Of a stretch of 64,000 nucleotides of DNA, positions 1-64,000 are shown piece after piece. The notes beneath the pieces were generated by a model, which saw nothing but the letters and a program-made list of their open reading frames with translations, was not told where the DNA came from and searched no databases. The first letter of the stretch is position 1. Each line of letters starts with the position of its first letter. This DNA comes from Scenedesmus sp. ARA3 (taxonomy: Eukaryota > Chlorophyta > Chlorophyceae > Sphaeropleales > Scenedesmaceae): positions 1-64,000 of the forward strand of contig RWJK01001821.1 of the NCBI GenBank assembly GCA_004335835.1, given 5' to 3'. Both the position numbers and the translations under genes were made by a program.

Positions 1-2974
1 CTTCAGTGTTGCCCTTTGCTGGTGCGCTCCCGCAGGTACGCGGTGGTGCCCATGCCCCTCAGCCGCCTGCGCCTGTTGCTAAACCCCTATTGACACAACA
101 ATTAGAGAGGTGCTAGACTTTTTGTACTGCCTTGGCAGGTCCGGCGGTGCCCACACGCCTGAGCCGCCTGCGCCTTGCAAGTCCTGAATGTTTGAACTTC
201 TGCACTGTGCCCGCAGGTATGCGGTGGTCCCCACGCCCCTCAGCCGGCTGCGCTTCCTGCGGCTGGTGCTGGACGAGGCGCAGCAGGTGCAAGGCAGCAC
301 AGCCAAGGCCGCGGAGATGGCGCGCAAGATCCAGGCGCGGCACAGATGGGCCGTCACAGGTGCGAGCTGTGTGGAGCAGTGGAGGTTGAGAGCGGCGTGG
401 AGGCAGTGCAGGAGGCAGTGCAGTGCAGGAGGCAGTGCAGTGCGGGTGTGAGCAGCTGCACTGTGTGATCAGGTGCCACGCCTGCACAGCCTGCCTGCCC
501 TCCTTTACCCGTCCACTTCCCGCCTGCATACCTGCCTGCCTGCCCACCTGTTACCTGCCTACCTGGCGTGATCTTGGAGGCACGCCCATCAGCCACGACC
601 CTGAGGACCTGTGCACCCACCTGCCGGCTGAACTGCCTGACAGCCCATGCACCCAACTGTGGCTCTGCCTGCCTGCAGGCGCGCCCATCAGCCACGGGCT
701 GGAGGACCTGTGGGGGCTGCTGAGCTGCATGCGTGCCTGCCCAAAAGTTCACTGCCAATCACATGCCTGCATTTCCTTGCTACTATCTGCAGGCACGCCC
801 ATCAGCCGCGGGCTGAAGGACTTATGCACCCACCTGCCTGCCTAACCGCCTAACTGCTTTTGACTTGTTTTGTCGGTGTTTTGTTCCTGCAGGCACGCCC
901 ATCAGCCGCGGGCTGGAGGACCTGTGGGGGCTGCTGAGCTGCCTGGGGGCGCAGCCCTGGGCGGGCTCGCCCTGGTGGTGGGCGGTGGCGGTGGCGGAGC
1001 CTCTCAAGCGCGGCCAGCCGCACGGTGAGTAGGTTGCGCCGGCTTGCTGCTGTGTGAAGTGCTGCGCAATCTGTCATGCATGAAAGAGCGTGGATGATGG
1101 GGGTGTTCGATGCAGCAAACAGTTTAGTTGCAGTTGCCTGCACGTTTGACTGTTGCATGCCATGCTGGACGCCTCAACGCCAACTAGAGCTTGACTATAG
1201 TCATAGCCCAACGAAACCGCTCCTGCTCGCCTGTGTGTCATAGTACTTCAAAATCCTGCAAAACATTCCTGTGGTGCTGTCTTGTCAGGGCTGGAGACAC
1301 TGCTGCAGCTGATGGCTCCCGCGCGTGGTGGGCTGCTGTGGCGCACCGCAAAAGCTGATGTGCTGGGCGAGATGGGCCTGCCTGCGCAGTGCCAGCACAC
1401 CACGCTGCTGCGGCTCAGCGCCATTGAGCGTCACTGGTATAACAGGTGGGCGGCTGGCGGGCGGCTAGCTGCAGGCGTAGTGTGAAGTTGCAGGTGCAGC
1501 AGCAGTATCTGAGCGGTTAACTGAGGATGAAGAAGCACTTGCAGCGGCGTGCTCGGTTTGAGTGGATTGCTGGGTGCTGCGCTTGGCATGCACCATGCTA
1601 AGCGGTGCTATGTGTCAAGCCTTGCACATGACCGTGTAAGTGAGCCAACCTCGGACTCACTGTCAAATCTTTCGATTGCATCGTTGATGGCGTTGCGTGG
1701 GAGTCAAGCAGTGATCACTATCCCTCAGCATACCATCGCATCCAAGGCGTGGTGTTCTGCTGCTGCCGCAGGGCGCACCAGGACTGCGCAGCAAAAGCCC
1801 GCAAGGTGCTGCAGGACGCCCTTGCAGCAGTGATCCTGCAGTCACGCGGCGGCAGGAAGTCAGACACAGCAGCGCTTGCCGCCGCCAAAGCAGCAGCAGC
1901 GCCGGCGGCTGCAGCTGCGATTGCAGCTGGCGACAGCCGTGCGCTTGACGGCGCTGCTGCTGCTGTGCTGGGCCCGCTGCTGGGCAAGCAGCTGGTGCCT
2001 GCGGAGCAGCGGAAGCTGCTGCTGCCGCTGCTGCGGCTGCGGCAGGCGTGCATCCATCCCCAGGTGCGCTGCAGCACAATAGACTGTATCAGCACAGGAT
2101 GCACTCACACAGTGCTGCACACAAGGCTTGTGTGTTGAGCGGAGGTGCATGTGTGGCTTGCAGGAAGACCTGGGTGCGCAGCCGTGAAGGCCCAGCAGTG
2201 ATTGATTACAGCCGCCAAGCTTCACCCTGTTTTGTTTGTTTGAACACATGTGCATACCTTTGCAAACTGCTTGACGCGGAACCGTTGCTACCACGACTCC
2301 TGCCTCACCCGCTGTGTCTTGGCTTATGTGCTTTATTGCGCTTGCATGCTGTTGAAAACAGGTTGGCGCATCTGGCCTGCGTGGCGCGCTCATCGGCGGC
2401 AGCAGCAGCCCAATGACCATGGACCAAGTCCTGCAAGTGCTGACCTCAAAAGCTCGAACAGAAGCCGAGGAGTCGCAGCGGCAGTTGATTGGGGCCCTGA
2501 ACGGCCTCGCGGCGCTGCTGCGGCTGTCTGGAGATGCGGCGGGGGCTGTGGCTGCCTACAGGGAGGGGCTGGGCGTGTCTGAAGGGAACAAGCAGGAGGT
2601 GCGGCTGGCGCAGCGCTGCGCTGCATATAAATGAGGTCACATGATGAGGTGCATGAGCCAACATTGGCCACTTTTTGTTTATTTGTAGGTTGCAGCGATG
2701 TCAGAGAACAACAGCCGGCAGGAAGTGTACTGGTGTGCTGCTGCAGTGAGCAGCCACACTGCCAGATGCGCTGCTATCAGCGCTGTTCAATGCATAGTAA
2801 TGCGTGGCCTACAAACGATCCGCCTGCCTGGCTCTACTGCTGCTGCTGCTGCTGCTGCAGGTGCGTACCGACCCACTGCAGCTGCTGCACACGCTGCACA
2901 ACCTGGCTGACCTACTGGCTCACCTGGCAGCAAAGTACAACAGCTCAGCAGGCACATCAGCTGCCACCACAGCA

Positions 2975-3012
<38 letters not shown>

Positions 3013-5144
3013 TAGGCCGTATGGGCCTGGTGTACCCCGCACGTTGCGTGATGACAGCTTGGCCGCAGAAGCCGCTGCCATTAGGGACAACTACTTGGCG
3101 CAGCGGCAGGCAGCGCTAGCCGTTGCACATGCAGCATACCTGAAGGCAGCAAAGGAGGCGCTGCCGGTGCTGCAGCAGCACAGCAAGCATAACAGCAAGG
3201 TGCAGAAACGGCAGCAGGCTGTTGAGGGAGGGGCAGGCAGCAGCAGCGCAGCAGGTGCAGCCGCAGCTGCTGCAACTGCCCGCAGCGGGCAGCAGCAGCG
3301 CAGCAGCAGCAAGAGCAAGGGTACCAGTGCATATCAGCGGGCGATGATGGGAGCGGATGATGACGATGATGACGACAGCTGGCTGGAGCAGGACTTGCAG
3401 GAAGATGATGACGTGGCAGCGACGCAATTTGGAAACGAAGCGACAGCTGGAGCTGCAGCCGCAGGCGACAGCGCTGCTGATGGCTCTTCCGGCTGGTATG
3501 TTTCAGTCCTTGATGCTTTATCTGAAGCCGGCAGGGCGGATGAAGTTGTCGACGCCGTGCGGCAGAAGCTGCAGGAAGGCGACACATACCGCCAGAAAGT
3601 TGCACAAAATGCAACCAGCCTCGCGAACCGCTTCGCCTCGCTGCATGGCTTGAAGCTGCTCATCACTCGGGAGCTCGGAGCCATGGCAGCGCAGCAAGCA
3701 GCAGCGATGAGCCAGCTGCAGGATTTGCAGGAAGGCTGCAGTGCAGCAGATGGCCCTGAGCAGGGGCTGGTAGAGCAGGCAGGGCAGTGTGGCCGCTGCA
3801 GGGCTGAGATGGGTGTAGCTGGGTTGGTTTGCAGGCACTGCAGGCTTGAGGAGGGCATGCGGCGTTGGGAGGTGCGGCTGTTCTCGCTGCACACGCGCGC
3901 GCTGGCTGCGGGCACGATGGTGAGTTGTTGACCGGGCGTTGACTGGGCGTTGACTGGGCGTTGACTTGGTGTTTTGACGGGTGTTGACTGGGTGTTGACT
4001 GGGTGCTTTGACTGGATGTTGGCTGCAGCAGGCTTGATTGCTGCTGCGCAGGGTGCTGTTCAGCTCTATCATATGGCAGATGTCTTAGCGGGATGTACAG
4101 CAAAGCGCAGTGCTGCACTGTGCACTGCAGTTGTTCAAATGTTGTGCTGCTAAGGCATGACGTTTCATGCTGCAACATGTTGGGTTGACCTTGGTGCAGG
4201 TTGATGCTGACGAGGCCGCGAGGCAAACACAGCTGACAGCTACGCGCCGCGTAGGCAGGGGTGGCCTCAACGAAGCAGCAGCAGAAGGCAGCGGAGACGA
4301 CCTGACGGCAGCAGCAGCAGGTGCTGGTGCGCGGCGGCAGGACACAGCAGTGTCTGAGGCGCAGGTGGTGCGGCATCCCTCTGAGGTGGAGAGGGTGCTG
4401 CGGCTGCTGCAGCAGCAGCTGGCGCGGCATGGGCTTGGCAGGTGAGGGCTGGGCGCTGCACTGTGCAGTGCATGCTGAGTGTGTTGAGGTTTTTTTGAGG
4501 CTAGATGTGTTTTTGTGGGCAGGATGTGTTGGGTGGAGCATGTGCGTTGCGCTGCGATGTGCGGATGCTTGTGGGAGTGTGCTGCAGTCTCACCACGTGC
4601 ATCTGAGATATGCTGTTTTGGTTTGCTCAATGATACTGAGCTATCAAAACACACACTTTGGTGTGTCTTCAATTCACATTGCAAACACCAATCAACTGCT
4701 CGCAGGAGCCTGCCAGGCGTGTCGGATGCCGCAGCCAAGCACCTGGAGCAGCTGGAGGGCAGCCGCAAGCTCTTCATCGCTGCTGGCGCGCTGTCGGGTG
4801 CGCAGCGGCAGCTGCTGTACGCGATGGATGAGCTGGCCATGGCGCTGCTGCGCATCGGCACGCGGCTGGAGGGCGAGCAGGTGCGGTTGCGGCTGGTTGA
4901 CAGCTGATTTGTTTGCTGGCTGGCTGGCTGGATGGCTAGCTGCTTGGCTGGCTGGCTTGCTGTTTAACGCGGCTGGTGATGCATCATCAAAGCGTGTCAG
5001 CTGCTAGCATGCACCAGCAGTGCATGGCTAACACTCAAGCCCTGCATCCTCTCCCCGTGTGACTCGGCTTGCGGCAGGAACCGCAGCAAGCAGCGGCACA
5101 TGGCCCTCTCCAGCCTGCTGACGCCCTTTGGTGCTGACAACAGC

Positions 5145-5196
<52 letters not shown>

Positions 5197-5978
5197 AGGT
5201 CACTGCGCATGAAGCGCTGTTCAAGCTCACCGAGGCTGAGCAGGTCATCAAGAACAGCGAGCTGTCTCTAGAGAAAACTCTGGCCCAAGGCGAGCTCAGC
5301 AGGGCACTCGGCAAGCTGAGGTACCTCAAGACCATTGCGGCAGCACGCAAGCGCGCAACAGCGGCAGACAAAGCAGCAGATGCTGCAGCAGCAGTGGGCG
5401 CGGCAGCAGATGGTGCTGCTGGTGGTGGGGTTGTTGCAGCAGGTGCTGGTGGGGAGTTGAGGCAGGATAAGCTTGCTGCAGCTGGGCAGGGGCCGACGGC
5501 TGAACCTGCCTCACCACGCACTGCTGCTGCAGCAGCTGCTCTGAAGAGAGCTGCTGCAGCTGCTGCTGGTGATGGTCAGGACCAAGCAGGCACACAGCAG
5601 GAGGCAGCAGGCGCGAAAGACAGCACGGCACAACCAGCTGGATCAGCCGCAGCAGCAGCAGCAGCAGCAGTGCCAGCTGGCAGCAGCGGCAGTGTCCAGG
5701 GCGGCGATGCTACTGAACAAACCAGCTGCCCCATCTGCCACGACCAGATGGAAGCAGCAGCAGCAGTGCTGCCCTGCGGGCACGTCCTGTGCTGCAGCTG
5801 CGCTGACGCGCTGGCAGCGCGGCTGCCTGCCGCACTGCCGCCGCAGCAGCGCCGCATTAGCTGCCCAACCTGCCGCTGCAGGACACACGTTAGTGACGTG
5901 GCATATGTGGATAGCGGCCGCAGCAGCACGTACAGCTACATCAGGACAGATAGCAGTGTGCCAGGTCAGCAGCAGCAG

Positions 5979-6013
<35 letters not shown>

Positions 6014-7756
6014 GGACCCCTGCAGCCCCCTGGCTAGCCCAAAGGGTGGGGTCAGCAGGCGGCGCAGCAGCAGCGGTGCTGCTGTGGATTGCAGTGGAGA
6101 GCGCAGCGGTGGTGGCGCTGTGCCGTACATGTGGCAGGCGGAGCAGCAGCTGTTGGTGCAGGGGAGTTACGGTGAGTGCAGCTTGGTGTTCAACTTGTTC
6201 GCACTGTGAAAATGACACAAGTGGGCCCACACAGCCAAAACAGGAGAACAGTGGGTTCTGCATTGCAGTTGGGTGTGACTAATGCTGCTGCAGCGACAGG
6301 CATGTTGACTCGATACACCCTCGTGCGTGCACATGCAAGCTGCATCGTGTCAGCTACTCGTGTCTTCGATGCCTGCTGTTCACCACCCTGCTACTTTCTA
6401 TGCACTGTGCCGTCCCTTCCTGCAGGCACCAAGGTGGAGGCCATCGTGCGTCGGCTGCTGCTGCTGCTGCAGCTGCACCCCGCCAACAAGGTCATCGTGT
6501 TCAGCAGCTGGCTGGACGTGCTGGACATCTTGAGCCACGCGCTAACTGCAAACGGCATCCACCATGCATTTGGCAGAGGCCGCAGGGGCTTCCTGCAAGC
6601 CCTGGAGCAGTTCAAAGGCTGCGCTGCTGCTGCGGCAGAGCTGCAGGAAGGAGCAGCAGCTGGCCAGAAGCCAGCAAGCCGAGGGATGCGCCAGAACCAG
6701 CAGCAGCAGGGTGGCAAGCAGCAGGGTGGCAAGCGGCAGCGGGAGGAAGAAGCAGGTGAAGCTGAGCAGCTAGAGGTAGACCTCAGCGATGATGATGATG
6801 AAGAAGAAGATGATCCAGAAGAAGCAGATGAAGACTGCAACGCAGGCGCATCACCAGCAGCCGGCGCTGCTGCTAGCCCTGACGCTGCTGCAAAAAGTGC
6901 TGCTGCTGCTAGCGCTGGCTGCACCTCGCGTGGCCGGCCGCGTGTGCTGCTGATGCTGGTGGGCCATGGCGCTGCTGGCCTGAACCTGACTGAGGCGCAG
7001 CACGTGCTGCTGGTGGAGCCTCTGCTGGACCCTACACAGGAGCTGCAGGCAACGGGGCGCATCAGCAGGTTCGGGCAGACGGCAACCACACACGTGCACA
7101 GGTGAGTATGGATCGGAGACGGCGTGTGTGCTGCAGGGGTGGGTGTGAGTGGTGTGGTGTACTTGGGGTGCGTTGCAGGGGCGTGTGTGCTTGGGGAAGC
7201 GGGGAGCGCAGCACGGTGTTTGGTAGGTGGAAGCCTTTGGCACAGAAAGAGCTGGGGGTGCACTGGTGGGATGGACAGCTGCTGTCTTTTAGCTGCAGGC
7301 AGTTCAGAAGCTCGATTACAGTGTCTTGTTGGGCCGCTGCAGGTCATGTTATGGTCTGCAAATGACTGCTATCTGTGTCCTCTTGCAACAGCACCACAGC
7401 CTGGCTCTTTTCTCTGCATCGTTACATCTGCTCCCTACAGTATCATCATATTCTGTCTGCCGCTGCTTGCTCCTGCTGCACTGTTTTTTGGCATGCCCTG
7501 CAGGTTTGTGGTGCAGCACACCATCGAGGAGAATGTGGCGCGGCTGTCTCGGCAGCGTGCAGCAGCCATGGACATGTCTGCTGCTGTTGCGAAGCGGCCA
7601 GGCGCAAGCAGCAGCGAGGCAGCAGACCTCAACGTGGCTGATGTGGCAGCACTGCTGAGCAGCAAATGGACTGAGGGCAGCGGGGGTGACGCAGGGTTTG
7701 CTGCAGCGGCAGATGGAGAGGCAGCAGACGAAGGGCCTGTTGACTTGCAGGATTGA
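1..7756 (+). CDS. SHPRH: SHPRH-like SNF2 helicase / RING E3 ubiquitin ligase, 5' partial
   Basis: This is the 3' part of a Snf2-family ATPase with an inserted RING finger. In other organisms SHPRH/Rad5-like proteins ubiquitinate PCNA at stalled forks in the nucleus. In-frame exons: 217-359, 893-1024, 1289-1445, 1772-2063, 2362-2598, 2861-3919, 4200-4441, 4706-4880, 5199-6171, 6426-7101, 7504-7756. The first exon carries the Walker B box as LVLDEAQQVQ. Exon 5199-6171 holds a C3HC4 RING at about 5731-5870 (CPIC, CGH, CCSC, CPTC). Exon 6426-7101 holds helicase lobe 2, with motif Ia-like VIVFSSW, motif V GHGAAGLNL and motif VI QATGRISRFGQ, and an acidic insert (about 6780-6835). Walker A and earlier domains lie outside the window. 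Ala/Gln-rich inserts around 2970-3010 and 5520-5680 are probably lineage-specific. The order DEAQ, long spacer, RING, lobe 2 is SHPRH-type. Two introns contain decoy copies of the next exon's start. Confidence 0.85.
36..178 (+). repeat. Two decoy copies of an SHPRH exon start
   Basis: Two acceptor-like CAG sites (ending at 35 and 138) are followed by degraded copies of the first 40 bases of the real exon at 217. All three copies encode variants of AVVPTPLSRLRL. Spacing is 103 and 78 bases. Only the last copy runs on into the helicase motif. Confidence 0.85.
580..892 (+). repeat. Three-copy acceptor-side decoy array, SHPRH
   Basis: Copies beginning at 580, 679 and 793 repeat the start of the real exon at 893 (GTPISRGLEDLWGLL). 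The spacing is 99, 114 and 100 bases. The copies at 679 and 793 keep a CTGCAG acceptor; the one at 580 has lost it. Confidence 0.9.
3930..4021 (+). repeat. GTTGACTGGGCG minisatellite
   Basis: Seven or so tandem copies of a 12-base unit (GTTGACTGGGYG, with insertions) start 11 bases after the donor at 3919/3920. They fill the first part of the intron. Confidence 0.85.
5146..5198 (+). repeat. CTG tract forming an intron acceptor
   Basis: About 17 CTG units run directly into the CAG acceptor of the SHPRH exon at 5199. They occupy the place of the polypyrimidine tract. Confidence 0.85.
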
Positions 7757-8608
7757 GACCGGATGTATCGTGTTTGGTTCACTTGGTTGCTGAGTGGGAT
7801 GGTGAATTATGCATCTTCCCATGCGTAAGTTGCGACCTGAGTGCAAGGTGAAACTGTTGGAGGGTGCAAAGTCATGGTTGGGCACCTGACAGCCTCAGTG
7901 TCAGTGTGCAGGTTGAGGCTGTTTGAGGCTGTTGGTATTTTGTGATATGTGTTGTAAAATGTGCTCTTCAACTGCCACATCAGTGACAATTCACATGTGT
8001 TTGCTGTATGGATTTGTCACTTGCCATGTATTAATTTGTAAGCTGCTGTGTCTCAAAGTGGCGGCGTGTGATGGTGTTGCTTGTTCGGACAATGATTGTT
8101 GCCTTGCTTGAAGGTTTATTTGCTGTAACATCTAGTGCATGCTGACCAGCTGATGCGTGTCATCATGCTGCACATGCCAGACATGCTGCACCTGACCTAC
8201 CGCCTGTACTGACGGTCAGTTGAGGCTATATGTGTCGCCTGGGTGTCTGTACCTGGATTTGCTTATTGTACTGCAGCAGTGAGACATGCAGGCTTCCGAG
8301 TGTGCGAGCTGTGCTTGCAGCAGTGTGTTGCATGCGTTACGACCCCTAGATGATGGTTTTGATACAGTGGGTTCTACAGTGGCACTCCTGTGACATCTGC
8401 ACTGCAGTGCAGAGGCAGACGCACATGTTGTAATGGTGCTTATGCTGCGACCTCATTCTGAGCTGTGTCTCTCCCTCTCTGCAAGAAGCTTACTTGGCAA
8501 CCCACCTTGAGGAACAGCAGAGCAGCAGCAGGCTCAGCTTGGCTAGGCTGCTGCTGAAGCAGGCAGCTGGTTCGTACGAAAGGCTGTTAAGTACTGCAAT
8601 AAGTAGCC
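7757..8608 (+). other. Intergenic, SHPRH 3' flank and UBXN7 5' flank
   Basis: No gene seen. A TGTAA-type polyadenylation signal at 7953-7957 probably ends the SHPRH transcript, with a second TGTAA at 8124. The last 150 bases should contain the UBXN7 5' leader. Confidence 0.5.
7953..7957 (+). terminator. TGTAA polyadenylation signal, SHPRH
   Basis: TGTAA is the usual poly(A) signal in volvocine green algae. This copy lies about 200 bases after the stop, in T-rich sequence. Confidence 0.45.
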
Positions 8609-11600
8609 ATGGACGACGCTCAGGCCAGCGTGCTGCAGGAGTTCATGGCGATCACGGTAGGGGAAAGTCCTTGGAACAACTGCTGCGGACGCTCGGGGCG
8701 TTTGATCGGCCTGGCATGGACGTGCATTCCAAGACGTGTTTCATCAGCTGTTCCGTGTGTCTGTCACGTACACAGCCTGTGCTGACCGAGCCCTCCTGCA
8801 TCCCTGCCGGGCTACTGCTGTTGTCACAGGGAGTTGAGGACGCCACAGCTGCGATGAGCGTGCTGGAAGCAACCAACTGGCAGCTGGAAGAAGCAGTAAA
8901 CCTGCAGTTCGCCACAGGGGGCGATCTCGGGGGTGGTGCAGCAGGTGGTGGCAGCAACCATGCAGGTGGTGCTCCAGACATACCACCAGAGCTCTTGCAG
9001 GAAGAGGATGAAGTGCGTGCGCCCATGCCTGTCATGCGGGACAGGCTGTATGGTGATGCACCAGGCCCGCATGGCATCCCAGCACGCGTGGCGAGGTGCG
9101 GATACCAGCTAGCATGCATATCAGCTGACAAGGCGCAGAGCTCCAGCAGCACAGTACCCTTCCTACCTGGCAGGCAAGCAGTAAAGCTGCTGCTGCCACA
9201 GCTGCACTTGTGCGGCTGCAGCAGTGCAGCGGCTGGACAGCTACGATGATGAAGCGCGTCTGATCAGCTGCAATCATGCTTTGCAGCAGGTTGGCAAGTG
9301 TACAATGCCTCTGCTGGGGTTGTGGGTGTTGTGCTGCTCAACACAAACGTCGCACACTGCACTTGGCAGTGGTCTCCTGAACCTGAAGTTGCACCACATG
9401 CATCAAGCGGCTTGCACGCAGCTGTCACCTTGACACACCAGTGCATTCTGCCAAAATTGGTCCCTGCCCTCTCTGCTAGTGTTGCGGTATGCCTGTGCCA
9501 TGCTGCAGGTATGGTGCTGCCCCAGAGCGTGGCCCCACACACGTGGATGTATTCAAAGACTTCAACCCCGCAGCAGCAGCAGCAGCAGGCGGCAGCGGCG
9601 CAGCGGGCGCCGGCGGCAGCTCAGCAGCAGCGGCAGCAGCAGCAGCAGGCGGCGCGGGCGGCGCCCCCAAGCTATCAGACCTGTTTAAACCACCCCCAGG
9701 GCTGGCATTTACAGGGGACTGGGAGGCAGCAGTTGCTCAGGCAGCGCAGCAGGGGCGCTGGCTGCTGGTGAATGTGCAAGATGCTGAGGAGTTTTCGACA
9801 CATCGGCTGAACAGGGACACCTGGGGTGACAGCTTGGTGCAGGACATGCTGCGCGGCACATTTGTGTTCTGGCAGGTGCGCGGGCGTGTTGTGTTGTGGG
9901 ATAAGGGGTTGCTAGATGTGTGGGGTTGAGGCAGCGGTGCTTGATGCAGGCTTTAGAGGCAGGGTTTGACATTGGGTGCGTGCTGGTTGCTGCGGCTGCG
10001 ATGGTGTGCCGGGCTGGCTGCAGCTGCAACAGCACACATGTTCCTTGCGTCGCACACACAATCTGGCGCAGCTGTGGTCCACACTGACACGCTTTTACGC
10101 TGTACGCTGTACATTTTTGTGTGTGATCATCACCAAACACACCCAAACGCAGTGCTACAGCAGCAGCGACCAGGGCAGGGCGCTGGGTGGTCAGTACCAC
10201 TTGGAGCAGATGCCCGCGTGCATTATTGTGGACCCCATCACGCGCGCCAAGCTGTGGGAGCGCTACGGCTTTGTGGGGCCTGAGGCACTTGTGGAGGAGC
10301 TGGTGCCTTACCTGGACTGCGGTGGGTGGTAGTTGACAGTGTCAGTGACAGTGTTGCTGACAGTGTTACTGACAATAAAGATGGCAACCGCAGCGAGGCG
10401 CTGGTGGAGGGGCTGGTGCCCTACCTGGACTGCGGTGGGTGGTAGTTTTACTCGCAGTGTGAATAACAGTTGTAGTGACGGTATACTAAAACGGCACGGG
10501 CAGCGAGGCGCTGGTCGAGGAGCTGGTGCCCTACCTGGGCTGCAGTGGGTGTTTAGTTGACAGTGTCAGTGTTGTTGACAGCGTTATTGACGGTGTTAGT
10601 ATCAGGGCATCAGCAGCGAGGCGCTGTTCGAGGAGCTGGCGCCCTACCTGGACTGCAGTGGGTGTCTCGTGGACAGTGTTAGTGACAGCGTTATTGACGG
10701 TGTTAGTAACAGGGCATCAGCAGCGAGGCGCTGGTTGAGGAGCTGGTGCCCGACCTGGACTGCGGTGGGTGGTAGTCGGCAGTGTTAGTAAAAATCTCAG
10801 TGACCAGGGTAGTAGCAGCGCATAGGCAGTGAGGCACTGGTGGAGGCGCTGGTGCCCTACCTGGACTGCGGTGGTTGGCCCCGTTCCACTTTTATGTTTG
10901 TCGCCTTAGAGCTCCATAAAAGGATGCAGTCATAGCACAGCCGGCAGTCCCGGTGCGCTGGCTGCAGCAGCAGCATGCACTCGTTGTGGGCCCAGTTGCG
11001 TGTCAACGCTGTTGAAGTGAACCAGCTCAGCTCTCTGCAAACCAAGTGCACACGTGTGTCGTCACGCAGTTCTGAGCTCATGCTGTATGCATTCCGCACC
11101 CTTGCAGACCCCAATGACCCTGGGGCCTCAGACCTGGCGCACCGAGCCTTCCAGCAGTCGACCAAGCGGCGCCACAAGGCGGCAGCAGCAGCAGCGGGCC
11201 CTGCTGCTGCTGCTGCTGCTGACATGGCAGGCATGACTGAGGATGAGCAGCTGGCCATGGCGCTGGCCATGTCAGTGGAGGTGAGGCTGGCGTGCTGCTG
11301 CTGCTGCTGCTGCTGTAGCTGCTGCTGTCTTAGCTTGCGCATTGCCACTGAGTGAACGTGCCCTATTTTGTCGCCTCTACGTGCCACATTGAAGCAGTAA
11401 GTGCTCGTCCCTCCTGCTGATTGTGTGTACTCTCTGACCGCGTCCTGCAAGCAGCAGCCCACCGCAGCAGCAGGCGGGCCTGGCCCTGCTGCTGGTGATG
11501 AGTCAGACGATGACATGGATGACATAGACGAGGAGGCCATCTGGGCAGAGGTGCAGCGCAGGCAGCGCGACAGCGACTCAGCAGCAGCAGCAGCAGCAGC

Positions 11601-12402
11601 GTCCTCTGGCGGCGGCGCTGGCACCACACCAGCAGCAGCAGCAGCACAGCAGCAGCAGCCAGCTGCTGCAGCCACAGCAGCGCCGGAGCCACCGGCAGCA
11701 GCTGCTGCTGTGGATGTTGTTGCGGTGCAGGCAGCAGCAGCAGCGCGGCTTCCTCCTGAGCCTGCCGAGGGCGCTGCTGGCAGCTGCAGAGTAGCATTCA
11801 GGCTGCCTGATGGAGCCAGGGTGCAGCGGCGGTTCAACACGACAGACACAGTAGCAGCCCTGCAGGTGGGTAGTGTGCTGGCATGGGCTCAACTGGTGGA
11901 GGTGATGCGCTGCTTTTTCGGCGGAGGTGCGTTGCTGCATTAAAATGCCACACAGGATTGGGGTCAGCAGCGGGACAGCCGAATCGCCACACAGGATTGG
12001 GGTCACATAGCAGTGGGACGGCCTGGAGATATGGCGTGCTGCCAGCTGTTTGGCCTGCATGCTGTTGCTGGCTGGCGTCTGCGTTGACAGGCTTGCAGCA
12101 TTCTCTGTCCTTGCTTTGCATTGGGCATTATCAGTGCTGGCTTATGGTGCTGCAGCACGTGGTTGATATGGCAACTGGTCAGTGTTTTGGTACTGCTTCT
12201 GTTCTGTTTCACACCGCCAACCCTGCATCCCATGTGTTGCTGCTTGCAGGCCTATGTCATCTCAGTGTCAGCTGATGCTGCCGGCATGGCTGCTTTCCAG
12301 CTGTCAGAGGCGCGGCCAGGCGCGCAGCCGCTAGCAGATCCAGCAGCAACACTTGCAGCAGCTGGCGTGGCAAATGCAATGCTGGTGCTCAAGAGTAGCT
12401 AG
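8609..12402 (+). CDS. UBXN7: UBXN7-type UBA-UAS-UIM-UBX adaptor of Cdc48/p97
   Basis: UBXN7/Ubx5 proteins link the AAA ATPase Cdc48/p97 to ubiquitinated substrates and cullin ligases. Exons: 8609-8656, 8830-9095, 9509-9875, 10153-10321, 11108-11280, 11452-11865 and 12250-12402; all phases fit and the product is 529 aa. The domain order matches the family. The UBA-like domain starts MDDAQASVLQEFMAIT and continues with VLEATNWQLEEAVNLQF. The thioredoxin-like UAS domain (exons 3-4) has LSDLFKPPPG, GRWLLVNVQ and DPITRAKLWERYGF. A UIM follows (EDEQLAMALAMSVE), then an acidic DESDDDMDDIDEE segment, then the UBX domain from about 11780 (CRVAFRLPDGARVQRRF) to the stop. The ATG at 8609 is chosen because it begins the UBA. 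The acceptor of exon 6 could be 11452 or 11455. Intron 4 is filled by five degraded copies of the end of exon 4. Confidence 0.9.
10391..10880 (+). repeat. Five-copy donor-side decoy array, UBXN7 intron 4
   Basis: The end of exon 4 (EALVEELVPYLDCG plus donor GTGGGT) recurs five times downstream. The landmark CCTGGACTGC falls at 10311 (real), then at 10424, 10534, 10647, 10754 and 10860, so the period is 106-113 bases. Between copies is a GACAGTGTTAGT-like spacer that is also repeated. Only the first copy is joined to the rest of the exon. Confidence 0.93.
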
Positions 12403-13659
12403 CAGCGCTGGCAAGACTGCACCTGCTAGGCCTGCAGGCCAGCTTGTCACGGGATTTCATCCTTATCGTGTCGTTGCCATGTCAGCCGAAGCAACAATGC
12501 CGGTGCCTCTGCGCCCCAGTGGAGCGCATGCAGGAGTGTGCGCTGCTGTGTTGTGCTTGCACGCGTTGGTGACAGATGTGTGATCAAGCAGCTCAGCTAC
12601 ACGGCTGGTCTGTGTGCAGCAGTGGTCTGTCTGCCAAGGGTCCCCTGGTCTGACACCCGCAGCAGTGACCTGCGAGTCAGGCTCATGGGGCCAAGGTTAC
12701 TAACGTTTGATGTAATGGTTTGATTTTATGGTGTCATGAGAATGGTAAGATCATGTTAATATTGTAATATCATCATGATGATGATGTAATATCATCATGA
12801 TGATGACGATGAGGCTTGAGGCCAGCCAGGTATAGCACAAGCAATGGTACCCCATTACAACGGCAAACTCTTCACAGCTTTCTAAAAGTGATGCAGCTGC
12901 TTACAACAAGGCAACACAGCTCAGTGTAAAAAAATTAGTTCAGCACACACCCAATGATGCCCAACGGCATGCTGCTGCAGCTGCTGCAGACAAGCAAGCT
13001 CCAAGGCTGCAGAGGATCCACAGCAGTGAGCATCCCGCCCTACCCAATACAAACAGACTCCACTGCAGGGCGGAAAGTGGCTGTAATGATGTTGTGAACA
13101 GCCCCTAGCAGCGCTGCTGATGATTTTCACCCTGCTGCCATGTAGTTCGGTGGAGGCCTGCATCACAAACACACAATGCAGCCGGTGCCAGGCAAAAGAA
13201 TTGGGCAATGCAGTGGCACTGATTGTCTAAGATTGCTGTCAGCACATCGGCAAGCACCCCGGCAGCTTCACGTTGCAATAGATCAGCCTGCCATTGAGGC
13301 ACAGAGGGCATGCAGCCGTGCTGCCAGACCAGCAGATCACCAACAAGCAATACAGCTGGCGAACACCTCTGGCAAGATAGCCCGCAGATGACGCACATGC
13401 ATCACAGCACAGAGCTCTTCACATGCGTGCCTGCATCCAAGCATTGTTGGCATGCTAAACCTATGAATGACTTGCTCACCTCACTCTGCTGCCCACACAA
13501 CAGGGGAGACAACCACCCTCGGTAAGCTGAGCTGCTGTCCACTGCTGCTGCCAAGGCCTTCTGCAGTCGCTGTAGCAGTGCTTTGCCAGATCTCCGCAGG
13601 CAACTTGCGCAGCTGGCTTGCCGCAGCTTCGTCAGCACACAGAGCAGCTGCTCTGCAGC
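12403..13659. other. Convergent intergenic region, UBXN7 and TXNDC9-like 3' flanks
   Basis: No coding exon that I can support. TGTAA at 12711 probably ends UBXN7. The reverse complement (TTACA) near 12856 could serve the minus-strand gene. A 22-base palindromic tandem repeat lies at 12763-12806. Confidence 0.5.
12763..12806. repeat. Tandem 22-base repeat with internal palindrome
   Basis: TGTAATATCATCATGATGAT plus GA occurs twice head to tail with no mismatch (12763-12784 and 12785-12806). Each unit contains the palindrome ATCATCATGATGAT and begins with TGTAA. Confidence 0.9.
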
Positions 13660-15887
13660 TCATTCATCGTCAGCGTCGCTGCTGCCTTGCTGCTGCGTGC
13701 TGTACAGTGCGCGCACGTGCGTGTGCGCATATGTGCGGCCACACACCTCACACGGTGCGTCGCGGCCGTCAGCCTGCAATGGTAAACATCACAACAGCAG
13801 AGTGGTATGTAGATGTTGCTTCAGAGCCAAACCATCCCCAGCATATGGGCAGCGCACTGAACCCTGCCAACCCACTGCTGTAAGGTGATTACCAAGTCAA
13901 TGCTGACGGGCACACCACCAGCAGGCACATCTCATGTGTAACAGCACTTCAGGAGCAACACACTCGACAGTCTGTGGCACCTATACAAGCCACTCGCGGA
14001 TGCACTGCTGTCAACTATCAAGCTGTTGCCTAACCAACCTCCGGGCAGCGCAAGCAGGCCGCATAGCCAGCACCACAGCGCAACCAGCGCTGTTTGCGCT
14101 AGCGCAGCGCTCACCTGTGTGTCCTCTTCATCGCTGCTGCCGTTTTCATCGTCGCTAGCTGCTGCGGCACTGCTTGCGCCTGGCCGAGCAGGCCGCTGCT
14201 GCGCGTCACCGGTAGACAGCACCTTGAAGCGCCGCAAGTATGCCATCACCTGCAGGGCAACAGCCAAGCACGCAGCATCAGATTCGTGGATTGACAGATG
14301 GTTCACCTGTTATGCGCCAGGTAACCACTTGCATGTCCGTTGCTTGCTGCAGACAACAAGCTCAAGCTGTGCCGCAGCATGTCACGGGCCTAGGCAGCAG
14401 GGGACGGCACACGCAACAGCCCAGCACCTGATTACTACTACGTAACTCAACGGAACCAAGCCACCGCACCTCCTCCTCCCAAATATCGTGTGCCCCAAAC
14501 TGGCTGATGTGGGCCTTGCCCAGCACCAGCCCCTGCAGCGCCACCAGCAGCGCAGGCACGCCCTGCGGCAGCTGCAGCCGCGCCACCAAGGCGCTGCCCC
14601 GCTGCACCACAACGCGCGCAAAGTAGGTGCCCCTGCGGAGGCATGCATGAGGCGCAGGGCGAGGATGAGTGCGTTGCGTCGAGACGTATTGCAGGGTTGT
14701 GAGGTCCACGCATGTGGGGTGCTGTATGTGCAGCTGTGTGGGAGTGGGTGGTGGGGTACGATGCACACGTTTGATGAGTGTCTGCCACATACTTGGCATC
14801 TGTGTCTGCAGCACAGGCAAGCACCAGTCACACCTCAAAAGCCTGGGCATCTGGGCGCACAACACCCTATCTCACTACACACACAGTTTGCTGCTGGGGG
14901 TTCCTTCCCTCCCTTTTGCCTCAACCTGAAAGTTGTACGCCAGCACAGACCTGCATGCACGCACATCTACCAACCACATCATCTCCCACCTGTACTGTGC
15001 TGCCGCTGCAGCCAGGCACTCATCCAGTGTGTTGCACGGCTCAAAACCCTGCACAGCTAGGTGCACAACCAACACGCCCCTCCCCGGCGGCTCTCGCAGC
15101 AGCGGCAGCAGCTGGCCCTCCTGCACATCATTCAAACTTCCAAAGCCGCTGCGCTGCGCCTGCTGCTGCGCAGCGCCCTGCGCTCGCAGCTGCGCCAGCC
15201 GCTGCTGCCGCAACGCAGCAAGCTCTGCATCACCTTCGCCTTCAGCCTCTAGATCCGAATCAAGCTCGTCATTTTCGTTTTTGAATGCAGGTGCAGCTGC
15301 CCGCTGCTGCTGGAGTGTTTCCTGCAAGCTGGCTGCTGCGAGTGCTGCAGGATCTCTGCAGACTGCTTCTGCGGCAAGCCGCTGCCGGGCATCTATGCGG
15401 TCTTCACGCTGCAGGCTCTGCCGTATGCGCTCCTTTGCCATCTGTGATTGTATGTCCCTGCGGCAGCACTGGTCTAGCGTGGGATCCAATGCCATGTCTT
15501 CCAGCTGCAGCAGCGGTGGCAGGCAGCAGCAGGGTGTGTGTATCATGGGTGCAGGTTCAGGCAGTATGCAGGAGCTCAGATGCTGAAGCAGGCAAGAATA
15601 GACACCATGGCGCTGGTGATGCCAAAATGCAGCAGCAGTTGCTGATGTACGTGGGGCAAAAGAAGCAGGGTATATTGGCGATCAGTCTGCACAGCTTACG
15701 GCTGCCTAGTCACATCTAAAAGCACAATATACAAGAGCAGAGAAGCCGGAGATAGTGCACCAGGTGCAGCACGAGATGTACACAGTGCAGTGTACTGTGA
15801 CCTTGCTCAACACACCTCATCGATGAGCTGCTGTGTCTGCTGCACCGTGCTGTAATGGGCTGCTTGCAGTGCTGAATCACGATCCAT
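13660..15887 (-). CDS. Phosducin/TXNDC9-like thioredoxin-fold protein
   Basis: Phosducin-like and TXNDC9-like proteins assist the CCT chaperonin in folding actin, tubulin and G-protein beta subunits; that role here is inferred from family only. Exons in transcription order: 15887-15816, 15504-14990, 14632-14470, 14249-14115, 13773-13660; the frame is kept throughout and the product is 332 aa. The N-terminal half is a charged helix (MDRDSALQAAHYSTVQQTQQ, then AKERIRQSLQREDRIDARQR). It leads to GFGSLNDVQEGQLLPLL and a thioredoxin-like core (VLVVHLAVQGFEPCNTLDE, GTYFARVVVQR, VPALLVALQGLVLGKAHISQ). The active-site position has a lone Cys (FEPCNTLDE), so it is probably not a redox enzyme. The last exon adds CEVCGRTYAHTHVRALY and an acidic end. 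CxxC followed by spaced His residues could bind zinc, which I do not recall for TXNDC9. It could be a distinct relative rather than the orthologue. Confidence 0.65.
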
Positions 15888-16920
15888 GTTACTGCTTCAG
15901 ATTGTTTGCAGACCAGAATGAACGGGCAGCCTGTTGATGAGCTGGGGCAAACACAGGCAAAGCAGCAGTCAGTACGATCGTCCGCACAGCTGCAGAAGAT
16001 GTGCACATCTTACAGTTGAGGTAACATTTACCCGGACGAATGAGAATGAGGACGGAGACTGCGGCCTTTCGACCAGCGTTATTTTTCGTGTTACACCGGC
16101 TCTTCCGACTCGAATTGCTCTAAAGTCAATGAAGCTGTGACGCCACGCAAGATCTCATTGCAATGTGAGGCTCGGTCTTCCTTTATAGCTGAACTTTGAG
16201 CGCGTGAGGCGCAGGCGTTGGAGAGCGTCGTGGAGCAGTAACAGTCTCTGAATACCTCGAACCAGGCCATCTCTGCTGCCACGTAAACTATTCAGCAATA
16301 TGCTTCAGCAAATGTGCAAATTATGACGTCCAGTGCTGCCTCTTCGCCAGGGTCAATGGCTTCTGGTGTTTTGGGTGGTGGGTTTTGACTTTGCCAGAGT
16401 TTGCAGGCAGGTGTTTCCCCATAGCACGTCACGAAAATACTTTCCAATGTAATTAAAGGTAATGAAGTGCCTCGTAGGGGCTGGGAGGGGTGTGTGGGTG
16501 GCCGGATGGCTTCATACCAGGCAACAACTGTGACACTCAGCACTTGCACCCATGCGTGCATGCGAAGTGGCGCGTGCCTCGCACACAAGCAAGGGAACGA
16601 TCGTCCGGGATACGGAGTTGAGACTCCCCAATTTAGGACTAAACATCTTATATTGAGCATGCACATGTTGCTGAAGTGCTTGCGACAGATGGTCCGTGGT
16701 TCGCAACATAACTTGCTGGGTTCTGCTAGTAAGAACTTGACGCCAATAGCACATTGTTGCTGTTCAGCTTACTGTGTGCTGCCTTTTCACTACTGCTGCT
16801 GTCTGCTGTCTGGACCGGCCACAAACAAGCTCAGCCACCAGTAGCACACCGAGGCCCACCACTTGCCGGATTGTCTGTCGACAGTTCGTGCTCATTTAAC
16901 ACATCAAAATCAATAGCAAG
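15888..16920. promoter_or_regulatory. Shared upstream region of TXNDC9-like gene and plastid uS17 gene
   Basis: This is 1033 bases between two divergent start codons. I see no exon and no clear TATA box near either start. The composition is less repetitive than the rest of the window. Confidence 0.4.
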
Positions 16921-17518
16921 ATGAACGCCACAATGCTGCGGGGTTCAGCCTTCGCCTCCAGCAGTCGTGTTGCTGCAGTGCGCCCAGCCATCAGCAGCCG
17001 TGCATCCACAGTCGTGGTGCGCGCAGTGCAGGACCTGCAGGGCAAGGTGCGCCGCGCGGGGCTCAGCAGTGCCGCTACTGCTGCAGCTGTGGCAGCAGCA
17101 GTCATTTCCGGCACTGGTGGTGATGTGGGCCTGGCATTCGATGTTCGAGCACACATTGAGCTTAGGACTGTTCATAAACCTGCATGCACTTCATTGCAAC
17201 ACATATGTGCATGCAAACTGCACAGGGCAGTCCCGAGGCATGCAAGCCTGACATGCAGCACATGTGCACCATGCTGCTGTTTCCTTTCACCCCCAGGTTG
17301 TCAGCAAGGGCATGCAGCAGTCAGTGGTTGTGGCAGTGGAGCGCCTGTCAGCACACGACAAGTACTTCAAGCGTGTGCGCATCACAAAGCGCTACATCGC
17401 ACACGATGATGGCAGCCTGGGCGTGGGTGTGGGTGATTATGTGCGCCTTGAGGGCTGCAGGCCGCTCAGCAAAAATAAGCGCTTCAAGCTGGCAGAGGTG
17501 GTGCGCAGGGCCGACTAA
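16921..17518 (+). CDS. rps17: Plastid 30S ribosomal protein uS17
   Basis: This nuclear gene encodes the chloroplast form of small-subunit protein uS17, which binds 16S rRNA. Two exons, 16921-17046 and 17297-17518, give 115 aa. Residues 1 to about 35 (MNATMLRGSAFASSSRVAAV, then Ala/Ser/Arg-rich) form a typical chloroplast transit peptide. The mature protein starts near VQDLQGK and reads into VVSKGMQQSVVVAVERLSAH and KRYIAHDD, ending in DYVRLEGCRPLSKNKRFKL, all diagnostic of uS17. Phase is 0 at the single intron. The gene is head-to-head with the TXNDC9-like gene. The absence of any archaeal/eukaryotic extension favours the organellar form, and the transit peptide suggests plastid rather than mitochondrion. 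Confidence 0.9.
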
Positions 17519-19905
17519 GCCCTGTTCTACATAATTGGATAGGTTGGATGACGAGCTAAGGTGGGTGATGGCCAGCAATTGAAGAAGTGGATTGGGTTGC
17601 AGGGGAAGTGCTTGTGTGGCTTGAAACGTCAGAGCAGCAGCAGCCAGCGATGCAGTCGGGCAATTGTGTGTTGCAGCAGCAGGGCAAAGCATGTATTGCA
17701 GGCGTGCAGCTGAATGTCGACAGTGAAGATGTAGGGGGTCATTGCAGTGGTGTGGCAGGTGCCATTATAGCATCTGGGCGGCTGCGCAGCCCACACCAGC
17801 GCAGCAGTGGCACCGGTGCAATCCCAATCCTCGTGTGCATGCATGGCATGAAGTGTGTAGGTACACTGCTGCTTGTAGTCAGGCGTACAGGAGTTTGCAG
17901 TGGGTGAGCGCTGTATGTGAACGCCGCTGTGCAAGAAGGCAGCACAGCCACTGAACCTGACCGCATGTATTTCTGCTGTCTGCTGCTGCAGGTCACTGCC
18001 GCCTTATCGTGGCTTTCAGCATGTGCACATGGCTGCTGTAGTCGGACCACGCAACAGCAGCAGGCTTTTGAAGCCTTTGCTGCTTGGCGGTGTGTTGCAA
18101 CGAAGCATGCCAGTTACGTGCAGCTGCAGCACCAGACTGGCAGCAGCCCTGTGCTGGAGGCTTGCATGTCAGCCAGCAAGGTGGCGCAGGCAGTGTGCTT
18201 TGGCTCTTAGACTTAGGTTTTGTGGCCTGATTATGCAAGTATGCAGAGATGAAGGGGGAGGGGAGTAGACCTGGCATGCAGCTGCAGCCGGATTGGCTGG
18301 GGTTCTGGGAGTGTAACACGTGAACAAAAGTTGTCTGCGCTTCATGGCTCCTTTGGCTTGCTGGGCCGTCGTGCTGCAACATGTGCAATAATGACCAACA
18401 GAATGTTACAATGCAGAGTCCAGTGTCACCCTTGAAACCTACTAGCTAGCCCAAGTACGTGCTTCAAGCACGTCAAGACAGGGTTTGAGCATCGATCACA
18501 AGCAGCACAGCAGCTGTCAACACTGCTGTTGACACCAAACCCCCCTTTAAATTAGAAGGCAAGCAACAGGGATTGGCTTTACAAAAGGGGCTGCATACCA
18601 GAGGGGCAAAGCCAGCAGGGGACGTCCCTGCTACAAACAGAAACACCAAGCAACAACAGTGTCGCAAGCTAAGCGGCATGCAGTACACACGTGCACAGCA
18701 ACAGTGCATGGGTTTAAAAGAAGATCACTGGGTGAAGTTGCTGAGGCCTCAGCCCTAGGGTTAGGCTCAACCTGCATCAGTCAAGGCGGCAGTGGCTGCC
18801 TGTGGCAGCCTGTACAGCATGCTGTATCACCACCACCACCATGCGACTGCTAGTAGTATCATCCTAGTGGGATGATCACAGTAACATTCCCTGCTGTACC
18901 CACCGTGGTGTGATCACATGTCATGACATCACAGCAGCCAGTTGTGACAGAAGCTGCTCCAAGCGAGTTTGGCTGCAGCTCCACAGCCAGCTGCAGCAGC
19001 ACCATGCATCAACATCATCCAACCAGAAGCACCAGCCATGCCGCTGCACTCGTACAGGCAGGGGGCAGTCATGGATGAAAATCTACTGCCACTCGCATGC
19101 AGTTTCAAAGTATACCAGCTGCTAGGAATGCACAGCAGCACACCTACTCCTACAATGATAGCGGACAGGCGGCACCAGCCACTGCTCAGCAACAGCTGCT
19201 GCCGATGCTGCAGCCTGCGTGATGAACGTCATCCAGCAAAGCACACATAACCAAACAGACCACCCCCATGCACGGGAACTATGCGATCGTGGCGCGTGTA
19301 CATTAATCACAATGCTGTCCTGCCTCTGTTTAGGCACCAGGCGCCAGCACAATCCGACAGCACCCCCCCTCACCCGCCAGTTCCAACTTACAGATGTGTG
19401 TGCACACGGGATCACGCACCAGCAGCCACCACGCCAACCAGAAACACGCAAGCCTAGTACAAGCCACAAGAAAGCCGCAAGGGTACACACGCAGACAGGC
19501 TGCAGGTGTGTGCTGCTAGATGCATGCATGGACACGGCAGCTGCTGTGCAGTCCAGTTGGCATGCGCACCCCAGCCTGGGAGCTGTACAAAAACGCACAC
19601 ACAGCCCACAAGCCCTTGTCATGCACAAGCCAGCAACAGCACCAGCACCGCGCCACACACACACCATCATGCGTGGACGACGCACTGGTAACACATTGTT
19701 GGTTTGCTGCCCGAGCTGCTGTATTGCGCGGATTGCTGACCACATGCTGTGCACTGCAGCAGCTGTCACGGACACCACCTCCGCAGCATGCATGGCAGCA
19801 GCACCTCCCAAGCTAAAGCAGCAGCAGCTGCATGCACAAACACAACAACACCAGCGCTACACACTCTCAACACAAGAGCCACGCACAGACAAACACAAGC
19901 ACGCA
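17519..19905. other. Convergent gene-poor region
   Basis: This is 2.4 kb between the stop codons of the plastid uS17 gene and the translocator gene. Several reading frames cross it on both strands but none shows a family signature, consistent codon use or in-phase splicing. A TGTAA at 18314 (+) and a TTACA at 19388 (signal for the minus strand) are candidate 3' ends. Confidence 0.4.
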
Positions 19906-22900
19906 CTACGATGTGTGCTCGCCGGCAGTCGCCTTGAGCACGATCGTCTTGTACGAGTTGAAGTCCTGCTTGCCCTCGCCGTTGCTGCTGCCCTTGCGGT
20001 GCTGCTGGCCCCACTCATGGCTCAGCGGCAGCAGGTGGTCCTTGCCGCCGCCAGCATCACTGCTTTTGGCCAGCAGCGGCATGCCGGCCATGTCCTCCAT
20101 TGAGGCAGTCTTTCCGGTCTCGTGGATTTGCCGCAGCTTGCTGCGCCGCTTGGTCTGCAAGTAGAGTTGCATTCGCACGGCAGCGGCAGCACACCACATG
20201 TCAAGCAATGCATGACGCGTAAGCAGCAGCAGCAGTCGCACACGTATGCGCTGACGTTGCCTCACAACGCTGCAGCTTTGCAGGAAGGAGCTCTGGCACT
20301 ACACGGCATGCCTCGGAACGCTCGCATACGCAGTATAGTATGCTTGCCATGTTGCTGCTACTGCTGCTGCCATGTTTGTACCAGGCGCACCTCTGAGTAT
20401 GCCACCACGCCGATGACGGTGATGAGGTAGCCCAGCATGCCTTTGGCCGTCACCGGGTTCTTGAACAGCGCTATGCTGATGGCTGCAGCAATCACGCCCT
20501 TCATGTTGCCCAGCACCTGCAGCAGCAAGCGGCAGCAGCAGCAGTAATAGCAGCAGCACATGAGTCATATCAAGCAGCTGTAGCATGTGTGGCGCAACGC
20601 TGCTCACAGAGATATCAACAGCAGCCAGCATGTCACAACTACCGCACTGCCGACGCACTCGGGCAACGATGACACTTGCTCTACTGGGTGTACTGTGCGT
20701 GGTCCTGAACCACGTTGAAGTCCACCAAACCTTGCAACAGGACAGCAAGCTGCTGAGCAGCAGCTCCCAGCAGCTTGCAGATGTTGACGGTCATACAGCA
20801 AGCACGTTTGCATTGCTGCCGTGCCGTACCTGCAGCGTGAGCGCGCTGGTGTACTTGGTCACCAGGAAGTTGGTGAGGTTGACTGCGTACGCGATGCAGC
20901 TGTTCACCAGCAGCGACCACCCAAAGCCCGGATGGCTGTGGAGCAGCCCGTGCACCTGCGCAGCACGCACAGCACAAACAAGAGCTGTGTGAGAAGCTGA
21001 GGCAGAGCACAGCACTGCAACATACTACGCTGTTAAGTCAGTGCACTCGGCGCGCATCATGCTATGGCAGACATGCTTCAACCGACTGCTACCGCCCAAA
21101 GTGTCACTAGTCGACTGCACAGAGCGAGTGACATGCACAGCATCCTGTGCAGCTGTAGTATTCATCTGGACACTGCTGCCTCCTACGCCCTCCCTGGCGT
21201 GGCACAGCACGCAGCCCACACCTGTGCGAATGAGCCCGGCTCTAGCAGCACCGTCATGGGCACCAGCAGCAGCACGCTGAAGCTGCTCATGTAGAACAGC
21301 AGGCTCATGGGGTCCAGCTTCTCGCTGGCATCCGTCATCAGCATCGCCTGCGTGGCAGACATGCACACAGCGCAGCAGCAGCACAAGCGCAGGTGAATGG
21401 GATGGTACTAGACCGGCATGCAGGACCGGCATCAGCTGCTGGCGGGCTTGGAGCGGGCGGGAGAAGCCGACACAGCTGGCGGGCTTGCAGCGAAAGCTCG
21501 CTCAAATGATGCTTGCTGGTCAAACATGCCGCCTGCTGCGCGGTGCAAGCTGCTGTGCTGCCTTGCACCTCCAGCGCAGCTTACTCGGCCCCGCTGCTGC
21601 TGCTTTGCTGCGCTCACCTGCACCACTGACTTCAGCGCTCGGCCTGATGTGGCCAGCAGGCATGCCGCAAAGCCAAAAAGGTGAAACGATGGCTCGCCCC
21701 CAGTGGCGATGATCACTCCGCCAGCAATGGGTATGAGTGTGAGGTATGTGATGCCAGCCTCACGGTTACCTGCACACAAAGCGGCACCACAGCTGTTACT
21801 TGGGTGCTCTGGTGATGCTCCGCAGGCACGTGCGAAGTCATCAGCACTGCCCTGCCCTTGCTGCTGCAGAGCTCGTCTGCTGGCTGATGACTGCTGTGTC
21901 CTGCAAGCTGCCAGTCCTTTGTGACGCTCTGACAACGCAACAACCCAGTGCATAGCTCCACCTGGCAGCGGCTGCTGCATCGCCCGGAGCGGCTGCATTC
22001 TGACTTGCTGCTGCTGCACACTAGGATTCCACACCTTGCATCAGCGCAGCAAAGATGGCTGTGAAGAAGGGTGTGGTGGCCCCAATCGCCTGGTTGAAGC
22101 TGACAGGAATGTACTTCAGTGACAAGTTGCCCAGCACGATTGTGACGCAGAAGATGCTGGCCAGCAGGCAGATCTTCCACAGCTGCCGCTTGCTCTTCAG
22201 CGGCTTGATGGGTGTGAACTGGCTGAGTGATAGCAGGTAGCCTAATGTTGCACACGCCATCATGTGACATAACGTCAGGAACACAGGCGACCTGGCAGCA
22301 AGCACGGGCAGCAACGCGGGACGGGTGTCATGGCTGTGCTCGTCTTGCATCAGCACCTGTGTTAACCCCGTCTACCACCATGCACTAGTACATAATGATG
22401 CTGAAGGTGCAGCTGGAGTCAAGCGCCGCTGCGGCGGCTTGCAGGAGCGTGAAGCTTTTCTGGAGCTGCAGCGGATGTTGCGCAAGTTAATTGCTGAGCT
22501 GAGTTGGACCTGCTCAATGTTCACCATCGGCTGCAGCTGCTACATCTGCTGCAGTTGGATGTGCAAGCAAACTGCCGAGGTGCTGCTGCTGCATCACGTG
22601 CGTGCTGGCCAGGTGCTGCTGGTCTGCTGACAGCCGGTTGCTGCCCAGCACTCACTTGAATGGTGTGCTGCTGAGGAGGTACTTGTTTAGCAGCAGCACT
22701 CCAATGTTGCATGTGTACCTGTTGCAACCAGCAGGCAGAGGGGCGGCGATGTTTGCACACTTGCAGGATCCCTGCAGCCAGCCTGGTCGTCCTTACACTT
22801 GGCAACAGCAAGCAATCTACTGCTGTTCTCTTAGCAAAGAAACCACGCCAATTCTGCTTGAGGATGGTAGTTTTACCGCAAGCGAGTCAGCAGTCAGACA

Positions 22901-23187
22901 GTGCCATCTGTGAACAGCCTGAAATGCCGCACATGCTGCATGTGAAATGCATCACCATCAGGCAGGTGCTGGCGCTGCTGTTAAAAGTAGGTGTGCATGA
23001 CTCAAAAGGGAACGAGGCATCCTAAAAACAAAGTTGGGCTGTGTTTTGCTGCATGGCAGGCAGTGACTGCAAGCCAATTGTGAGAGCAATCAGCACTGCT
23101 GCAGCCTGGCGCCTAGACTGATGTTGCTTACCAGGCCACCACAACGAAAACGGTGGTCAAGTGTCTTGACTGCTCCATAGCTCCCAT
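19906..23187 (-). CDS. Sugar-phosphate/phosphate translocator-like transporter (TPT/NST family)
   Basis: This is a membrane carrier of the drug/metabolite superfamily, close to the plant 'probable sugar phosphate/phosphate translocator' group. The substrate cannot be read from sequence. Exons in transcription order: 23187-23132, 22718-22656, 22291-22035, 21769-21618, 21347-21222, 20955-20830, 20516-20391, 20154-19906; 384 aa, all phases fit. Hydrophobic segments are evenly spaced: [103 protein letters not shown], and [13 protein letters not shown] at the end. [24 protein letters not shown] and [10 protein letters not shown] are family signatures. A hydrophilic tail of about 80 aa, starting [12 protein letters not shown], is encoded by the last exon. 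No plastid transit peptide is visible, so an endomembrane site is more likely. Confidence 0.85.
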
Positions 23188-24103
23188 TTTCGCTGCTTAG
23201 TGGCTTCTTGCTCCAAGCCCAGCGCCTGTCGCGCTCTCAGAGCGTTGCTGTTTCGCTATGGCAACCACCACATGCAGCTTGAATGTTTTGATAGATACAA
23301 AAGGATAAAACCCTGTCACAGGAAAACGATGCAGACGATGAGCAGAAGGCAAGCTGCTCTTTGCCCGAGTTGCTCCTGTTGCTCGCAGGCAGAACTGTGC
23401 ACAGGTGACAGGTAGTATTGATGCTAGCAGAATCGATTTAGATTTAAGTCAGTTCACAAACTATGCAACAGACTCCTTGGCAACGATTCGTGCTTGCTGC
23501 CTCGTGCAGACTAACAGACTTGGAGCTGTGCCTAATGGGGTTGTGGGGTGGGGTTGTGTGTCTGCAAGGACAAAGAAGGGTACATCGGGACGCATGACTG
23601 TTGCATGACGTGCCTAGCTCCGTTGCAGACAGACGCACACAACTTGCTTGCCTCGTTCAACCACCACCAGTGTGCCGCAGCGACCAGTCCTAGGGAAGGT
23701 GCTCGTCAACGATGATGAATGCAGAAAGTTGAGCAACGGCACGTTTCGAAACATCTCAAATGCTGCGTATTGTCACAGATAGGGTCACTGCGTGGCGGGG
23801 GTCCGCACTACTGCTTGGAGGTGACATCACCCTGGTGACCAGCTGGTGACACCTGCCAACGACAACGGAAGAGTTAGGGACACGAATAATGCATATGGAA
23901 GAGTTCAAAAAGGTGCCAGCAGCAGCTTTGCCTCCTTGTGCAGAAGAGTGCAAGCAGGCTTCAGCCAACCAGCCACTGGCTGCATGGCATGCAGCGTGCG
24001 TCCAGCTGGCTAAATGCGCCTGCCAACAGTTATGGTACTGTACAGACGTAGTCATGCCAGTATTGGATAACGTACCCGGCCCAGCAACACTCGCATGGAG
24101 CGC
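23188..24103 (-). other. Intergenic, between two minus-strand genes
   Basis: This lies between the end of the coiled-coil gene and the start of the translocator gene. No gene seen. It should hold the 3' end of the first and the promoter of the second. Confidence 0.4.
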
Positions 24104-27100
24104 CTACTGCACTGACTCGCTGAACAAGGTGCTGTCGTCTGCAAAGCCACCCCTGCCTGCTGCACCTGCGCTGCCATCACCATCTTCATCATCATCTGTT
24201 GCCAGCAGCTCATCCAACAAACCTTGCAGCACCTGCGAGGGGTTGCCAGGGCTGCGGTGCTTGCCCTGTGCCTTTGGGCTGCTACTGCTGTGCTTGCCAG
24301 CTGCTGCCCCTCCGCTGCTGTGCTCGCCAGTCCCTGCTGTCGACAGCAGCTCCTTAATCGCTGCACTCTTGCGCTTGTTATGCCGCAGCTGGACCTGCAG
24401 CAGCCACAGCAGCAGCAGGGATGTCACAGGCAAGCAGACAGCAGGCACTCGGTTTGGGCAGACCACACCACAGTCACAACTGCAGCTGTCAGCCCACCAG
24501 CAAGCAGTGAAGAGATGCTCAAAGCACATGGCTTGCATGCATGCCTCCCAGGCTTGAACCAGACAACAATGCATTGTTGAGAGACAGCCTTGGTGTTGGG
24601 CTTGCTCAACAGTAAAATACAAGCGTTTAGGATGAAGATAGGCACTGCTGCAGCAGTGACGACCAAAACAGCGCCACGCACTGACGGACGGCTGTACTCA
24701 CCTCGCTCATTTTCTCCAGCAGCTGACTCTGCCACTGCAAGCGGCGCTGTGCCTCCTGCAGCTGCACCACCTCAGCTTTGGATGCTGCTGCCAGCTCAAG
24801 CGCTGCATGCCGCTCGCCTTCCAGCACACGCACCTGGGCACAGCAGCCGTGGGACACAGCTAGGCATCAGCACAGCATACCTGTTGAGCTGTGATGGTGC
24901 ACGCTCAGAACGAAACTGTTGTGCTAGCAGGCATGCGCCAAGGTGAGCTTGCTGCAAGCACCACTGGCTGGCAACACCCCGTGCACGTTGAGAGGAGCAA
25001 AGAAGAGCTGCTGGCACTGAGTGTGCACAAAGTACTGCAACCGGCTAAACTGGAGTCAACAAAGGTCAAAATGCAAGCCGTTGTGCAGCACCCTATTCTG
25101 ATGCATCCATGTGCAACTGCGCCCCAGAAGGCCCACCTTCTCCTCCAAAGCTGCAGATGTTGCATCTGCTGCAGCCACCACTGCCTCCACCCCTTCCAGC
25201 CGCTGCAGTGTTGCCAGCAGCAGCGCCTGCAGGTCATCGCGCTCAGCAGCCAGGCTGCACAGCTTCTCTGCAGCGACCTCCTGCGACCTGCGAGGAAACA
25301 GAACATCGCAACAACACACCATGACAACACTGAGGCCACAGCAGCATTTCTTGCTCTGAGCAGCCCTAGATGACACCAGGTGCTGTCAGCTGCTTTGCAT
25401 TGCACTGGCAGCCGCCTGTGCAACAATCGGCACCATTGGACACCCTACCGCAAGCACCCATTTCCAATGTTGAGCTATGCAGCTGGCGCAGCCATTGCTC
25501 ACTTTGCGAGCGCCTCCTCCAGTTGCCGGCTGCGCGCCTGCGCCTCCTCCAGCAGCAGGTCGCGGCCCTTGAGCGCTGCGCGCAGGCTGGACACGTCCAG
25601 CGTCTTGTGCTGGTGCAGCCGCTGCAGCTTGGCCAGCTCCAGCTCCAGCTTGCCGGCTTGCTTGCGGCACGACACTGCCTCGCGGCGCAGTTTGGCCTGG
25701 TGGGAATGTCGTCAAGCACAGCAGAGTTTGAGCATGGCAGAACAGTGCTTGTTGGAGGGAAGTGCAAGGTGAACAGCTACAGGGTTCTGTTCCAAGTAGT
25801 GCAAACAGGGGAGCGACCAGCATACAGGCTTTTTACTGGGCAGCCATGACTGCCACAGTTGTCACAGTGCAGTGTTCGTGCGGTGGCACTGCAGAAATCC
25901 AAACACTGCACAACGGGTTGCTGCTGCATGCTGTCGCTGAGCTTACTTCAGCAGGCTTGCTCGCACCTTATCCTGTGCCCAAGCTGCTTGTGCCTCCTTG
26001 TACTGTGCAAGCACAGTGGCCAAGGGACTGCCTCTGTCAGCTGACACAGCAGCACTTGGTTTCTTGATGGCTGCTGCTGCTGGCGCCTGTCGCTCTGGCG
26101 CAGCAGCTGCTGCTACTGTTAGCGCGCGGTCCACTTGCTCTGCTTCGGCCTGTGCATTGCGCAGCAGTCTCTGAGCTGCCCTCACCAGCAGCTTGCTGTC
26201 TTTCGAGGGGCTTGCTCGAGCTGCTGCGGCTGCTGCGACTGCTGTTGCGGCAGCGGCGGCACTGCTGCTGCTGCTGGACGCACTGCAGATCAGCAAGATA
26301 GTGCTGAGCCTTAGTGGCACGGCAAGCTGACAGAGGGAACACACTGTGCCTCAACCACCTGTAGATTACATGCCACTACTTGCGACTAGTCAATTGACTC
26401 AACTGTTTGCAAGACTCATTGCAGAGTGCTTACAATGGTCGGTGTGCTGCACATCTTACAAGCAAGTAATCTTCCAAAGTACTGCCCTTCTCGCTCACCT
26501 GCGTGCTGCAGTGCGACTGTGTTTTGTGCCAGCTGCTGCTGCTGCGGCAGCTCGTGCTGCTGCCACTGCTGCGGCTGCTTTGTTAGCAATAGGTTTTGTC
26601 GCAGGCGGTTCCTCCCCATCAGTGTCTGCGCTTTTGTTCAGCGCTTGGTGCACGCGGTTACACCTGTCCAGCAGTTGCGCTACCTCGTGGCTGCTTCTGC
26701 AGGATGGGGAAAGTAGACGAGGAGCAAACACTGTGATGCCAGGGCAGCTGTCCTGCTTTGAATTGCGCTGGCATGCAAGGCAGAACTGCAGCACCAGTTC
26801 TGATGTGCTCCACACTGAGACTACTGCTGGTGGGCACTGCAAGCCCAACATCAAATATTGATGCACACCTGTCCAAGTGGGACTCCCATGATGTATCCGC
26901 TCCCTGCTGCATAGGAAAATGTGCAGACTGTCAGCGTTGCTGCAGCTGAGCAGCGCTGCTGCTGGCGTGCTCAGTTTGGTGGCCCACCTTCAAGCCAGCG
27001 GCTTCACTACGCTTCTCACGCTTCGGAGATGCATTGCAAACTGCTGGAGCGTCTATGTGCACGCCCAGCTTCTCAAGCCTAGCCTTCAGCTGCAGCAAGT

Positions 27101-27116
27101 CAACCTTATCTCCCAT
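24104..27116 (-). CDS. Coiled-coil protein of unknown function
   Basis: I do not recognise this gene. Exons in transcription order: 27116-26988, 26906-26869, 26696-26499, 26282-25967, 25696-25503, 25287-25137, 24833-24702, 24394-24104. All eight keep frame and give 482 aa. Exon 2 is only 38 bases and was found because the flanking phases (0 in, 2 out) demanded it. The protein starts MGDKVDLLQLKARLEKLGVH and has an Ala/Ser-rich middle. From about residue 230 it is nearly all heptad-like helix (QAGKLELELAKLQRLHQHKT, EKLCSLAAERDDLQALLLAT, LEGERHAALELAAASKAEVV). It ends in a basic patch (VQLRHNKRKSAAIKELL) and an acidic low-complexity tail. Centrosomal or ciliary coiled-coil proteins look like this, but nothing specific supports that. 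It is head-to-head with the F-box-like gene. Confidence 0.7.
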
Positions 27117-27604
27117 ACCGGCAGAATTCAGTTACACCACTGCTTTAATAATACGTCTACGGTGCCCTAATAGACATATTGCGTCATTTCGGCTCGGGCT
27201 TCGACCCATCCACAGCCATCAACAAGACCCTTCAACTGTCAACTCGGTGCACGCCAGTTGCTCCTTTTAGCGCAGCTCTAAAGCTCGACATACGATTCAC
27301 AGTGCGTAGGTCGATGTGCCTGCCCGTGTCTGATTACTGTTTCGTATTCTGTCATTGGGTTCAAGGGCCATGCATTCCGCTTGGGCCCTCTCAGCAAGGC
27401 TGTCAGCCTCGCTAGCTGACACCATAAACAAATTTGTCTTGAGGTGTTCCGAGGCATTCCATTGTCAGCATCCTGATATTTCATGCCAGCTACCGCGCAA
27501 CCGGGGGCTCTACGTACTTGAGGCAATTCGTGTCTCGTGGTGACACAAACCAAGTGCATTGAGCATCGAAGCAACCTTTCCTAGCTTCCACAATCCTCAC
27601 GGCC
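27117..27604. promoter_or_regulatory. Shared upstream region, coiled-coil gene and F-box-like gene
   Basis: 488 bases separate two divergent start codons. The sequence is free of CAG repeats and lower in GC than the genes. No specific site is recognised. Confidence 0.4.
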
Positions 27605-28589
27605 ATGGAGCTCTGTCATGACATACAGCGCATCCTCCTGGATGTCCTCTCACCTCGGGATGTATGCCACTTGGGCGCTAGCTGCTCCACACTATCAGCA
27701 ATTTCGGCCCAAAGGAGACAAGCCTACATAACCTCAAGGCACAGGCTCGGACTTCGCGCACAGCACATCAGGACAGTCCTGCAGCAGCGCAGGCAGTTCC
27801 TGCAGGAGGAGATCAAGCTGGTGGAGCTGCTGGACACTGTCACAGCTCAGGAGCAGATCCTAGAGCAGCTGCAGGTCAGCAGAACACATTCGACTAGGTA
27901 TTGCAGGCTGCAGCTGCCTTGCTGGCAGGCTGGCAGCCCTGCTGAGTGGCAGCTGCAGCTGCAGTATCCTTGCACGCATGCACAGCAGCCTCATACGGAC
28001 CGGCCCATCAACAGCCCGGTACCCAACAGATAAACAGCAACAGCTGTTGAAACATAAGAGCCTCAACATATCTGCACATGGAGCTGCAGGCGGAGGTGAA
28101 CTTGACGGGTTACCAGCTTCTCTGCCTGCCTGTTTTGCATGTGCTGCAGCGTACGCCAGATGGCATCAGGGACCTGGCAGCAGCAGTGCAGGCCGCCCTG
28201 GCCTCAGTCACACACCAGTCCAGCACACCACCACACGTGCTCAAGGCAGTGCAGGAGGACTGCGTGAGGCTGGCCAACTTTGTGTGCCTGTTTGCTTGGA
28301 AGCTGCACCTGCGCAACAGGCGCGCAGCGCTGCAGCGGCAGCCAGCACAGCAGCAGCCAGCAGCTGCTGACTTCAATGCATGGGATGATGATGAAGATAA
28401 TGCAGCAGAGGCAGGCGTGCAGGTGGTGCTGCTAGAACCCCAGCCAGCTGTACAGCAGCCACAGCAGCATCAGCAGCAGCAGCTGGAGCTTGGAGCAGCT
28501 GCAGCACCACAAGCAGCCGCTGACCCTGCTGTGCAGCAGCAGCAGCAGCAGCAACAGCCAGCTGCGGATGTCCACCCTCATCCCGCGCC

Positions 28590-28630
<41 letters not shown>

Positions 28631-28914
28631 TGGTGCAGGTCACCTCAGTGTCATCTCAGACTGAGCTAGGGCCCAGCCTGGCAGAGGTGTGTGAGCTTGT
28701 GTCGGGCCTGAGAGGCCTGATGGCACCAGCCAACCCCAGCCTGAAGCCCTGCAGGGCCAGCCTCAACCTGCTGCTGCACCACATCAACCTTCAGCTGGCT
28801 GCATGGAACCTGCCGGCTGCTGGTGCTGCTGTGGGGGCTGCTGCAGTTGCTGCTGCTGGGGTTGGTGCTGCTGTGGATGGTGCAGCAGGAGAGCAGGCAG
28901 AAGATGACGTGTAG
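27605..28914 (+). CDS. Possible F-box protein with Gln-rich tail
   Basis: Two exons, 27605-27874 and 28090-28914, give 364 aa. The first 40 residues (MELCHDIQRILLDVLSPRDV, then CHLGASCSTLSAIS) resemble an F-box, the motif that binds Skp1 in SCF ubiquitin ligases; the match is by eye only. A helical stretch follows (TVLQQRRQFLQEEIKLVELL). Exon 2 opens with LTGYQLLCLPVLHVLQ and a region of about 90 residues without recognised similarity. The rest is low complexity: Gln runs at about 28540-28555 and 28590-28630, then Ala/Val-rich sequence to the stop. No substrate-binding repeats (LRR, kelch, WD) are visible. The in-frame junction and the ATG just after a head-to-head promoter support a real gene; the F-box call is tentative. 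Confidence 0.55.
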
Positions 28915-30082
28915 GGCATTGCTGCGTGTTCAGGTGTGAGACTGGACTTGGGTTTGGGCATGGGTGATAAAACGGACTCAGCTGTCTTGGCTGCATCCAG
29001 AGGCAGCAATCATTGCTGACTTTTATATAGCTGTGTATAGCTGCGACAGATATGGTGCTGCAAGGCATGTGCGAGCGTTCTGTAAAGATGGACAGTCTAG
29101 TTATGTGTATTGAGTGTGCGCAGTGGTGCACATGAAGTGTGATCCAGTTGCTTGATACGCAATGTACAGCTGCTTGCTACGCCAAAGTGTGAGACTGTGA
29201 AACTTGGTTGTCTTTTGTGTGCACAAGTGTCTGGGCAGCAGCAGCTGCCAAGAAGTGTGAAAGACTCAGTACTGATAATTCTGCACTGATGCAGACAGGG
29301 ACCTGACTACTATTCCTGGCAGCAGAAGGAGCTTCTGGAAAGCATCTAAAATGTAGGATACAAACTGAGGGCATGAAGGGTACTGCGGCAGGCAGAACTA
29401 CTCACGGCCACGCTTCAGGGCCATGCCATAGCCTTGTCCGCCTCAGGCTGCCAAGGCTTGGCTGCCGTCATGGTGTCAGCAACATGCTCATGCTTGACAA
29501 TCAAGAGGCAGTGCACCCGGCTTGAATTAATACGTCCCATCGCAATCAACATGTGCAGGTCGCATGCTGGATTCCTTTGACCTGTGGGGCTCAGGGAGTG
29601 CAGCACGCAATGCATGCAGTGCCAGGGACCGGAACACAGCCAGCCAGAACCCTAGCGCAACAGTGCTTGCTAGTGATCCTTACTGGCAGCACTTTTGCTG
29701 CCTAGTTGACTGCAAAGTGTGCCATGTATCTACTGGGCAACGTTTTGTCGGCTGTATAAGCGAATACCTGAGTTGCTGGTGCAGATGAGCATGCAGCTGC
29801 TGTGGCACATGTGCGGGACCGGTGGTCAGTGACCGTGTCATATACACACAGCTCAGCAACACTTTTGGCATTCATATCTGTTTTAGGCAAGCTTTCATTA
29901 AACGCTTGCCGCATACTCTCGCCTCTGAGTGCGTCTTCGAATCTGCCAACAACGGAACACATTCGTGCACCACATAGGTGTCAGGAAGCACGGCAGAGAA
30001 AACGTACTGAACTTACAAAGTATACGCTATTGTTCGTAAAGCATCACGGTGGAGCCGCACGTCACCCTGGAGGCCAGGGTTG
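28915..30082. other. Intergenic between F-box-like gene and OPR gene
   Basis: TGTAA at 29081 probably ends the F-box-like transcript. On the minus strand an open frame (29962-29702, MCSVVGRFEDALRGESMRQA onward) and a second one near 29615-29415 have unbiased composition, like first exons elsewhere in this window. I could not join them in phase or recognise them, so no gene is called. Confidence 0.3.
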
Positions 30083-30272
30083 ATGGCTGCTGCTGCTGGT
30101 GGCCTGCACCATGGGTGGTGCACCCAGCTGCAGCAGCAGACGCCTAACTCAACACTCCCAGCAGCACTGCACGGAGGAAACCGCCACATGATGAAGCCTT
30201 TCGTGCATGCTGAGCATGGATGCACCACAGGCTGTGTGCGGTCAGGCACGCGTACCATTCTGCCTGCGTGCC

Positions 30273-30317
<45 letters not shown>

Positions 30318-30705
30318 GCGGCGGCGGCAGCAGGGCGTCCCTGAATGCAATGCAATCCCTGCCTCTGCATGTGAGTGGCTGGTGTGCCCCGCTGCAGCCG
30401 CAGCTGCCTGTGAGGCGCAGGGCCAGCTGCTGCGCACACGCCGCAGCATCAGACATGTTTCCTGCGGCAGGCCGGCAGCAGTGGCAGCAGCAGCAGCAGC
30501 AGCAGCAGCGGCACCTGTCACATGCTGTCCAAGAAATAGGCCATGGCCCTACAATGCAGCTTTCTGCTTTCACTCCTGAGCTTGACGCTAGTGTACTTTG
30601 CAGCTGCCCTTTTGCAGCAGCAGACCAAGCTGAACCACAGTTACCACCAGCAGCAGTAGCAGCAGGAGGGCAGCCACCAGCTATGCTCTCGCCGCAACAT
30701 ACCAC

Positions 30706-30739
<34 letters not shown>

Positions 30740-31676
30740 CAAACTAGCATAGGACAGCCGCAGCAGCAGCAGCAGCAGCAGCCATCAGCACCCCCACTTA
30801 GCCGGCCTCAAGGCGTGAGCCGCGTAGCGATGCGGCAGATGCTGCAGCAGCAGGTGGAGGCGGCCGGCAGTTGGCAGCAGCTGCAGCAGCTGCTGGAGGG
30901 CCGGAAGGAGCAGCTTACACTGAAACACATCAGCACCATGGTGGTTCAGGTGGGGCGGCAGCAGCAGCAGCAGCGGGGTCATGTGGCTGCATATGTGTGT
31001 ACCGTTGCAAGAGCTGTGTGTGGTGTTGCTGGCATTAGGCCAGCAGGCGCTGGTGCAGCACACTGGAAGCACCAGCAGTAGCAGCAGCAGCAGCAGCAGC
31101 AGCAGCGAAGGGGTCGCACTAGACATGTGCAATCTGGCTGCATGATCATATCGTGGTTGCTGTGTAAGACAGCTGCAGGACAACCTGCCCAGAACTATGC
31201 TCACTGCTGAACTGCTTGCGTGTGCTCTGGTCGGACTGCCGAATGACCTGTGCTACACTCTGTCGGCATGCAGGTGGCACGTTTGCAGTCAGCAGAACAG
31301 CGGCGGTTGCAGCAGCAGCTCTACCAGCAGCAGCGGTACAGGCAGTACATGTCGGGCAGCAGCAGCAGCAGGGGTGCTGCAGCACCACCAGCTGACCTGC
31401 TGGTGCCAGCAGCAGCAGCAGCAGCAGGCGCATCAGCAGTGGGGTTCGAGGCTTTTCTGGAGCAGCTCGCAGCAGCAGTGCATGACGTTCTGCTGCGTGA
31501 GCAGTCAGACATGATGCAGGGCCTGCTGGCGAGAGCAGCAGAGGCTGCAGAGGCAGGCGATGCCAGTGACGCTGACAGCAGCAGCAGCAGCAGCAGCGCA
31601 GAGGATGTGACAGGGCTGCCTGCTGCTGGCGCTGGTGCTGGTGCTGTGCAGCAAAGCACTGCACTGCCGCCTGCAC

Positions 31677-31720
<44 letters not shown>

Positions 31721-34700
31721 TTTCGCCATTATCCAGGGCCGCTGTCCAATCACCTGTCAGATGTGTTGTGGGGCTTTGCCAAGCTCAGCCACACTCCGAA
31801 TGATGACGCGCTGCCGCTGCTGTGGGTGGAGGCCTTTGCTGCTGTTGCTGCTGCTGCTAGTGCCGTGTCATACAGCCAGGTGCTGTGGGCACTGGGGCAG
31901 CTGCAGCTGTGGCCTGGGGAGGATGTGATGGCTAGCTTGGCTGCTGAGCTAGGCAGGCGCATGGCAGCAGCAACACCAACAACAGCAGCAGCAGCAGGGG
32001 TAGTAGATGGCCTGGACAGCAGCAGCGGAGGTGCGCCCGCAGCACTGACTGATGCAAGCAGCAGCGCCGGAGTGTTGGAGCAGCAGCTGCTGGGTGCACG
32101 GGCGTTGTCCAACATCCTGTGGTCCTTTTCAGTGCTCGGCTACTCGCCCCAGCCGGAGGTTCTAGCTAGGGTTTGGCGCGGCTCGGCCCAAACCCTATGC
32201 GGCGCATCTCCGCAGGCGCTGAGCAATATGCTGTGGGCTGTAGCAAGCCTGGAGCTTGTTCCCAGTAGGGTTTGGATGGCCAGCTGGCAGCAGGCAGCAC
32301 TGGATGGGCTGCAGCAGCAGCAGTCGAACAGCGCTGACTTGGCGAATGCTGCTTGGGCCCTTGGCAAGATTTCCGGCTCAGCCAAATTGCGGTGAGGGTG
32401 CCTTTTTGCTGGTGTCTGTGGTGGTGGTACAACAGGCATAGTGTTTGTGCAGGTACACAGCAGGAAGGTGTCAGTGCTTAATCAGAGCGTGCGGCCAGGG
32501 ATTCAGTGCAGACAAGGGAATCCGCTGCCAGCACAACGCATGCTGCTGCTTGTATGTCTGCACCCCTGCATTCTGGGTGGATGCTGCCTGCTGCTTGCAT
32601 TGACACCTGAACACTCAAGCCGTTTCGCTGCCGCTTTGTAACTGCACAGGCACCTGCTGCCACCCATGCCATGGCGGCTAGCGCTGATGCATGCGGCTAG
32701 AGTCGTGCTGGCCGGCAACGGCAGCAGCAGCAGCAGCAAGGTTGGCTCGCCGCGTGAGCTGGTGGCTATCGCGTGGGGCCTGACTGCTGCTGGCGTGGCT
32801 TTCTCCAAGGGCTTCACAGAGCGGCTGCTGGCTGCCGTGGCTGCACAGCGGAGTGAGTGCTGCTGCTGCTGCTGTTTCGCGCCATGCTGCTGCTGCTGCC
32901 TTGATTAATCTTCTTTGGTGTATTGCTTGTGTTGCACTGCAGTGCAAAAACGGCTTCACCCCACGGCCAGGTGGTCAATGCTGGCAGCATTGCCTTGCAT
33001 GCACAACCCCAGACAGCACCAGCAACTCAGTAAGTTTCTTGTGCACTTGCTGCATCCGCTGCACTCACCGCTGCTGCTGCTGCTGCTGCTGCTGCTGCAT
33101 CCGCTGCAGTCCACCTCAAGGCGCGCGAGTGGGCGCAGCTGCTGGCTTCACTCGCCAAGCAGGGCGTGACGCCGCCGCTGGCCTGGCAGCGCTGCTGCCA
33201 CGCGGTGCTGCAGCAGCGGCTGCGCTTCTGCTCGGGGCGCGACTTTGGCAGCCTGGCGTGGTCCTTGGGGCAGCTGGGCGTGGCGCCACGGCCGGGCTGG
33301 CGGGAGCGGTGAGTGGTGTAGTGGTGGGATGTGGTGGGCTGTGGTGGGCTGTGGTGGGCTGGTGGCTGTGCTGTGGTGTGGTGGGCTGTGGCGGGCGTGG
33401 CGCCGCGGCCGGGGTGGCAGAGCGGTGAGTGGCCGTACTGTGGTGGGCTGTGGTGGTTTGTGGTCTGCTGTGCTGTGGTGTGATGTGCTGTGGTGGGCTG
33501 TCGTGGGCTGTGATGTGAGGGGTGTGGCGTGGGCCTGGCACAGCTGATTGGTGTGGCTGTTGTGCTGTGTCTGGGCAACCACAGCATGCTACCACCCGCA
33601 GCTTCTTCACGGCTTCGTAAGGGCAGCTGTTCTGTCGTTCTCTGCTCTCCTCCTGCCCTGCAAACACACAGTACCTCACTCTCTGTGCTGGCCTCACCTC
33701 ACCTTACCTTGCTGTGTGTCCTGCAGCTTCTTCACGGACTCGTACGGCCAGCTGTTCTTCCTGTCGCCTTCCTCGGTGTGTGCCGCACACTCCTCCTGTG
33801 CCGCAAGCACATGATACCTCACACTCTGTGCTGGCCTTACGGGATTTGTTTACCCCTGCCCCGCAGCTTCTTCACGGAGTCGTACGGCCAGCTGTTCTTC
33901 CTGTCACCTTCCTCCGTGTGTGCGCTGGCGTGGGGCCTGGGCCGGCTGCGCTGGCGGCCGCCACGCGACTGGCAGGATCGGCTGTTCCTGGAAACGTACA
34001 GCAAGCTGGCGGGGTTCAGGCCGGGCGAGCTGGCAGGTAGGCAGCAGGGTTTAGGGTGGGTGAGCTGGGGTTCAAGGGGTGAGGAGGCAGGCGGCGCCGG
34101 CTGTTTGCAGAGATGTACAGCAAGGTGGCAGGGTTCAGGCCACGCGAGCTGGCAGGTGGGCAGCAGGGGCTGAGAAGTGTGCAATCTGGTGTGCGAACGG
34201 GGTGCTGGACTGATTGCGGCTGCTGTCGCGCTGCCTGCTTGGTGGCGTGACGCGCTCCTGCTGCTGCCTAGGACTCGAGATGCTGACAGATTCTTTTCTT
34301 TGCTGCAGGCACCCTGCATGGCTTGGCGCGGCTGCAACTGCAGCCTCCAGTGCAGTGGATGTGGCAGGCCACAGCAGTCATGGCCCTGGCAGCACCTGAC
34401 ATGCAGCCACAGGAGGTGACCACATGCCTGTGGGCCCTCAGCAAGCTGCGCTACAGGCCCCCTGAGGCATGGCTGGCCGCGCTGGCAGATAGAGCAGCAG
34501 AGCTGCTGCCAGCAGCCTGGCAGCAGCAGCAGCAGCCTGACGGCAGCAGCAGCAGCAGTGGGGGTAAGAAGGTGGCCGGGGGTCTAGCGCGGCACCAGCT
34601 GCAGCTGCAGCAGCAGGCGGATGTTGCAGCAGCGGAGGTGCGGCAGCGGCGGCAGCAGCTGCTGCAGCAGGTGCAGCAGCTGGAGCAGCAGCAGCGGCAG

Positions 34701-34871
34701 CAGCAGCAAGCGCTGCGGGAGCAGCAGCAGGCGCTGCACAGTGAGCAGCAAGCGGAGTGGCACCAGCAGCACCAGCGGCAGCTGCTGCAGCAGTGGCTGC
34801 GGCACCAGAAGCAGCTGCTGCAGCTGCGGGGCGACATGCAGCATCTGGAGCTGCGCCTGCAGAAGTCCAGC

Positions 34872-34932
<61 letters not shown>

Positions 34933-35574
34933 AGTCTCCAGAGCAGGGCTCAAGGGGCCATTCACTGGACTCTAATGATGAGGACGAGCAGCAGCAAAGC
35001 AGCAGTCAGCAGATGGATTCAGGGGCAGCAGCAGCTGATGCGCAGCAGCAGCAGCAGCAGCAGCAGCAGCGTGCTTTGGGTGCTGGTGACATCCGTGTTG
35101 TGTTGGGCTGCCTGGCCCAGCTGCAGTTCACCCTGCACGAGTGAGTGCGGCTGCTGACCAGCACACACATATATCTGGGTAGCTTTTGTCAGGACATAAT
35201 GTGACATATTGCGTGCAAGTGCTGCAACAATCGATAGCTCCAGCAATAATGATATCAAAGTGACATCATGTGAGGCTGCTGCCACTGCTTTCAATGACGT
35301 TCTAGCTTGCTCGTGCCCTTGAGCTGCTGATGTGGCTGTGTGTCCATACTTGTTTGTATTGCTTATAACAATCAAAATGTCTTCTCTTGCTGAACTGCTC
35401 GCGCGCAATGTGCTGTGTGTGCCTGCTGCAGGGAGCATCCACTAGCGGCTGCAGCTCGCAACCTGAGCATCTCTGTTGGCAGCACCAGCAGCCGCAAAAG
35501 CAGGTCAAGGAAGCAGCACGGCGCCAAGCCAGGCTTGCAGGAAGCAGCAGCAGCAGCTGCTGCACTGGACGCTG

Positions 35575-35615
<41 letters not shown>

Positions 35616-35957
35616 GTGCAGCCTGGGCAACAAGCAGCAGCACGCAGACGCAGCCTTGGCCAGCAGCAGCAGGCGCGTGCAGCAGCAGGTGCATCTGCAG
35701 CGGCTGACGGCGCAGAGGCTGTTGGAGACCAAAGTATAGATGATGACGACGATGACACGTTCTTTCCTGCAGGAGTAGGCGCTGAAGATGACGAAGATGA
35801 TGACACGTTCTTTCCTGCAAGTGCTGCTGCTGCTGCTGGTGCAGCTGGCAACTCGCAGAAGGTGCTGGCGCCAGGGGCACTTGCCAGGCGGCGCAGGCAT
35901 GGCAGGCGGTACACAGCCTCACTGCCTGAGGGCTCAAGGAGCGAGATCAGCAACTAA
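30083..35957 (+). CDS. Octotricopeptide repeat (OPR) protein
   Basis: OPR proteins are helical-repeat RNA-binding proteins, abundant in chlorophyte algae, where most act in plastids or mitochondria on individual transcripts (for example Tbc2 in Chlamydomonas). Exons: 30083-30949, 31274-32391, 32650-32852, 33110-33308, 33867-34036, 34309-35140, 35432-35957; 1304 aa. About a dozen degenerate 38-residue repeats are visible, with cores such as LSDVLWGFAKLSHTP, LSNILWSFSVLGYSP, LVAIAWGLTAAGVAF, FGSLAWSLGQLGVAP, VCALAWGLGRLRWRPP and CLWALSKLRYRPPEAWLAAL. The array is interrupted in exon 6 by about 180 residues of Gln/Ala sequence, including an uninterrupted run of more than 20 Ala. The C-terminus is low complexity with two acidic TFFPA segments, and I see no RAP domain. 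The first 250 residues are Gln/Ser-rich; an earlier start or clear transit peptide is uncertain. Confidence 0.8.
33309..33866 (+). repeat. OPR intron 4: GTGGTGGGCT minisatellite and three exon-edge decoys
   Basis: After the donor at 33308, the intron has G-rich GTGGTGGGCT repeats (about 33312-33365 and 33440-33525). A copy of the exon end has its donor at 33424. Two copies of the next exon's start (FFTESYGQLFFLS) begin at 33602 and 33727, before the real one at 33867. The first has TAA in place of TAC. Confidence 0.88.
34100..34165 (+). repeat. Donor-side decoy of OPR exon 5
   Basis: This copies the exon end (TYSKLAGFRPGELAG) with its GTGGGC donor, 119 bases downstream of the real junction at 34036. 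Confidence 0.85.
34876..34933 (+). repeat. Coding GCT/CTG tract (polyalanine)
   Basis: About 19 uninterrupted CTG units inside OPR exon 6 are read as GCT and encode a pure alanine run. Confidence 0.9.
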
Positions 35958-36475
35958 AAAGGAAACAGTCGTAGCAGCAGCGGCGCTGCAGAGCTATGAG
36001 ATGAGGCTTGTTACCCGCTGCTGGCCCAATCACTGGGCCTGAGTGTAGTGGGTGGCTTGTACTGCAAGTGCTTCTGGCAGTACTAGCGTGATGCGCCAAG
36101 ATTGTTAGGCTCGGTAAACCTGATGCAAGTATTATTTCTATTGATCGTTTTACATAAGAGGCGGGGACGTTGCAGCCCAGCTGCTCCACCCAGGCAGCTC
36201 ACCAGGCCCTTGTCATCAACCAGGTGTCACCACTCGTGCAAAGAAAGTCAGAGCTGCTGCTGCTTAGGTCAAACCAGCTGCTCTATGTTGCTTGCCTAGG
36301 TGTTTGCCGTTTGCTGTGCGCCAAGTGTTGCCTCACCAGGCAGCAAACAGTGAGGCACCAGGCTGTTCGACACCAACCAATTATGCCATTGACGTTATAA
36401 ACAATCATTTAGTATCCGAATTTTACAACAGCAGCGACTGATCGGCCTCTGGTAGCTCCAGCTGTGCGCAAATTC
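35958..36475 (+). other. Intergenic between OPR gene and AsnRS gene
   Basis: 518 bases between two co-directional genes. No exon seen. It should hold the OPR 3' end and the AsnRS promoter. Confidence 0.4.
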
Positions 36476-37556
36476 ATGATAGGGATTGTTCGTGGAGCAT
36501 TCAGACTGCGAGCGTGTACAGTAGCCACCATGCAGGCGCCATTCACCCGGGCGCTATCTAGAACATGTAAGACACAGCTGCCGCTTAGCTGTGGCCCAGC
36601 GCAGCGGCACCGCTGTGCACCTGTCAGGAAGGCTGCTACAGATGTGGCCCAGGCAGAAGCAGCAGCAGCAGCAGCTCAATCAGCAGCACCGGCAGCCTCA
36701 GCACCGCTAGAAACTCCACGTGAACGACGGGAGTTCAAGCCCAAGACCACTATCAAGGAGCTCTTGGTAAGCTAGAACTGTGCTTGACCATGAACATGCA
36801 GCTGCTGTAACCAGGGTCCCTGTACAGTCCCCACAGACTGCTAACAGATGATTTTGTGCTTTGGCCACATGTGTCTATGACAACAGTGAACTCAACAGCA
36901 TGTAGTCATGCCAAATGTGACTGTATCCAGCTAGGCTGACTGCGTATCAGCACAACAGGCTGAGTCCTGATGCCGCCAGTCTGCAGCCTGACCAGTGACC
37001 AGCAGCAATCACATTCGTGAACTTCTTGCTGTATACCTCATGCAGCTGCTGCCTACCCCTTGACTGATGTTTGCACGCGCCTCATGTGCTGCTGCTGCTG
37101 CTGCTGGCAGCGCTGCTCGCCAGGCAGTGCCGAGCCGCTGCATGTGGGCCAGCAGGTGGAGGTGCGCGGCTGGCTGCGCACGGTGCGGGCGCAGAAGCAG
37201 TTTGCCTTCATGCAGGTGGGTGGCAGAGTTTGTGGCGTCATGTGTGGCAGGGGCCTGGCAGCAGCAGCAGCAGCAGCAGCATGTTTGGCAGGGCCCTGGA
37301 AGCAGCAGCTGCTGCAGCAGGGACAGCAGCACACAGAGAAGCAGCAGCTGCGGGTATTCCTGCCGCCATGCTCGTTGTTTGTCACCCAGAGCGCTGGCCT
37401 AGTGGATAAGCTGCAGCAGCAGCATGTGTCGCGCGGCATGTGCAATGGCCGAGTGTCAAGAGTAGCAAGCAATCCGCGAATTGCCTGGCGTACAGTGCCC
37501 CATCCTTAAGCTTCATCATGTGCTTTGCTCTGCCCAAAAGCTTCACCTGCCCCTGA

Positions 37557-37599
<43 letters not shown>

Positions 37600-40500
37600 T
37601 GAACGACGGCAGCACTATGAGCGGCATCCAGGTGGTGGTGGAGCCGGGGGCGGAGGGCTGGGGGCTGCTGGAGGGCGGGCAGCTGGCCACAGGTGGGCTG
37701 GCACTGGGGGAGATGTAAGCAGTAATACATAACACTGCAGCTAGTACAACGATGAACAAATTTTTGGAGAGCTGGGAGCTGCTGCAGGGCGGGCAGCTGG
37801 CCACAGGTGGGCGGGCAGTGGGGCAGATGGTCATGATACAAGTAGTGCAACGTGGGGGCGGGGTGGTCTGTGCGGCAGCGGCGGTGAAGGTCTAAGCAAT
37901 GCTGTCAGTGTTGTGGTTTTTTGCAGCAAGAGGGCAGCAGGTCCGCAGCGAGACGCATAGCATTTGCTCTGACATTCTCATGCTTTGTGCTGCTGCTGTG
38001 GTTGTGGCTGCTGCGCCTGCTGCCGCCAGGTGCTGCTGTGTGTGCCAGTGGTCAGCTGGTGGCGTCACCCGGGGCCAAGCAGGCAGTGGAGCTCAAGGCT
38101 GACAGGCTGGTGCTGGTGGGCGGCTGCGACGCTGAGAGCTACCCGCTGCAGAAGGTGCGTGGCTGTGGGGTTGCATGCTGGGGGCGCTGCGAGGCGCAGT
38201 CAGTTTGGTTGGAAGCATTATACAATGGTGTTGATGGCATTGGCGCTGTTGCCTCTACCACTAGCAGAGCACGTTCCTGGACTGACTGAAACTCAGAGAA
38301 CGCCAGCTGCAACAGCAGCAGCTCGCTCCTGCTGCTGGGCAACGCCCACCCCATGACAGCCTATTCACACCGCCCCAGCAAAGAGTGCATGTGCACCGCC
38401 GCCTAAATAATCTTCCCTTCGCCCTCAGGTGCTCTCGTTGGATTTGATCATTGACCATTTGACCGCCTGCTGAAGCGTCACGCGCTGGAGTTCCTGCAAG
38501 GCATCGCTGCTGCTGTGCCTGCCTCACTCGTCCTCACTCGTCCTCACTCATTCTCTGTCATTTCCATCTCTTTTTTACGCCCACAGAAGCGCCACACGCT
38601 GGAGTTCCTGCGCGGCATCGCGCACCTGCGGCCGCGCACCAACACCATCGCGGGCGTGGCGCGCGTGCGCAGCGCGCTGAGCCACGCCACGCACACCTTC
38701 TTCCAGGGGGCCGGCTTCCAGTACGTGCACACGCCCATCCTATCCGCCAGTGATTGTGAGGGTGCGGGGGAGATGTTCCAGGTGGGTGTGAGTGAGTGGG
38801 GGGGGGGACTGGGGGAGGTAGCTGCAGCGGGGTGCAACTGCATGCGATTGTGAGGGCGCGGGGCAGACGCTCCAAGTGGCGGGCCAGGGNNNNNNNNNNN
38901 NNNNNNNNGGGGGGGCTTGTGGCATATCCGGCCAGGATCACCAGGTTTGTTTGCAGGCAGGTGCTGCTGTACAGCATGCCAGGGAGTGTGCACCTACATC
39001 GGCTGGCACATGCATGACACACAAGCTGTGTGGTTTGTGCCAGTGCATATGTGGTTGCCAGCACACAGCAGCGGCTGGCAGTCAACAACTGTGGCTGAGC
39101 ATGTTGCTGCTGCTGTTTCCGCTGCTGCCGCCAGGTGACTACGCTGCTGTCTGGTGTTGACCCAGCCGCCGCTGCTGCAGCTCAGCAGCAGGTGCAGCAG
39201 CTGCAGCAGGACGTAGCAACACAAGGAGCAGCAGTGAAGCAGGTGAGACCGCTGCTGCTGCTGACGGCAAAACCCAGCACATGCTCTTGGGCTTGTTTTT
39301 GATCTGTAGTGTGTTCGCCTTCTTGTTCATTGCTGGCACTGCTGCTGTCAGTTCTGCACATCTTCTGCATATGCATCTCTGTCTCGTGATCTTGTTGTCC
39401 TGCTGCTGCCGCAACCTTTCCCAGGCCAAGGCCGCGTCAGCTGATGCAGACAAGGTGGCCGAGGAGGTCGCTTAGCTGAAGCGGCTCAAGGGCCGCCTGG
39501 CTCATCTCAAGACATGTTCAAACCCTCAACTCTTTCAGTTCTCCAGCAATGTTGCTGTGGGAATCTTTGATCCATGGTGCTGTATCATCACACTCAAGCG
39601 TTTCCTGCCATCTGCATTGCTGCTGCTACCTCTGCCAGGCCAAGGCAGCCTCAGCCGATGCAGACAAGGTGGCTGAGGAAGTGGCGCAGCTGAAGCGGCT
39701 CAAGGGCCGCCTAGCAGACATGGAGGCTGCTGCTGGCCGCGCCAGCCTGCCGCTGACGCCTGGGGGCCAGGTGGACTTTTCCCAGGACTTTTTTGGGGAG
39801 AAGGTCTTCCTGACAGTCTCGGGGCAGCTCAACGGTGCGGCTGCTGGTCTGGGTGTGGGCTGTCTACCTGTGTGCTGGGTCAGACACAAACATGCACTAG
39901 GTTGTGCTGATTGTGCTGGACATTGTTTTTCCCGCAGGCGAGATGCATGCAACAGCGCTGGGCGACATCTACACCTTTGGGCCCACCTTCTGTTAAGCCA
40001 TGTTACAACATGTTATGTTGTATGTATGGTAGGAGGTGTGAAGGCGCATGGGGTATCCTCATCGTCACACACACACCCTCCCTTAACTTACGCGGGTGGC
40101 GAGTATTAACACACCACGCGTAGCTCATTCATTCATTCATGTTGTATGTTATTCTGCCCGCAGGCGAGATGTACGCGTCAGCGCTCGGCGACATCTACAC
40201 CTTCGGCCCCACCTTCCGCGCTGAAAACAGCAACACCAGCCGCCACCTGGCGGAGTTCTGGATGATTGAGCCTGAGCTGGCCTTTGCTGACCTGGCTGAT
40301 GACATGGCCTGCGCGGAAGCATACTTGAAGCACTGCGTGCGCTACATTATGGAGGTGGGTATGTTATAACATGTGTTAGTAACATGTTATTGTTTAGGTA
40401 AGGGCTGTAGAGGCGGAGCTGGCCTTTGCTGACCTGGCAGACAACATGGCCTGCGCGGAGGCATACTTGAAGCACTGTGTGCGCTACATCATGGAGGTGG

Positions 40501-41597
40501 GTGTGTTATGACAGGTGTCAGTAACGTGTTGTAGTTTTAGGTGAGGGCTGCGGAGTCGGAGCTGGCCTTTGCTGACCTGGCTGATGATGTGCCCTGTGCG
40601 GAGGCATACTGGAAGCACTGCGTGCTCTACATCATGGAGGTGGAGCTGTTGAGGGTGTAAGCATGAGAATGATGTTATGTGTTGTGTAAAGAGATGTTGT
40701 TTTAATGGCTACAACATTGTAATCCGGTCATTGTCTGCCTGTGAGCTTGGTTGGAACACGTGTTGGTGGCAACAGCGCACAAGTACACAGATGTGCAGTG
40801 TTGCGCAACGAGGCACAATGGCGCTGTGATGCCGTGGTGCTGACAGCAACCGCTGGTATGTCTGCCTGCCTGCCTGCCCCTGCAGCACTGCCCCGAGGAC
40901 CTGGCCTTCTTTGACGCCTTGCGTGCTGCACCATCATGCAAGCAGCTGCATTTAAAAAACCCATCGCTGTTCATGTTGCCTCCCCCCGCAGCACTGCCCC
41001 GAGGACCTGGCCTTCTTTGACGCCATGGTTGAGAAGGGGCTGCTGGCGCGGCTGCAGGACGTGCTGGACAAGCCCTTTGCCACTGTCACGTACACTGAGG
41101 CCATCAAGCTGCTGCTGGCCAGCGGCAAGCAGTTTGAGTACCCGGTGGCGTGGGGCATCGACCTGCAGAGCGAGCACGAGCGGTGAGGACGCGGCGGCAG
41201 CAGCAGCGGCAGCAGAATCACGAATGCGCGCCTTCCGCGCACCAGACGCAACTACATGTGTGGTGTTCCAGCTCTCTATATATACACAGCTGCTGCTCCA
41301 CGCTGTGACCTGTTTTGTGGCGCCTGCCCGCCATCAATGTGACGGTATGTGACTCCTATCCTGCTGCTGCTGCTGCTGCTGCTGCCGCAGCTACCTGTTG
41401 CAGGTCATTTTTTCCAAGTCCTCGCTGGTTGTAACCGACTACCCCAATGCATACCAAAGTGCCAGCAACTTCTGACACAGCCTGCTTGCCATCGCATTGT
41501 CATATTCTTCAGCTCATGTCATGCTGCTGCCGCCGCTGTTGCCGCTGCAGCTACCTGTCTGAGGTCACCTTTGCCAAGTCCCCCCTCATCGTGACCG

Positions 41598-41643
<46 letters not shown>

Positions 41644-42321
41644 TGGCCAGACAGTGGCAGCCATGGACCTGCTGGTGCCCAAGTGAGCATTACCCCTGAC
41701 CCCGTGTGTTGTTTTCAATGTGTGGCATGTTGTTAGCCGTGCCGGTGTAGCGAAACACAAGCACATCTGCATGCACTTGAAGCTGAAGTGTGCTGCTACT
41801 GCTGCTGCTGCCTGCCAGGCTGCATCCTCCAGGGCTGGCGAGCTCAGTGACTGGAGCGGCGCGAGGAGCGGCATAGTAGCAAAAGGGCACGAGCCCCAAC
41901 ATGATTGATTAACTTATGTATCCACCCACTGCTGTCGAACCTTTTCTGCGCCTCATCCCCACAGGGTGGGCGAGCTCATCGGCGGCGTGAGGAGCGGCAA
42001 AGTAACAAAGTAATCGGCACCAGCCCAAGCATGAATGAACAACTAACTAAAGCCCACTGCTTTCTTCTGCGCCGCAGGGTTGGCGAGCTCATCGGTGGCA
42101 GCCAGCGCGAGGAGCGCCTTGACGTGCTGACTCAGCGCATGGCAGGCAGCGGGCTGGACCCCGAGGACTACTGGTGGTACCTGGACCTGCGGCGCTATGG
42201 TTCAGTGCCGCACGCAGGGTTTGGGCTAGGGTTTGAGCGGCTGGTGCAGTTCAGCACTGGCGTGGAGAACATCAGGGACGTGATCCCCTTCCCGCGCTAC
42301 CCCAGCCACTGCAAGTTCTGA
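36476..42321 (+). CDS. Asparaginyl-tRNA synthetase, organellar (bacterial-type)
   Basis: This class II aminoacyl-tRNA synthetase charges tRNA-Asn. Exons: 36476-36766, 37111-37215, 37599-37692, 38030-38154, 38587-38781, 39135-39242, 39639-39834, 40164-40354, 40992-41182, 41551-41682, 42078-42321; 623 aa, all phases fit. The N-terminal 60 residues are Arg/Ala/Ser-rich, like a mitochondrial or plastid targeting peptide. The OB-fold anticodon-binding domain follows ([19 protein letters not shown]). Motif 1 lies in exon 5 ([12 protein letters not shown]), motif 2 in exon 8 ([20 protein letters not shown]), and motif 3 near the end ([12 protein letters not shown], then DVIPFPRYP). The [12 protein letters not shown] and ENIRD context identifies AsnRS rather than AspRS. 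The introns hold at least ten decoy copies of exon edges, and one contains 19 N's. Confidence 0.92.
37767..37830 (+). repeat. Donor-side decoy of AsnRS exon 3
   Basis: A copy of [11 protein letters not shown] plus the GTGGGC donor lies 114 bases beyond the real junction at 37692. The intron start after it is copied too. Confidence 0.88.
38473..38505 (+). repeat. Acceptor-side decoy of AsnRS exon 5
   Basis: AAGCGTCACGCGCTGGAGTT repeats the exon start at 38587 ([12 protein letters not shown]), 114 bases upstream. The acceptor AG has become TG. Confidence 0.8.
38890..38908. other. Assembly gap (19 N)
   Basis: A run of N within an AsnRS intron, flanked by G-rich sequence (GGGCCAGGG and GGGGGGGC). 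It was probably unresolved because of the G run. It does not touch an exon. Confidence 0.99.
39425..39511 (+). repeat. Acceptor-side decoy of AsnRS exon 7 with in-frame stop
   Basis: About 85 bases copy the start of the exon at 39639 ([20 protein letters not shown]), with a CCCAG acceptor. The CAG codon for Gln has become TAG, so use of this site would truncate the protein. Confidence 0.92.
39938..39995 (+). repeat. Acceptor-side decoy of AsnRS exon 8
   Basis: CCCGCAG plus a copy of [18 protein letters not shown] lies 226 bases before the real exon at 40164. It ends in TAAG where the exon continues with the motif 2 arginine. Confidence 0.9.
40416..40645 (+). repeat. Two donor-side decoys of AsnRS exon 8
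   Basis: GAGCTGGCCTTTGCTGACCT occurs at 40274 (real), 40416 and 40559, so the periods are 142 and 143 bases. Each copy runs through [10 protein letters not shown] and the start of the intron. The third has more changes. Confidence 0.93.
40886..40925 (+). repeat. Acceptor-side decoy of AsnRS exon 9
   Basis: CTGCAG plus 30 identical bases ([11 protein letters not shown]) lies 106 bases before the real exon at 40992. It then diverges. Confidence 0.92.
41391..41455 (+). repeat. Acceptor-side decoy of AsnRS exon 10
   Basis: CCGCAG plus a copy of [18 protein letters not shown] (here [18 protein letters not shown]) lies 160 bases before the real exon at 41551. Confidence 0.9.
41833..42040 (+). repeat. 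Two acceptor-side decoys of AsnRS exon 11
   Basis: Copies of the exon start (VGELIGG and following) begin at 41833 and 41965, before the real one at 42078; periods are 132 and 113 bases. The copies share more with each other (GGCGCGAGGAGCGGCA-like) than with the exon. Confidence 0.88.
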
Positions 42322-43327
42322 GGTTCTGAGGCGGCTGCAGCTGGCGTGGCATGGTTGGGTACGTGACTCAGTGTAACCGGGTCATTGGTTTGGCGCTATG
42401 GCGGGGTGTTATGGCTGGGCGGGGGCGGCGCCATAAACCAACACCAAGCGATTGCCATGGCTGGCTGTGCAGGCTTTGCTTGATCCTGTCTGTTACTGCC
42501 AACAGCGTAGCTACGCCTATAGGCGATGCCAGCGCCCCTGGCATGCCGGGCATGGTGCAGCTTCACACACCGTACGGACACACATGTGCACCACTCACGC
42601 ACTGGTGCAGCATGGCTGCCCTGAACAAATAGCTGGCATGTAGCTGTTGTTTGAGTAACGTCACACCGGATTGCTGTGCACTGGAGCACGCCTAGGCCTG
42701 AGAGGCAGATATCGCGCAGCCTACAGCATCTGCGTCGCCAGCTGTGCACATTGGCACTCCTCAACCTGTTATGATAACAATCACACATCCTCTTCTTCTG
42801 GTGGCCCTGCATTGAACTTCGCAAATGCCTTTGCTTTACACGAGGTGTAACAAGCATTCCTATGCTGGTAATGCTTACTTCCTCACACGCCATGCATGAT
42901 GGCTGCTGCATCAGCGCTGCCACACAACTTGAAATCCGAAACATACACAGAGCTTGGAGTCGCGAAGTGACGCACCAACCTTGACAAGCAACAATCTATC
43001 TCATGCTGCTTGCAACACCACGCTGAGCGGACGGCTCAGCCCAGGCCCCCATTTTCACAAGCCCCTTACTGACCCAGAACCAAGCCCCTGTCCTACACCA
43101 CCCTTCGGACCAGCAGCCAAAGCTACCTCCCCACACTGCTTGCAAGCCGCATGCCGCACAGAAGGGCAGCTGCAGCAGCTGCACATTGACGCCACCTGCT
43201 GCTCAGCGGGACGCCCTGCAGCTGCTGCTGCTCAGCGCCGCACATGGATGCCTGCTGCTGCTCAGCGCTCCGCCCTGCAGGCTGCTGCTCAGCGCGGCGA
43301 CCGGTAGCCAGCTGCTGCTGCTGCTGC
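42322..43327. other. Convergent intergenic region, AsnRS and STT3 3' flanks
   Basis: TGTAA at 42372 is a close candidate poly(A) signal for AsnRS. No gene seen. The STT3 side contains repeated copies of the STT3 stop region (see 43190-43327). Confidence 0.5.
43190..43327 (-). repeat. Copies of the STT3 stop-codon region
   Basis: TGCTGCTCAGCGCTCCGCCC, which on the minus strand ends STT3 with its TGA, occurs at the gene end (43323 onward) and again at 43256 onward. Weaker copies lie near 43196, 43229 and 43281. Confidence 0.75.
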
Positions 43328-45962
43328 TCAGCGCTCCGCCCTGTTGGCCAGGTCCTTCACACTGAAGATGCGCACGATCCAGTGCTCACTGCAGCACGGC
43401 AGCAGCAGCAGCAGCAGCACAAAGTCAGCACCGTAGCACTTTATCCGCACAGGGTCGCACAACCAGCTGCCACACACATCTCTTGGCTGCGGACCAAAGA
43501 TCAGGCAACCTACGCAGCAAGGCAACTGCTGCAACAGGCAACACGCGCAGGGCCCTGCTCAGTGAAGCCCTGCAAACTGCCACATCAAGCCGTCTGGGAT
43601 GCCAACCGCAAGCCAAGAGAACAGACAAGCACATCTTGGAAGCGCAACACCAGCCTCAAAATGCACCCCCCGGCCCCCTCCAATCACGTACACACACCTG
43701 GCGAAGGCCTCCCGCAGATGCTGCAGCGCTGACCCGTCAAAATGTGATTCCCGCACCCACCAACATACACACACAACAGGCACAACATACATACATAAGA
43801 CACCCGCCCCACCTGGTGAAGGCCTCCTGCAGGTGCTACAGCTGCTAAATGTCACCAAATTGTAGTCAATGTCAATGAACTAAACTCCTGCTGCCAACAC
43901 AAGCCACAAACAAGACAAGCACAGCAGACACATCCTGCCCACCTGGTGAAGGCCTCCTGCAGGTGGTTTAGCTTCCTACAGTCTAAAACTCTGGGCTGCC
44001 AACTCAACGAGAACGAAAAGAAAGGCACAAGGCAACACAATGCGCACCTGGTGAAGGCCTCCTGGATGTGGTCCAGCTCGTAGTGCTTGCGCGCAATCTC
44101 CTTCTGGCGCACGCGGTCCCAGCCAGTGGGCTTACCCTGCTCCGTCATCACGTTGCCAAAGTCATAGAAGGAGGCCTTGTACATCAGGCTGTCAAGCATG
44201 GTAGGGGTGGCGCCCTCCGCGATCGTGTACTCGCCCTGCGGTGACATCACCGCAATGTGATTCAAAAGATGTCAGGTTTTGAGCTGGGAGCCATGTTGTG
44301 GGTTGTACATCAGGCTGTCTAGCATGACGGACGTGGCGCCCTCCGCAGTGGTGTGCTCGCCCTGCGGGTGGGGTGCGGCGCGGCACGTCAGCAGGCCTTC
44401 CATACGTAGATGGGCAAAGCAGCACCCATTAGCACCACCAGCAAGGCAGTTTCGTGCACTGCACCGCAGCCGTGCAGCACTCAACCATACAACAACCCTA
44501 CACCCCATACCCACACAACATCATGCGCCGGACACTGCGTTTGGACGCTTGCAAGCACAATGCAATCTCGTCCAACAACCCTACACCCCGGCCACACTCA
44601 CCGACTCCGAGATGAAATCCTTCTCCTGCACGTGGTCCTTGTACACGCTATGGGTCAGTATGATTCATGTAGCAGGCTTCCGCACCACCAATAACAATGC
44701 AGCCTCCACGCAGCCGTGCAGGGCTAAACCATGCAACAATCCTACACACCCTACCCACAACATCCGATACATCATTCGCCGACCACTTTGCTCAACGCTC
44801 ACATGCAAATGGCACTTTCCTGTCAACAACAACCCTACACCACAGCCACTCACCGACTCCGAGATGATATGCTTCTCCTGCACGTGGTCCTTCTCATGCA
44901 CGTCATTGCAGCCGTGCAGCTCTGAACCACACAACAACCCTACACCTTACACCCGCAGCAGCCGCACCCCTGCCACAGCCACACTCACCGACTCCGAGAT
45001 GAAGTCCTTCTCCTGCACGTGGTCCTTGTACACGCCACCGCCGATGCGCACCATCCACAAAAACTTGTTGATATCGTCACTCGAGTAGCCCGACAGCCCG
45101 CCAAAGATGACCAGCACATAATCAACATCCAGCTGCCGCATGATCTCATAGGCAGCTGATTCGTTGGAGGACATTGCGCGGCCCACGGTTGCGATGTGCG
45201 TGTTGTTCCAGGTGTTGTTGTCCACAATGACCGTGCGGTTGGCCATGCCTGGTGGTGTGGGGCAGGCGAAGAAGGGACGGCAGTGTGGGTGAGCATACAG
45301 GCAAAGAGCGGGCGAACGTGGAGAAAGGGTGAAGAGTTCAGAGTTGCTGCCTGACCGCCGCTGCTGCTTGACTCGATACTGACAGATCGGCACGGTGCAT
45401 CCAACACCATTGTCATGGCAGCAATCCAGCAACACCCGCAGGCAGGCGGTGGGCGTGCACCGCAACAAGTGCCATAGTTGCAACAGCGCCTGGCTGCAAA
45501 TGAGGATATTGCAGTGTGCAATTCCTGCGGCTGGCGTCCCAAGCAGCACCATCATGCGCTGCAGCCATTTCATGTGCGATCAGCCACTCACTTGTGATCT
45601 GGTAGCCGTAATCCCACCTGCAACCCACACATGCACAGCAGGCAGCACCGCAGTGTCAAAGCTGACGTTGTGTCAACGGAGCCATACAGGGAGTGTTTGC
45701 TTTTGCCCAACAGCCGCATCAATTGCCGCACATCATAAGCCTGCAGCGCTGCACCATACCTTGGCGATTGCATGCTTCTGTGTGCCACAAAAATACATTG
45801 CATACAGTGGCAATGCTTGCATGCAGCACGCAGGCGCATTGCAGTGGCACCCAGCCGCCACCCCCTGCACCACACCCACCATGACATGATGCGCGCATCC
45901 GGTGCTGTGTTGTGCCGCAGCCAGTAGTAGGCCTCACGGAAGTCATCCAGCACCATCCTGCA

Positions 45963-45995
<33 letters not shown>

Positions 45996-48900
45996 TCTGG
46001 TGATGCTAGCCGCACCACAGTGTGACGTGCGTGACAGCAAAGACACTGGAGCAGTGATTTGTAACGCAGAGCGGGTGACATCCAAATTGACAGGAAGACC
46101 ACACTCAGCAAATCATCCCAGTAACTTCAAGCGCAGCGCTCACCAGCATTGCCCACCTGTATGGTCCCCAGCCTCATACGAGCACGATGCTGCGCTACTG
46201 TAGTGCAGTAGAGTACAGTAAAGTACAGTACAATACAGACCGACGCCCACCTGTACGGGCCCCACCCACTGATGAGCACGATGCTGGGGCTGCTGTAGGC
46301 CTCACTGGTGACCCAGTTGCAGTGCCGGCTGTAGCTGACGAGGCCAAACATGACCAATGCACACACCAGGATGGCAGTCTCGCGGCGGTACGGCAGCGGG
46401 GCAAAGCCGCCGCTCTTGGAGGCAGACCTGAGGCAGGCAGTACAAGCAGGGCAGTACAAGTAAGCGCTACACGCAGGCGGTACAAGCAGGCGGTACAAGC
46501 AGGCGGTACAAGCAGACAATACAGCAGGTGTTACAGTGTATGGTAGGCAGGACAGGCAGTACATGTACATGTGAGGCAGGCTGCAAGAGGCTCGGAGGCA
46601 CGCCTGCATGTGTGTAGGCAGTCCACAACCAGATACGGCTACAGGTTAGTAGCGAGATGCAGCTGCGTGTGGTGTGCAAATGTGGTAGCTTTGAAGATGC
46701 CTGCAGACACAGTGGCATTGTTTTACACAGTGGCATGGCAATGCAACCTGCCAGGCTCAGTACAGCACTGGCCCAACCCCTGTAACATGTCACACATTGT
46801 ACAGTATACTCTACGTAGATACGCAGCTCCACACCCCCGCTCACTTCGACTTGCTCTTCTTCACAGGGGTAGGCCCAGCTGCAGCAGCAGCAGCAGTGCT
46901 GGCTGCTGCATCACCTTCCACAGGCTCTACCTCCCAGAGGTGTGCCGTGTAGGTGTACAGCGTGGTGCTCACGGCAATGGCTCCAAGCAGCACGAAGGCT
47001 GGCGCTGCTACCAGCATCAAACTGCAGATGCAAGCAGGCCATGGGACAGGTGGGATGCGTTGAGAGTGAGGACAGCTAGAACACATGCCTGGCATAAAAG
47101 GCCGCTGTCCTGTACGATCAGTGGTGTACCCAAAGGTGAGACGATGACACTGCGCGCCACCAGCACCAAACTGCAAATACAATCGGCCACACAGCAGATG
47201 GGGTGTGTTTTGACACGCTGGATTTGATTAGTTGCATGTACAGCTTTACAATACCACCAGCATTAGATGATGAAAGCAATTAGCCAGAGGACATCTGCGA
47301 TGCGCTGCAGCCTGGTTTGCTACTTGATGTGCTCCACCCAGCAACTGAGTGGGTGCTCCGCTTACAACAGTGTCTAGCACGCACTTCTGCTGTGTGTGTA
47401 ACAAACACTTCAGCTGCACACAAGACGATGATAATGAGAGCCTACTGGTCAATGAACATCACTCTCACCGGATCATGATGCCGCTGAAGTAGATGGCTGT
47501 GAGCGCGAACGTGATCAGGAACAGCTGCGAGTCCCGCAGGCTCTTGAAGCAGAAGTAGAGCCCAGCGGGCGCGCCAAAGACCAGCAGGTGCACGTCAAAC
47601 ACATACGTCGACCAGGTGGTGGGCTGGTGCTCAGACACCGAGGCGATGATGGGGATGTACTTCTTGGCGTAGGTGGGATCAAGCAGCGTCCAGAAGCGCC
47701 CCGTCCACGGCGTCATCTTGCCTGCAGGAATGTCGCATTTGAAATATGACAAGCAGCTCACATTTGGCGCAAGTATGAGACAGCATGCAGAAGTGCAGGG
47801 GTCCAACAGCGTCCAGAAGCGGCCCGTCCACGGCGTCATCTTGCCTGCATTAGTTCCAGATTTGAAATGTGACATGCAGCACACATGTGACAGGTGTAAG
47901 ACATGATGTGGGGCACCAGCAACATCCATCAGCGGCCCGTCCACGGCATCATCCTGCCTGCAGGATGAATATGTGACATGCAGCACGATTGTAGCAAGTG
48001 TGACACAGCATGCAGAAGCGCAGGGGTCCAGGAATGTCCAGGAGGCCCGTCCACGGCGTCACCTTCACTGCACAGATGTGACAATGTGCAGGAGAGCAGA
48101 GGGTAATTCGGTCAAACAGTGCAGACAGCAGCCCAGCCAGGTGCTTTCAAGACGGAAAGGCTGCCAAGACATGAACAGCACAACAAGACACTGCCCAGTC
48201 CAATCCTGCCTAAAAGATTAATTGGTTTGCCGCACGCACCTGTGAGTGTCAGCAGCACCACGCCGCCCACCACGGCACCCACAGCCGTGATGATTGTGGT
48301 GCCGATTGCGCGCGCAAACTGCGCGGTTGTGGTGCGCGCCTTGAGCCACATGAGCAGCTCCCAGGCCTGCAGGCCCAGCCACACCACGTTGAAGGACAGC
48401 AGCTCGTGGCTGGTCACGTGGTTGGAGCCGATGAAGCGCACCTGCGGCAACGAGGAGTGGCAGGCAGCACAGCGCAGAGCAGAATGCAGTTGCATGAAAA
48501 TGTTGCACGAAGGGGTGAACGACAACAGGTGTGCTGGCATGTGGTTGCATGCCGATGAAGCGAACCTGCAGCCAGCAGAGTTGTTTGCACATGGCAGAAT
48601 GAAGTTCAACAATAAGTTGGCAAGGCAAGAAAGGCGAGCAGGTGAAAAGGGCACCACACAACCCGCCGCTGTGAGTACTTGCTGCGTGAGATTGGCATGA
48701 ATGAACGCAACTGGACATACGGCAGCAACATCCGACTCACAACCACGCTGCCACATCCGCAGCAGCCCACCCTACGCTAAACAATCCCATCTCCAAGCTG
48801 CACTGCTTGAAGGCACTGCCGTATGCGCACATTCCGCCGCACCCACCTGCATCGCCAGCAGGCCGCCGATCGCCCAGAACGTTGTATATGCCACATACAG

Positions 48901-51545
48901 CCTCCGGTGGTAGCGCCGAATTGCAATCATCACCAGCACGTACAGCGGAATCAGGTTTGAGATAAACACGTATGCGCCCCAGCTGGCAGCCATGTACAGA
49001 TATGCAAAGGCAGCCAGTGCGGCCGATGACACAGTGCCCAGGCGCACGGAGCGTACGAAGAGGTAGAAGGTGGCCAGCAGCGCAAAGATGGCCACCGCCT
49101 CATTATCGTAGCTGCCTGCTACACTGCGGGAGATGTAGCCTGCAGGCACGAGAGGAGCGGAATGAAGAGTAACGAGCAGCAGGGACGTGGTGAGCAGCAG
49201 ATAGAGTGTTGAGTGCGACATGCAGCACAAGCACAGGGAGCAAGCAGCGACGGCCGAGCATGATGGGAGTGTGCTAGCCTGCAACGGTGAAACAACGCAG
49301 CTTACTGCGAGCAGCGGTCAGAGCGTGGGTTTAGTTCATGTGGCACATTTGCTGGCATGGCATCACTGCATGCCACATATATACATGTGAAGACTTCTTT
49401 GAACAAGCAACCATCCAGCCGTGCCAAATAATCAGCAATGCGGCACTTAGGCAGGTGGTGCTGGCTGCTTGGTGCTGGCGGCAGATGGCTTCTCAATGTG
49501 AACGATCTCCCGAGAAGATTGCCCACATTGAGAAGCCAGCTGCCGCCAGCACCAAGCAGCCAGCACCACCTGCCCAAGTGCCGCATTGCTAATTATTCGG
49601 CAAGCGGCAATTGGCGATTGGCAATGCAGTGCAGGGCAGCTGGCGACGTTGCGCACCTGGCACCACCGCCATCAGCGCAGCAGCCACCAGCCCCGTGCCC
49701 CTGTCCTTCAGCTCGCAGCCAAACAGGTATGCGATGAGCGCCTGCAGGCAGGGAGAGTAGAGCAGCAGCACGCGTCAAAAACGCACTCATATCAATTGCA
49801 TCCCCCGACAACCCGCATGTTGCAAAAGCGTCACTGGCTGTAGCAAATGTCCTGCCTATACCATCACTTCACGATTATGGTGACACGTGCTGCTGCACCT
49901 GCCCCAGCCTACAGCTTTGCACAGTGCTACTAGCAGCCGTCAGTCGGCGCGGTCCTGCACCTGCCATCAACTGCTATCCCCACATCAAGCACCCATTACT
50001 GCCACAAGCACACAGCTTGCAGCCCTGACTCAGCTGCAACCTCTGTAGACCCCCAGCCCCAAGCAGCTGCTGCCTGCGCTGCTGCACTCCTCTGCTGAGC
50101 CCCCGCTGGGATGCCCCACACTCAGCGTGTGCCCGCAAAGGAGCCCCCCGCCAACAACAAACCTCTGCCGCCAGTCACCGAACCCCAACCCCAGCCTGCT
50201 GCTGCCCAGCTGCCCCTTCTGCAGCCTCACTCTACTGCCTGTGTATCCCCCCGCAAAAGTTACTGTGATGCCTGCAAAGAAGGGCCCGTTGAACATCAAC
50301 ACTCTGCCGTGAATCACCTCAAAACACCAACCAGCTGCTGCCCAGCTGCCCTCATCATACCCCCCCCCCTGGCGCAGCGCTCACCGTGTTGCCCGCGAAG
50401 AAGGGCCCCGTGAACACGCACACGTCGCGCAGCTGCACCCAGGCGCTCATGCTGGTGAGCACCTTGTACATGGCGGCAGCCGTGATCATAATGCCGGGGT
50501 ACACCGTGCCGCCCACCACGCGGCCCAGCGGGTACCAGCTGTCGCTGTCAAACCAGTTCCAGAACTCATGGAAGCCCTGGCAGCAGCAGCAGCAGCAGCA
50601 GCGGCGGCAACAAGGTGGGGTCTCCGTTGAAGTTTGTTACCAGCAAACGCCATTAATCCTGATGGGACTAATGGCCTGGGGTAATAGGTGCTGCTGGATT
50701 GCTACTGCCCGCCGTTCAGCTGCAGCATGCAAAGTGACAGGGCACAGCCACTGTTACAAACACTCAGGCGCCCCAACCACCTGCTGCTGGTGCTATCTGC
50801 TGATCCTGCTGGCATCGATGCCTGATGATGATGCTGCTGCTGCTGCTGCTGCTGCTGTTGGGCCTTGCTGCCTGGCGGTGTCAATATGTATGTATGTATG
50901 TGGGGCCTGCGAGGGCATGGGGCAGTCACCACGATTGTCGCAGTATCCGCAATGGCCCCGTACTTCTGGCTAGGACATGACAAAATGCCGTGCGGGCAGT
51001 GTGCTGCAGCACGTCAGCAGTGTCAGCTGGCTGCGCTGCGCACCTCTGTCACCAGCTTGATTGTGGAGCGGTAGTTGAAGTAAGGGTCAAACTCGTGGAT
51101 GACACTCTCATAGCGCAGCACAGAGAACTGCAGGCAGCAGCAGAGCAGCAGCGCAGCACCAGTGGCAGCCTGGCTGAAGCAGGCTTCTGAAACGCATCGC
51201 CTTCCCACCTTGCCACTGCTCAGTCGGAAGAAACTGCCTTGCTGCAACACGAGCTGCATCCTATACGACGCAGATATATTGGAAGCTGTGCACTTAATGG
51301 CATGCAGCAAAGTGGTTGGCAGGTGGTTGCTGTGCTGCTCAATGCTGATCACCTCTAGAAGAGCAGTACAGCGCATCTCATAGACCGAAAAAAAAAACAC
51401 ATGTTATTGAGCACCAACATGATGTGATCAAACGCACCAGACGGATAGAGAAAGCGTAGAGGTACACTAAAGCCAGTATAGACAGTCGCAACACCAGCTC
51501 CTGTGACTTTGGCGAAAACAGGCGTTTGATAAATGATTGAATCAT
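43328..51545 (-). CDS. STT3: STT3, catalytic subunit of oligosaccharyltransferase
   Basis: STT3 transfers the lipid-linked glycan to Asn in N-glycosylation sequons in the ER membrane. Exons in transcription order: 51545-51438, 51127-51044, 50576-50385, 49741-49657, 49139-48847, 48441-48240, 47721-47469, 47021-46845, 46427-46251, 45957-45880, 45617-45592, 45248-44989, 44235-44048, 43388-43328; 727 aa, a normal length for the family, all in frame. Exon 1 gives the first membrane helix ([18 protein letters not shown]). Exon 2 has the metal-binding EFDPYFNYR with Asp near residue 50. [11 protein letters not shown] carries the SVSE loop. [11 protein letters not shown], with the WWDYG signature, spans exons 10-12, including a 26-base exon. 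[11 protein letters not shown] is also conserved. The end, [16 protein letters not shown], is typical. Decoy copies of exon edges flank eight junctions. Confidence 0.95.
43695..43985 (-). repeat. Three donor-side decoys of STT3 exon 13
   Basis: CACCTGGTGAAGGCCTCCTG, the minus-strand exon end EAFTR plus donor, occurs at 44046 (real) and near 43940, 43810 and 43695. Periods are 106, 130 and 115 bases. Confidence 0.93.
44305..44375 (-). repeat. Acceptor-side decoy of STT3 exon 13
   Basis: This copies the exon start ([19 protein letters not shown], here [19 protein letters not shown]) with its CAG, 126 bases upstream of the real acceptor on the transcribed strand. Confidence 0.92.
44590..44910 (-). 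repeat. Two donor-side decoys of STT3 exon 12
   Basis: CACTCACCGACTCCGAGATG with the following [18 protein letters not shown] copy occurs at 44985 (real), near 44849 and near 44597. All keep the GTGAGTG donor. Confidence 0.93.
46150..46200 (-). repeat. Donor-side decoy of STT3 exon 9
   Basis: A copy of the exon end ([11 protein letters not shown] region) with its GTGGGC donor lies 94 bases beyond the real junction at 46251. Confidence 0.85.
47150..47205 (-). repeat. Acceptor-side decoy of STT3 exon 8
   Basis: A copy of the intron end, the TGCAG acceptor and the exon start (LMLVAAP, here LVLVARS) lies 149 bases before the real acceptor at 47021. Confidence 0.82.
47800..48070 (-). repeat. Three acceptor-side decoys of STT3 exon 7
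   Basis: CCGTCCACGGCGTCATCTTG, the minus-strand exon start [15 protein letters not shown], falls near 47701 (real), 47824, 47937 and 48047. Periods are 123, 113 and 110 bases. Divergence grows with distance from the exon. Confidence 0.93.
48545..48580 (-). repeat. Acceptor-side decoy of STT3 exon 6
   Basis: CTGCAG plus RFIG-coding sequence lies 123 bases before the real acceptor at 48441. Confidence 0.85.
49423..49601 (-). repeat. Long perfect-like hairpin inside STT3 intron 4
   Basis: The arms 49423-49500 and 49524-49601 (78 bases each) are reverse complements with four mismatches, around a 23-base loop. On the minus strand, the sense strand of STT3, three of the four mismatches become G-U wobble pairs. 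The ends read GCCAAATAATCAGCAATGCG. It could be a small-RNA precursor or a foldback mini-transposon. Confidence 0.9.
50121..50310 (-). repeat. Two donor-side decoys of STT3 exon 3
   Basis: Copies of the exon end ([10 protein letters not shown] plus donor) lie near 50259-50300 and, more degraded, near 50121-50165. The offsets from the real junction at 50385 are about 121 and 138 bases in succession. Confidence 0.8.
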
Positions 51546-52598
51546 TTTGATCGTTGAGGCGTGCCTTCAACGGCACAGCAAGCGGCAAGGCCGACAAAAG
51601 GTGATTCAGTTGTTTGCCATTGTCTGTCCTGGCAGTGATCACATGCGCACCACCGTTATCTTTCCAATACAGCCGAGCACAGTGGTGGCAGCAGCTCGGA
51701 ACACCCAACACAGGGACACCCTAGGGTGCTGTCACAATGTCTTGTCACTGCACAAGCCCTCAACCACCTTCCACCCAAGGGGCCCCCAATTGCTTGGTGG
51801 GCGACTATGTTGCCATTGCCGTAGAAGCACAAAAAAAAAGTTTTATTATCACCGATATCGTGAGTGGCAGCGCATCATGAGCTTCAGAGCCATGCCGGCG
51901 CTCGCCTGCTTGGCAAGTACAAGCAATGTGGGCCATCCGGTGACTAAATGTTTGAGCACGTGCAACTCCCTGACACTCCTGCAACTCACAATCGCCTTGT
52001 TGCACACTTGCGGAGAAAGAAACTCGTGGGCTTGCAGCCTATTGTGCAGCACCCCTTTGTATCGCACGGCAGGGAATGCTGTACAAATGCACTGCACCTG
52101 GGGGCAGGAGTGCACCACCGAGATGACTGTGTGCATCAACGTCCGTTCATACCATGCCTCACAAGCTGAGTACGCAGAAGACCTCGTAAGGCTGATCAGT
52201 CTGCTCTGCCTGACAAACTGACCTTCTACCTTCCTGTGCTCCAAGGTCAATACAGCGGCACTGCTCACCGATGAAATGACAGGTGTGCATAATCTGCTTT
52301 GCAACTCAAATATAGGATGAATCGTCAGAACTCTTCCAAGCGTAGCTTCGCTTGGAGCGAGGACACTTGTCGTGTTATAACGAGAGCTGATCTGCACGCA
52401 TTGCCAGCAACGCAGCTTCGCAGATTGTTTTACAGTACACATCAGCTTCGTATGTTGGCACAGACAAACCAGGCACTGCACGATCGATCTTTTTGACATC
52501 AGCCTCGACAGTTTTCCTCTTGCAAAACAGCACAGATGGGCTATTAATTGAATTGCGTTGCAAAGCCGTCTTAGGCTTCAGGGCCAGGGGTGGAGACT
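51546..52598. promoter_or_regulatory. Shared upstream region of STT3 and the SpoVS-like gene
   Basis: 1053 bases between divergent starts, AT-richer than the genes. Two long overlapping open frames (minus 52499-51849, plus 51547-52221) cross it without any recognisable feature or initiation context; they are not called. Confidence 0.4.
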
Positions 52599-53995
52599 AT
52601 GAGACAGCTCCACTCTGGCCTCACAGGGCCTCATGCACAGCGTAGCATGTGTCAACAGGCGTTTAATGTACAACATGCATCGTTGCGACATCCTTTGCGT
52701 GCCAGGTGCGTGTTAAGCGCGGTCATGGTGTACCTGCAGCAAACTGGTATGCCAGCACTGCCCTGCAGCTTGGTATGACACCAATCTGCGTGCCTGCAGG
52801 GCTCTCGAGTCTGCTGCTCATGTCGCTGTTAAGGAGGCAACATACCCAACCAATGTGGCCACCTACAGCAGCAGTGGCCATCAGCAGCAGGGCAGTGTCG
52901 CTTGCTTCACAACTGAGCCACAGCCAGCCATCAGCAGCACCGACTGGGTCTGTCACTCTGCAGTTGAGCGTAAGCAGCATGCAAACGGCAAGCTTCCAGC
53001 TAGTGTGCCGCTGCATGCGCAGCCGCTTGGGTACCTGCAGCACCAGCAGCAGCAGCAGACTCCGCAGGTGCCCCTGCAGGCATTGCAAGCTGCTGATAAT
53101 GGGGAGCAGCAGAAACCAAACACAGCGCTACAGGACCAGCAGCAAAGCACTGCTAGTAGACAGGTGTCTAACAAAAGCTCGGCAACAACTGCACAGCTGG
53201 AGCAGGCCCAGCAGCAGCAGCAGCAGCAGCAGCAGCAAACGGCACAAGAAATGCAAGAGCAGCAGCCTAAGCAGCAGCGGCAGCGGCCGCGGCAGCAACA
53301 ACTGCAACAGCAGCAGCAGCGGCAGCGGCAGTTTCAACAACAAGCGCAGCACCAGCTTGCCAGCAGCCAACCGCCTGGCAGCTGGCTGGTGCATGTTGCC
53401 AACACCACTAGCCCAGCAGCTCTTGCGACACACTTGCTGAAGCGGCACAAACACTCACAGCACAAACCGCAGCAGCAGCAGCAGCAGCAGCAGCAATGCA
53501 GTGGGCATGCAGGCGGCACCAGCAGCAGCGAAGATGTCGTGCTGGCTTGCTCCAGCAGCAGAGCCTTGCATGCAGCACTGAGGGCGGTAGGCATAGCTGC
53601 AGAGCAAGCTGCAGTGCTGCCGCAGCCGCAGCAGCTGCTGCTGCAGCCGCAGCTGCTGCGTAATCAACTCGAGGCAGCAGCAGACGGGCGCTGCGGCATG
53701 GCATCATACCAGCTGCATCTGTTCTGGGTGCCTGCGCCGCAGCTGGTTGCACAGCAGCAGGCGTTGACAGAGCTGCAGCGAGGCGCTGCTGATACACAGC
53801 AGCAGCAGTTGCAGGAGCAACCGCAGGAGCAGTTGCAGTCACCTCAGGAGCAGCAGCAGCAGCCCTCGCAGGCACTACAACAAAGCAACAGCAGCGGCGC
53901 AGATCAGGCTGCTGGCGGGCAGCTGCGCCTGCTCAGCTGCGGCCCTCCCAGCAGCAGCAGCAGCAGCAGCAGCACCAGCCAACCAAGCAGCATAC

Positions 53996-54036
<41 letters not shown>

Positions 54037-54434
54037 CGGCCGCTGGGTGTCCGGCAGCTGGCGAGTCAGGTGTGTGGCCTGCTGAGGGGCGGCTGGCCTG
54101 TGGGGCTGGCTGCCACCTCAGCAGCAGGCTGCCTGGCTGCTGTCAAAGCCCTTGTCGCTGCACGCACACAGCTAACAGCTGATCAGCTTGATCTGATGCT
54201 GGCAGTGGATGTGGCAGCTGCGGGTGTTGGGCAGGGGGGCGAGCTTATACTGCATGTAGTAGCTTGCCCTGTGCTGGCAGCTGCAGCAGCACAGCAGCAG
54301 CAGCAGCAGCAGCAGCAGGCTGCAGACGTGCTTGTGGTGCCGAGTGTAGAGAGGGTGCTGAAGCAGCAGCAGCAGGAGCGCAAGCGGGCAGGTAAGCTGC
54401 GGGCCCGGCTGTCTCAACAGCAGCAAGCTAGCCT

Positions 54435-54469
<35 letters not shown>

Positions 54470-54635
54470 TGGGTCAAGTACAGCAAGCAAGAGGGCATCC
54501 GTTTGAGCCTTTGCAGTCACAGCATCTGCAGCATGATGCGCTGCCAGCTGGCATCCACAGCAGCTTGGAAGGTGTGCTGCATGTGGCAGCCCCAGCAGCT
54601 GCTCAACGGGCAGTGCAACAGCATCAAAGCCAGCA

Positions 54636-54670
<35 letters not shown>

Positions 54671-54954
54671 GCTGGCTGTTGAGCAAGCCGCAGCGGAGAG
54701 CCAGTGAGCTAGCTAGGCGGCAGCAGGAGGCTCTGAACAGCATGCTGGCAGAGGCCGCTGCAGCAGCTGCTGTGCGGCAGCAAAGTGCTGCCCCGCACGT
54801 AAACACCAGCAGCAGCAGCAGCAGCAGCAGCAGTGGCAACGGTGCATGCCAGCATGACGCTAAGTTGGCTGCTGCAGCTGGTGCAGCTGTGACTGAGCAG
54901 CAGCGTGAGCAGCAGCAGCAGCAGCAGCAACAGCAGCTACAACCGCTCGGCTGA
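52599..54954 (+). CDS. Gln-rich protein with two probable SpoVS/Alba-like domains
   Basis: Exons 52599-52705 and 52800-54954 give 753 aa. The ATG at 52599 is chosen because its exon joins in frame through a GTGCGT donor; the large exon alone has no usable ATG at its start. Residues 1-36 are Arg/His/Gln-rich without acids, like a mitochondrial or plastid presequence. About half of the rest is Gln or Ser runs. Two ordered islands stand out. At about 53380-53730: SWLVHVANTTSPAALATHLL, then DVVLACSSSRALHAALRAVG, then YQLHLFWVP. At about 54045-54290: LGVRQLASQVCGLLRGGWPV, then LAATSAAGCLAAVKALVAAR, then LDLMLAVDVA and LILHVVACPV. Both follow the SpoVS pattern (alanine-rich helix, 'aiGagAvnqAvKAiaiAR'-like stretch, hydrophobic strands), a bacterial Alba-like nucleic-acid-binding family also known in some algae. 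The match is by eye and the role is unknown. Confidence 0.6.
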
Positions 54955-55030
54955 TTTACAGCAACGAGTTACGCAGCCCTGTAGATCAGGGAAGGTTGTA
55001 CGTGTAGCTGCATAGGGTTGTGCATGGCTT

Positions 55031-55035
55031 TGTAA
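55031..55035 (+). terminator. TGTAA polyadenylation signal, SpoVS-like gene
   Basis: It lies 77 bases after the stop codon, a usual distance for green algae. Confidence 0.5.
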
Positions 55036-55589
55036 CAAGAGAACGTGCACGTGACTATGTCGTTCACAGTGGTTGGCTGCTGCTTGAAGGCGTTCCGAAC
55101 AGAGAGACTTTGGTCTGGGTTGGGCCTTCACATTACACAGTATTGCTTAAACCGGGATGAAAACTTCAAAGTTCTAGAACGTTACTGGTGTAGGACAAAG
55201 GCATGGCTGCATTGAGAAGTAAAACAATGGACAGCGATAGCTTTTGCCTGTACACGATGCCACAATGCGTCCTCAGCATGCTTGCTGTGCATGTGTACCC
55301 TTTTCAAGGCAGATCTTCGTGCGCGCTTACTCAGCAGGCGCGTCAGACACAGAACACGCCTGGCGGCCGCTTGCACACGTATGCAATCCTGCATCAATGC
55401 CAGCCAACGAATCGTGCACCACCAACCCAGCAGTAGCTCTGCCTGCTTGTCCCTGCACTACTCTACCTGACATGCGTCCTACTGATGGTGCATGCACTGC
55501 AGTAACTGGCAGTCAACAATGACAAATCGTACAGTGTGTGATCCCCGCCACCGTCAGGTGACCAGCTGCCAGCTCTTGCAGCTGCAGCC

Positions 55590-55655
55590 ACTGCACTGAT
55601 GAGTTCATGGCCTTGGGCCTGCATGTGTTGTACTCTACTTGACATGCGCCGCAAG
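55590..55655 (-). repeat. Copy of the oxidase gene's terminal exon end
   Basis: GATGAGTTCATGGCCTTGGG and the flanking 25 bases repeat the sequence around the true stop at 55730, about 130 bases further downstream on the transcribed strand. Confidence 0.8.
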
Positions 55656-55729
55656 GTGCATGCACATTGCAAAAAAGAGAGCTCCCCTGTACAGCGCTGA
55701 TGCTGCAGCACTTGCAGCTGCCGCACTCA

Positions 55730-55821
55730 TCAGTTCATGGCCTTGGGCCTGCAGGTCTTGTACTCCGGGAAGGCCAGGCTGGGCATGCAGCCAAAGCCAT
55801 CAGCGCAGTGCTCATCAGCCT

Positions 55822-55854
<33 letters not shown>

Positions 55855-57380
55855 CCAGAACAAGGTTGCAGCAGCAGCAGGGCCAGAACAAGGTTGCAGC
55901 AGCAGCAACAGACTGCACGAGCAGACGGTTTGTGACGGCCGGATCACTTGACGCTGGTCATGCCTATGTATGGTAAGCACAATGCACAGACAGCTATCTC
56001 ATTCCCAGATGCAGCCTGCTCCCTCGGCGTATGCTGGGAAAGCACCCCCATCCGTCTCATCTGCAGGCTGGCTGGTGCTGTTCAGCAAGCCCATCTTCAT
56101 TATAACGTCATTACTGCAACCCCACCTCGCAGTAGCAGGACCTGTCCAGCTGGCACTTGGGCTTGAGCGCGTAGCCCTGCCCTGCAGCCAGCCTGCTCCA
56201 CAGCTCTGGCTCGTACACACGCTCAGGGTCGTACTTGTCCTGCACACGCCAGCAAGGTCAGCGTTCGCTGATCATACGAATGGTTTCTGTGAAACGCGGG
56301 ACACCTCCCTGCTGCTGCCAGTGGTGCTCAGTTCAGCACAATCGCATGACAAAGTTGGACAAGCAATTCCTGACGCACACTTCAGTGCTGAGTGCCACCA
56401 TAGGAGGGAAACGACACGTGCCTCCCTCGTCCCCTCTCTACATTGCGCAGCGTTTTGCTAGTAGCGGCTGTCTACACATATTCTACTACAACAGCTGCGC
56501 AGCACAGGGCCCCCACCTGCATGGCCACCATCTTCTTGAAGTTCTCCCCAAGCTTTGCGGCCACTGGGCAGCGCGGGTTGGTGAAGGTCCTGTCCCAGTT
56601 CTTGCCCGTGTGCGGCCGCCCGTCATACTTGCACAGCGTGAGCTGCTCGTAGGCCTCCTGCACCCACTCGTAGCGCGTGGGCACACCAGGCGTGGCCTTG
56701 CTGGCCAGCATTTGTTGCTGCAGGTGGCGGCAGCACGTGCAAACAGATGTTGTGGGCATAAACTTTTAGTACTTGCATGACGAATGAGTAGATCCACGAC
56801 AGGAGTAGTAGGAACAGTCCAGCAGGCAGAGCAGCTGAGCTGCTTCGCTGTCCTGGACAGCTGTAAGCTTACATACTTAAGTATGGCTGGTGCCCGCCGC
56901 TGGGCTGCACTCGGCTACATATGCAGTTGCGCTGCGTCAAGGCACGTGCTGGCGGCGCACCTGTGTGTAGACAGGCTCCTTCAAGCCAGCTGCATTGCCG
57001 ATGTAGGACTCTGGCGTCCTGCCGAAGCGCATCACGTAGTAGCCAGGCAGCAGGCACCTGCGGCAGGCAGCAAGCAGCAAGCAGCGTGGCGTCATGGGTT
57101 CGGTGATCTCTGTGCTGCCACGTTCACTTCAAGTGCCTACCATGTGGGGTTGTACATCTGTGTGGGTAGCAACACATCCATGCAAGGGCGGCTGGCGTGC
57201 AAAATGAGCCTTGTTGATAAAAGATTCAGATGTGTTAGTAACAAGCCCTCACCGTGTGTGTGCGCCCCAGCCTGGGATTCCCCGCAGGTCCTTCTTGATG
57301 AGCAGCTTGATGTCAGCGATCCACTCCTTGAGCCGGGCGCGCTCAAACGCAAACTCAACATCCTGCACAAACAAAAACAC

Positions 57381-57421
<41 letters not shown>

Positions 57422-60071
57422 TAGTTTACCCTTGATGCCAGCTGGGCACCCAGCAACCAACAAGGCAGGCCAGGTCAGCGCATACGAGCTTCATTCGCAC
57501 GCGCCTCCTTCACAGTGTTCAGCATAGGAACAATGACTGACAGACAATCTGACACGCTGCTGCAGGCATGCGCTTACCAAGGCAGTCGCCATGAGTGCCT
57601 TCGACGTGAATGCACACTGGTCGCCACACTCTGTGCTCGTAATATGGTTTGTCAGCGCCACTCCCTCAAGCACAGGAGTTGGCATGCCCAGTGCAGATCC
57701 AGGGCCGGGCTTAGTTACCCAGGGAGCCCCCACTGCACTGGCCCTTGCAAGCGTGCAAGCCACAGTATCAAAGCCTGTCTGGTAGTAGTAAGTGCCTTGA
57801 TTGAAAGGGTCCTTCTGCCATGCGCGCAGCAGGGGGCCACCCATAGTGGCTTGGATGGCTGCTGCCTGCGGGATGACGTTGCAGACGGCGCCAGGGATGG
57901 CAGGTGCATGCGCTGGCGCGGGCTCCTGCATATGGGCTGCAGCGAGGAGTGGCAGGAACAGCAGACACACGTGATAACAGGCAGACGGGTTGGTCAGTTT
58001 GTGTGTGCTGAGCAGGCTGTGCTGGCAGGGTTGCAGACGGCAGGTTGGTGCAGAGGCGGGTGGCTGGGGCTGAGCATCATGACATGGCATAACAGGCATG
58101 TCGCATCAGAACAAAGAGGATTGCTGAATATGCTGCTGTTAGCTGCCCGCACCTGTGTATTTCTTGACATCTGGCCTCCACATCACCACAATGTGTGGTG
58201 TGATCTGTTGCAGGCAGGCGGCAGCAGCAGCAGCAGCGGCAGTCACCTCACCAACAGCCGCAGGTTATCCACCAGCAGGCTGCTCAGCTGTACTGCGCAC
58301 TGCAGCTGAAGAGCGATGCCCGCATGAGCTGCCCAGCCTGGACTTGCAAGCTTATGGATACCTGCACCCTACTCATGCACCATTTGTAGCTGGCATGAAT
58401 GGCATTAGCACGCTTGCTGTACCCTTGTACCCCAGCAGCCACAACTATAGCTCATTCCACACCCGCTTCGCTTGCACACTTACATGTAAATCGGCAAATT
58501 GTTGCTTCACAGGTGCTGTGCAGCGCACCGCCTCATGGAATCAGCTCACCTTGAGCAGCTTCTCGATGTCATCAGCCATGTAGCTGGCATGACTGGCCTC
58601 AGCACATGTGCTGTACCATTGTACCCTAACGCCTATACCGCAGACGCTCATATGCCTGGTGTCAGCTCACCTTGAGCAGCTTCTCGATGTCATCAGCCAA
58701 GTTGTCATCATCCTTCAAGTAAGCAGTGAAGAAGTGCGTCTTGCTGGTCTCAGTGAGCTGCAGTGTGAACTCCGTGAGAGTTCCCAGCAGGCCCAGCCCG
58801 CCACACAGCGCATGAGCTTCCTCACTTCCTTTGGCACTGGTGTGAACTTCGCCGCGAGCATCCACCCAGGTGACGTCCACGAACCAGTCGCACTGCAGGC
58901 AGGCCACGACAGTGTGAGGAGCTGAGTGTGTAAGGTGATGAAAGGTGCATCAATCGAGCAATAGAGTGCAGTGAGGCAGCCGTGACAGCAACCGGCAAGT
59001 TCTGACATCTGATCATGTAGCTAGGCAGACAATCCTGCAGCTAGATCGAGGCATGTCCCAGCTGACGTGGGTCAGCAGCTGCCTGCGTGTCTTTGACCTG
59101 GCCCCATGTTTGTATGCTGCGCAGTGAGCTCTAGAATTGCATACTGCCGACTGCTGCTGCTGCTGCTGCTGCTGTTGCAAACTATCACGTTGCTGGCGAG
59201 CTCATGCACCATGTCCTGCTATCCTGCAAGCATCAGCACTCACGATCATGGATGTCACGTTGTTGCCAGTGCCGTGGCTGCTGGTGGCAAACACACCAGC
59301 CAGAGTGAGGCCCTGCCACCAGGGCAGTGCTGAGCGCGGCGTGGACATGTCTGCTGCATCAGCCGCTGCGTACAGCTCCTTGAGCGTCATCTGCGCCTGC
59401 ACACGCATCTGCTTCTTGGCACTGTCCACGGTGAGCACCTTTGTCATCTTGTCCATCATGATGCTGCAACACACAGTTGCGGCGCAACATGGCAAGCTTC
59501 AATGGCAGCGGTAGCAGAGACAAATTTGACACACAGCACAGGCGTGCTGCACACAGGCAGCAACAGCTCAAGCCAGCATGCGGTGTTACAAAGACGTCAA
59601 CCCAAGGCTCAGCAACTTGTGTTCAAGTGACACATGTTGAGTGGTACAGCGGTGTTTCACAGCTGTTGCTCACCCAACGACAATGGGCTTCTTGCCCTGG
59701 ACCTCGAAGGGTGACAGCAGCGTGGGCTGCTCAGCGCACGGCATGCTGTGCATGGTGGCAAACTGAGGCCGGGTGGCGCGCATCTTCAGCGGGCGCCCCT
59801 GCTGCTGCGCACGCGCGCGGAGGTCTTTGGCTGCTGCTGCCAGCTGCTCAGTTGACTCTGGCCTGACCAGCTCGTCAGTGGAGCACGTGGTGTGGCCCTG
59901 CAGCATGCAACAGGATTGGGTTGGGCATGCAGATTGGGGTAGAGGGGCGCGGGCTCTGCTTGTCTGACGTCCCTGCTCATGACATGCACGCTGCTGTCAG
60001 GCTGCACAATGGTCACAGGTAGGCAATGTGTTGTTGTGTAGCAGGCGGATACAGTGCGTTGATTGCTTTAA

Positions 60072-60109
<38 letters not shown>

Positions 60110-60364
60110 AGCTGGTGATGCCGTCACTGCTGCTGCACTTACATACAGTCCTCTGTATGCGTTCTTTGGCAGTTCTGGCTCAGCCCAAGGATCCTTCAAA
60201 TTGTCCAGAAATGGGTTGTCTAGACGTGGTATGCCGGCAGGGAAAGGGTTCGAGGGATCGATGCCATCTTTGTCATTGGTCTGAAAGCTAAAGCCATGTC
60301 CAGTCATCGCGCAGCACCCGACAAAAAGCAGCAGCGTAGCTGCTATACATGTATGGTAGGCCAT
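55730..60364 (-). CDS. Secreted L-gulonolactone oxidase-like FAD enzyme
   Basis: Plant GulLO proteins oxidise aldonolactones such as L-gulono-1,4-lactone toward ascorbate; the substrate here is inferred. Exons in transcription order: 60364-60143, 59897-59674, 59463-59244, 58892-58671, 58204-58153, 57936-57578, 57362-57253, 57057-56961, 56717-56517, 56239-56126, 55819-55730; 636 aa, all phases fit. A signal peptide is clear (MAYHTCIAATLLLFVGCCAM). The FAD-binding PCMH-type half reads VRPESTEQLAAAAKDLRAR, MTKVLTVDSAKKQMRVQAQM, LPWWQGLTLAGVFATSSHGTG and WVDARGEVHTS. The second half has WRPDVKKYT and YYVMRFGRTPESY. The C-terminal Cys-rich box (CYCE, DEHCADGFGCMPS, TCRP) is typical of plant GulLO-type proteins. 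I could not find the HWAK motif of other aldonolactone oxidases. The 52-base exon 5 was placed by phase. Confidence 0.8.
58544..58605 (-). repeat. Donor-side decoy in the oxidase gene
   Basis: The exon end DDIEKLLK with its GTGAGC donor (real junction 58671) is copied 122 bases downstream, with 34 identical bases. The intron sequence after it (TGTACCATTGTACCC-like) is also duplicated near 58420. Confidence 0.92.
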
Positions 60365-61078
60365 TATGTTATTTACAGTGCTCTCTGGCCGAATGTGGCG
60401 GACAAATTTTTTGGTCGGTCGGGTCCCGCCCAATCCTGCAAGGCAGCTCTACGCAGGATATGGCCGATTCCCGCAGTCAAGTGCCTGAGGCAATGCAAAT
60501 ATGACGAATATGTAAGCTACTGCATGTTTGGGGGCGTCATACATCAGAGCTTGCCAAAAATAACGATGCTGCTATAGCCGGCTAACAAGTTATTGTCGCG
60601 GTCGAGGCCACAGGGCCGGCAAAAACACGATAAAGAAACACTGGGTTGCAAGTTCTGCTGAATCAACACACGAAATTGCGCATGCTGCGGCTGGAGTGCC
60701 AGCTACAGCTGCATGCAGTGCCCGGCACATGTGCAGTGAGCCACGAGGCCAATGCATTGCAACACAGCGAGTGAGACGAGTGACGTACGCATAAATGCCA
60801 GAACAAATTGATACGGTATGCTTTAAAGCATGGATTGAATGGGCTGTGACAGATTCAAGTTGTGTGCAGTGGCTTTGACTTCCTGTGTCCTACACTTCCA
60901 GCTGTTTCCCAAAAAAAACCCTAGCAGTGGTTGCAGCTAGCAACGTGGCATTTCTGCATGCGTGTGCGATCCTGATTGTGTCAGCAACCACACAAACTCA
61001 ACCGTTCAGATCAGCAGTCGTGCATGGTCATCAAGCCTGACACTGCCGCAGCATGCAAGGCTTCAGCCACGGCAACAA
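60365..61078 (-). other. Intergenic between CFAP119 and the oxidase gene
   Basis: 714 bases between two minus-strand genes; no exon seen. It should contain the CFAP119 3' end and the oxidase promoter. Confidence 0.4.
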
Positions 61079-62990
61079 TCATTTGTGTGGCGGTGCGGTC
61101 TGTTGTGACACCTGCTGCTGTTGCTGCTGCTGCTCCATCTGCGCTACACGTGACATCAATGCTGCGGCCTTTGCTGCATAGCCTGCGCTGAGCGTCTGCT
61201 GTATGTCCTCCAGGCGCAGTGCCACCAGCTTGTCAACGGCCTCAACCAGTGTCTGCGGCTTCTGCAGAGCAGCGGCATTCACATGAAGGCAGAAACAGTG
61301 AAATTCCGCAGCATCAGCAAGCTATCGATTGTGATCATGCATCCTAGTAACAGCGCTAGCTCACTGCGGCAGTCACAACAAGAGCGATAGCATGGGTCTC
61401 AGCAGATCAAGACCAGCCTGGCAGTGACAGCTGGTGACATCGGCACAGCACGCTTCCGCCATGCAAAAAGAGCGGCAGAAGCGTAACGTACAGCGATCAC
61501 ACTATTTGCTGCTGTATCTCTGTTCAAACTCGGTTCTCACCCGCTGCAGCTGCTCCTGCCGCGCCGCTGCCTCTTCCGCCTGGCGCTGAGCAACGCGGGC
61601 TGCTTCCTCTGCCTCCCTGGCCGCTGCAGCTGCCGCCTCAGCTGCTGCTGCTTCAGCTGCTGCTTGCGCCTGCTCTGCTGCCAGGTGGGCCTGCCAGTCA
61701 GCCTCAGGCAGGGCTTGCTCCAGTGCAGGCGGCGCCACAGCTGACTCCACCTGGCAAGGGCGGGAAGGACAGCGCGCAGTTCAGCCATCTGGTGTTGCCA
61801 TCAGTGTGGCTTGCAGCGTTTCCAGGTGGCAAGCTGCTTGTGAAGCGGCAGTGTATGCGCTGTATGTATCAGTGTACAGTGCATGATTGGCAGATATATC
61901 TTTTGTGTGCATGGCAGCAATCTTACTTATTATGCTGCTAAGCACGGCAGACCTTACCGGCAGGTGGAACTGGTGCTGCGTGTGTGCCTGGAGCCGCGTG
62001 AACACCAGCTGGTAGAGGCTGTAGTGCTGCAGCAGGCCTTTGGTGAAGCTGGCAGCCAGCACAGACACAGCATCAGGGGACAAGCATGCCGAGCTGGCAC
62101 TGCCTGCTGCTGCTGCTACTGCTGGCGCTGCGCTGCACAGCTGCAGCAGGGAGCTGCGTAGCAGCTCCTGGCATTCCTCTCTGCTGCGGCCATCTGCAGG
62201 ACATACGAAGGCAAGCGCAGTGAGGCGGTGCTTGGGGCCAGTTTGTGGGTGTCAAGCTACATGGTTATGATCCTGGACATGCTTGCAGGGTCTGGCCAGC
62301 AGCATCAATGCCCATTGCATGCACCATGATGCTTGTTGAATGCATGAAATGCTGACAGCATATGGCAGCAGCTGATAGCAGAGCGGCTGCTCTTACCTGC
62401 ACAGCCCTGCAGCAGCTGCTGTCCAATGCTGAGCACTGCTGCTGTTTGTTCTGACCCCAGGTGCAGCTTGTGGCACTGCCTGCAAGCACAAAGCAGCACG
62501 CATAGCCCCACACGATAATGATGCAAGGGGAGACTGTGTGTTCATGGGGCTGCAAAGGGATGCAATACTTATGACTGCTGAATGTTGACAGCACTGGCTT
62601 GCATCCAACTCAGCACATCAGAAGCTGACTCTGCGTATTTCAGGACAAGCAGGCACCTACTCTAGCATGGCGGCAGCAAAGTCCAAAGTGATGGCGCTGC
62701 GTGCATCATGCTTGTACTCCGGCAGGTCAAGCGCTTCTGCCAAAAACCTGCATGTCACAGCATGCAAACTTTCTGTCAACAGCAGATGAGTACCGAGTGC
62801 ACGCTGCATGCCTGTTGACATGATGTCAGGCTGAAGAGGCCAAGCTGACAGGCGGCAAAAACAAGTGATCAACTCTTGTCGTTCAATCCAACCTTGTAGC
62901 ATCAGTAGGCGTCTTTTTCAGCTGGTTGTAGCCTTCCTGCTGTTCTGATGTGAGCAACAGCTGGGGAATTGTGGCCACATCAGCGGTCAT
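61079..62990 (-). CDS. CFAP119: Cilia- and flagella-associated protein 119 (CCDC189) homologue
   Basis: CFAP119/CCDC189 is an axoneme-associated protein needed for cilium and sperm-tail function in animals. Exons in transcription order: 62990-62893, 62747-62661, 62479-62397, 62193-61958, 61750-61541, 61261-61079; 298 aa, all phases fit. The conserved core is present: LDLPEYKHDARSAITLDF, LGSEQTAAVLSIGQQLL, REECQELLRSSLLQL, LSPDAVSVLAASFTKGLLQH and YSLYQLVFTRLQAH. These line up with the human protein as I remember it. The second half is a highly charged Ala/Glu helix (EQAQAAAEAAAAEAAA). If the GTGAGA donor at 61540 is not used, translation stops at 61502; splicing into the exon ending 61079 adds VEAVDKLVALRLEDIQQTL and is preferred. 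It is head-to-head with eS24. Confidence 0.75.
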
Positions 62991-63420
62991 CTCTGCTTGC
63001 CAGGTGTGTCCTACACTACTAGTAGTTGACCAGCCTTGCAATGCTCTGATGCGTGACCGAGATACTCACTACCAGCACAAAATACTTTATACACACGTTT
63101 TGCTTGTCAGCTGCTCTCAGCGATGCTGCTTTGATGCTGAACTGCACAGGAGGGTGGATGCTGGTGCTATGCGCAAAGCACAGAAAAGCTTGTCAAGAAC
63201 GAATAGTTTTCGAAAACAATCGTCACAGGCATCTGCAAACAAGAAATTGCCTACACAGTCGAAAGTGACAGGCCGAGGGTTCATGGTCCTCCTCCTGCTG
63301 CTGCTGCTCATAGCACACTGCATCGTCTGATTCGTCCTCTTTTGAAACGCACGGAGCACCACGGTGCAGTCTTGCTTCTGTGTGGCACCAGCTTGCGTCT
63401 GAGGCCGCCAAGCAGCAAAC
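62991..63420. promoter_or_regulatory. Shared upstream region of CFAP119 and RPS24
   Basis: 430 bases separate the divergent start codons of a cilia gene and a ribosomal protein gene. No specific site is recognised. Confidence 0.45.
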
Positions 63421-63695
63421 ATGGCAGACAAGTCTTGCACCATCAGGACTCGCAAGTTCATGACCAACAGGCTCCTTGCAAGGCGCCAGTGTGTCGTGGA
63501 CGTGCTGCACCCCGGCCGCGCTAATGTGTCCAAGAGCGAAATCAAGGACAAGCTCGCCTCCATGTACAATGTCCGCGACCCCAATCAGATCTTCGTGTTC
63601 GGCTTCAGGACAAACTTTGGTGGTGGCAAGTCCACCGGCTTTGGCCTGATCTATGACGACGTCAAGTCCGCAGAGAAGTTTGAGCCAAAGTACAG
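63421..63695 (+). CDS. RPS24: 40S ribosomal protein eS24, first exon (3' truncated by window)
   Basis: This is a cytosolic small-subunit ribosomal protein. One exon of 275 bases encodes 91 residues and two bases of the next codon, ending at a GTGAGG donor. [20 protein letters not shown], then [40 protein letters not shown] and the end [14 protein letters not shown] match eS24 along the whole length. The basic C-terminal third (about 40 residues) should lie in an exon beyond 64000; I see no candidate in the remaining 305 bases. The ATG is the first in the exon and gives the standard N-terminus. It shares its upstream region with CFAP119. Confidence 0.95.
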
Positions 63696-64000
63696 GTGAG
63701 GCAGGGGCACTGCTGGTGGGCTGGGTGGCTGCATGTAGCAGCCAGGGAGTTGGATATGTTCGTATTAGAGTGCTGTGACTGCAGCATGGCTAGGCAGGGC
63801 ATGCAGGCTCTTGGCAGCAGCGCAGCGCCCTTGCTGCAGCCGGCGCGGCTGCTGCTGTTTGAGAGGAGCTCAGCAGCACATCGGCAGCTGCTCAGGTTTA
63901 ATGCAGCCCGTTTGTACAGCTGCACAGCCAGACATCACAGCCAATACGACACCGGTTTGGCCTGGGTGGCAGCAGCAGCGCCGTTGTCGACTGGAATGCA
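63696..64000 (+). other. First intron of RPS24, running off the window
   Basis: It starts at the GTGAGG donor. No acceptor followed by eS24-like sequence is present. Confidence 0.6.

What the first reader, a model, noticed from the sequence alone, without database searches (positions are those of the whole stretch)
31..58700. Exon edges and their splice sites are duplicated into introns throughout six genes
In SHPRH, UBXN7, OPR, AsnRS, STT3 and the FAD oxidase, introns carry degraded copies of the adjoining exon edge including the splice site, close to 40 copies over about 23 junctions. Acceptor-side copies are always upstream of the true exon and donor-side copies always downstream. Most offsets fall between 94 and 150 bases, often 106-126. 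This is exactly what tandem duplication across an exon-intron boundary leaves when only the copy joined to the rest of the exon must stay functional. It implies a recurrent mechanism of intron growth and a genome full of decoy splice sites. Other genes in the window (TXNDC9-like, translocator, coiled-coil, CFAP119) show none that I could see.
Basis: partly seen in the sequence, partly recalled or inferred. Interest (0 to 1): 0.9.

Follow-up and report, generated by a model that had tools for sequence, protein, structure and literature searches.

The report
Exon edges repeated inside algal introns
In a green alga very close to Tetradesmus obliquus, many introns contain rows of dead copies of the neighbouring exon's edge, splice site included, about 125 bases apart, which suggests introns growing by repeated small duplications that leave false splice sites and would-be mini-exons behind.

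Summary
In 312 kb of this genome 51 of 298 exon edges have a copy in the adjoining intron; two chaperonin genes, fetched because they looked repeated, add 27 of 35; wrong-side tests over all loci gave 1 of 317. Copies are same-strand (66 of 277; inverted 1 of 277), spaced 125 bases (median), and dead: copy-private changes ignore codon position (47/46/59), real-exon-private changes do not (4/5/21). Tandem duplication across exon-intron boundaries is the best origin. The simple version is incomplete: between dead copies the exon half differs by 12.5%, the intron half by 31.8%, in 22 of 22 arrays, as if the exon-like half is re-homogenised against the intact exon. Genes differ: the window's AsnRS is rich in copies, a paralogue has none. 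T. obliquus protein records carry 9- and 15-residue repeats matching such copies, so copies exist outside this assembly and may become mini-exons.

The parts
36..216 (+). SHPRH-like gene: two acceptor-side copies (exon-like starts 36 and 137) upstream of real exon 217-359
   Evidence: real exon matches SNF2-rel_dom PF00176 above its cut-off
580..892 (+). SHPRH-like gene: three acceptor-side copies (starts 580, 679, 793) upstream of real exon 893-1024
   Evidence: PF00176 on the real exon at E 0.002, below cut-off
10322..10878 (+). UBXN7-like gene: five donor-side copies (exon-like ends 10434, 10544, 10657, 10764, 10870), spaced 106-113, downstream of real exon 10164-10321
33309..33430 (+). OPR-like gene: donor-side copy ending 33424, after real exon 33110-33308
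33595..33866 (+). OPR-like gene: two acceptor-side copies (starts 33602, 33727) before real exon 33867-34036
34098..34168 (+). OPR-like gene: donor-side copy ending 34155, after real exon ending 34036
38464..38522 (+). AsnRS: acceptor-side copy (start 38473) of real exon 38587-38781
38837..38878 (+). AsnRS: donor-side copy (end 38875) of real exon 38587-38781
39404..39501 (+). AsnRS: acceptor-side copy (start 39425; in-frame TAG) of real exon 39639-39834
39931..39990 (+). AsnRS: acceptor-side copy (start 39938) of real exon 40164-40354
40355..40650 (+). AsnRS: two donor-side copies (ends 40496, 40639), spaced 142-143, of real exon 40164-40354
40880..40921 (+). AsnRS: acceptor-side copy (start 40886) of real exon 40992-41182
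41391..41445 (+). AsnRS: acceptor-side copy (start 41391) of real exon 41551-41682
41833..42009 (+). AsnRS: two acceptor-side copies (starts 41833, 41965; scores 21 and 18) of real exon 42078-42321
43813..43975 (-). STT3: two donor-side copies (left ends 43813, 43943) of real exon 44048-44235
44303..44367 (-). STT3: acceptor-side copy (right end 44361) of real exon 44048-44235
44586..44892 (-). STT3: two donor-side copies (left ends 44602, 44854) of real exon 44989-45248
47798..48088 (-). STT3: three acceptor-side copies (right ends 47844, 47957, 48067) of real exon 47469-47721
   Evidence: STT3 PF02516
48514..48565 (-). STT3: acceptor-side copy (right end 48565) of real exon 48240-48441
49540..49584 (-). 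STT3: donor-side copy (left end 49540, weak, score 19; right end approximate) of real exon 49657-49741
50126..50318 (-). STT3: two donor-side copies (left ends 50126, 50264; scores 18 and 22) of real exon 50385-50576
   Evidence: STT3 PF02516
58536..58581 (-). FAD oxidase: donor-side copy (left end 58550) of real exon 58671-58757
   Evidence: FAD_binding_4 PF01565 on exon 59244-59463

Best explanation
Short stretches of DNA (about 100-150 bases) that span an exon-intron boundary are duplicated in tandem again and again. Splicing keeps working because only the outermost copy is joined to the rest of the exon, so every other copy falls inside the intron as a dead decoy and the intron grows. Shown: the copies, their side, strand, spacing and neutral coding decay. 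Inferred: the duplications are replication- or repair-type tandem duplications at DNA level, and the exon-like half of each copy is then kept similar, mostly by short-tract gene conversion with the intact exon, while the intron half of the unit drifts away. Some copies may be taken up as in-frame mini-exons.
For: Own-side copies at 51 of 298 edges, leaving out the two loci chosen for repeats, against 1 of 317 wrong-side tests over all loci. Same-strand 66 of 277, inverted 1 of 277, fused exon-exon copies 2 of 142 introns: direct DNA duplication rather than spliced-RNA copies. Spacing median 125, 89 of 125 in 90-150, similar on both sides (medians 127 and 135). 17 TRF arrays of period 45 or more overlap decoy regions. 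The nearest copy is more similar than the farthest (mean score 33.6 against 29.2 in 51 arrays, Wilcoxon p = 0.002), as serial duplication predicts. Neutral copies, constrained exon. For homogenisation: exon half 12.5% against intron half 31.8% between dead copies, gaps 0.018 against 0.140 per column, 22 of 22 arrays; copy against real exon 57 of 58 arrays; in arrays picked by TRF on the whole unit 8.9% against 24.2%, 11 of 11; the step lies at the splice site; 14 of 41 informative site pairs incompatible with a tree against a mean 4% in simulation, that share reached in 0 of 400 runs.
Against: The site-pair incompatibility comes almost wholly from two of 12 arrays (13 of 14 pairs), and the raw count of 14 was reached in 16 of 400 simulated runs. 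Some nearly identical copies have no detectable intron-half similarity (intron half significant in 17 of 50 pairs), which conversion explains only if the duplications are old. Copies were found by exon-edge similarity, which favours a conserved exon half (reduces but does not remove this). Nearest beats second in only 29 of 48 non-tied arrays (p = 0.19). Intron pieces also have copies nearby, at 8 of 96, 3 of 92, 8 of 117 and 8 of 99 (score >= 18), so the process is not confined to exon edges. No population data, no relative's introns and no RNA data were available.
Confidence: 0.6

Rival explanations
1. Plain tandem duplication with neutral decay: no homogenisation; introns simply change much faster (indels, slippage) than the exon-like pieces.
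For: Geometry, spacing and full-unit arrays. Spacers are often rich in short repeated motifs prone to slippage (seen). In many pairs the intron half is still weakly recognisable (17 of 50; alignments).
Against: Two dead copies should diverge equally in both halves; the intron half is more diverged in 22 of 22 arrays. Copies with 36-67 exon bases about 97% identical have intron halves with no detectable similarity (window 40991/40885, p = 0.16; C1552 exon 105665-105852, p = 0.56).
Confidence: 0.2
2. The copies are functional at RNA level, for example as splicing enhancers, competing sites or regulated poison or mini-exons, so their nucleotides are under selection.
For: The exon-like half is protected, splice dinucleotides are mostly kept (59 of 72 and 45 of 53), and T. 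obliquus protein records contain 9- and 15-residue repeats that match two copies.
Against: Copy-private changes are uniform over codon positions (47/46/59) and syn/non/stop 56/103/2 is close to the neutral expectation 46/110/5; some copies lack the AG yet stay similar (alignment); spacings are spread over all residues mod 3 (45/69/65 for 0/1/2); five of 19 genes have no copy.
Confidence: 0.12
3. A splice-junction-directed copying process, coupled to transcription or RNA, inserts exon edges into introns rather than tandem duplication of random stretches.
For: On average similarity falls sharply within about 8 bases of the splice site; exon edges have copies more often than intron pieces tested alike (30 of 158 and 21 of 140 against 3-8%).
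Against: Inverted copies 1 of 277 and fused exon-exon copies 2 of 142; part of the units still include the intron half; in the CCT1 donor 8310 array the spacers of successive copies are visibly related; exon-edge copies are also easier to see because their exon half decays more slowly.
Confidence: 0.1
4. Introner-like mobile elements inserting with target-site duplication.
For: Geometry X-spacer-X resembles an insert between direct repeats.
Against: Of 38 spacers compared with the held 312 kb, matches were mostly to neighbouring units, simple repeats or single short hits (its hit list was cut after the 36th spacer); repeats of 37-71 bases (quartiles) exceed the 3-9 base target-site duplications given for introners in passages of PMC9860276.
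Confidence: 0.03
5. Assembly artefact.
For: Draft assembly with N runs.
Against: Exon halves of copies differ from one another by 12.5% on average, copies lie on several contigs, and T. obliquus records, one from a contig of 4.4 Mb in another assembly, carry peptides of such copies.
Confidence: 0.02

Closest known systems
[quoted passage not shown] potato RdRp case, PMC4974935, passages seen)
   Same: A tandem duplication crosses an exon-intron boundary and part of the former exon copy becomes intron.
   Different: There a single event made one new intron; here existing introns are lengthened, at many junctions, with up to six copies each, and no new intron is implied.
Introners (PMC9860276, passages seen)
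   Same: Recurrent, genome-scale reshaping of introns.
   Different: No dispersed element found in the held DNA; the repeated piece is the local exon edge itself.
Minisatellite arrays with concerted evolution (from recall)
   Same: Tandem units of about 100 bases, several copies, partial homogenisation.
   Different: Homogenisation seems confined to the half of the unit that matches a constrained exon, and the step is at the splice site.
Tandem exon duplication and mutually exclusive exons (from recall)
   Same: Exon-like copies beside the exon.
   Different: Copies mostly cover only an exon edge (quartiles 37/49/71 bases; 11 of 158 reach the whole exon) and evolve neutrally as code.

Membership tests
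Tandem genomic duplication at a gene | direct, same-strand nearby copies | tested here: met
   66 of 277 edges same-strand against 1 of 277 inverted
Tandem genomic duplication at a gene | whole unit (exon and intron half) duplicated | tested here: inconclusive
   17 TRF arrays overlap decoy regions, some of them whole-exon repeats; intron-half similarity significant in 17 of 50 pairs
Intron gain by tandem duplication | a new intron is created between the copies | not testable with these tools
   no RNA data; AsnRS homologues P0001 and P0005 hold one version of each repeated segment
Introner | similar intron sequences dispersed over genes | tested here: not met
   spacer search in the held 312 kb only; not tested on the whole genome
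Introner | short target-site duplication (3-9 bases) | tested here: not met
   copied exon part quartiles 37/49/71 bases
Retro- or cDNA-derived copies | copies join neighbouring exons without the intron | tested here: not met
   2 of 142 introns with a fused match; I think both are chance or array effects but did not test that
Functional duplicated exons | coding constraint on the copies | tested here: not met
   copy-private changes 47/46/59 by codon position, p = 0.36; real-exon-private 4/5/21, p = 0.0001
Concerted evolution by gene conversion | mosaic relations among copies that no tree explains | tested here: inconclusive
   14 of 41 site pairs incompatible against a mean 4% simulated, but 13 of the 14 from two arrays and the raw count reached in 16 of 400 runs

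The most novel reading that the evidence does not exclude
In this algal lineage the intact exon acts as a master template: exon-edge copies thrown into introns by recurrent duplication are kept alike by exon-anchored conversion although they are dead, so introns become self-renewing reservoirs of near-perfect decoy splice sites and mini-exons, some of which enter the mRNA.
Probability: 0.35. Interest if true: 0.92.

Novelty: new variant of a known kind. Interest (0 to 1): 0.85.

Why it matters
It is a visible, recurrent route of intron growth in a living lineage, with copies at many stages of decay, and it could help to explain why T. obliquus introns average 462 bases against 230-302 in three other Sphaeropleales genomes (table passage of PMC5966456; not tested here). 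It makes three open questions testable: how introns lengthen, how a spliceosome ignores near-perfect decoys about 100 bases from the true site, and how new mini-exons arise. It also warns annotators: public T. obliquus CCT1 and CCT5 records contain repeats that match such copies.

Tried and rejected
A first run of the gene finder gave 2921 mostly tiny exons and was replaced. The idea that the spacers are mobile inserts or inverted or local template copies was tested in the held DNA and not supported. Spliced-RNA origin was tested and not supported. Coding selection on copies was tested and not supported. A link with GC3 or coding score as a stand-in for expression was not found (Spearman p = 0.66 and 0.81 over 19 genes; median intron length rho 0.66, p = 0.002, expected if copies lengthen introns). 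A simple clock for exon and intron halves was rejected. One search gave a third-position excess between copy and exon; one search showed that it belongs to the real exon. The exon/spacer split used a similarity-defined boundary and is biased; I rely. The in-frame mini-exon count (94 of 130) used dinucleotides only and had no chance control, so I do not use it. Exon-edge specificity stays open: one search lists 171 non-redundant local pairs with neither copy on a strong predicted exon against 70 with one; of the 44 strongest of the 171, 14 lie in decoy arrays and 30 outside; of those 30 several look by eye like edges of missed exons and at least four are plain non-coding tandem duplications. 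Literature: ten searches; no listed title or abstract start describes exon-edge arrays at many junctions. One listing touches the theme and was not read (PMC10487979, partial duplications in plant MSH1 genes). Passages only were read in PMC4974935, PMC9860276 and PMC5966456, no paper in full; most subscription journals are not in that library.
Full report
What was checked. The window lies at the start of contig C1411 of an 87 Mb genome in 1567 contigs. I held the window, 200 kb of C1552 (13 kb of it N), 20 kb of C1172, and 7.7-10 kb each of C1526, C170 and C1480, 312 kb in all; and later two chaperonin loci of 10.0 and 9.1 kb that I chose because HMM hits there looked repeated. That is about 0.4% of the genome. 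A gene finder was written and trained on these sequences; it has no RNA support, and the junction tests used only exons of about 70 bases or more with a good coding score.

Local direct matches in the window far exceed controls (82 against 0-1). Aligning the 40 bases at each exon edge with the adjoining intron gave a copy at 30 of 158 acceptors and 21 of 140 donors, against 1 of 158 and 1 of 139 on the wrong side, 0 with reversed introns, and 1 of 126 and 3 of 114 for mid-exon pieces (score >= 18). Intron pieces in the same test had copies too, less often: 8 of 96 and 3 of 92 beside the junction, 8 of 117 and 8 of 99 further in. With the chaperonin loci the total is 78 of 333, wrong side 1 of 317; without those two loci, 51 of 298. 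In the window I accept 37 copies at 22 junctions of 28 with a hit. A homologous protein matches six of the ten AsnRS copies with residues of the adjoining exon.

Anatomy. Copies are same-strand (66 of 277 edges, inverted 1 of 277), hold a median 49 bases of exon (quartiles 37 and 71; 11 of 158 reach the whole exon), usually keep the splice dinucleotide (AG 59 of 72, GT 45 of 53) and follow one another at a median of 125 bases, 89 of 125 spacings lying in 90-150. Two chaperonin genes are nearly saturated: 15 of 18 and 12 of 17 edges, with up to six copies per edge.

The copies are dead, the outer one is alive. In the cleaned set (74 arrays, 125 copies; 29 of 103 arrays dropped as nested pseudo-exons, whole-exon repeats or weak hits), changes private to one copy fall 47/46/59 on codon positions 1/2/3, while changes private to the real exon fall 4/5/21 (24 arrays with two or more usable copies). 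In the uncleaned set, synonymous, non-synonymous and stop changes in copies were 56/103/2 against a neutral expectation of 46/110/5.

What the simple model misses. Two dead copies should diverge equally along the whole unit. They do not: exon half 12.5% substitutions and 0.018 gaps per column, intron half 31.8% and 0.140, in 22 of 22 arrays; copy against real exon the same in 57 of 58. Unrelated introns aligned the same way give 41.9% and 0.193. Arrays chosen by Tandem Repeats Finder on the whole unit give 8.9% against 24.2%, 11 of 11 arrays. The step is at the splice site. I read this as repeated re-homogenisation of the exon-like half against the conserved exon, by short gene conversions that stop where the intron halves no longer match. 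Mosaic relations among copies agree (14 of 41 site pairs incompatible, mean 4% in simulation) but come almost wholly from two of 12 arrays, and 16 of 400 simulated runs reach the raw count. Selection on the RNA, or faster change of introns, are the alternatives; neither is excluded. Because copies were found by their exon edge, part of the contrast is ascertainment; limits but does not remove it.

Where it occurs. Over 19 genes the share of edges with a copy runs from 0 to 0.85 (chi-square 88.5, 18 degrees of freedom, including the two chosen chaperonin genes). The window's AsnRS has eight affected junctions. The contigs with a paralogous AsnRS (C170), an AspRS-like gene (C1172) and a LysRS-like gene (C1526) show 0 of 23, 0 of 28 and 0 of 14 edges with a copy, whereas the synthetase-bearing stretch of C1480 shows 7 of 18 (the names AspRS and LysRS are recall on top of the PF00152 hits). 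Neither GC3 nor coding score predicts the share. By HMM hits alone, repeats of the same profile stretch are seen in 5 of 11 chaperonin genes (C1492, C1032, C1016, C1184, C1530; a twelfth contig, C85, has one weak hit) and 1 of 15 contigs with proteasome hits (C885), counted by eye; this misses short copies, such as those in the C1552 chaperonin. Of 32 TRF arrays of period 45 or more, 17 overlap decoy regions and 15 do not; of the 15 I judge by eye that about four come from exons the gene finder missed. Whether exon edges are truly a target, or only the place where old duplications stay visible, is open.

Species and outside evidence. T. obliquus CCT1 (P0121) is 93% identical to the joined C1492 exons; exon by exon the matches are 80-100%, the lower ones running past exon ends. 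T. obliquus CCT5 (P0241) is 89% identical to the joined C1032 exons, 97-100% over most single exons. So the genome is that species or close to it; for AsnRS, however, the best hit was Scenedesmus sp. NREL 46B-D3 at 84% and no T. obliquus record was named among the 120 listed. A second record of the same T. obliquus locus tag (P0123) repeats VLESGSVVP; in our C1492 one donor-side copy (L034 8823-8849) reads AG, then 27 bases coding that piece, then GT, which would give exactly this 9-residue insert. P0241 holds a 15-residue stretch, DNMVRVEQYAMRAFA, that matches the copy at L035 8065-8109 at 14 of 15 residues; in our sequence that copy lacks the AG before it, while three further copies of the array (patterns at 8187, 8294, 8401) have it. 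Whether these records reflect transcripts or gene-prediction errors I cannot tell. Either way such copies exist outside this assembly.

Known and new. A tandem duplication across an exon-intron boundary is in print for single genes (PMC4974935, passages). My ten searches returned no listing that describes arrays at many junctions of a genome. T. obliquus introns are long, 462 bases on average against 230, 302 and 284 in three other Sphaeropleales and 270 in Chlamydomonas (PMC5966456 table passage), which such arrays could help to explain; I did not test that.

Limits. No RNA, no strains, no relative's introns; a small sample, partly chosen; copies found by exon similarity. The origin by recurrent tandem duplication I hold at about 0.8, the homogenisation step at about 0.45.

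Noticed in passing
L034 (C1492:1501-11500) 8284-9014 and T. obliquus protein P0123: A T. obliquus CCT1 record has a 9-residue tandem repeat (VLESGSVVP) that equals a 27-base AG..GT mini-exon within one intron copy.
   Followed up: partly
L035 (C1032:21801-30900) 7741-8464 and T. obliquus protein P0241: Array of 107-base units after the CCT5 exon (6.7 copies by TRF, six copies beside the real edge); a T. obliquus CCT5 record has a 15-residue stretch that matches one unit.
   Followed up: partly
C170:57001-64689 (L032), 2884-6926: Second, probably organellar, AsnRS gene with several introns and 0 of 17 junctions with an exon-edge copy: a natural control within one family.
   Followed up: partly
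C1552 (L015) 64561-65325 and 66967-67589: Repeats of 252-254 base period that carry whole predicted exons; looks like exon-level tandem repetition of another kind.
   Followed up: no
L029 6202-6545 (C1172): Non-coding 172-base tandem duplication, 99% identical, 2.9 kb from the nearest strong predicted exon.
   Followed up: no
window, many places, e.g. 5146-5196, 31678-31719, 53949-54035: Abundant CAG/GCA/CTG triplet runs.
   Followed up: no
L034 around 3400-3900: Spacers between copies contain telomere-like AAACCCTA motifs.
   Followed up: no
window about 38890-38908: A 19-base N gap in an AsnRS intron next to a donor-side copy.
   Followed up: no
window 63403-63696: Start of a gene whose peptide looks like ribosomal protein S24 (recognised from recall).
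   Followed up: no
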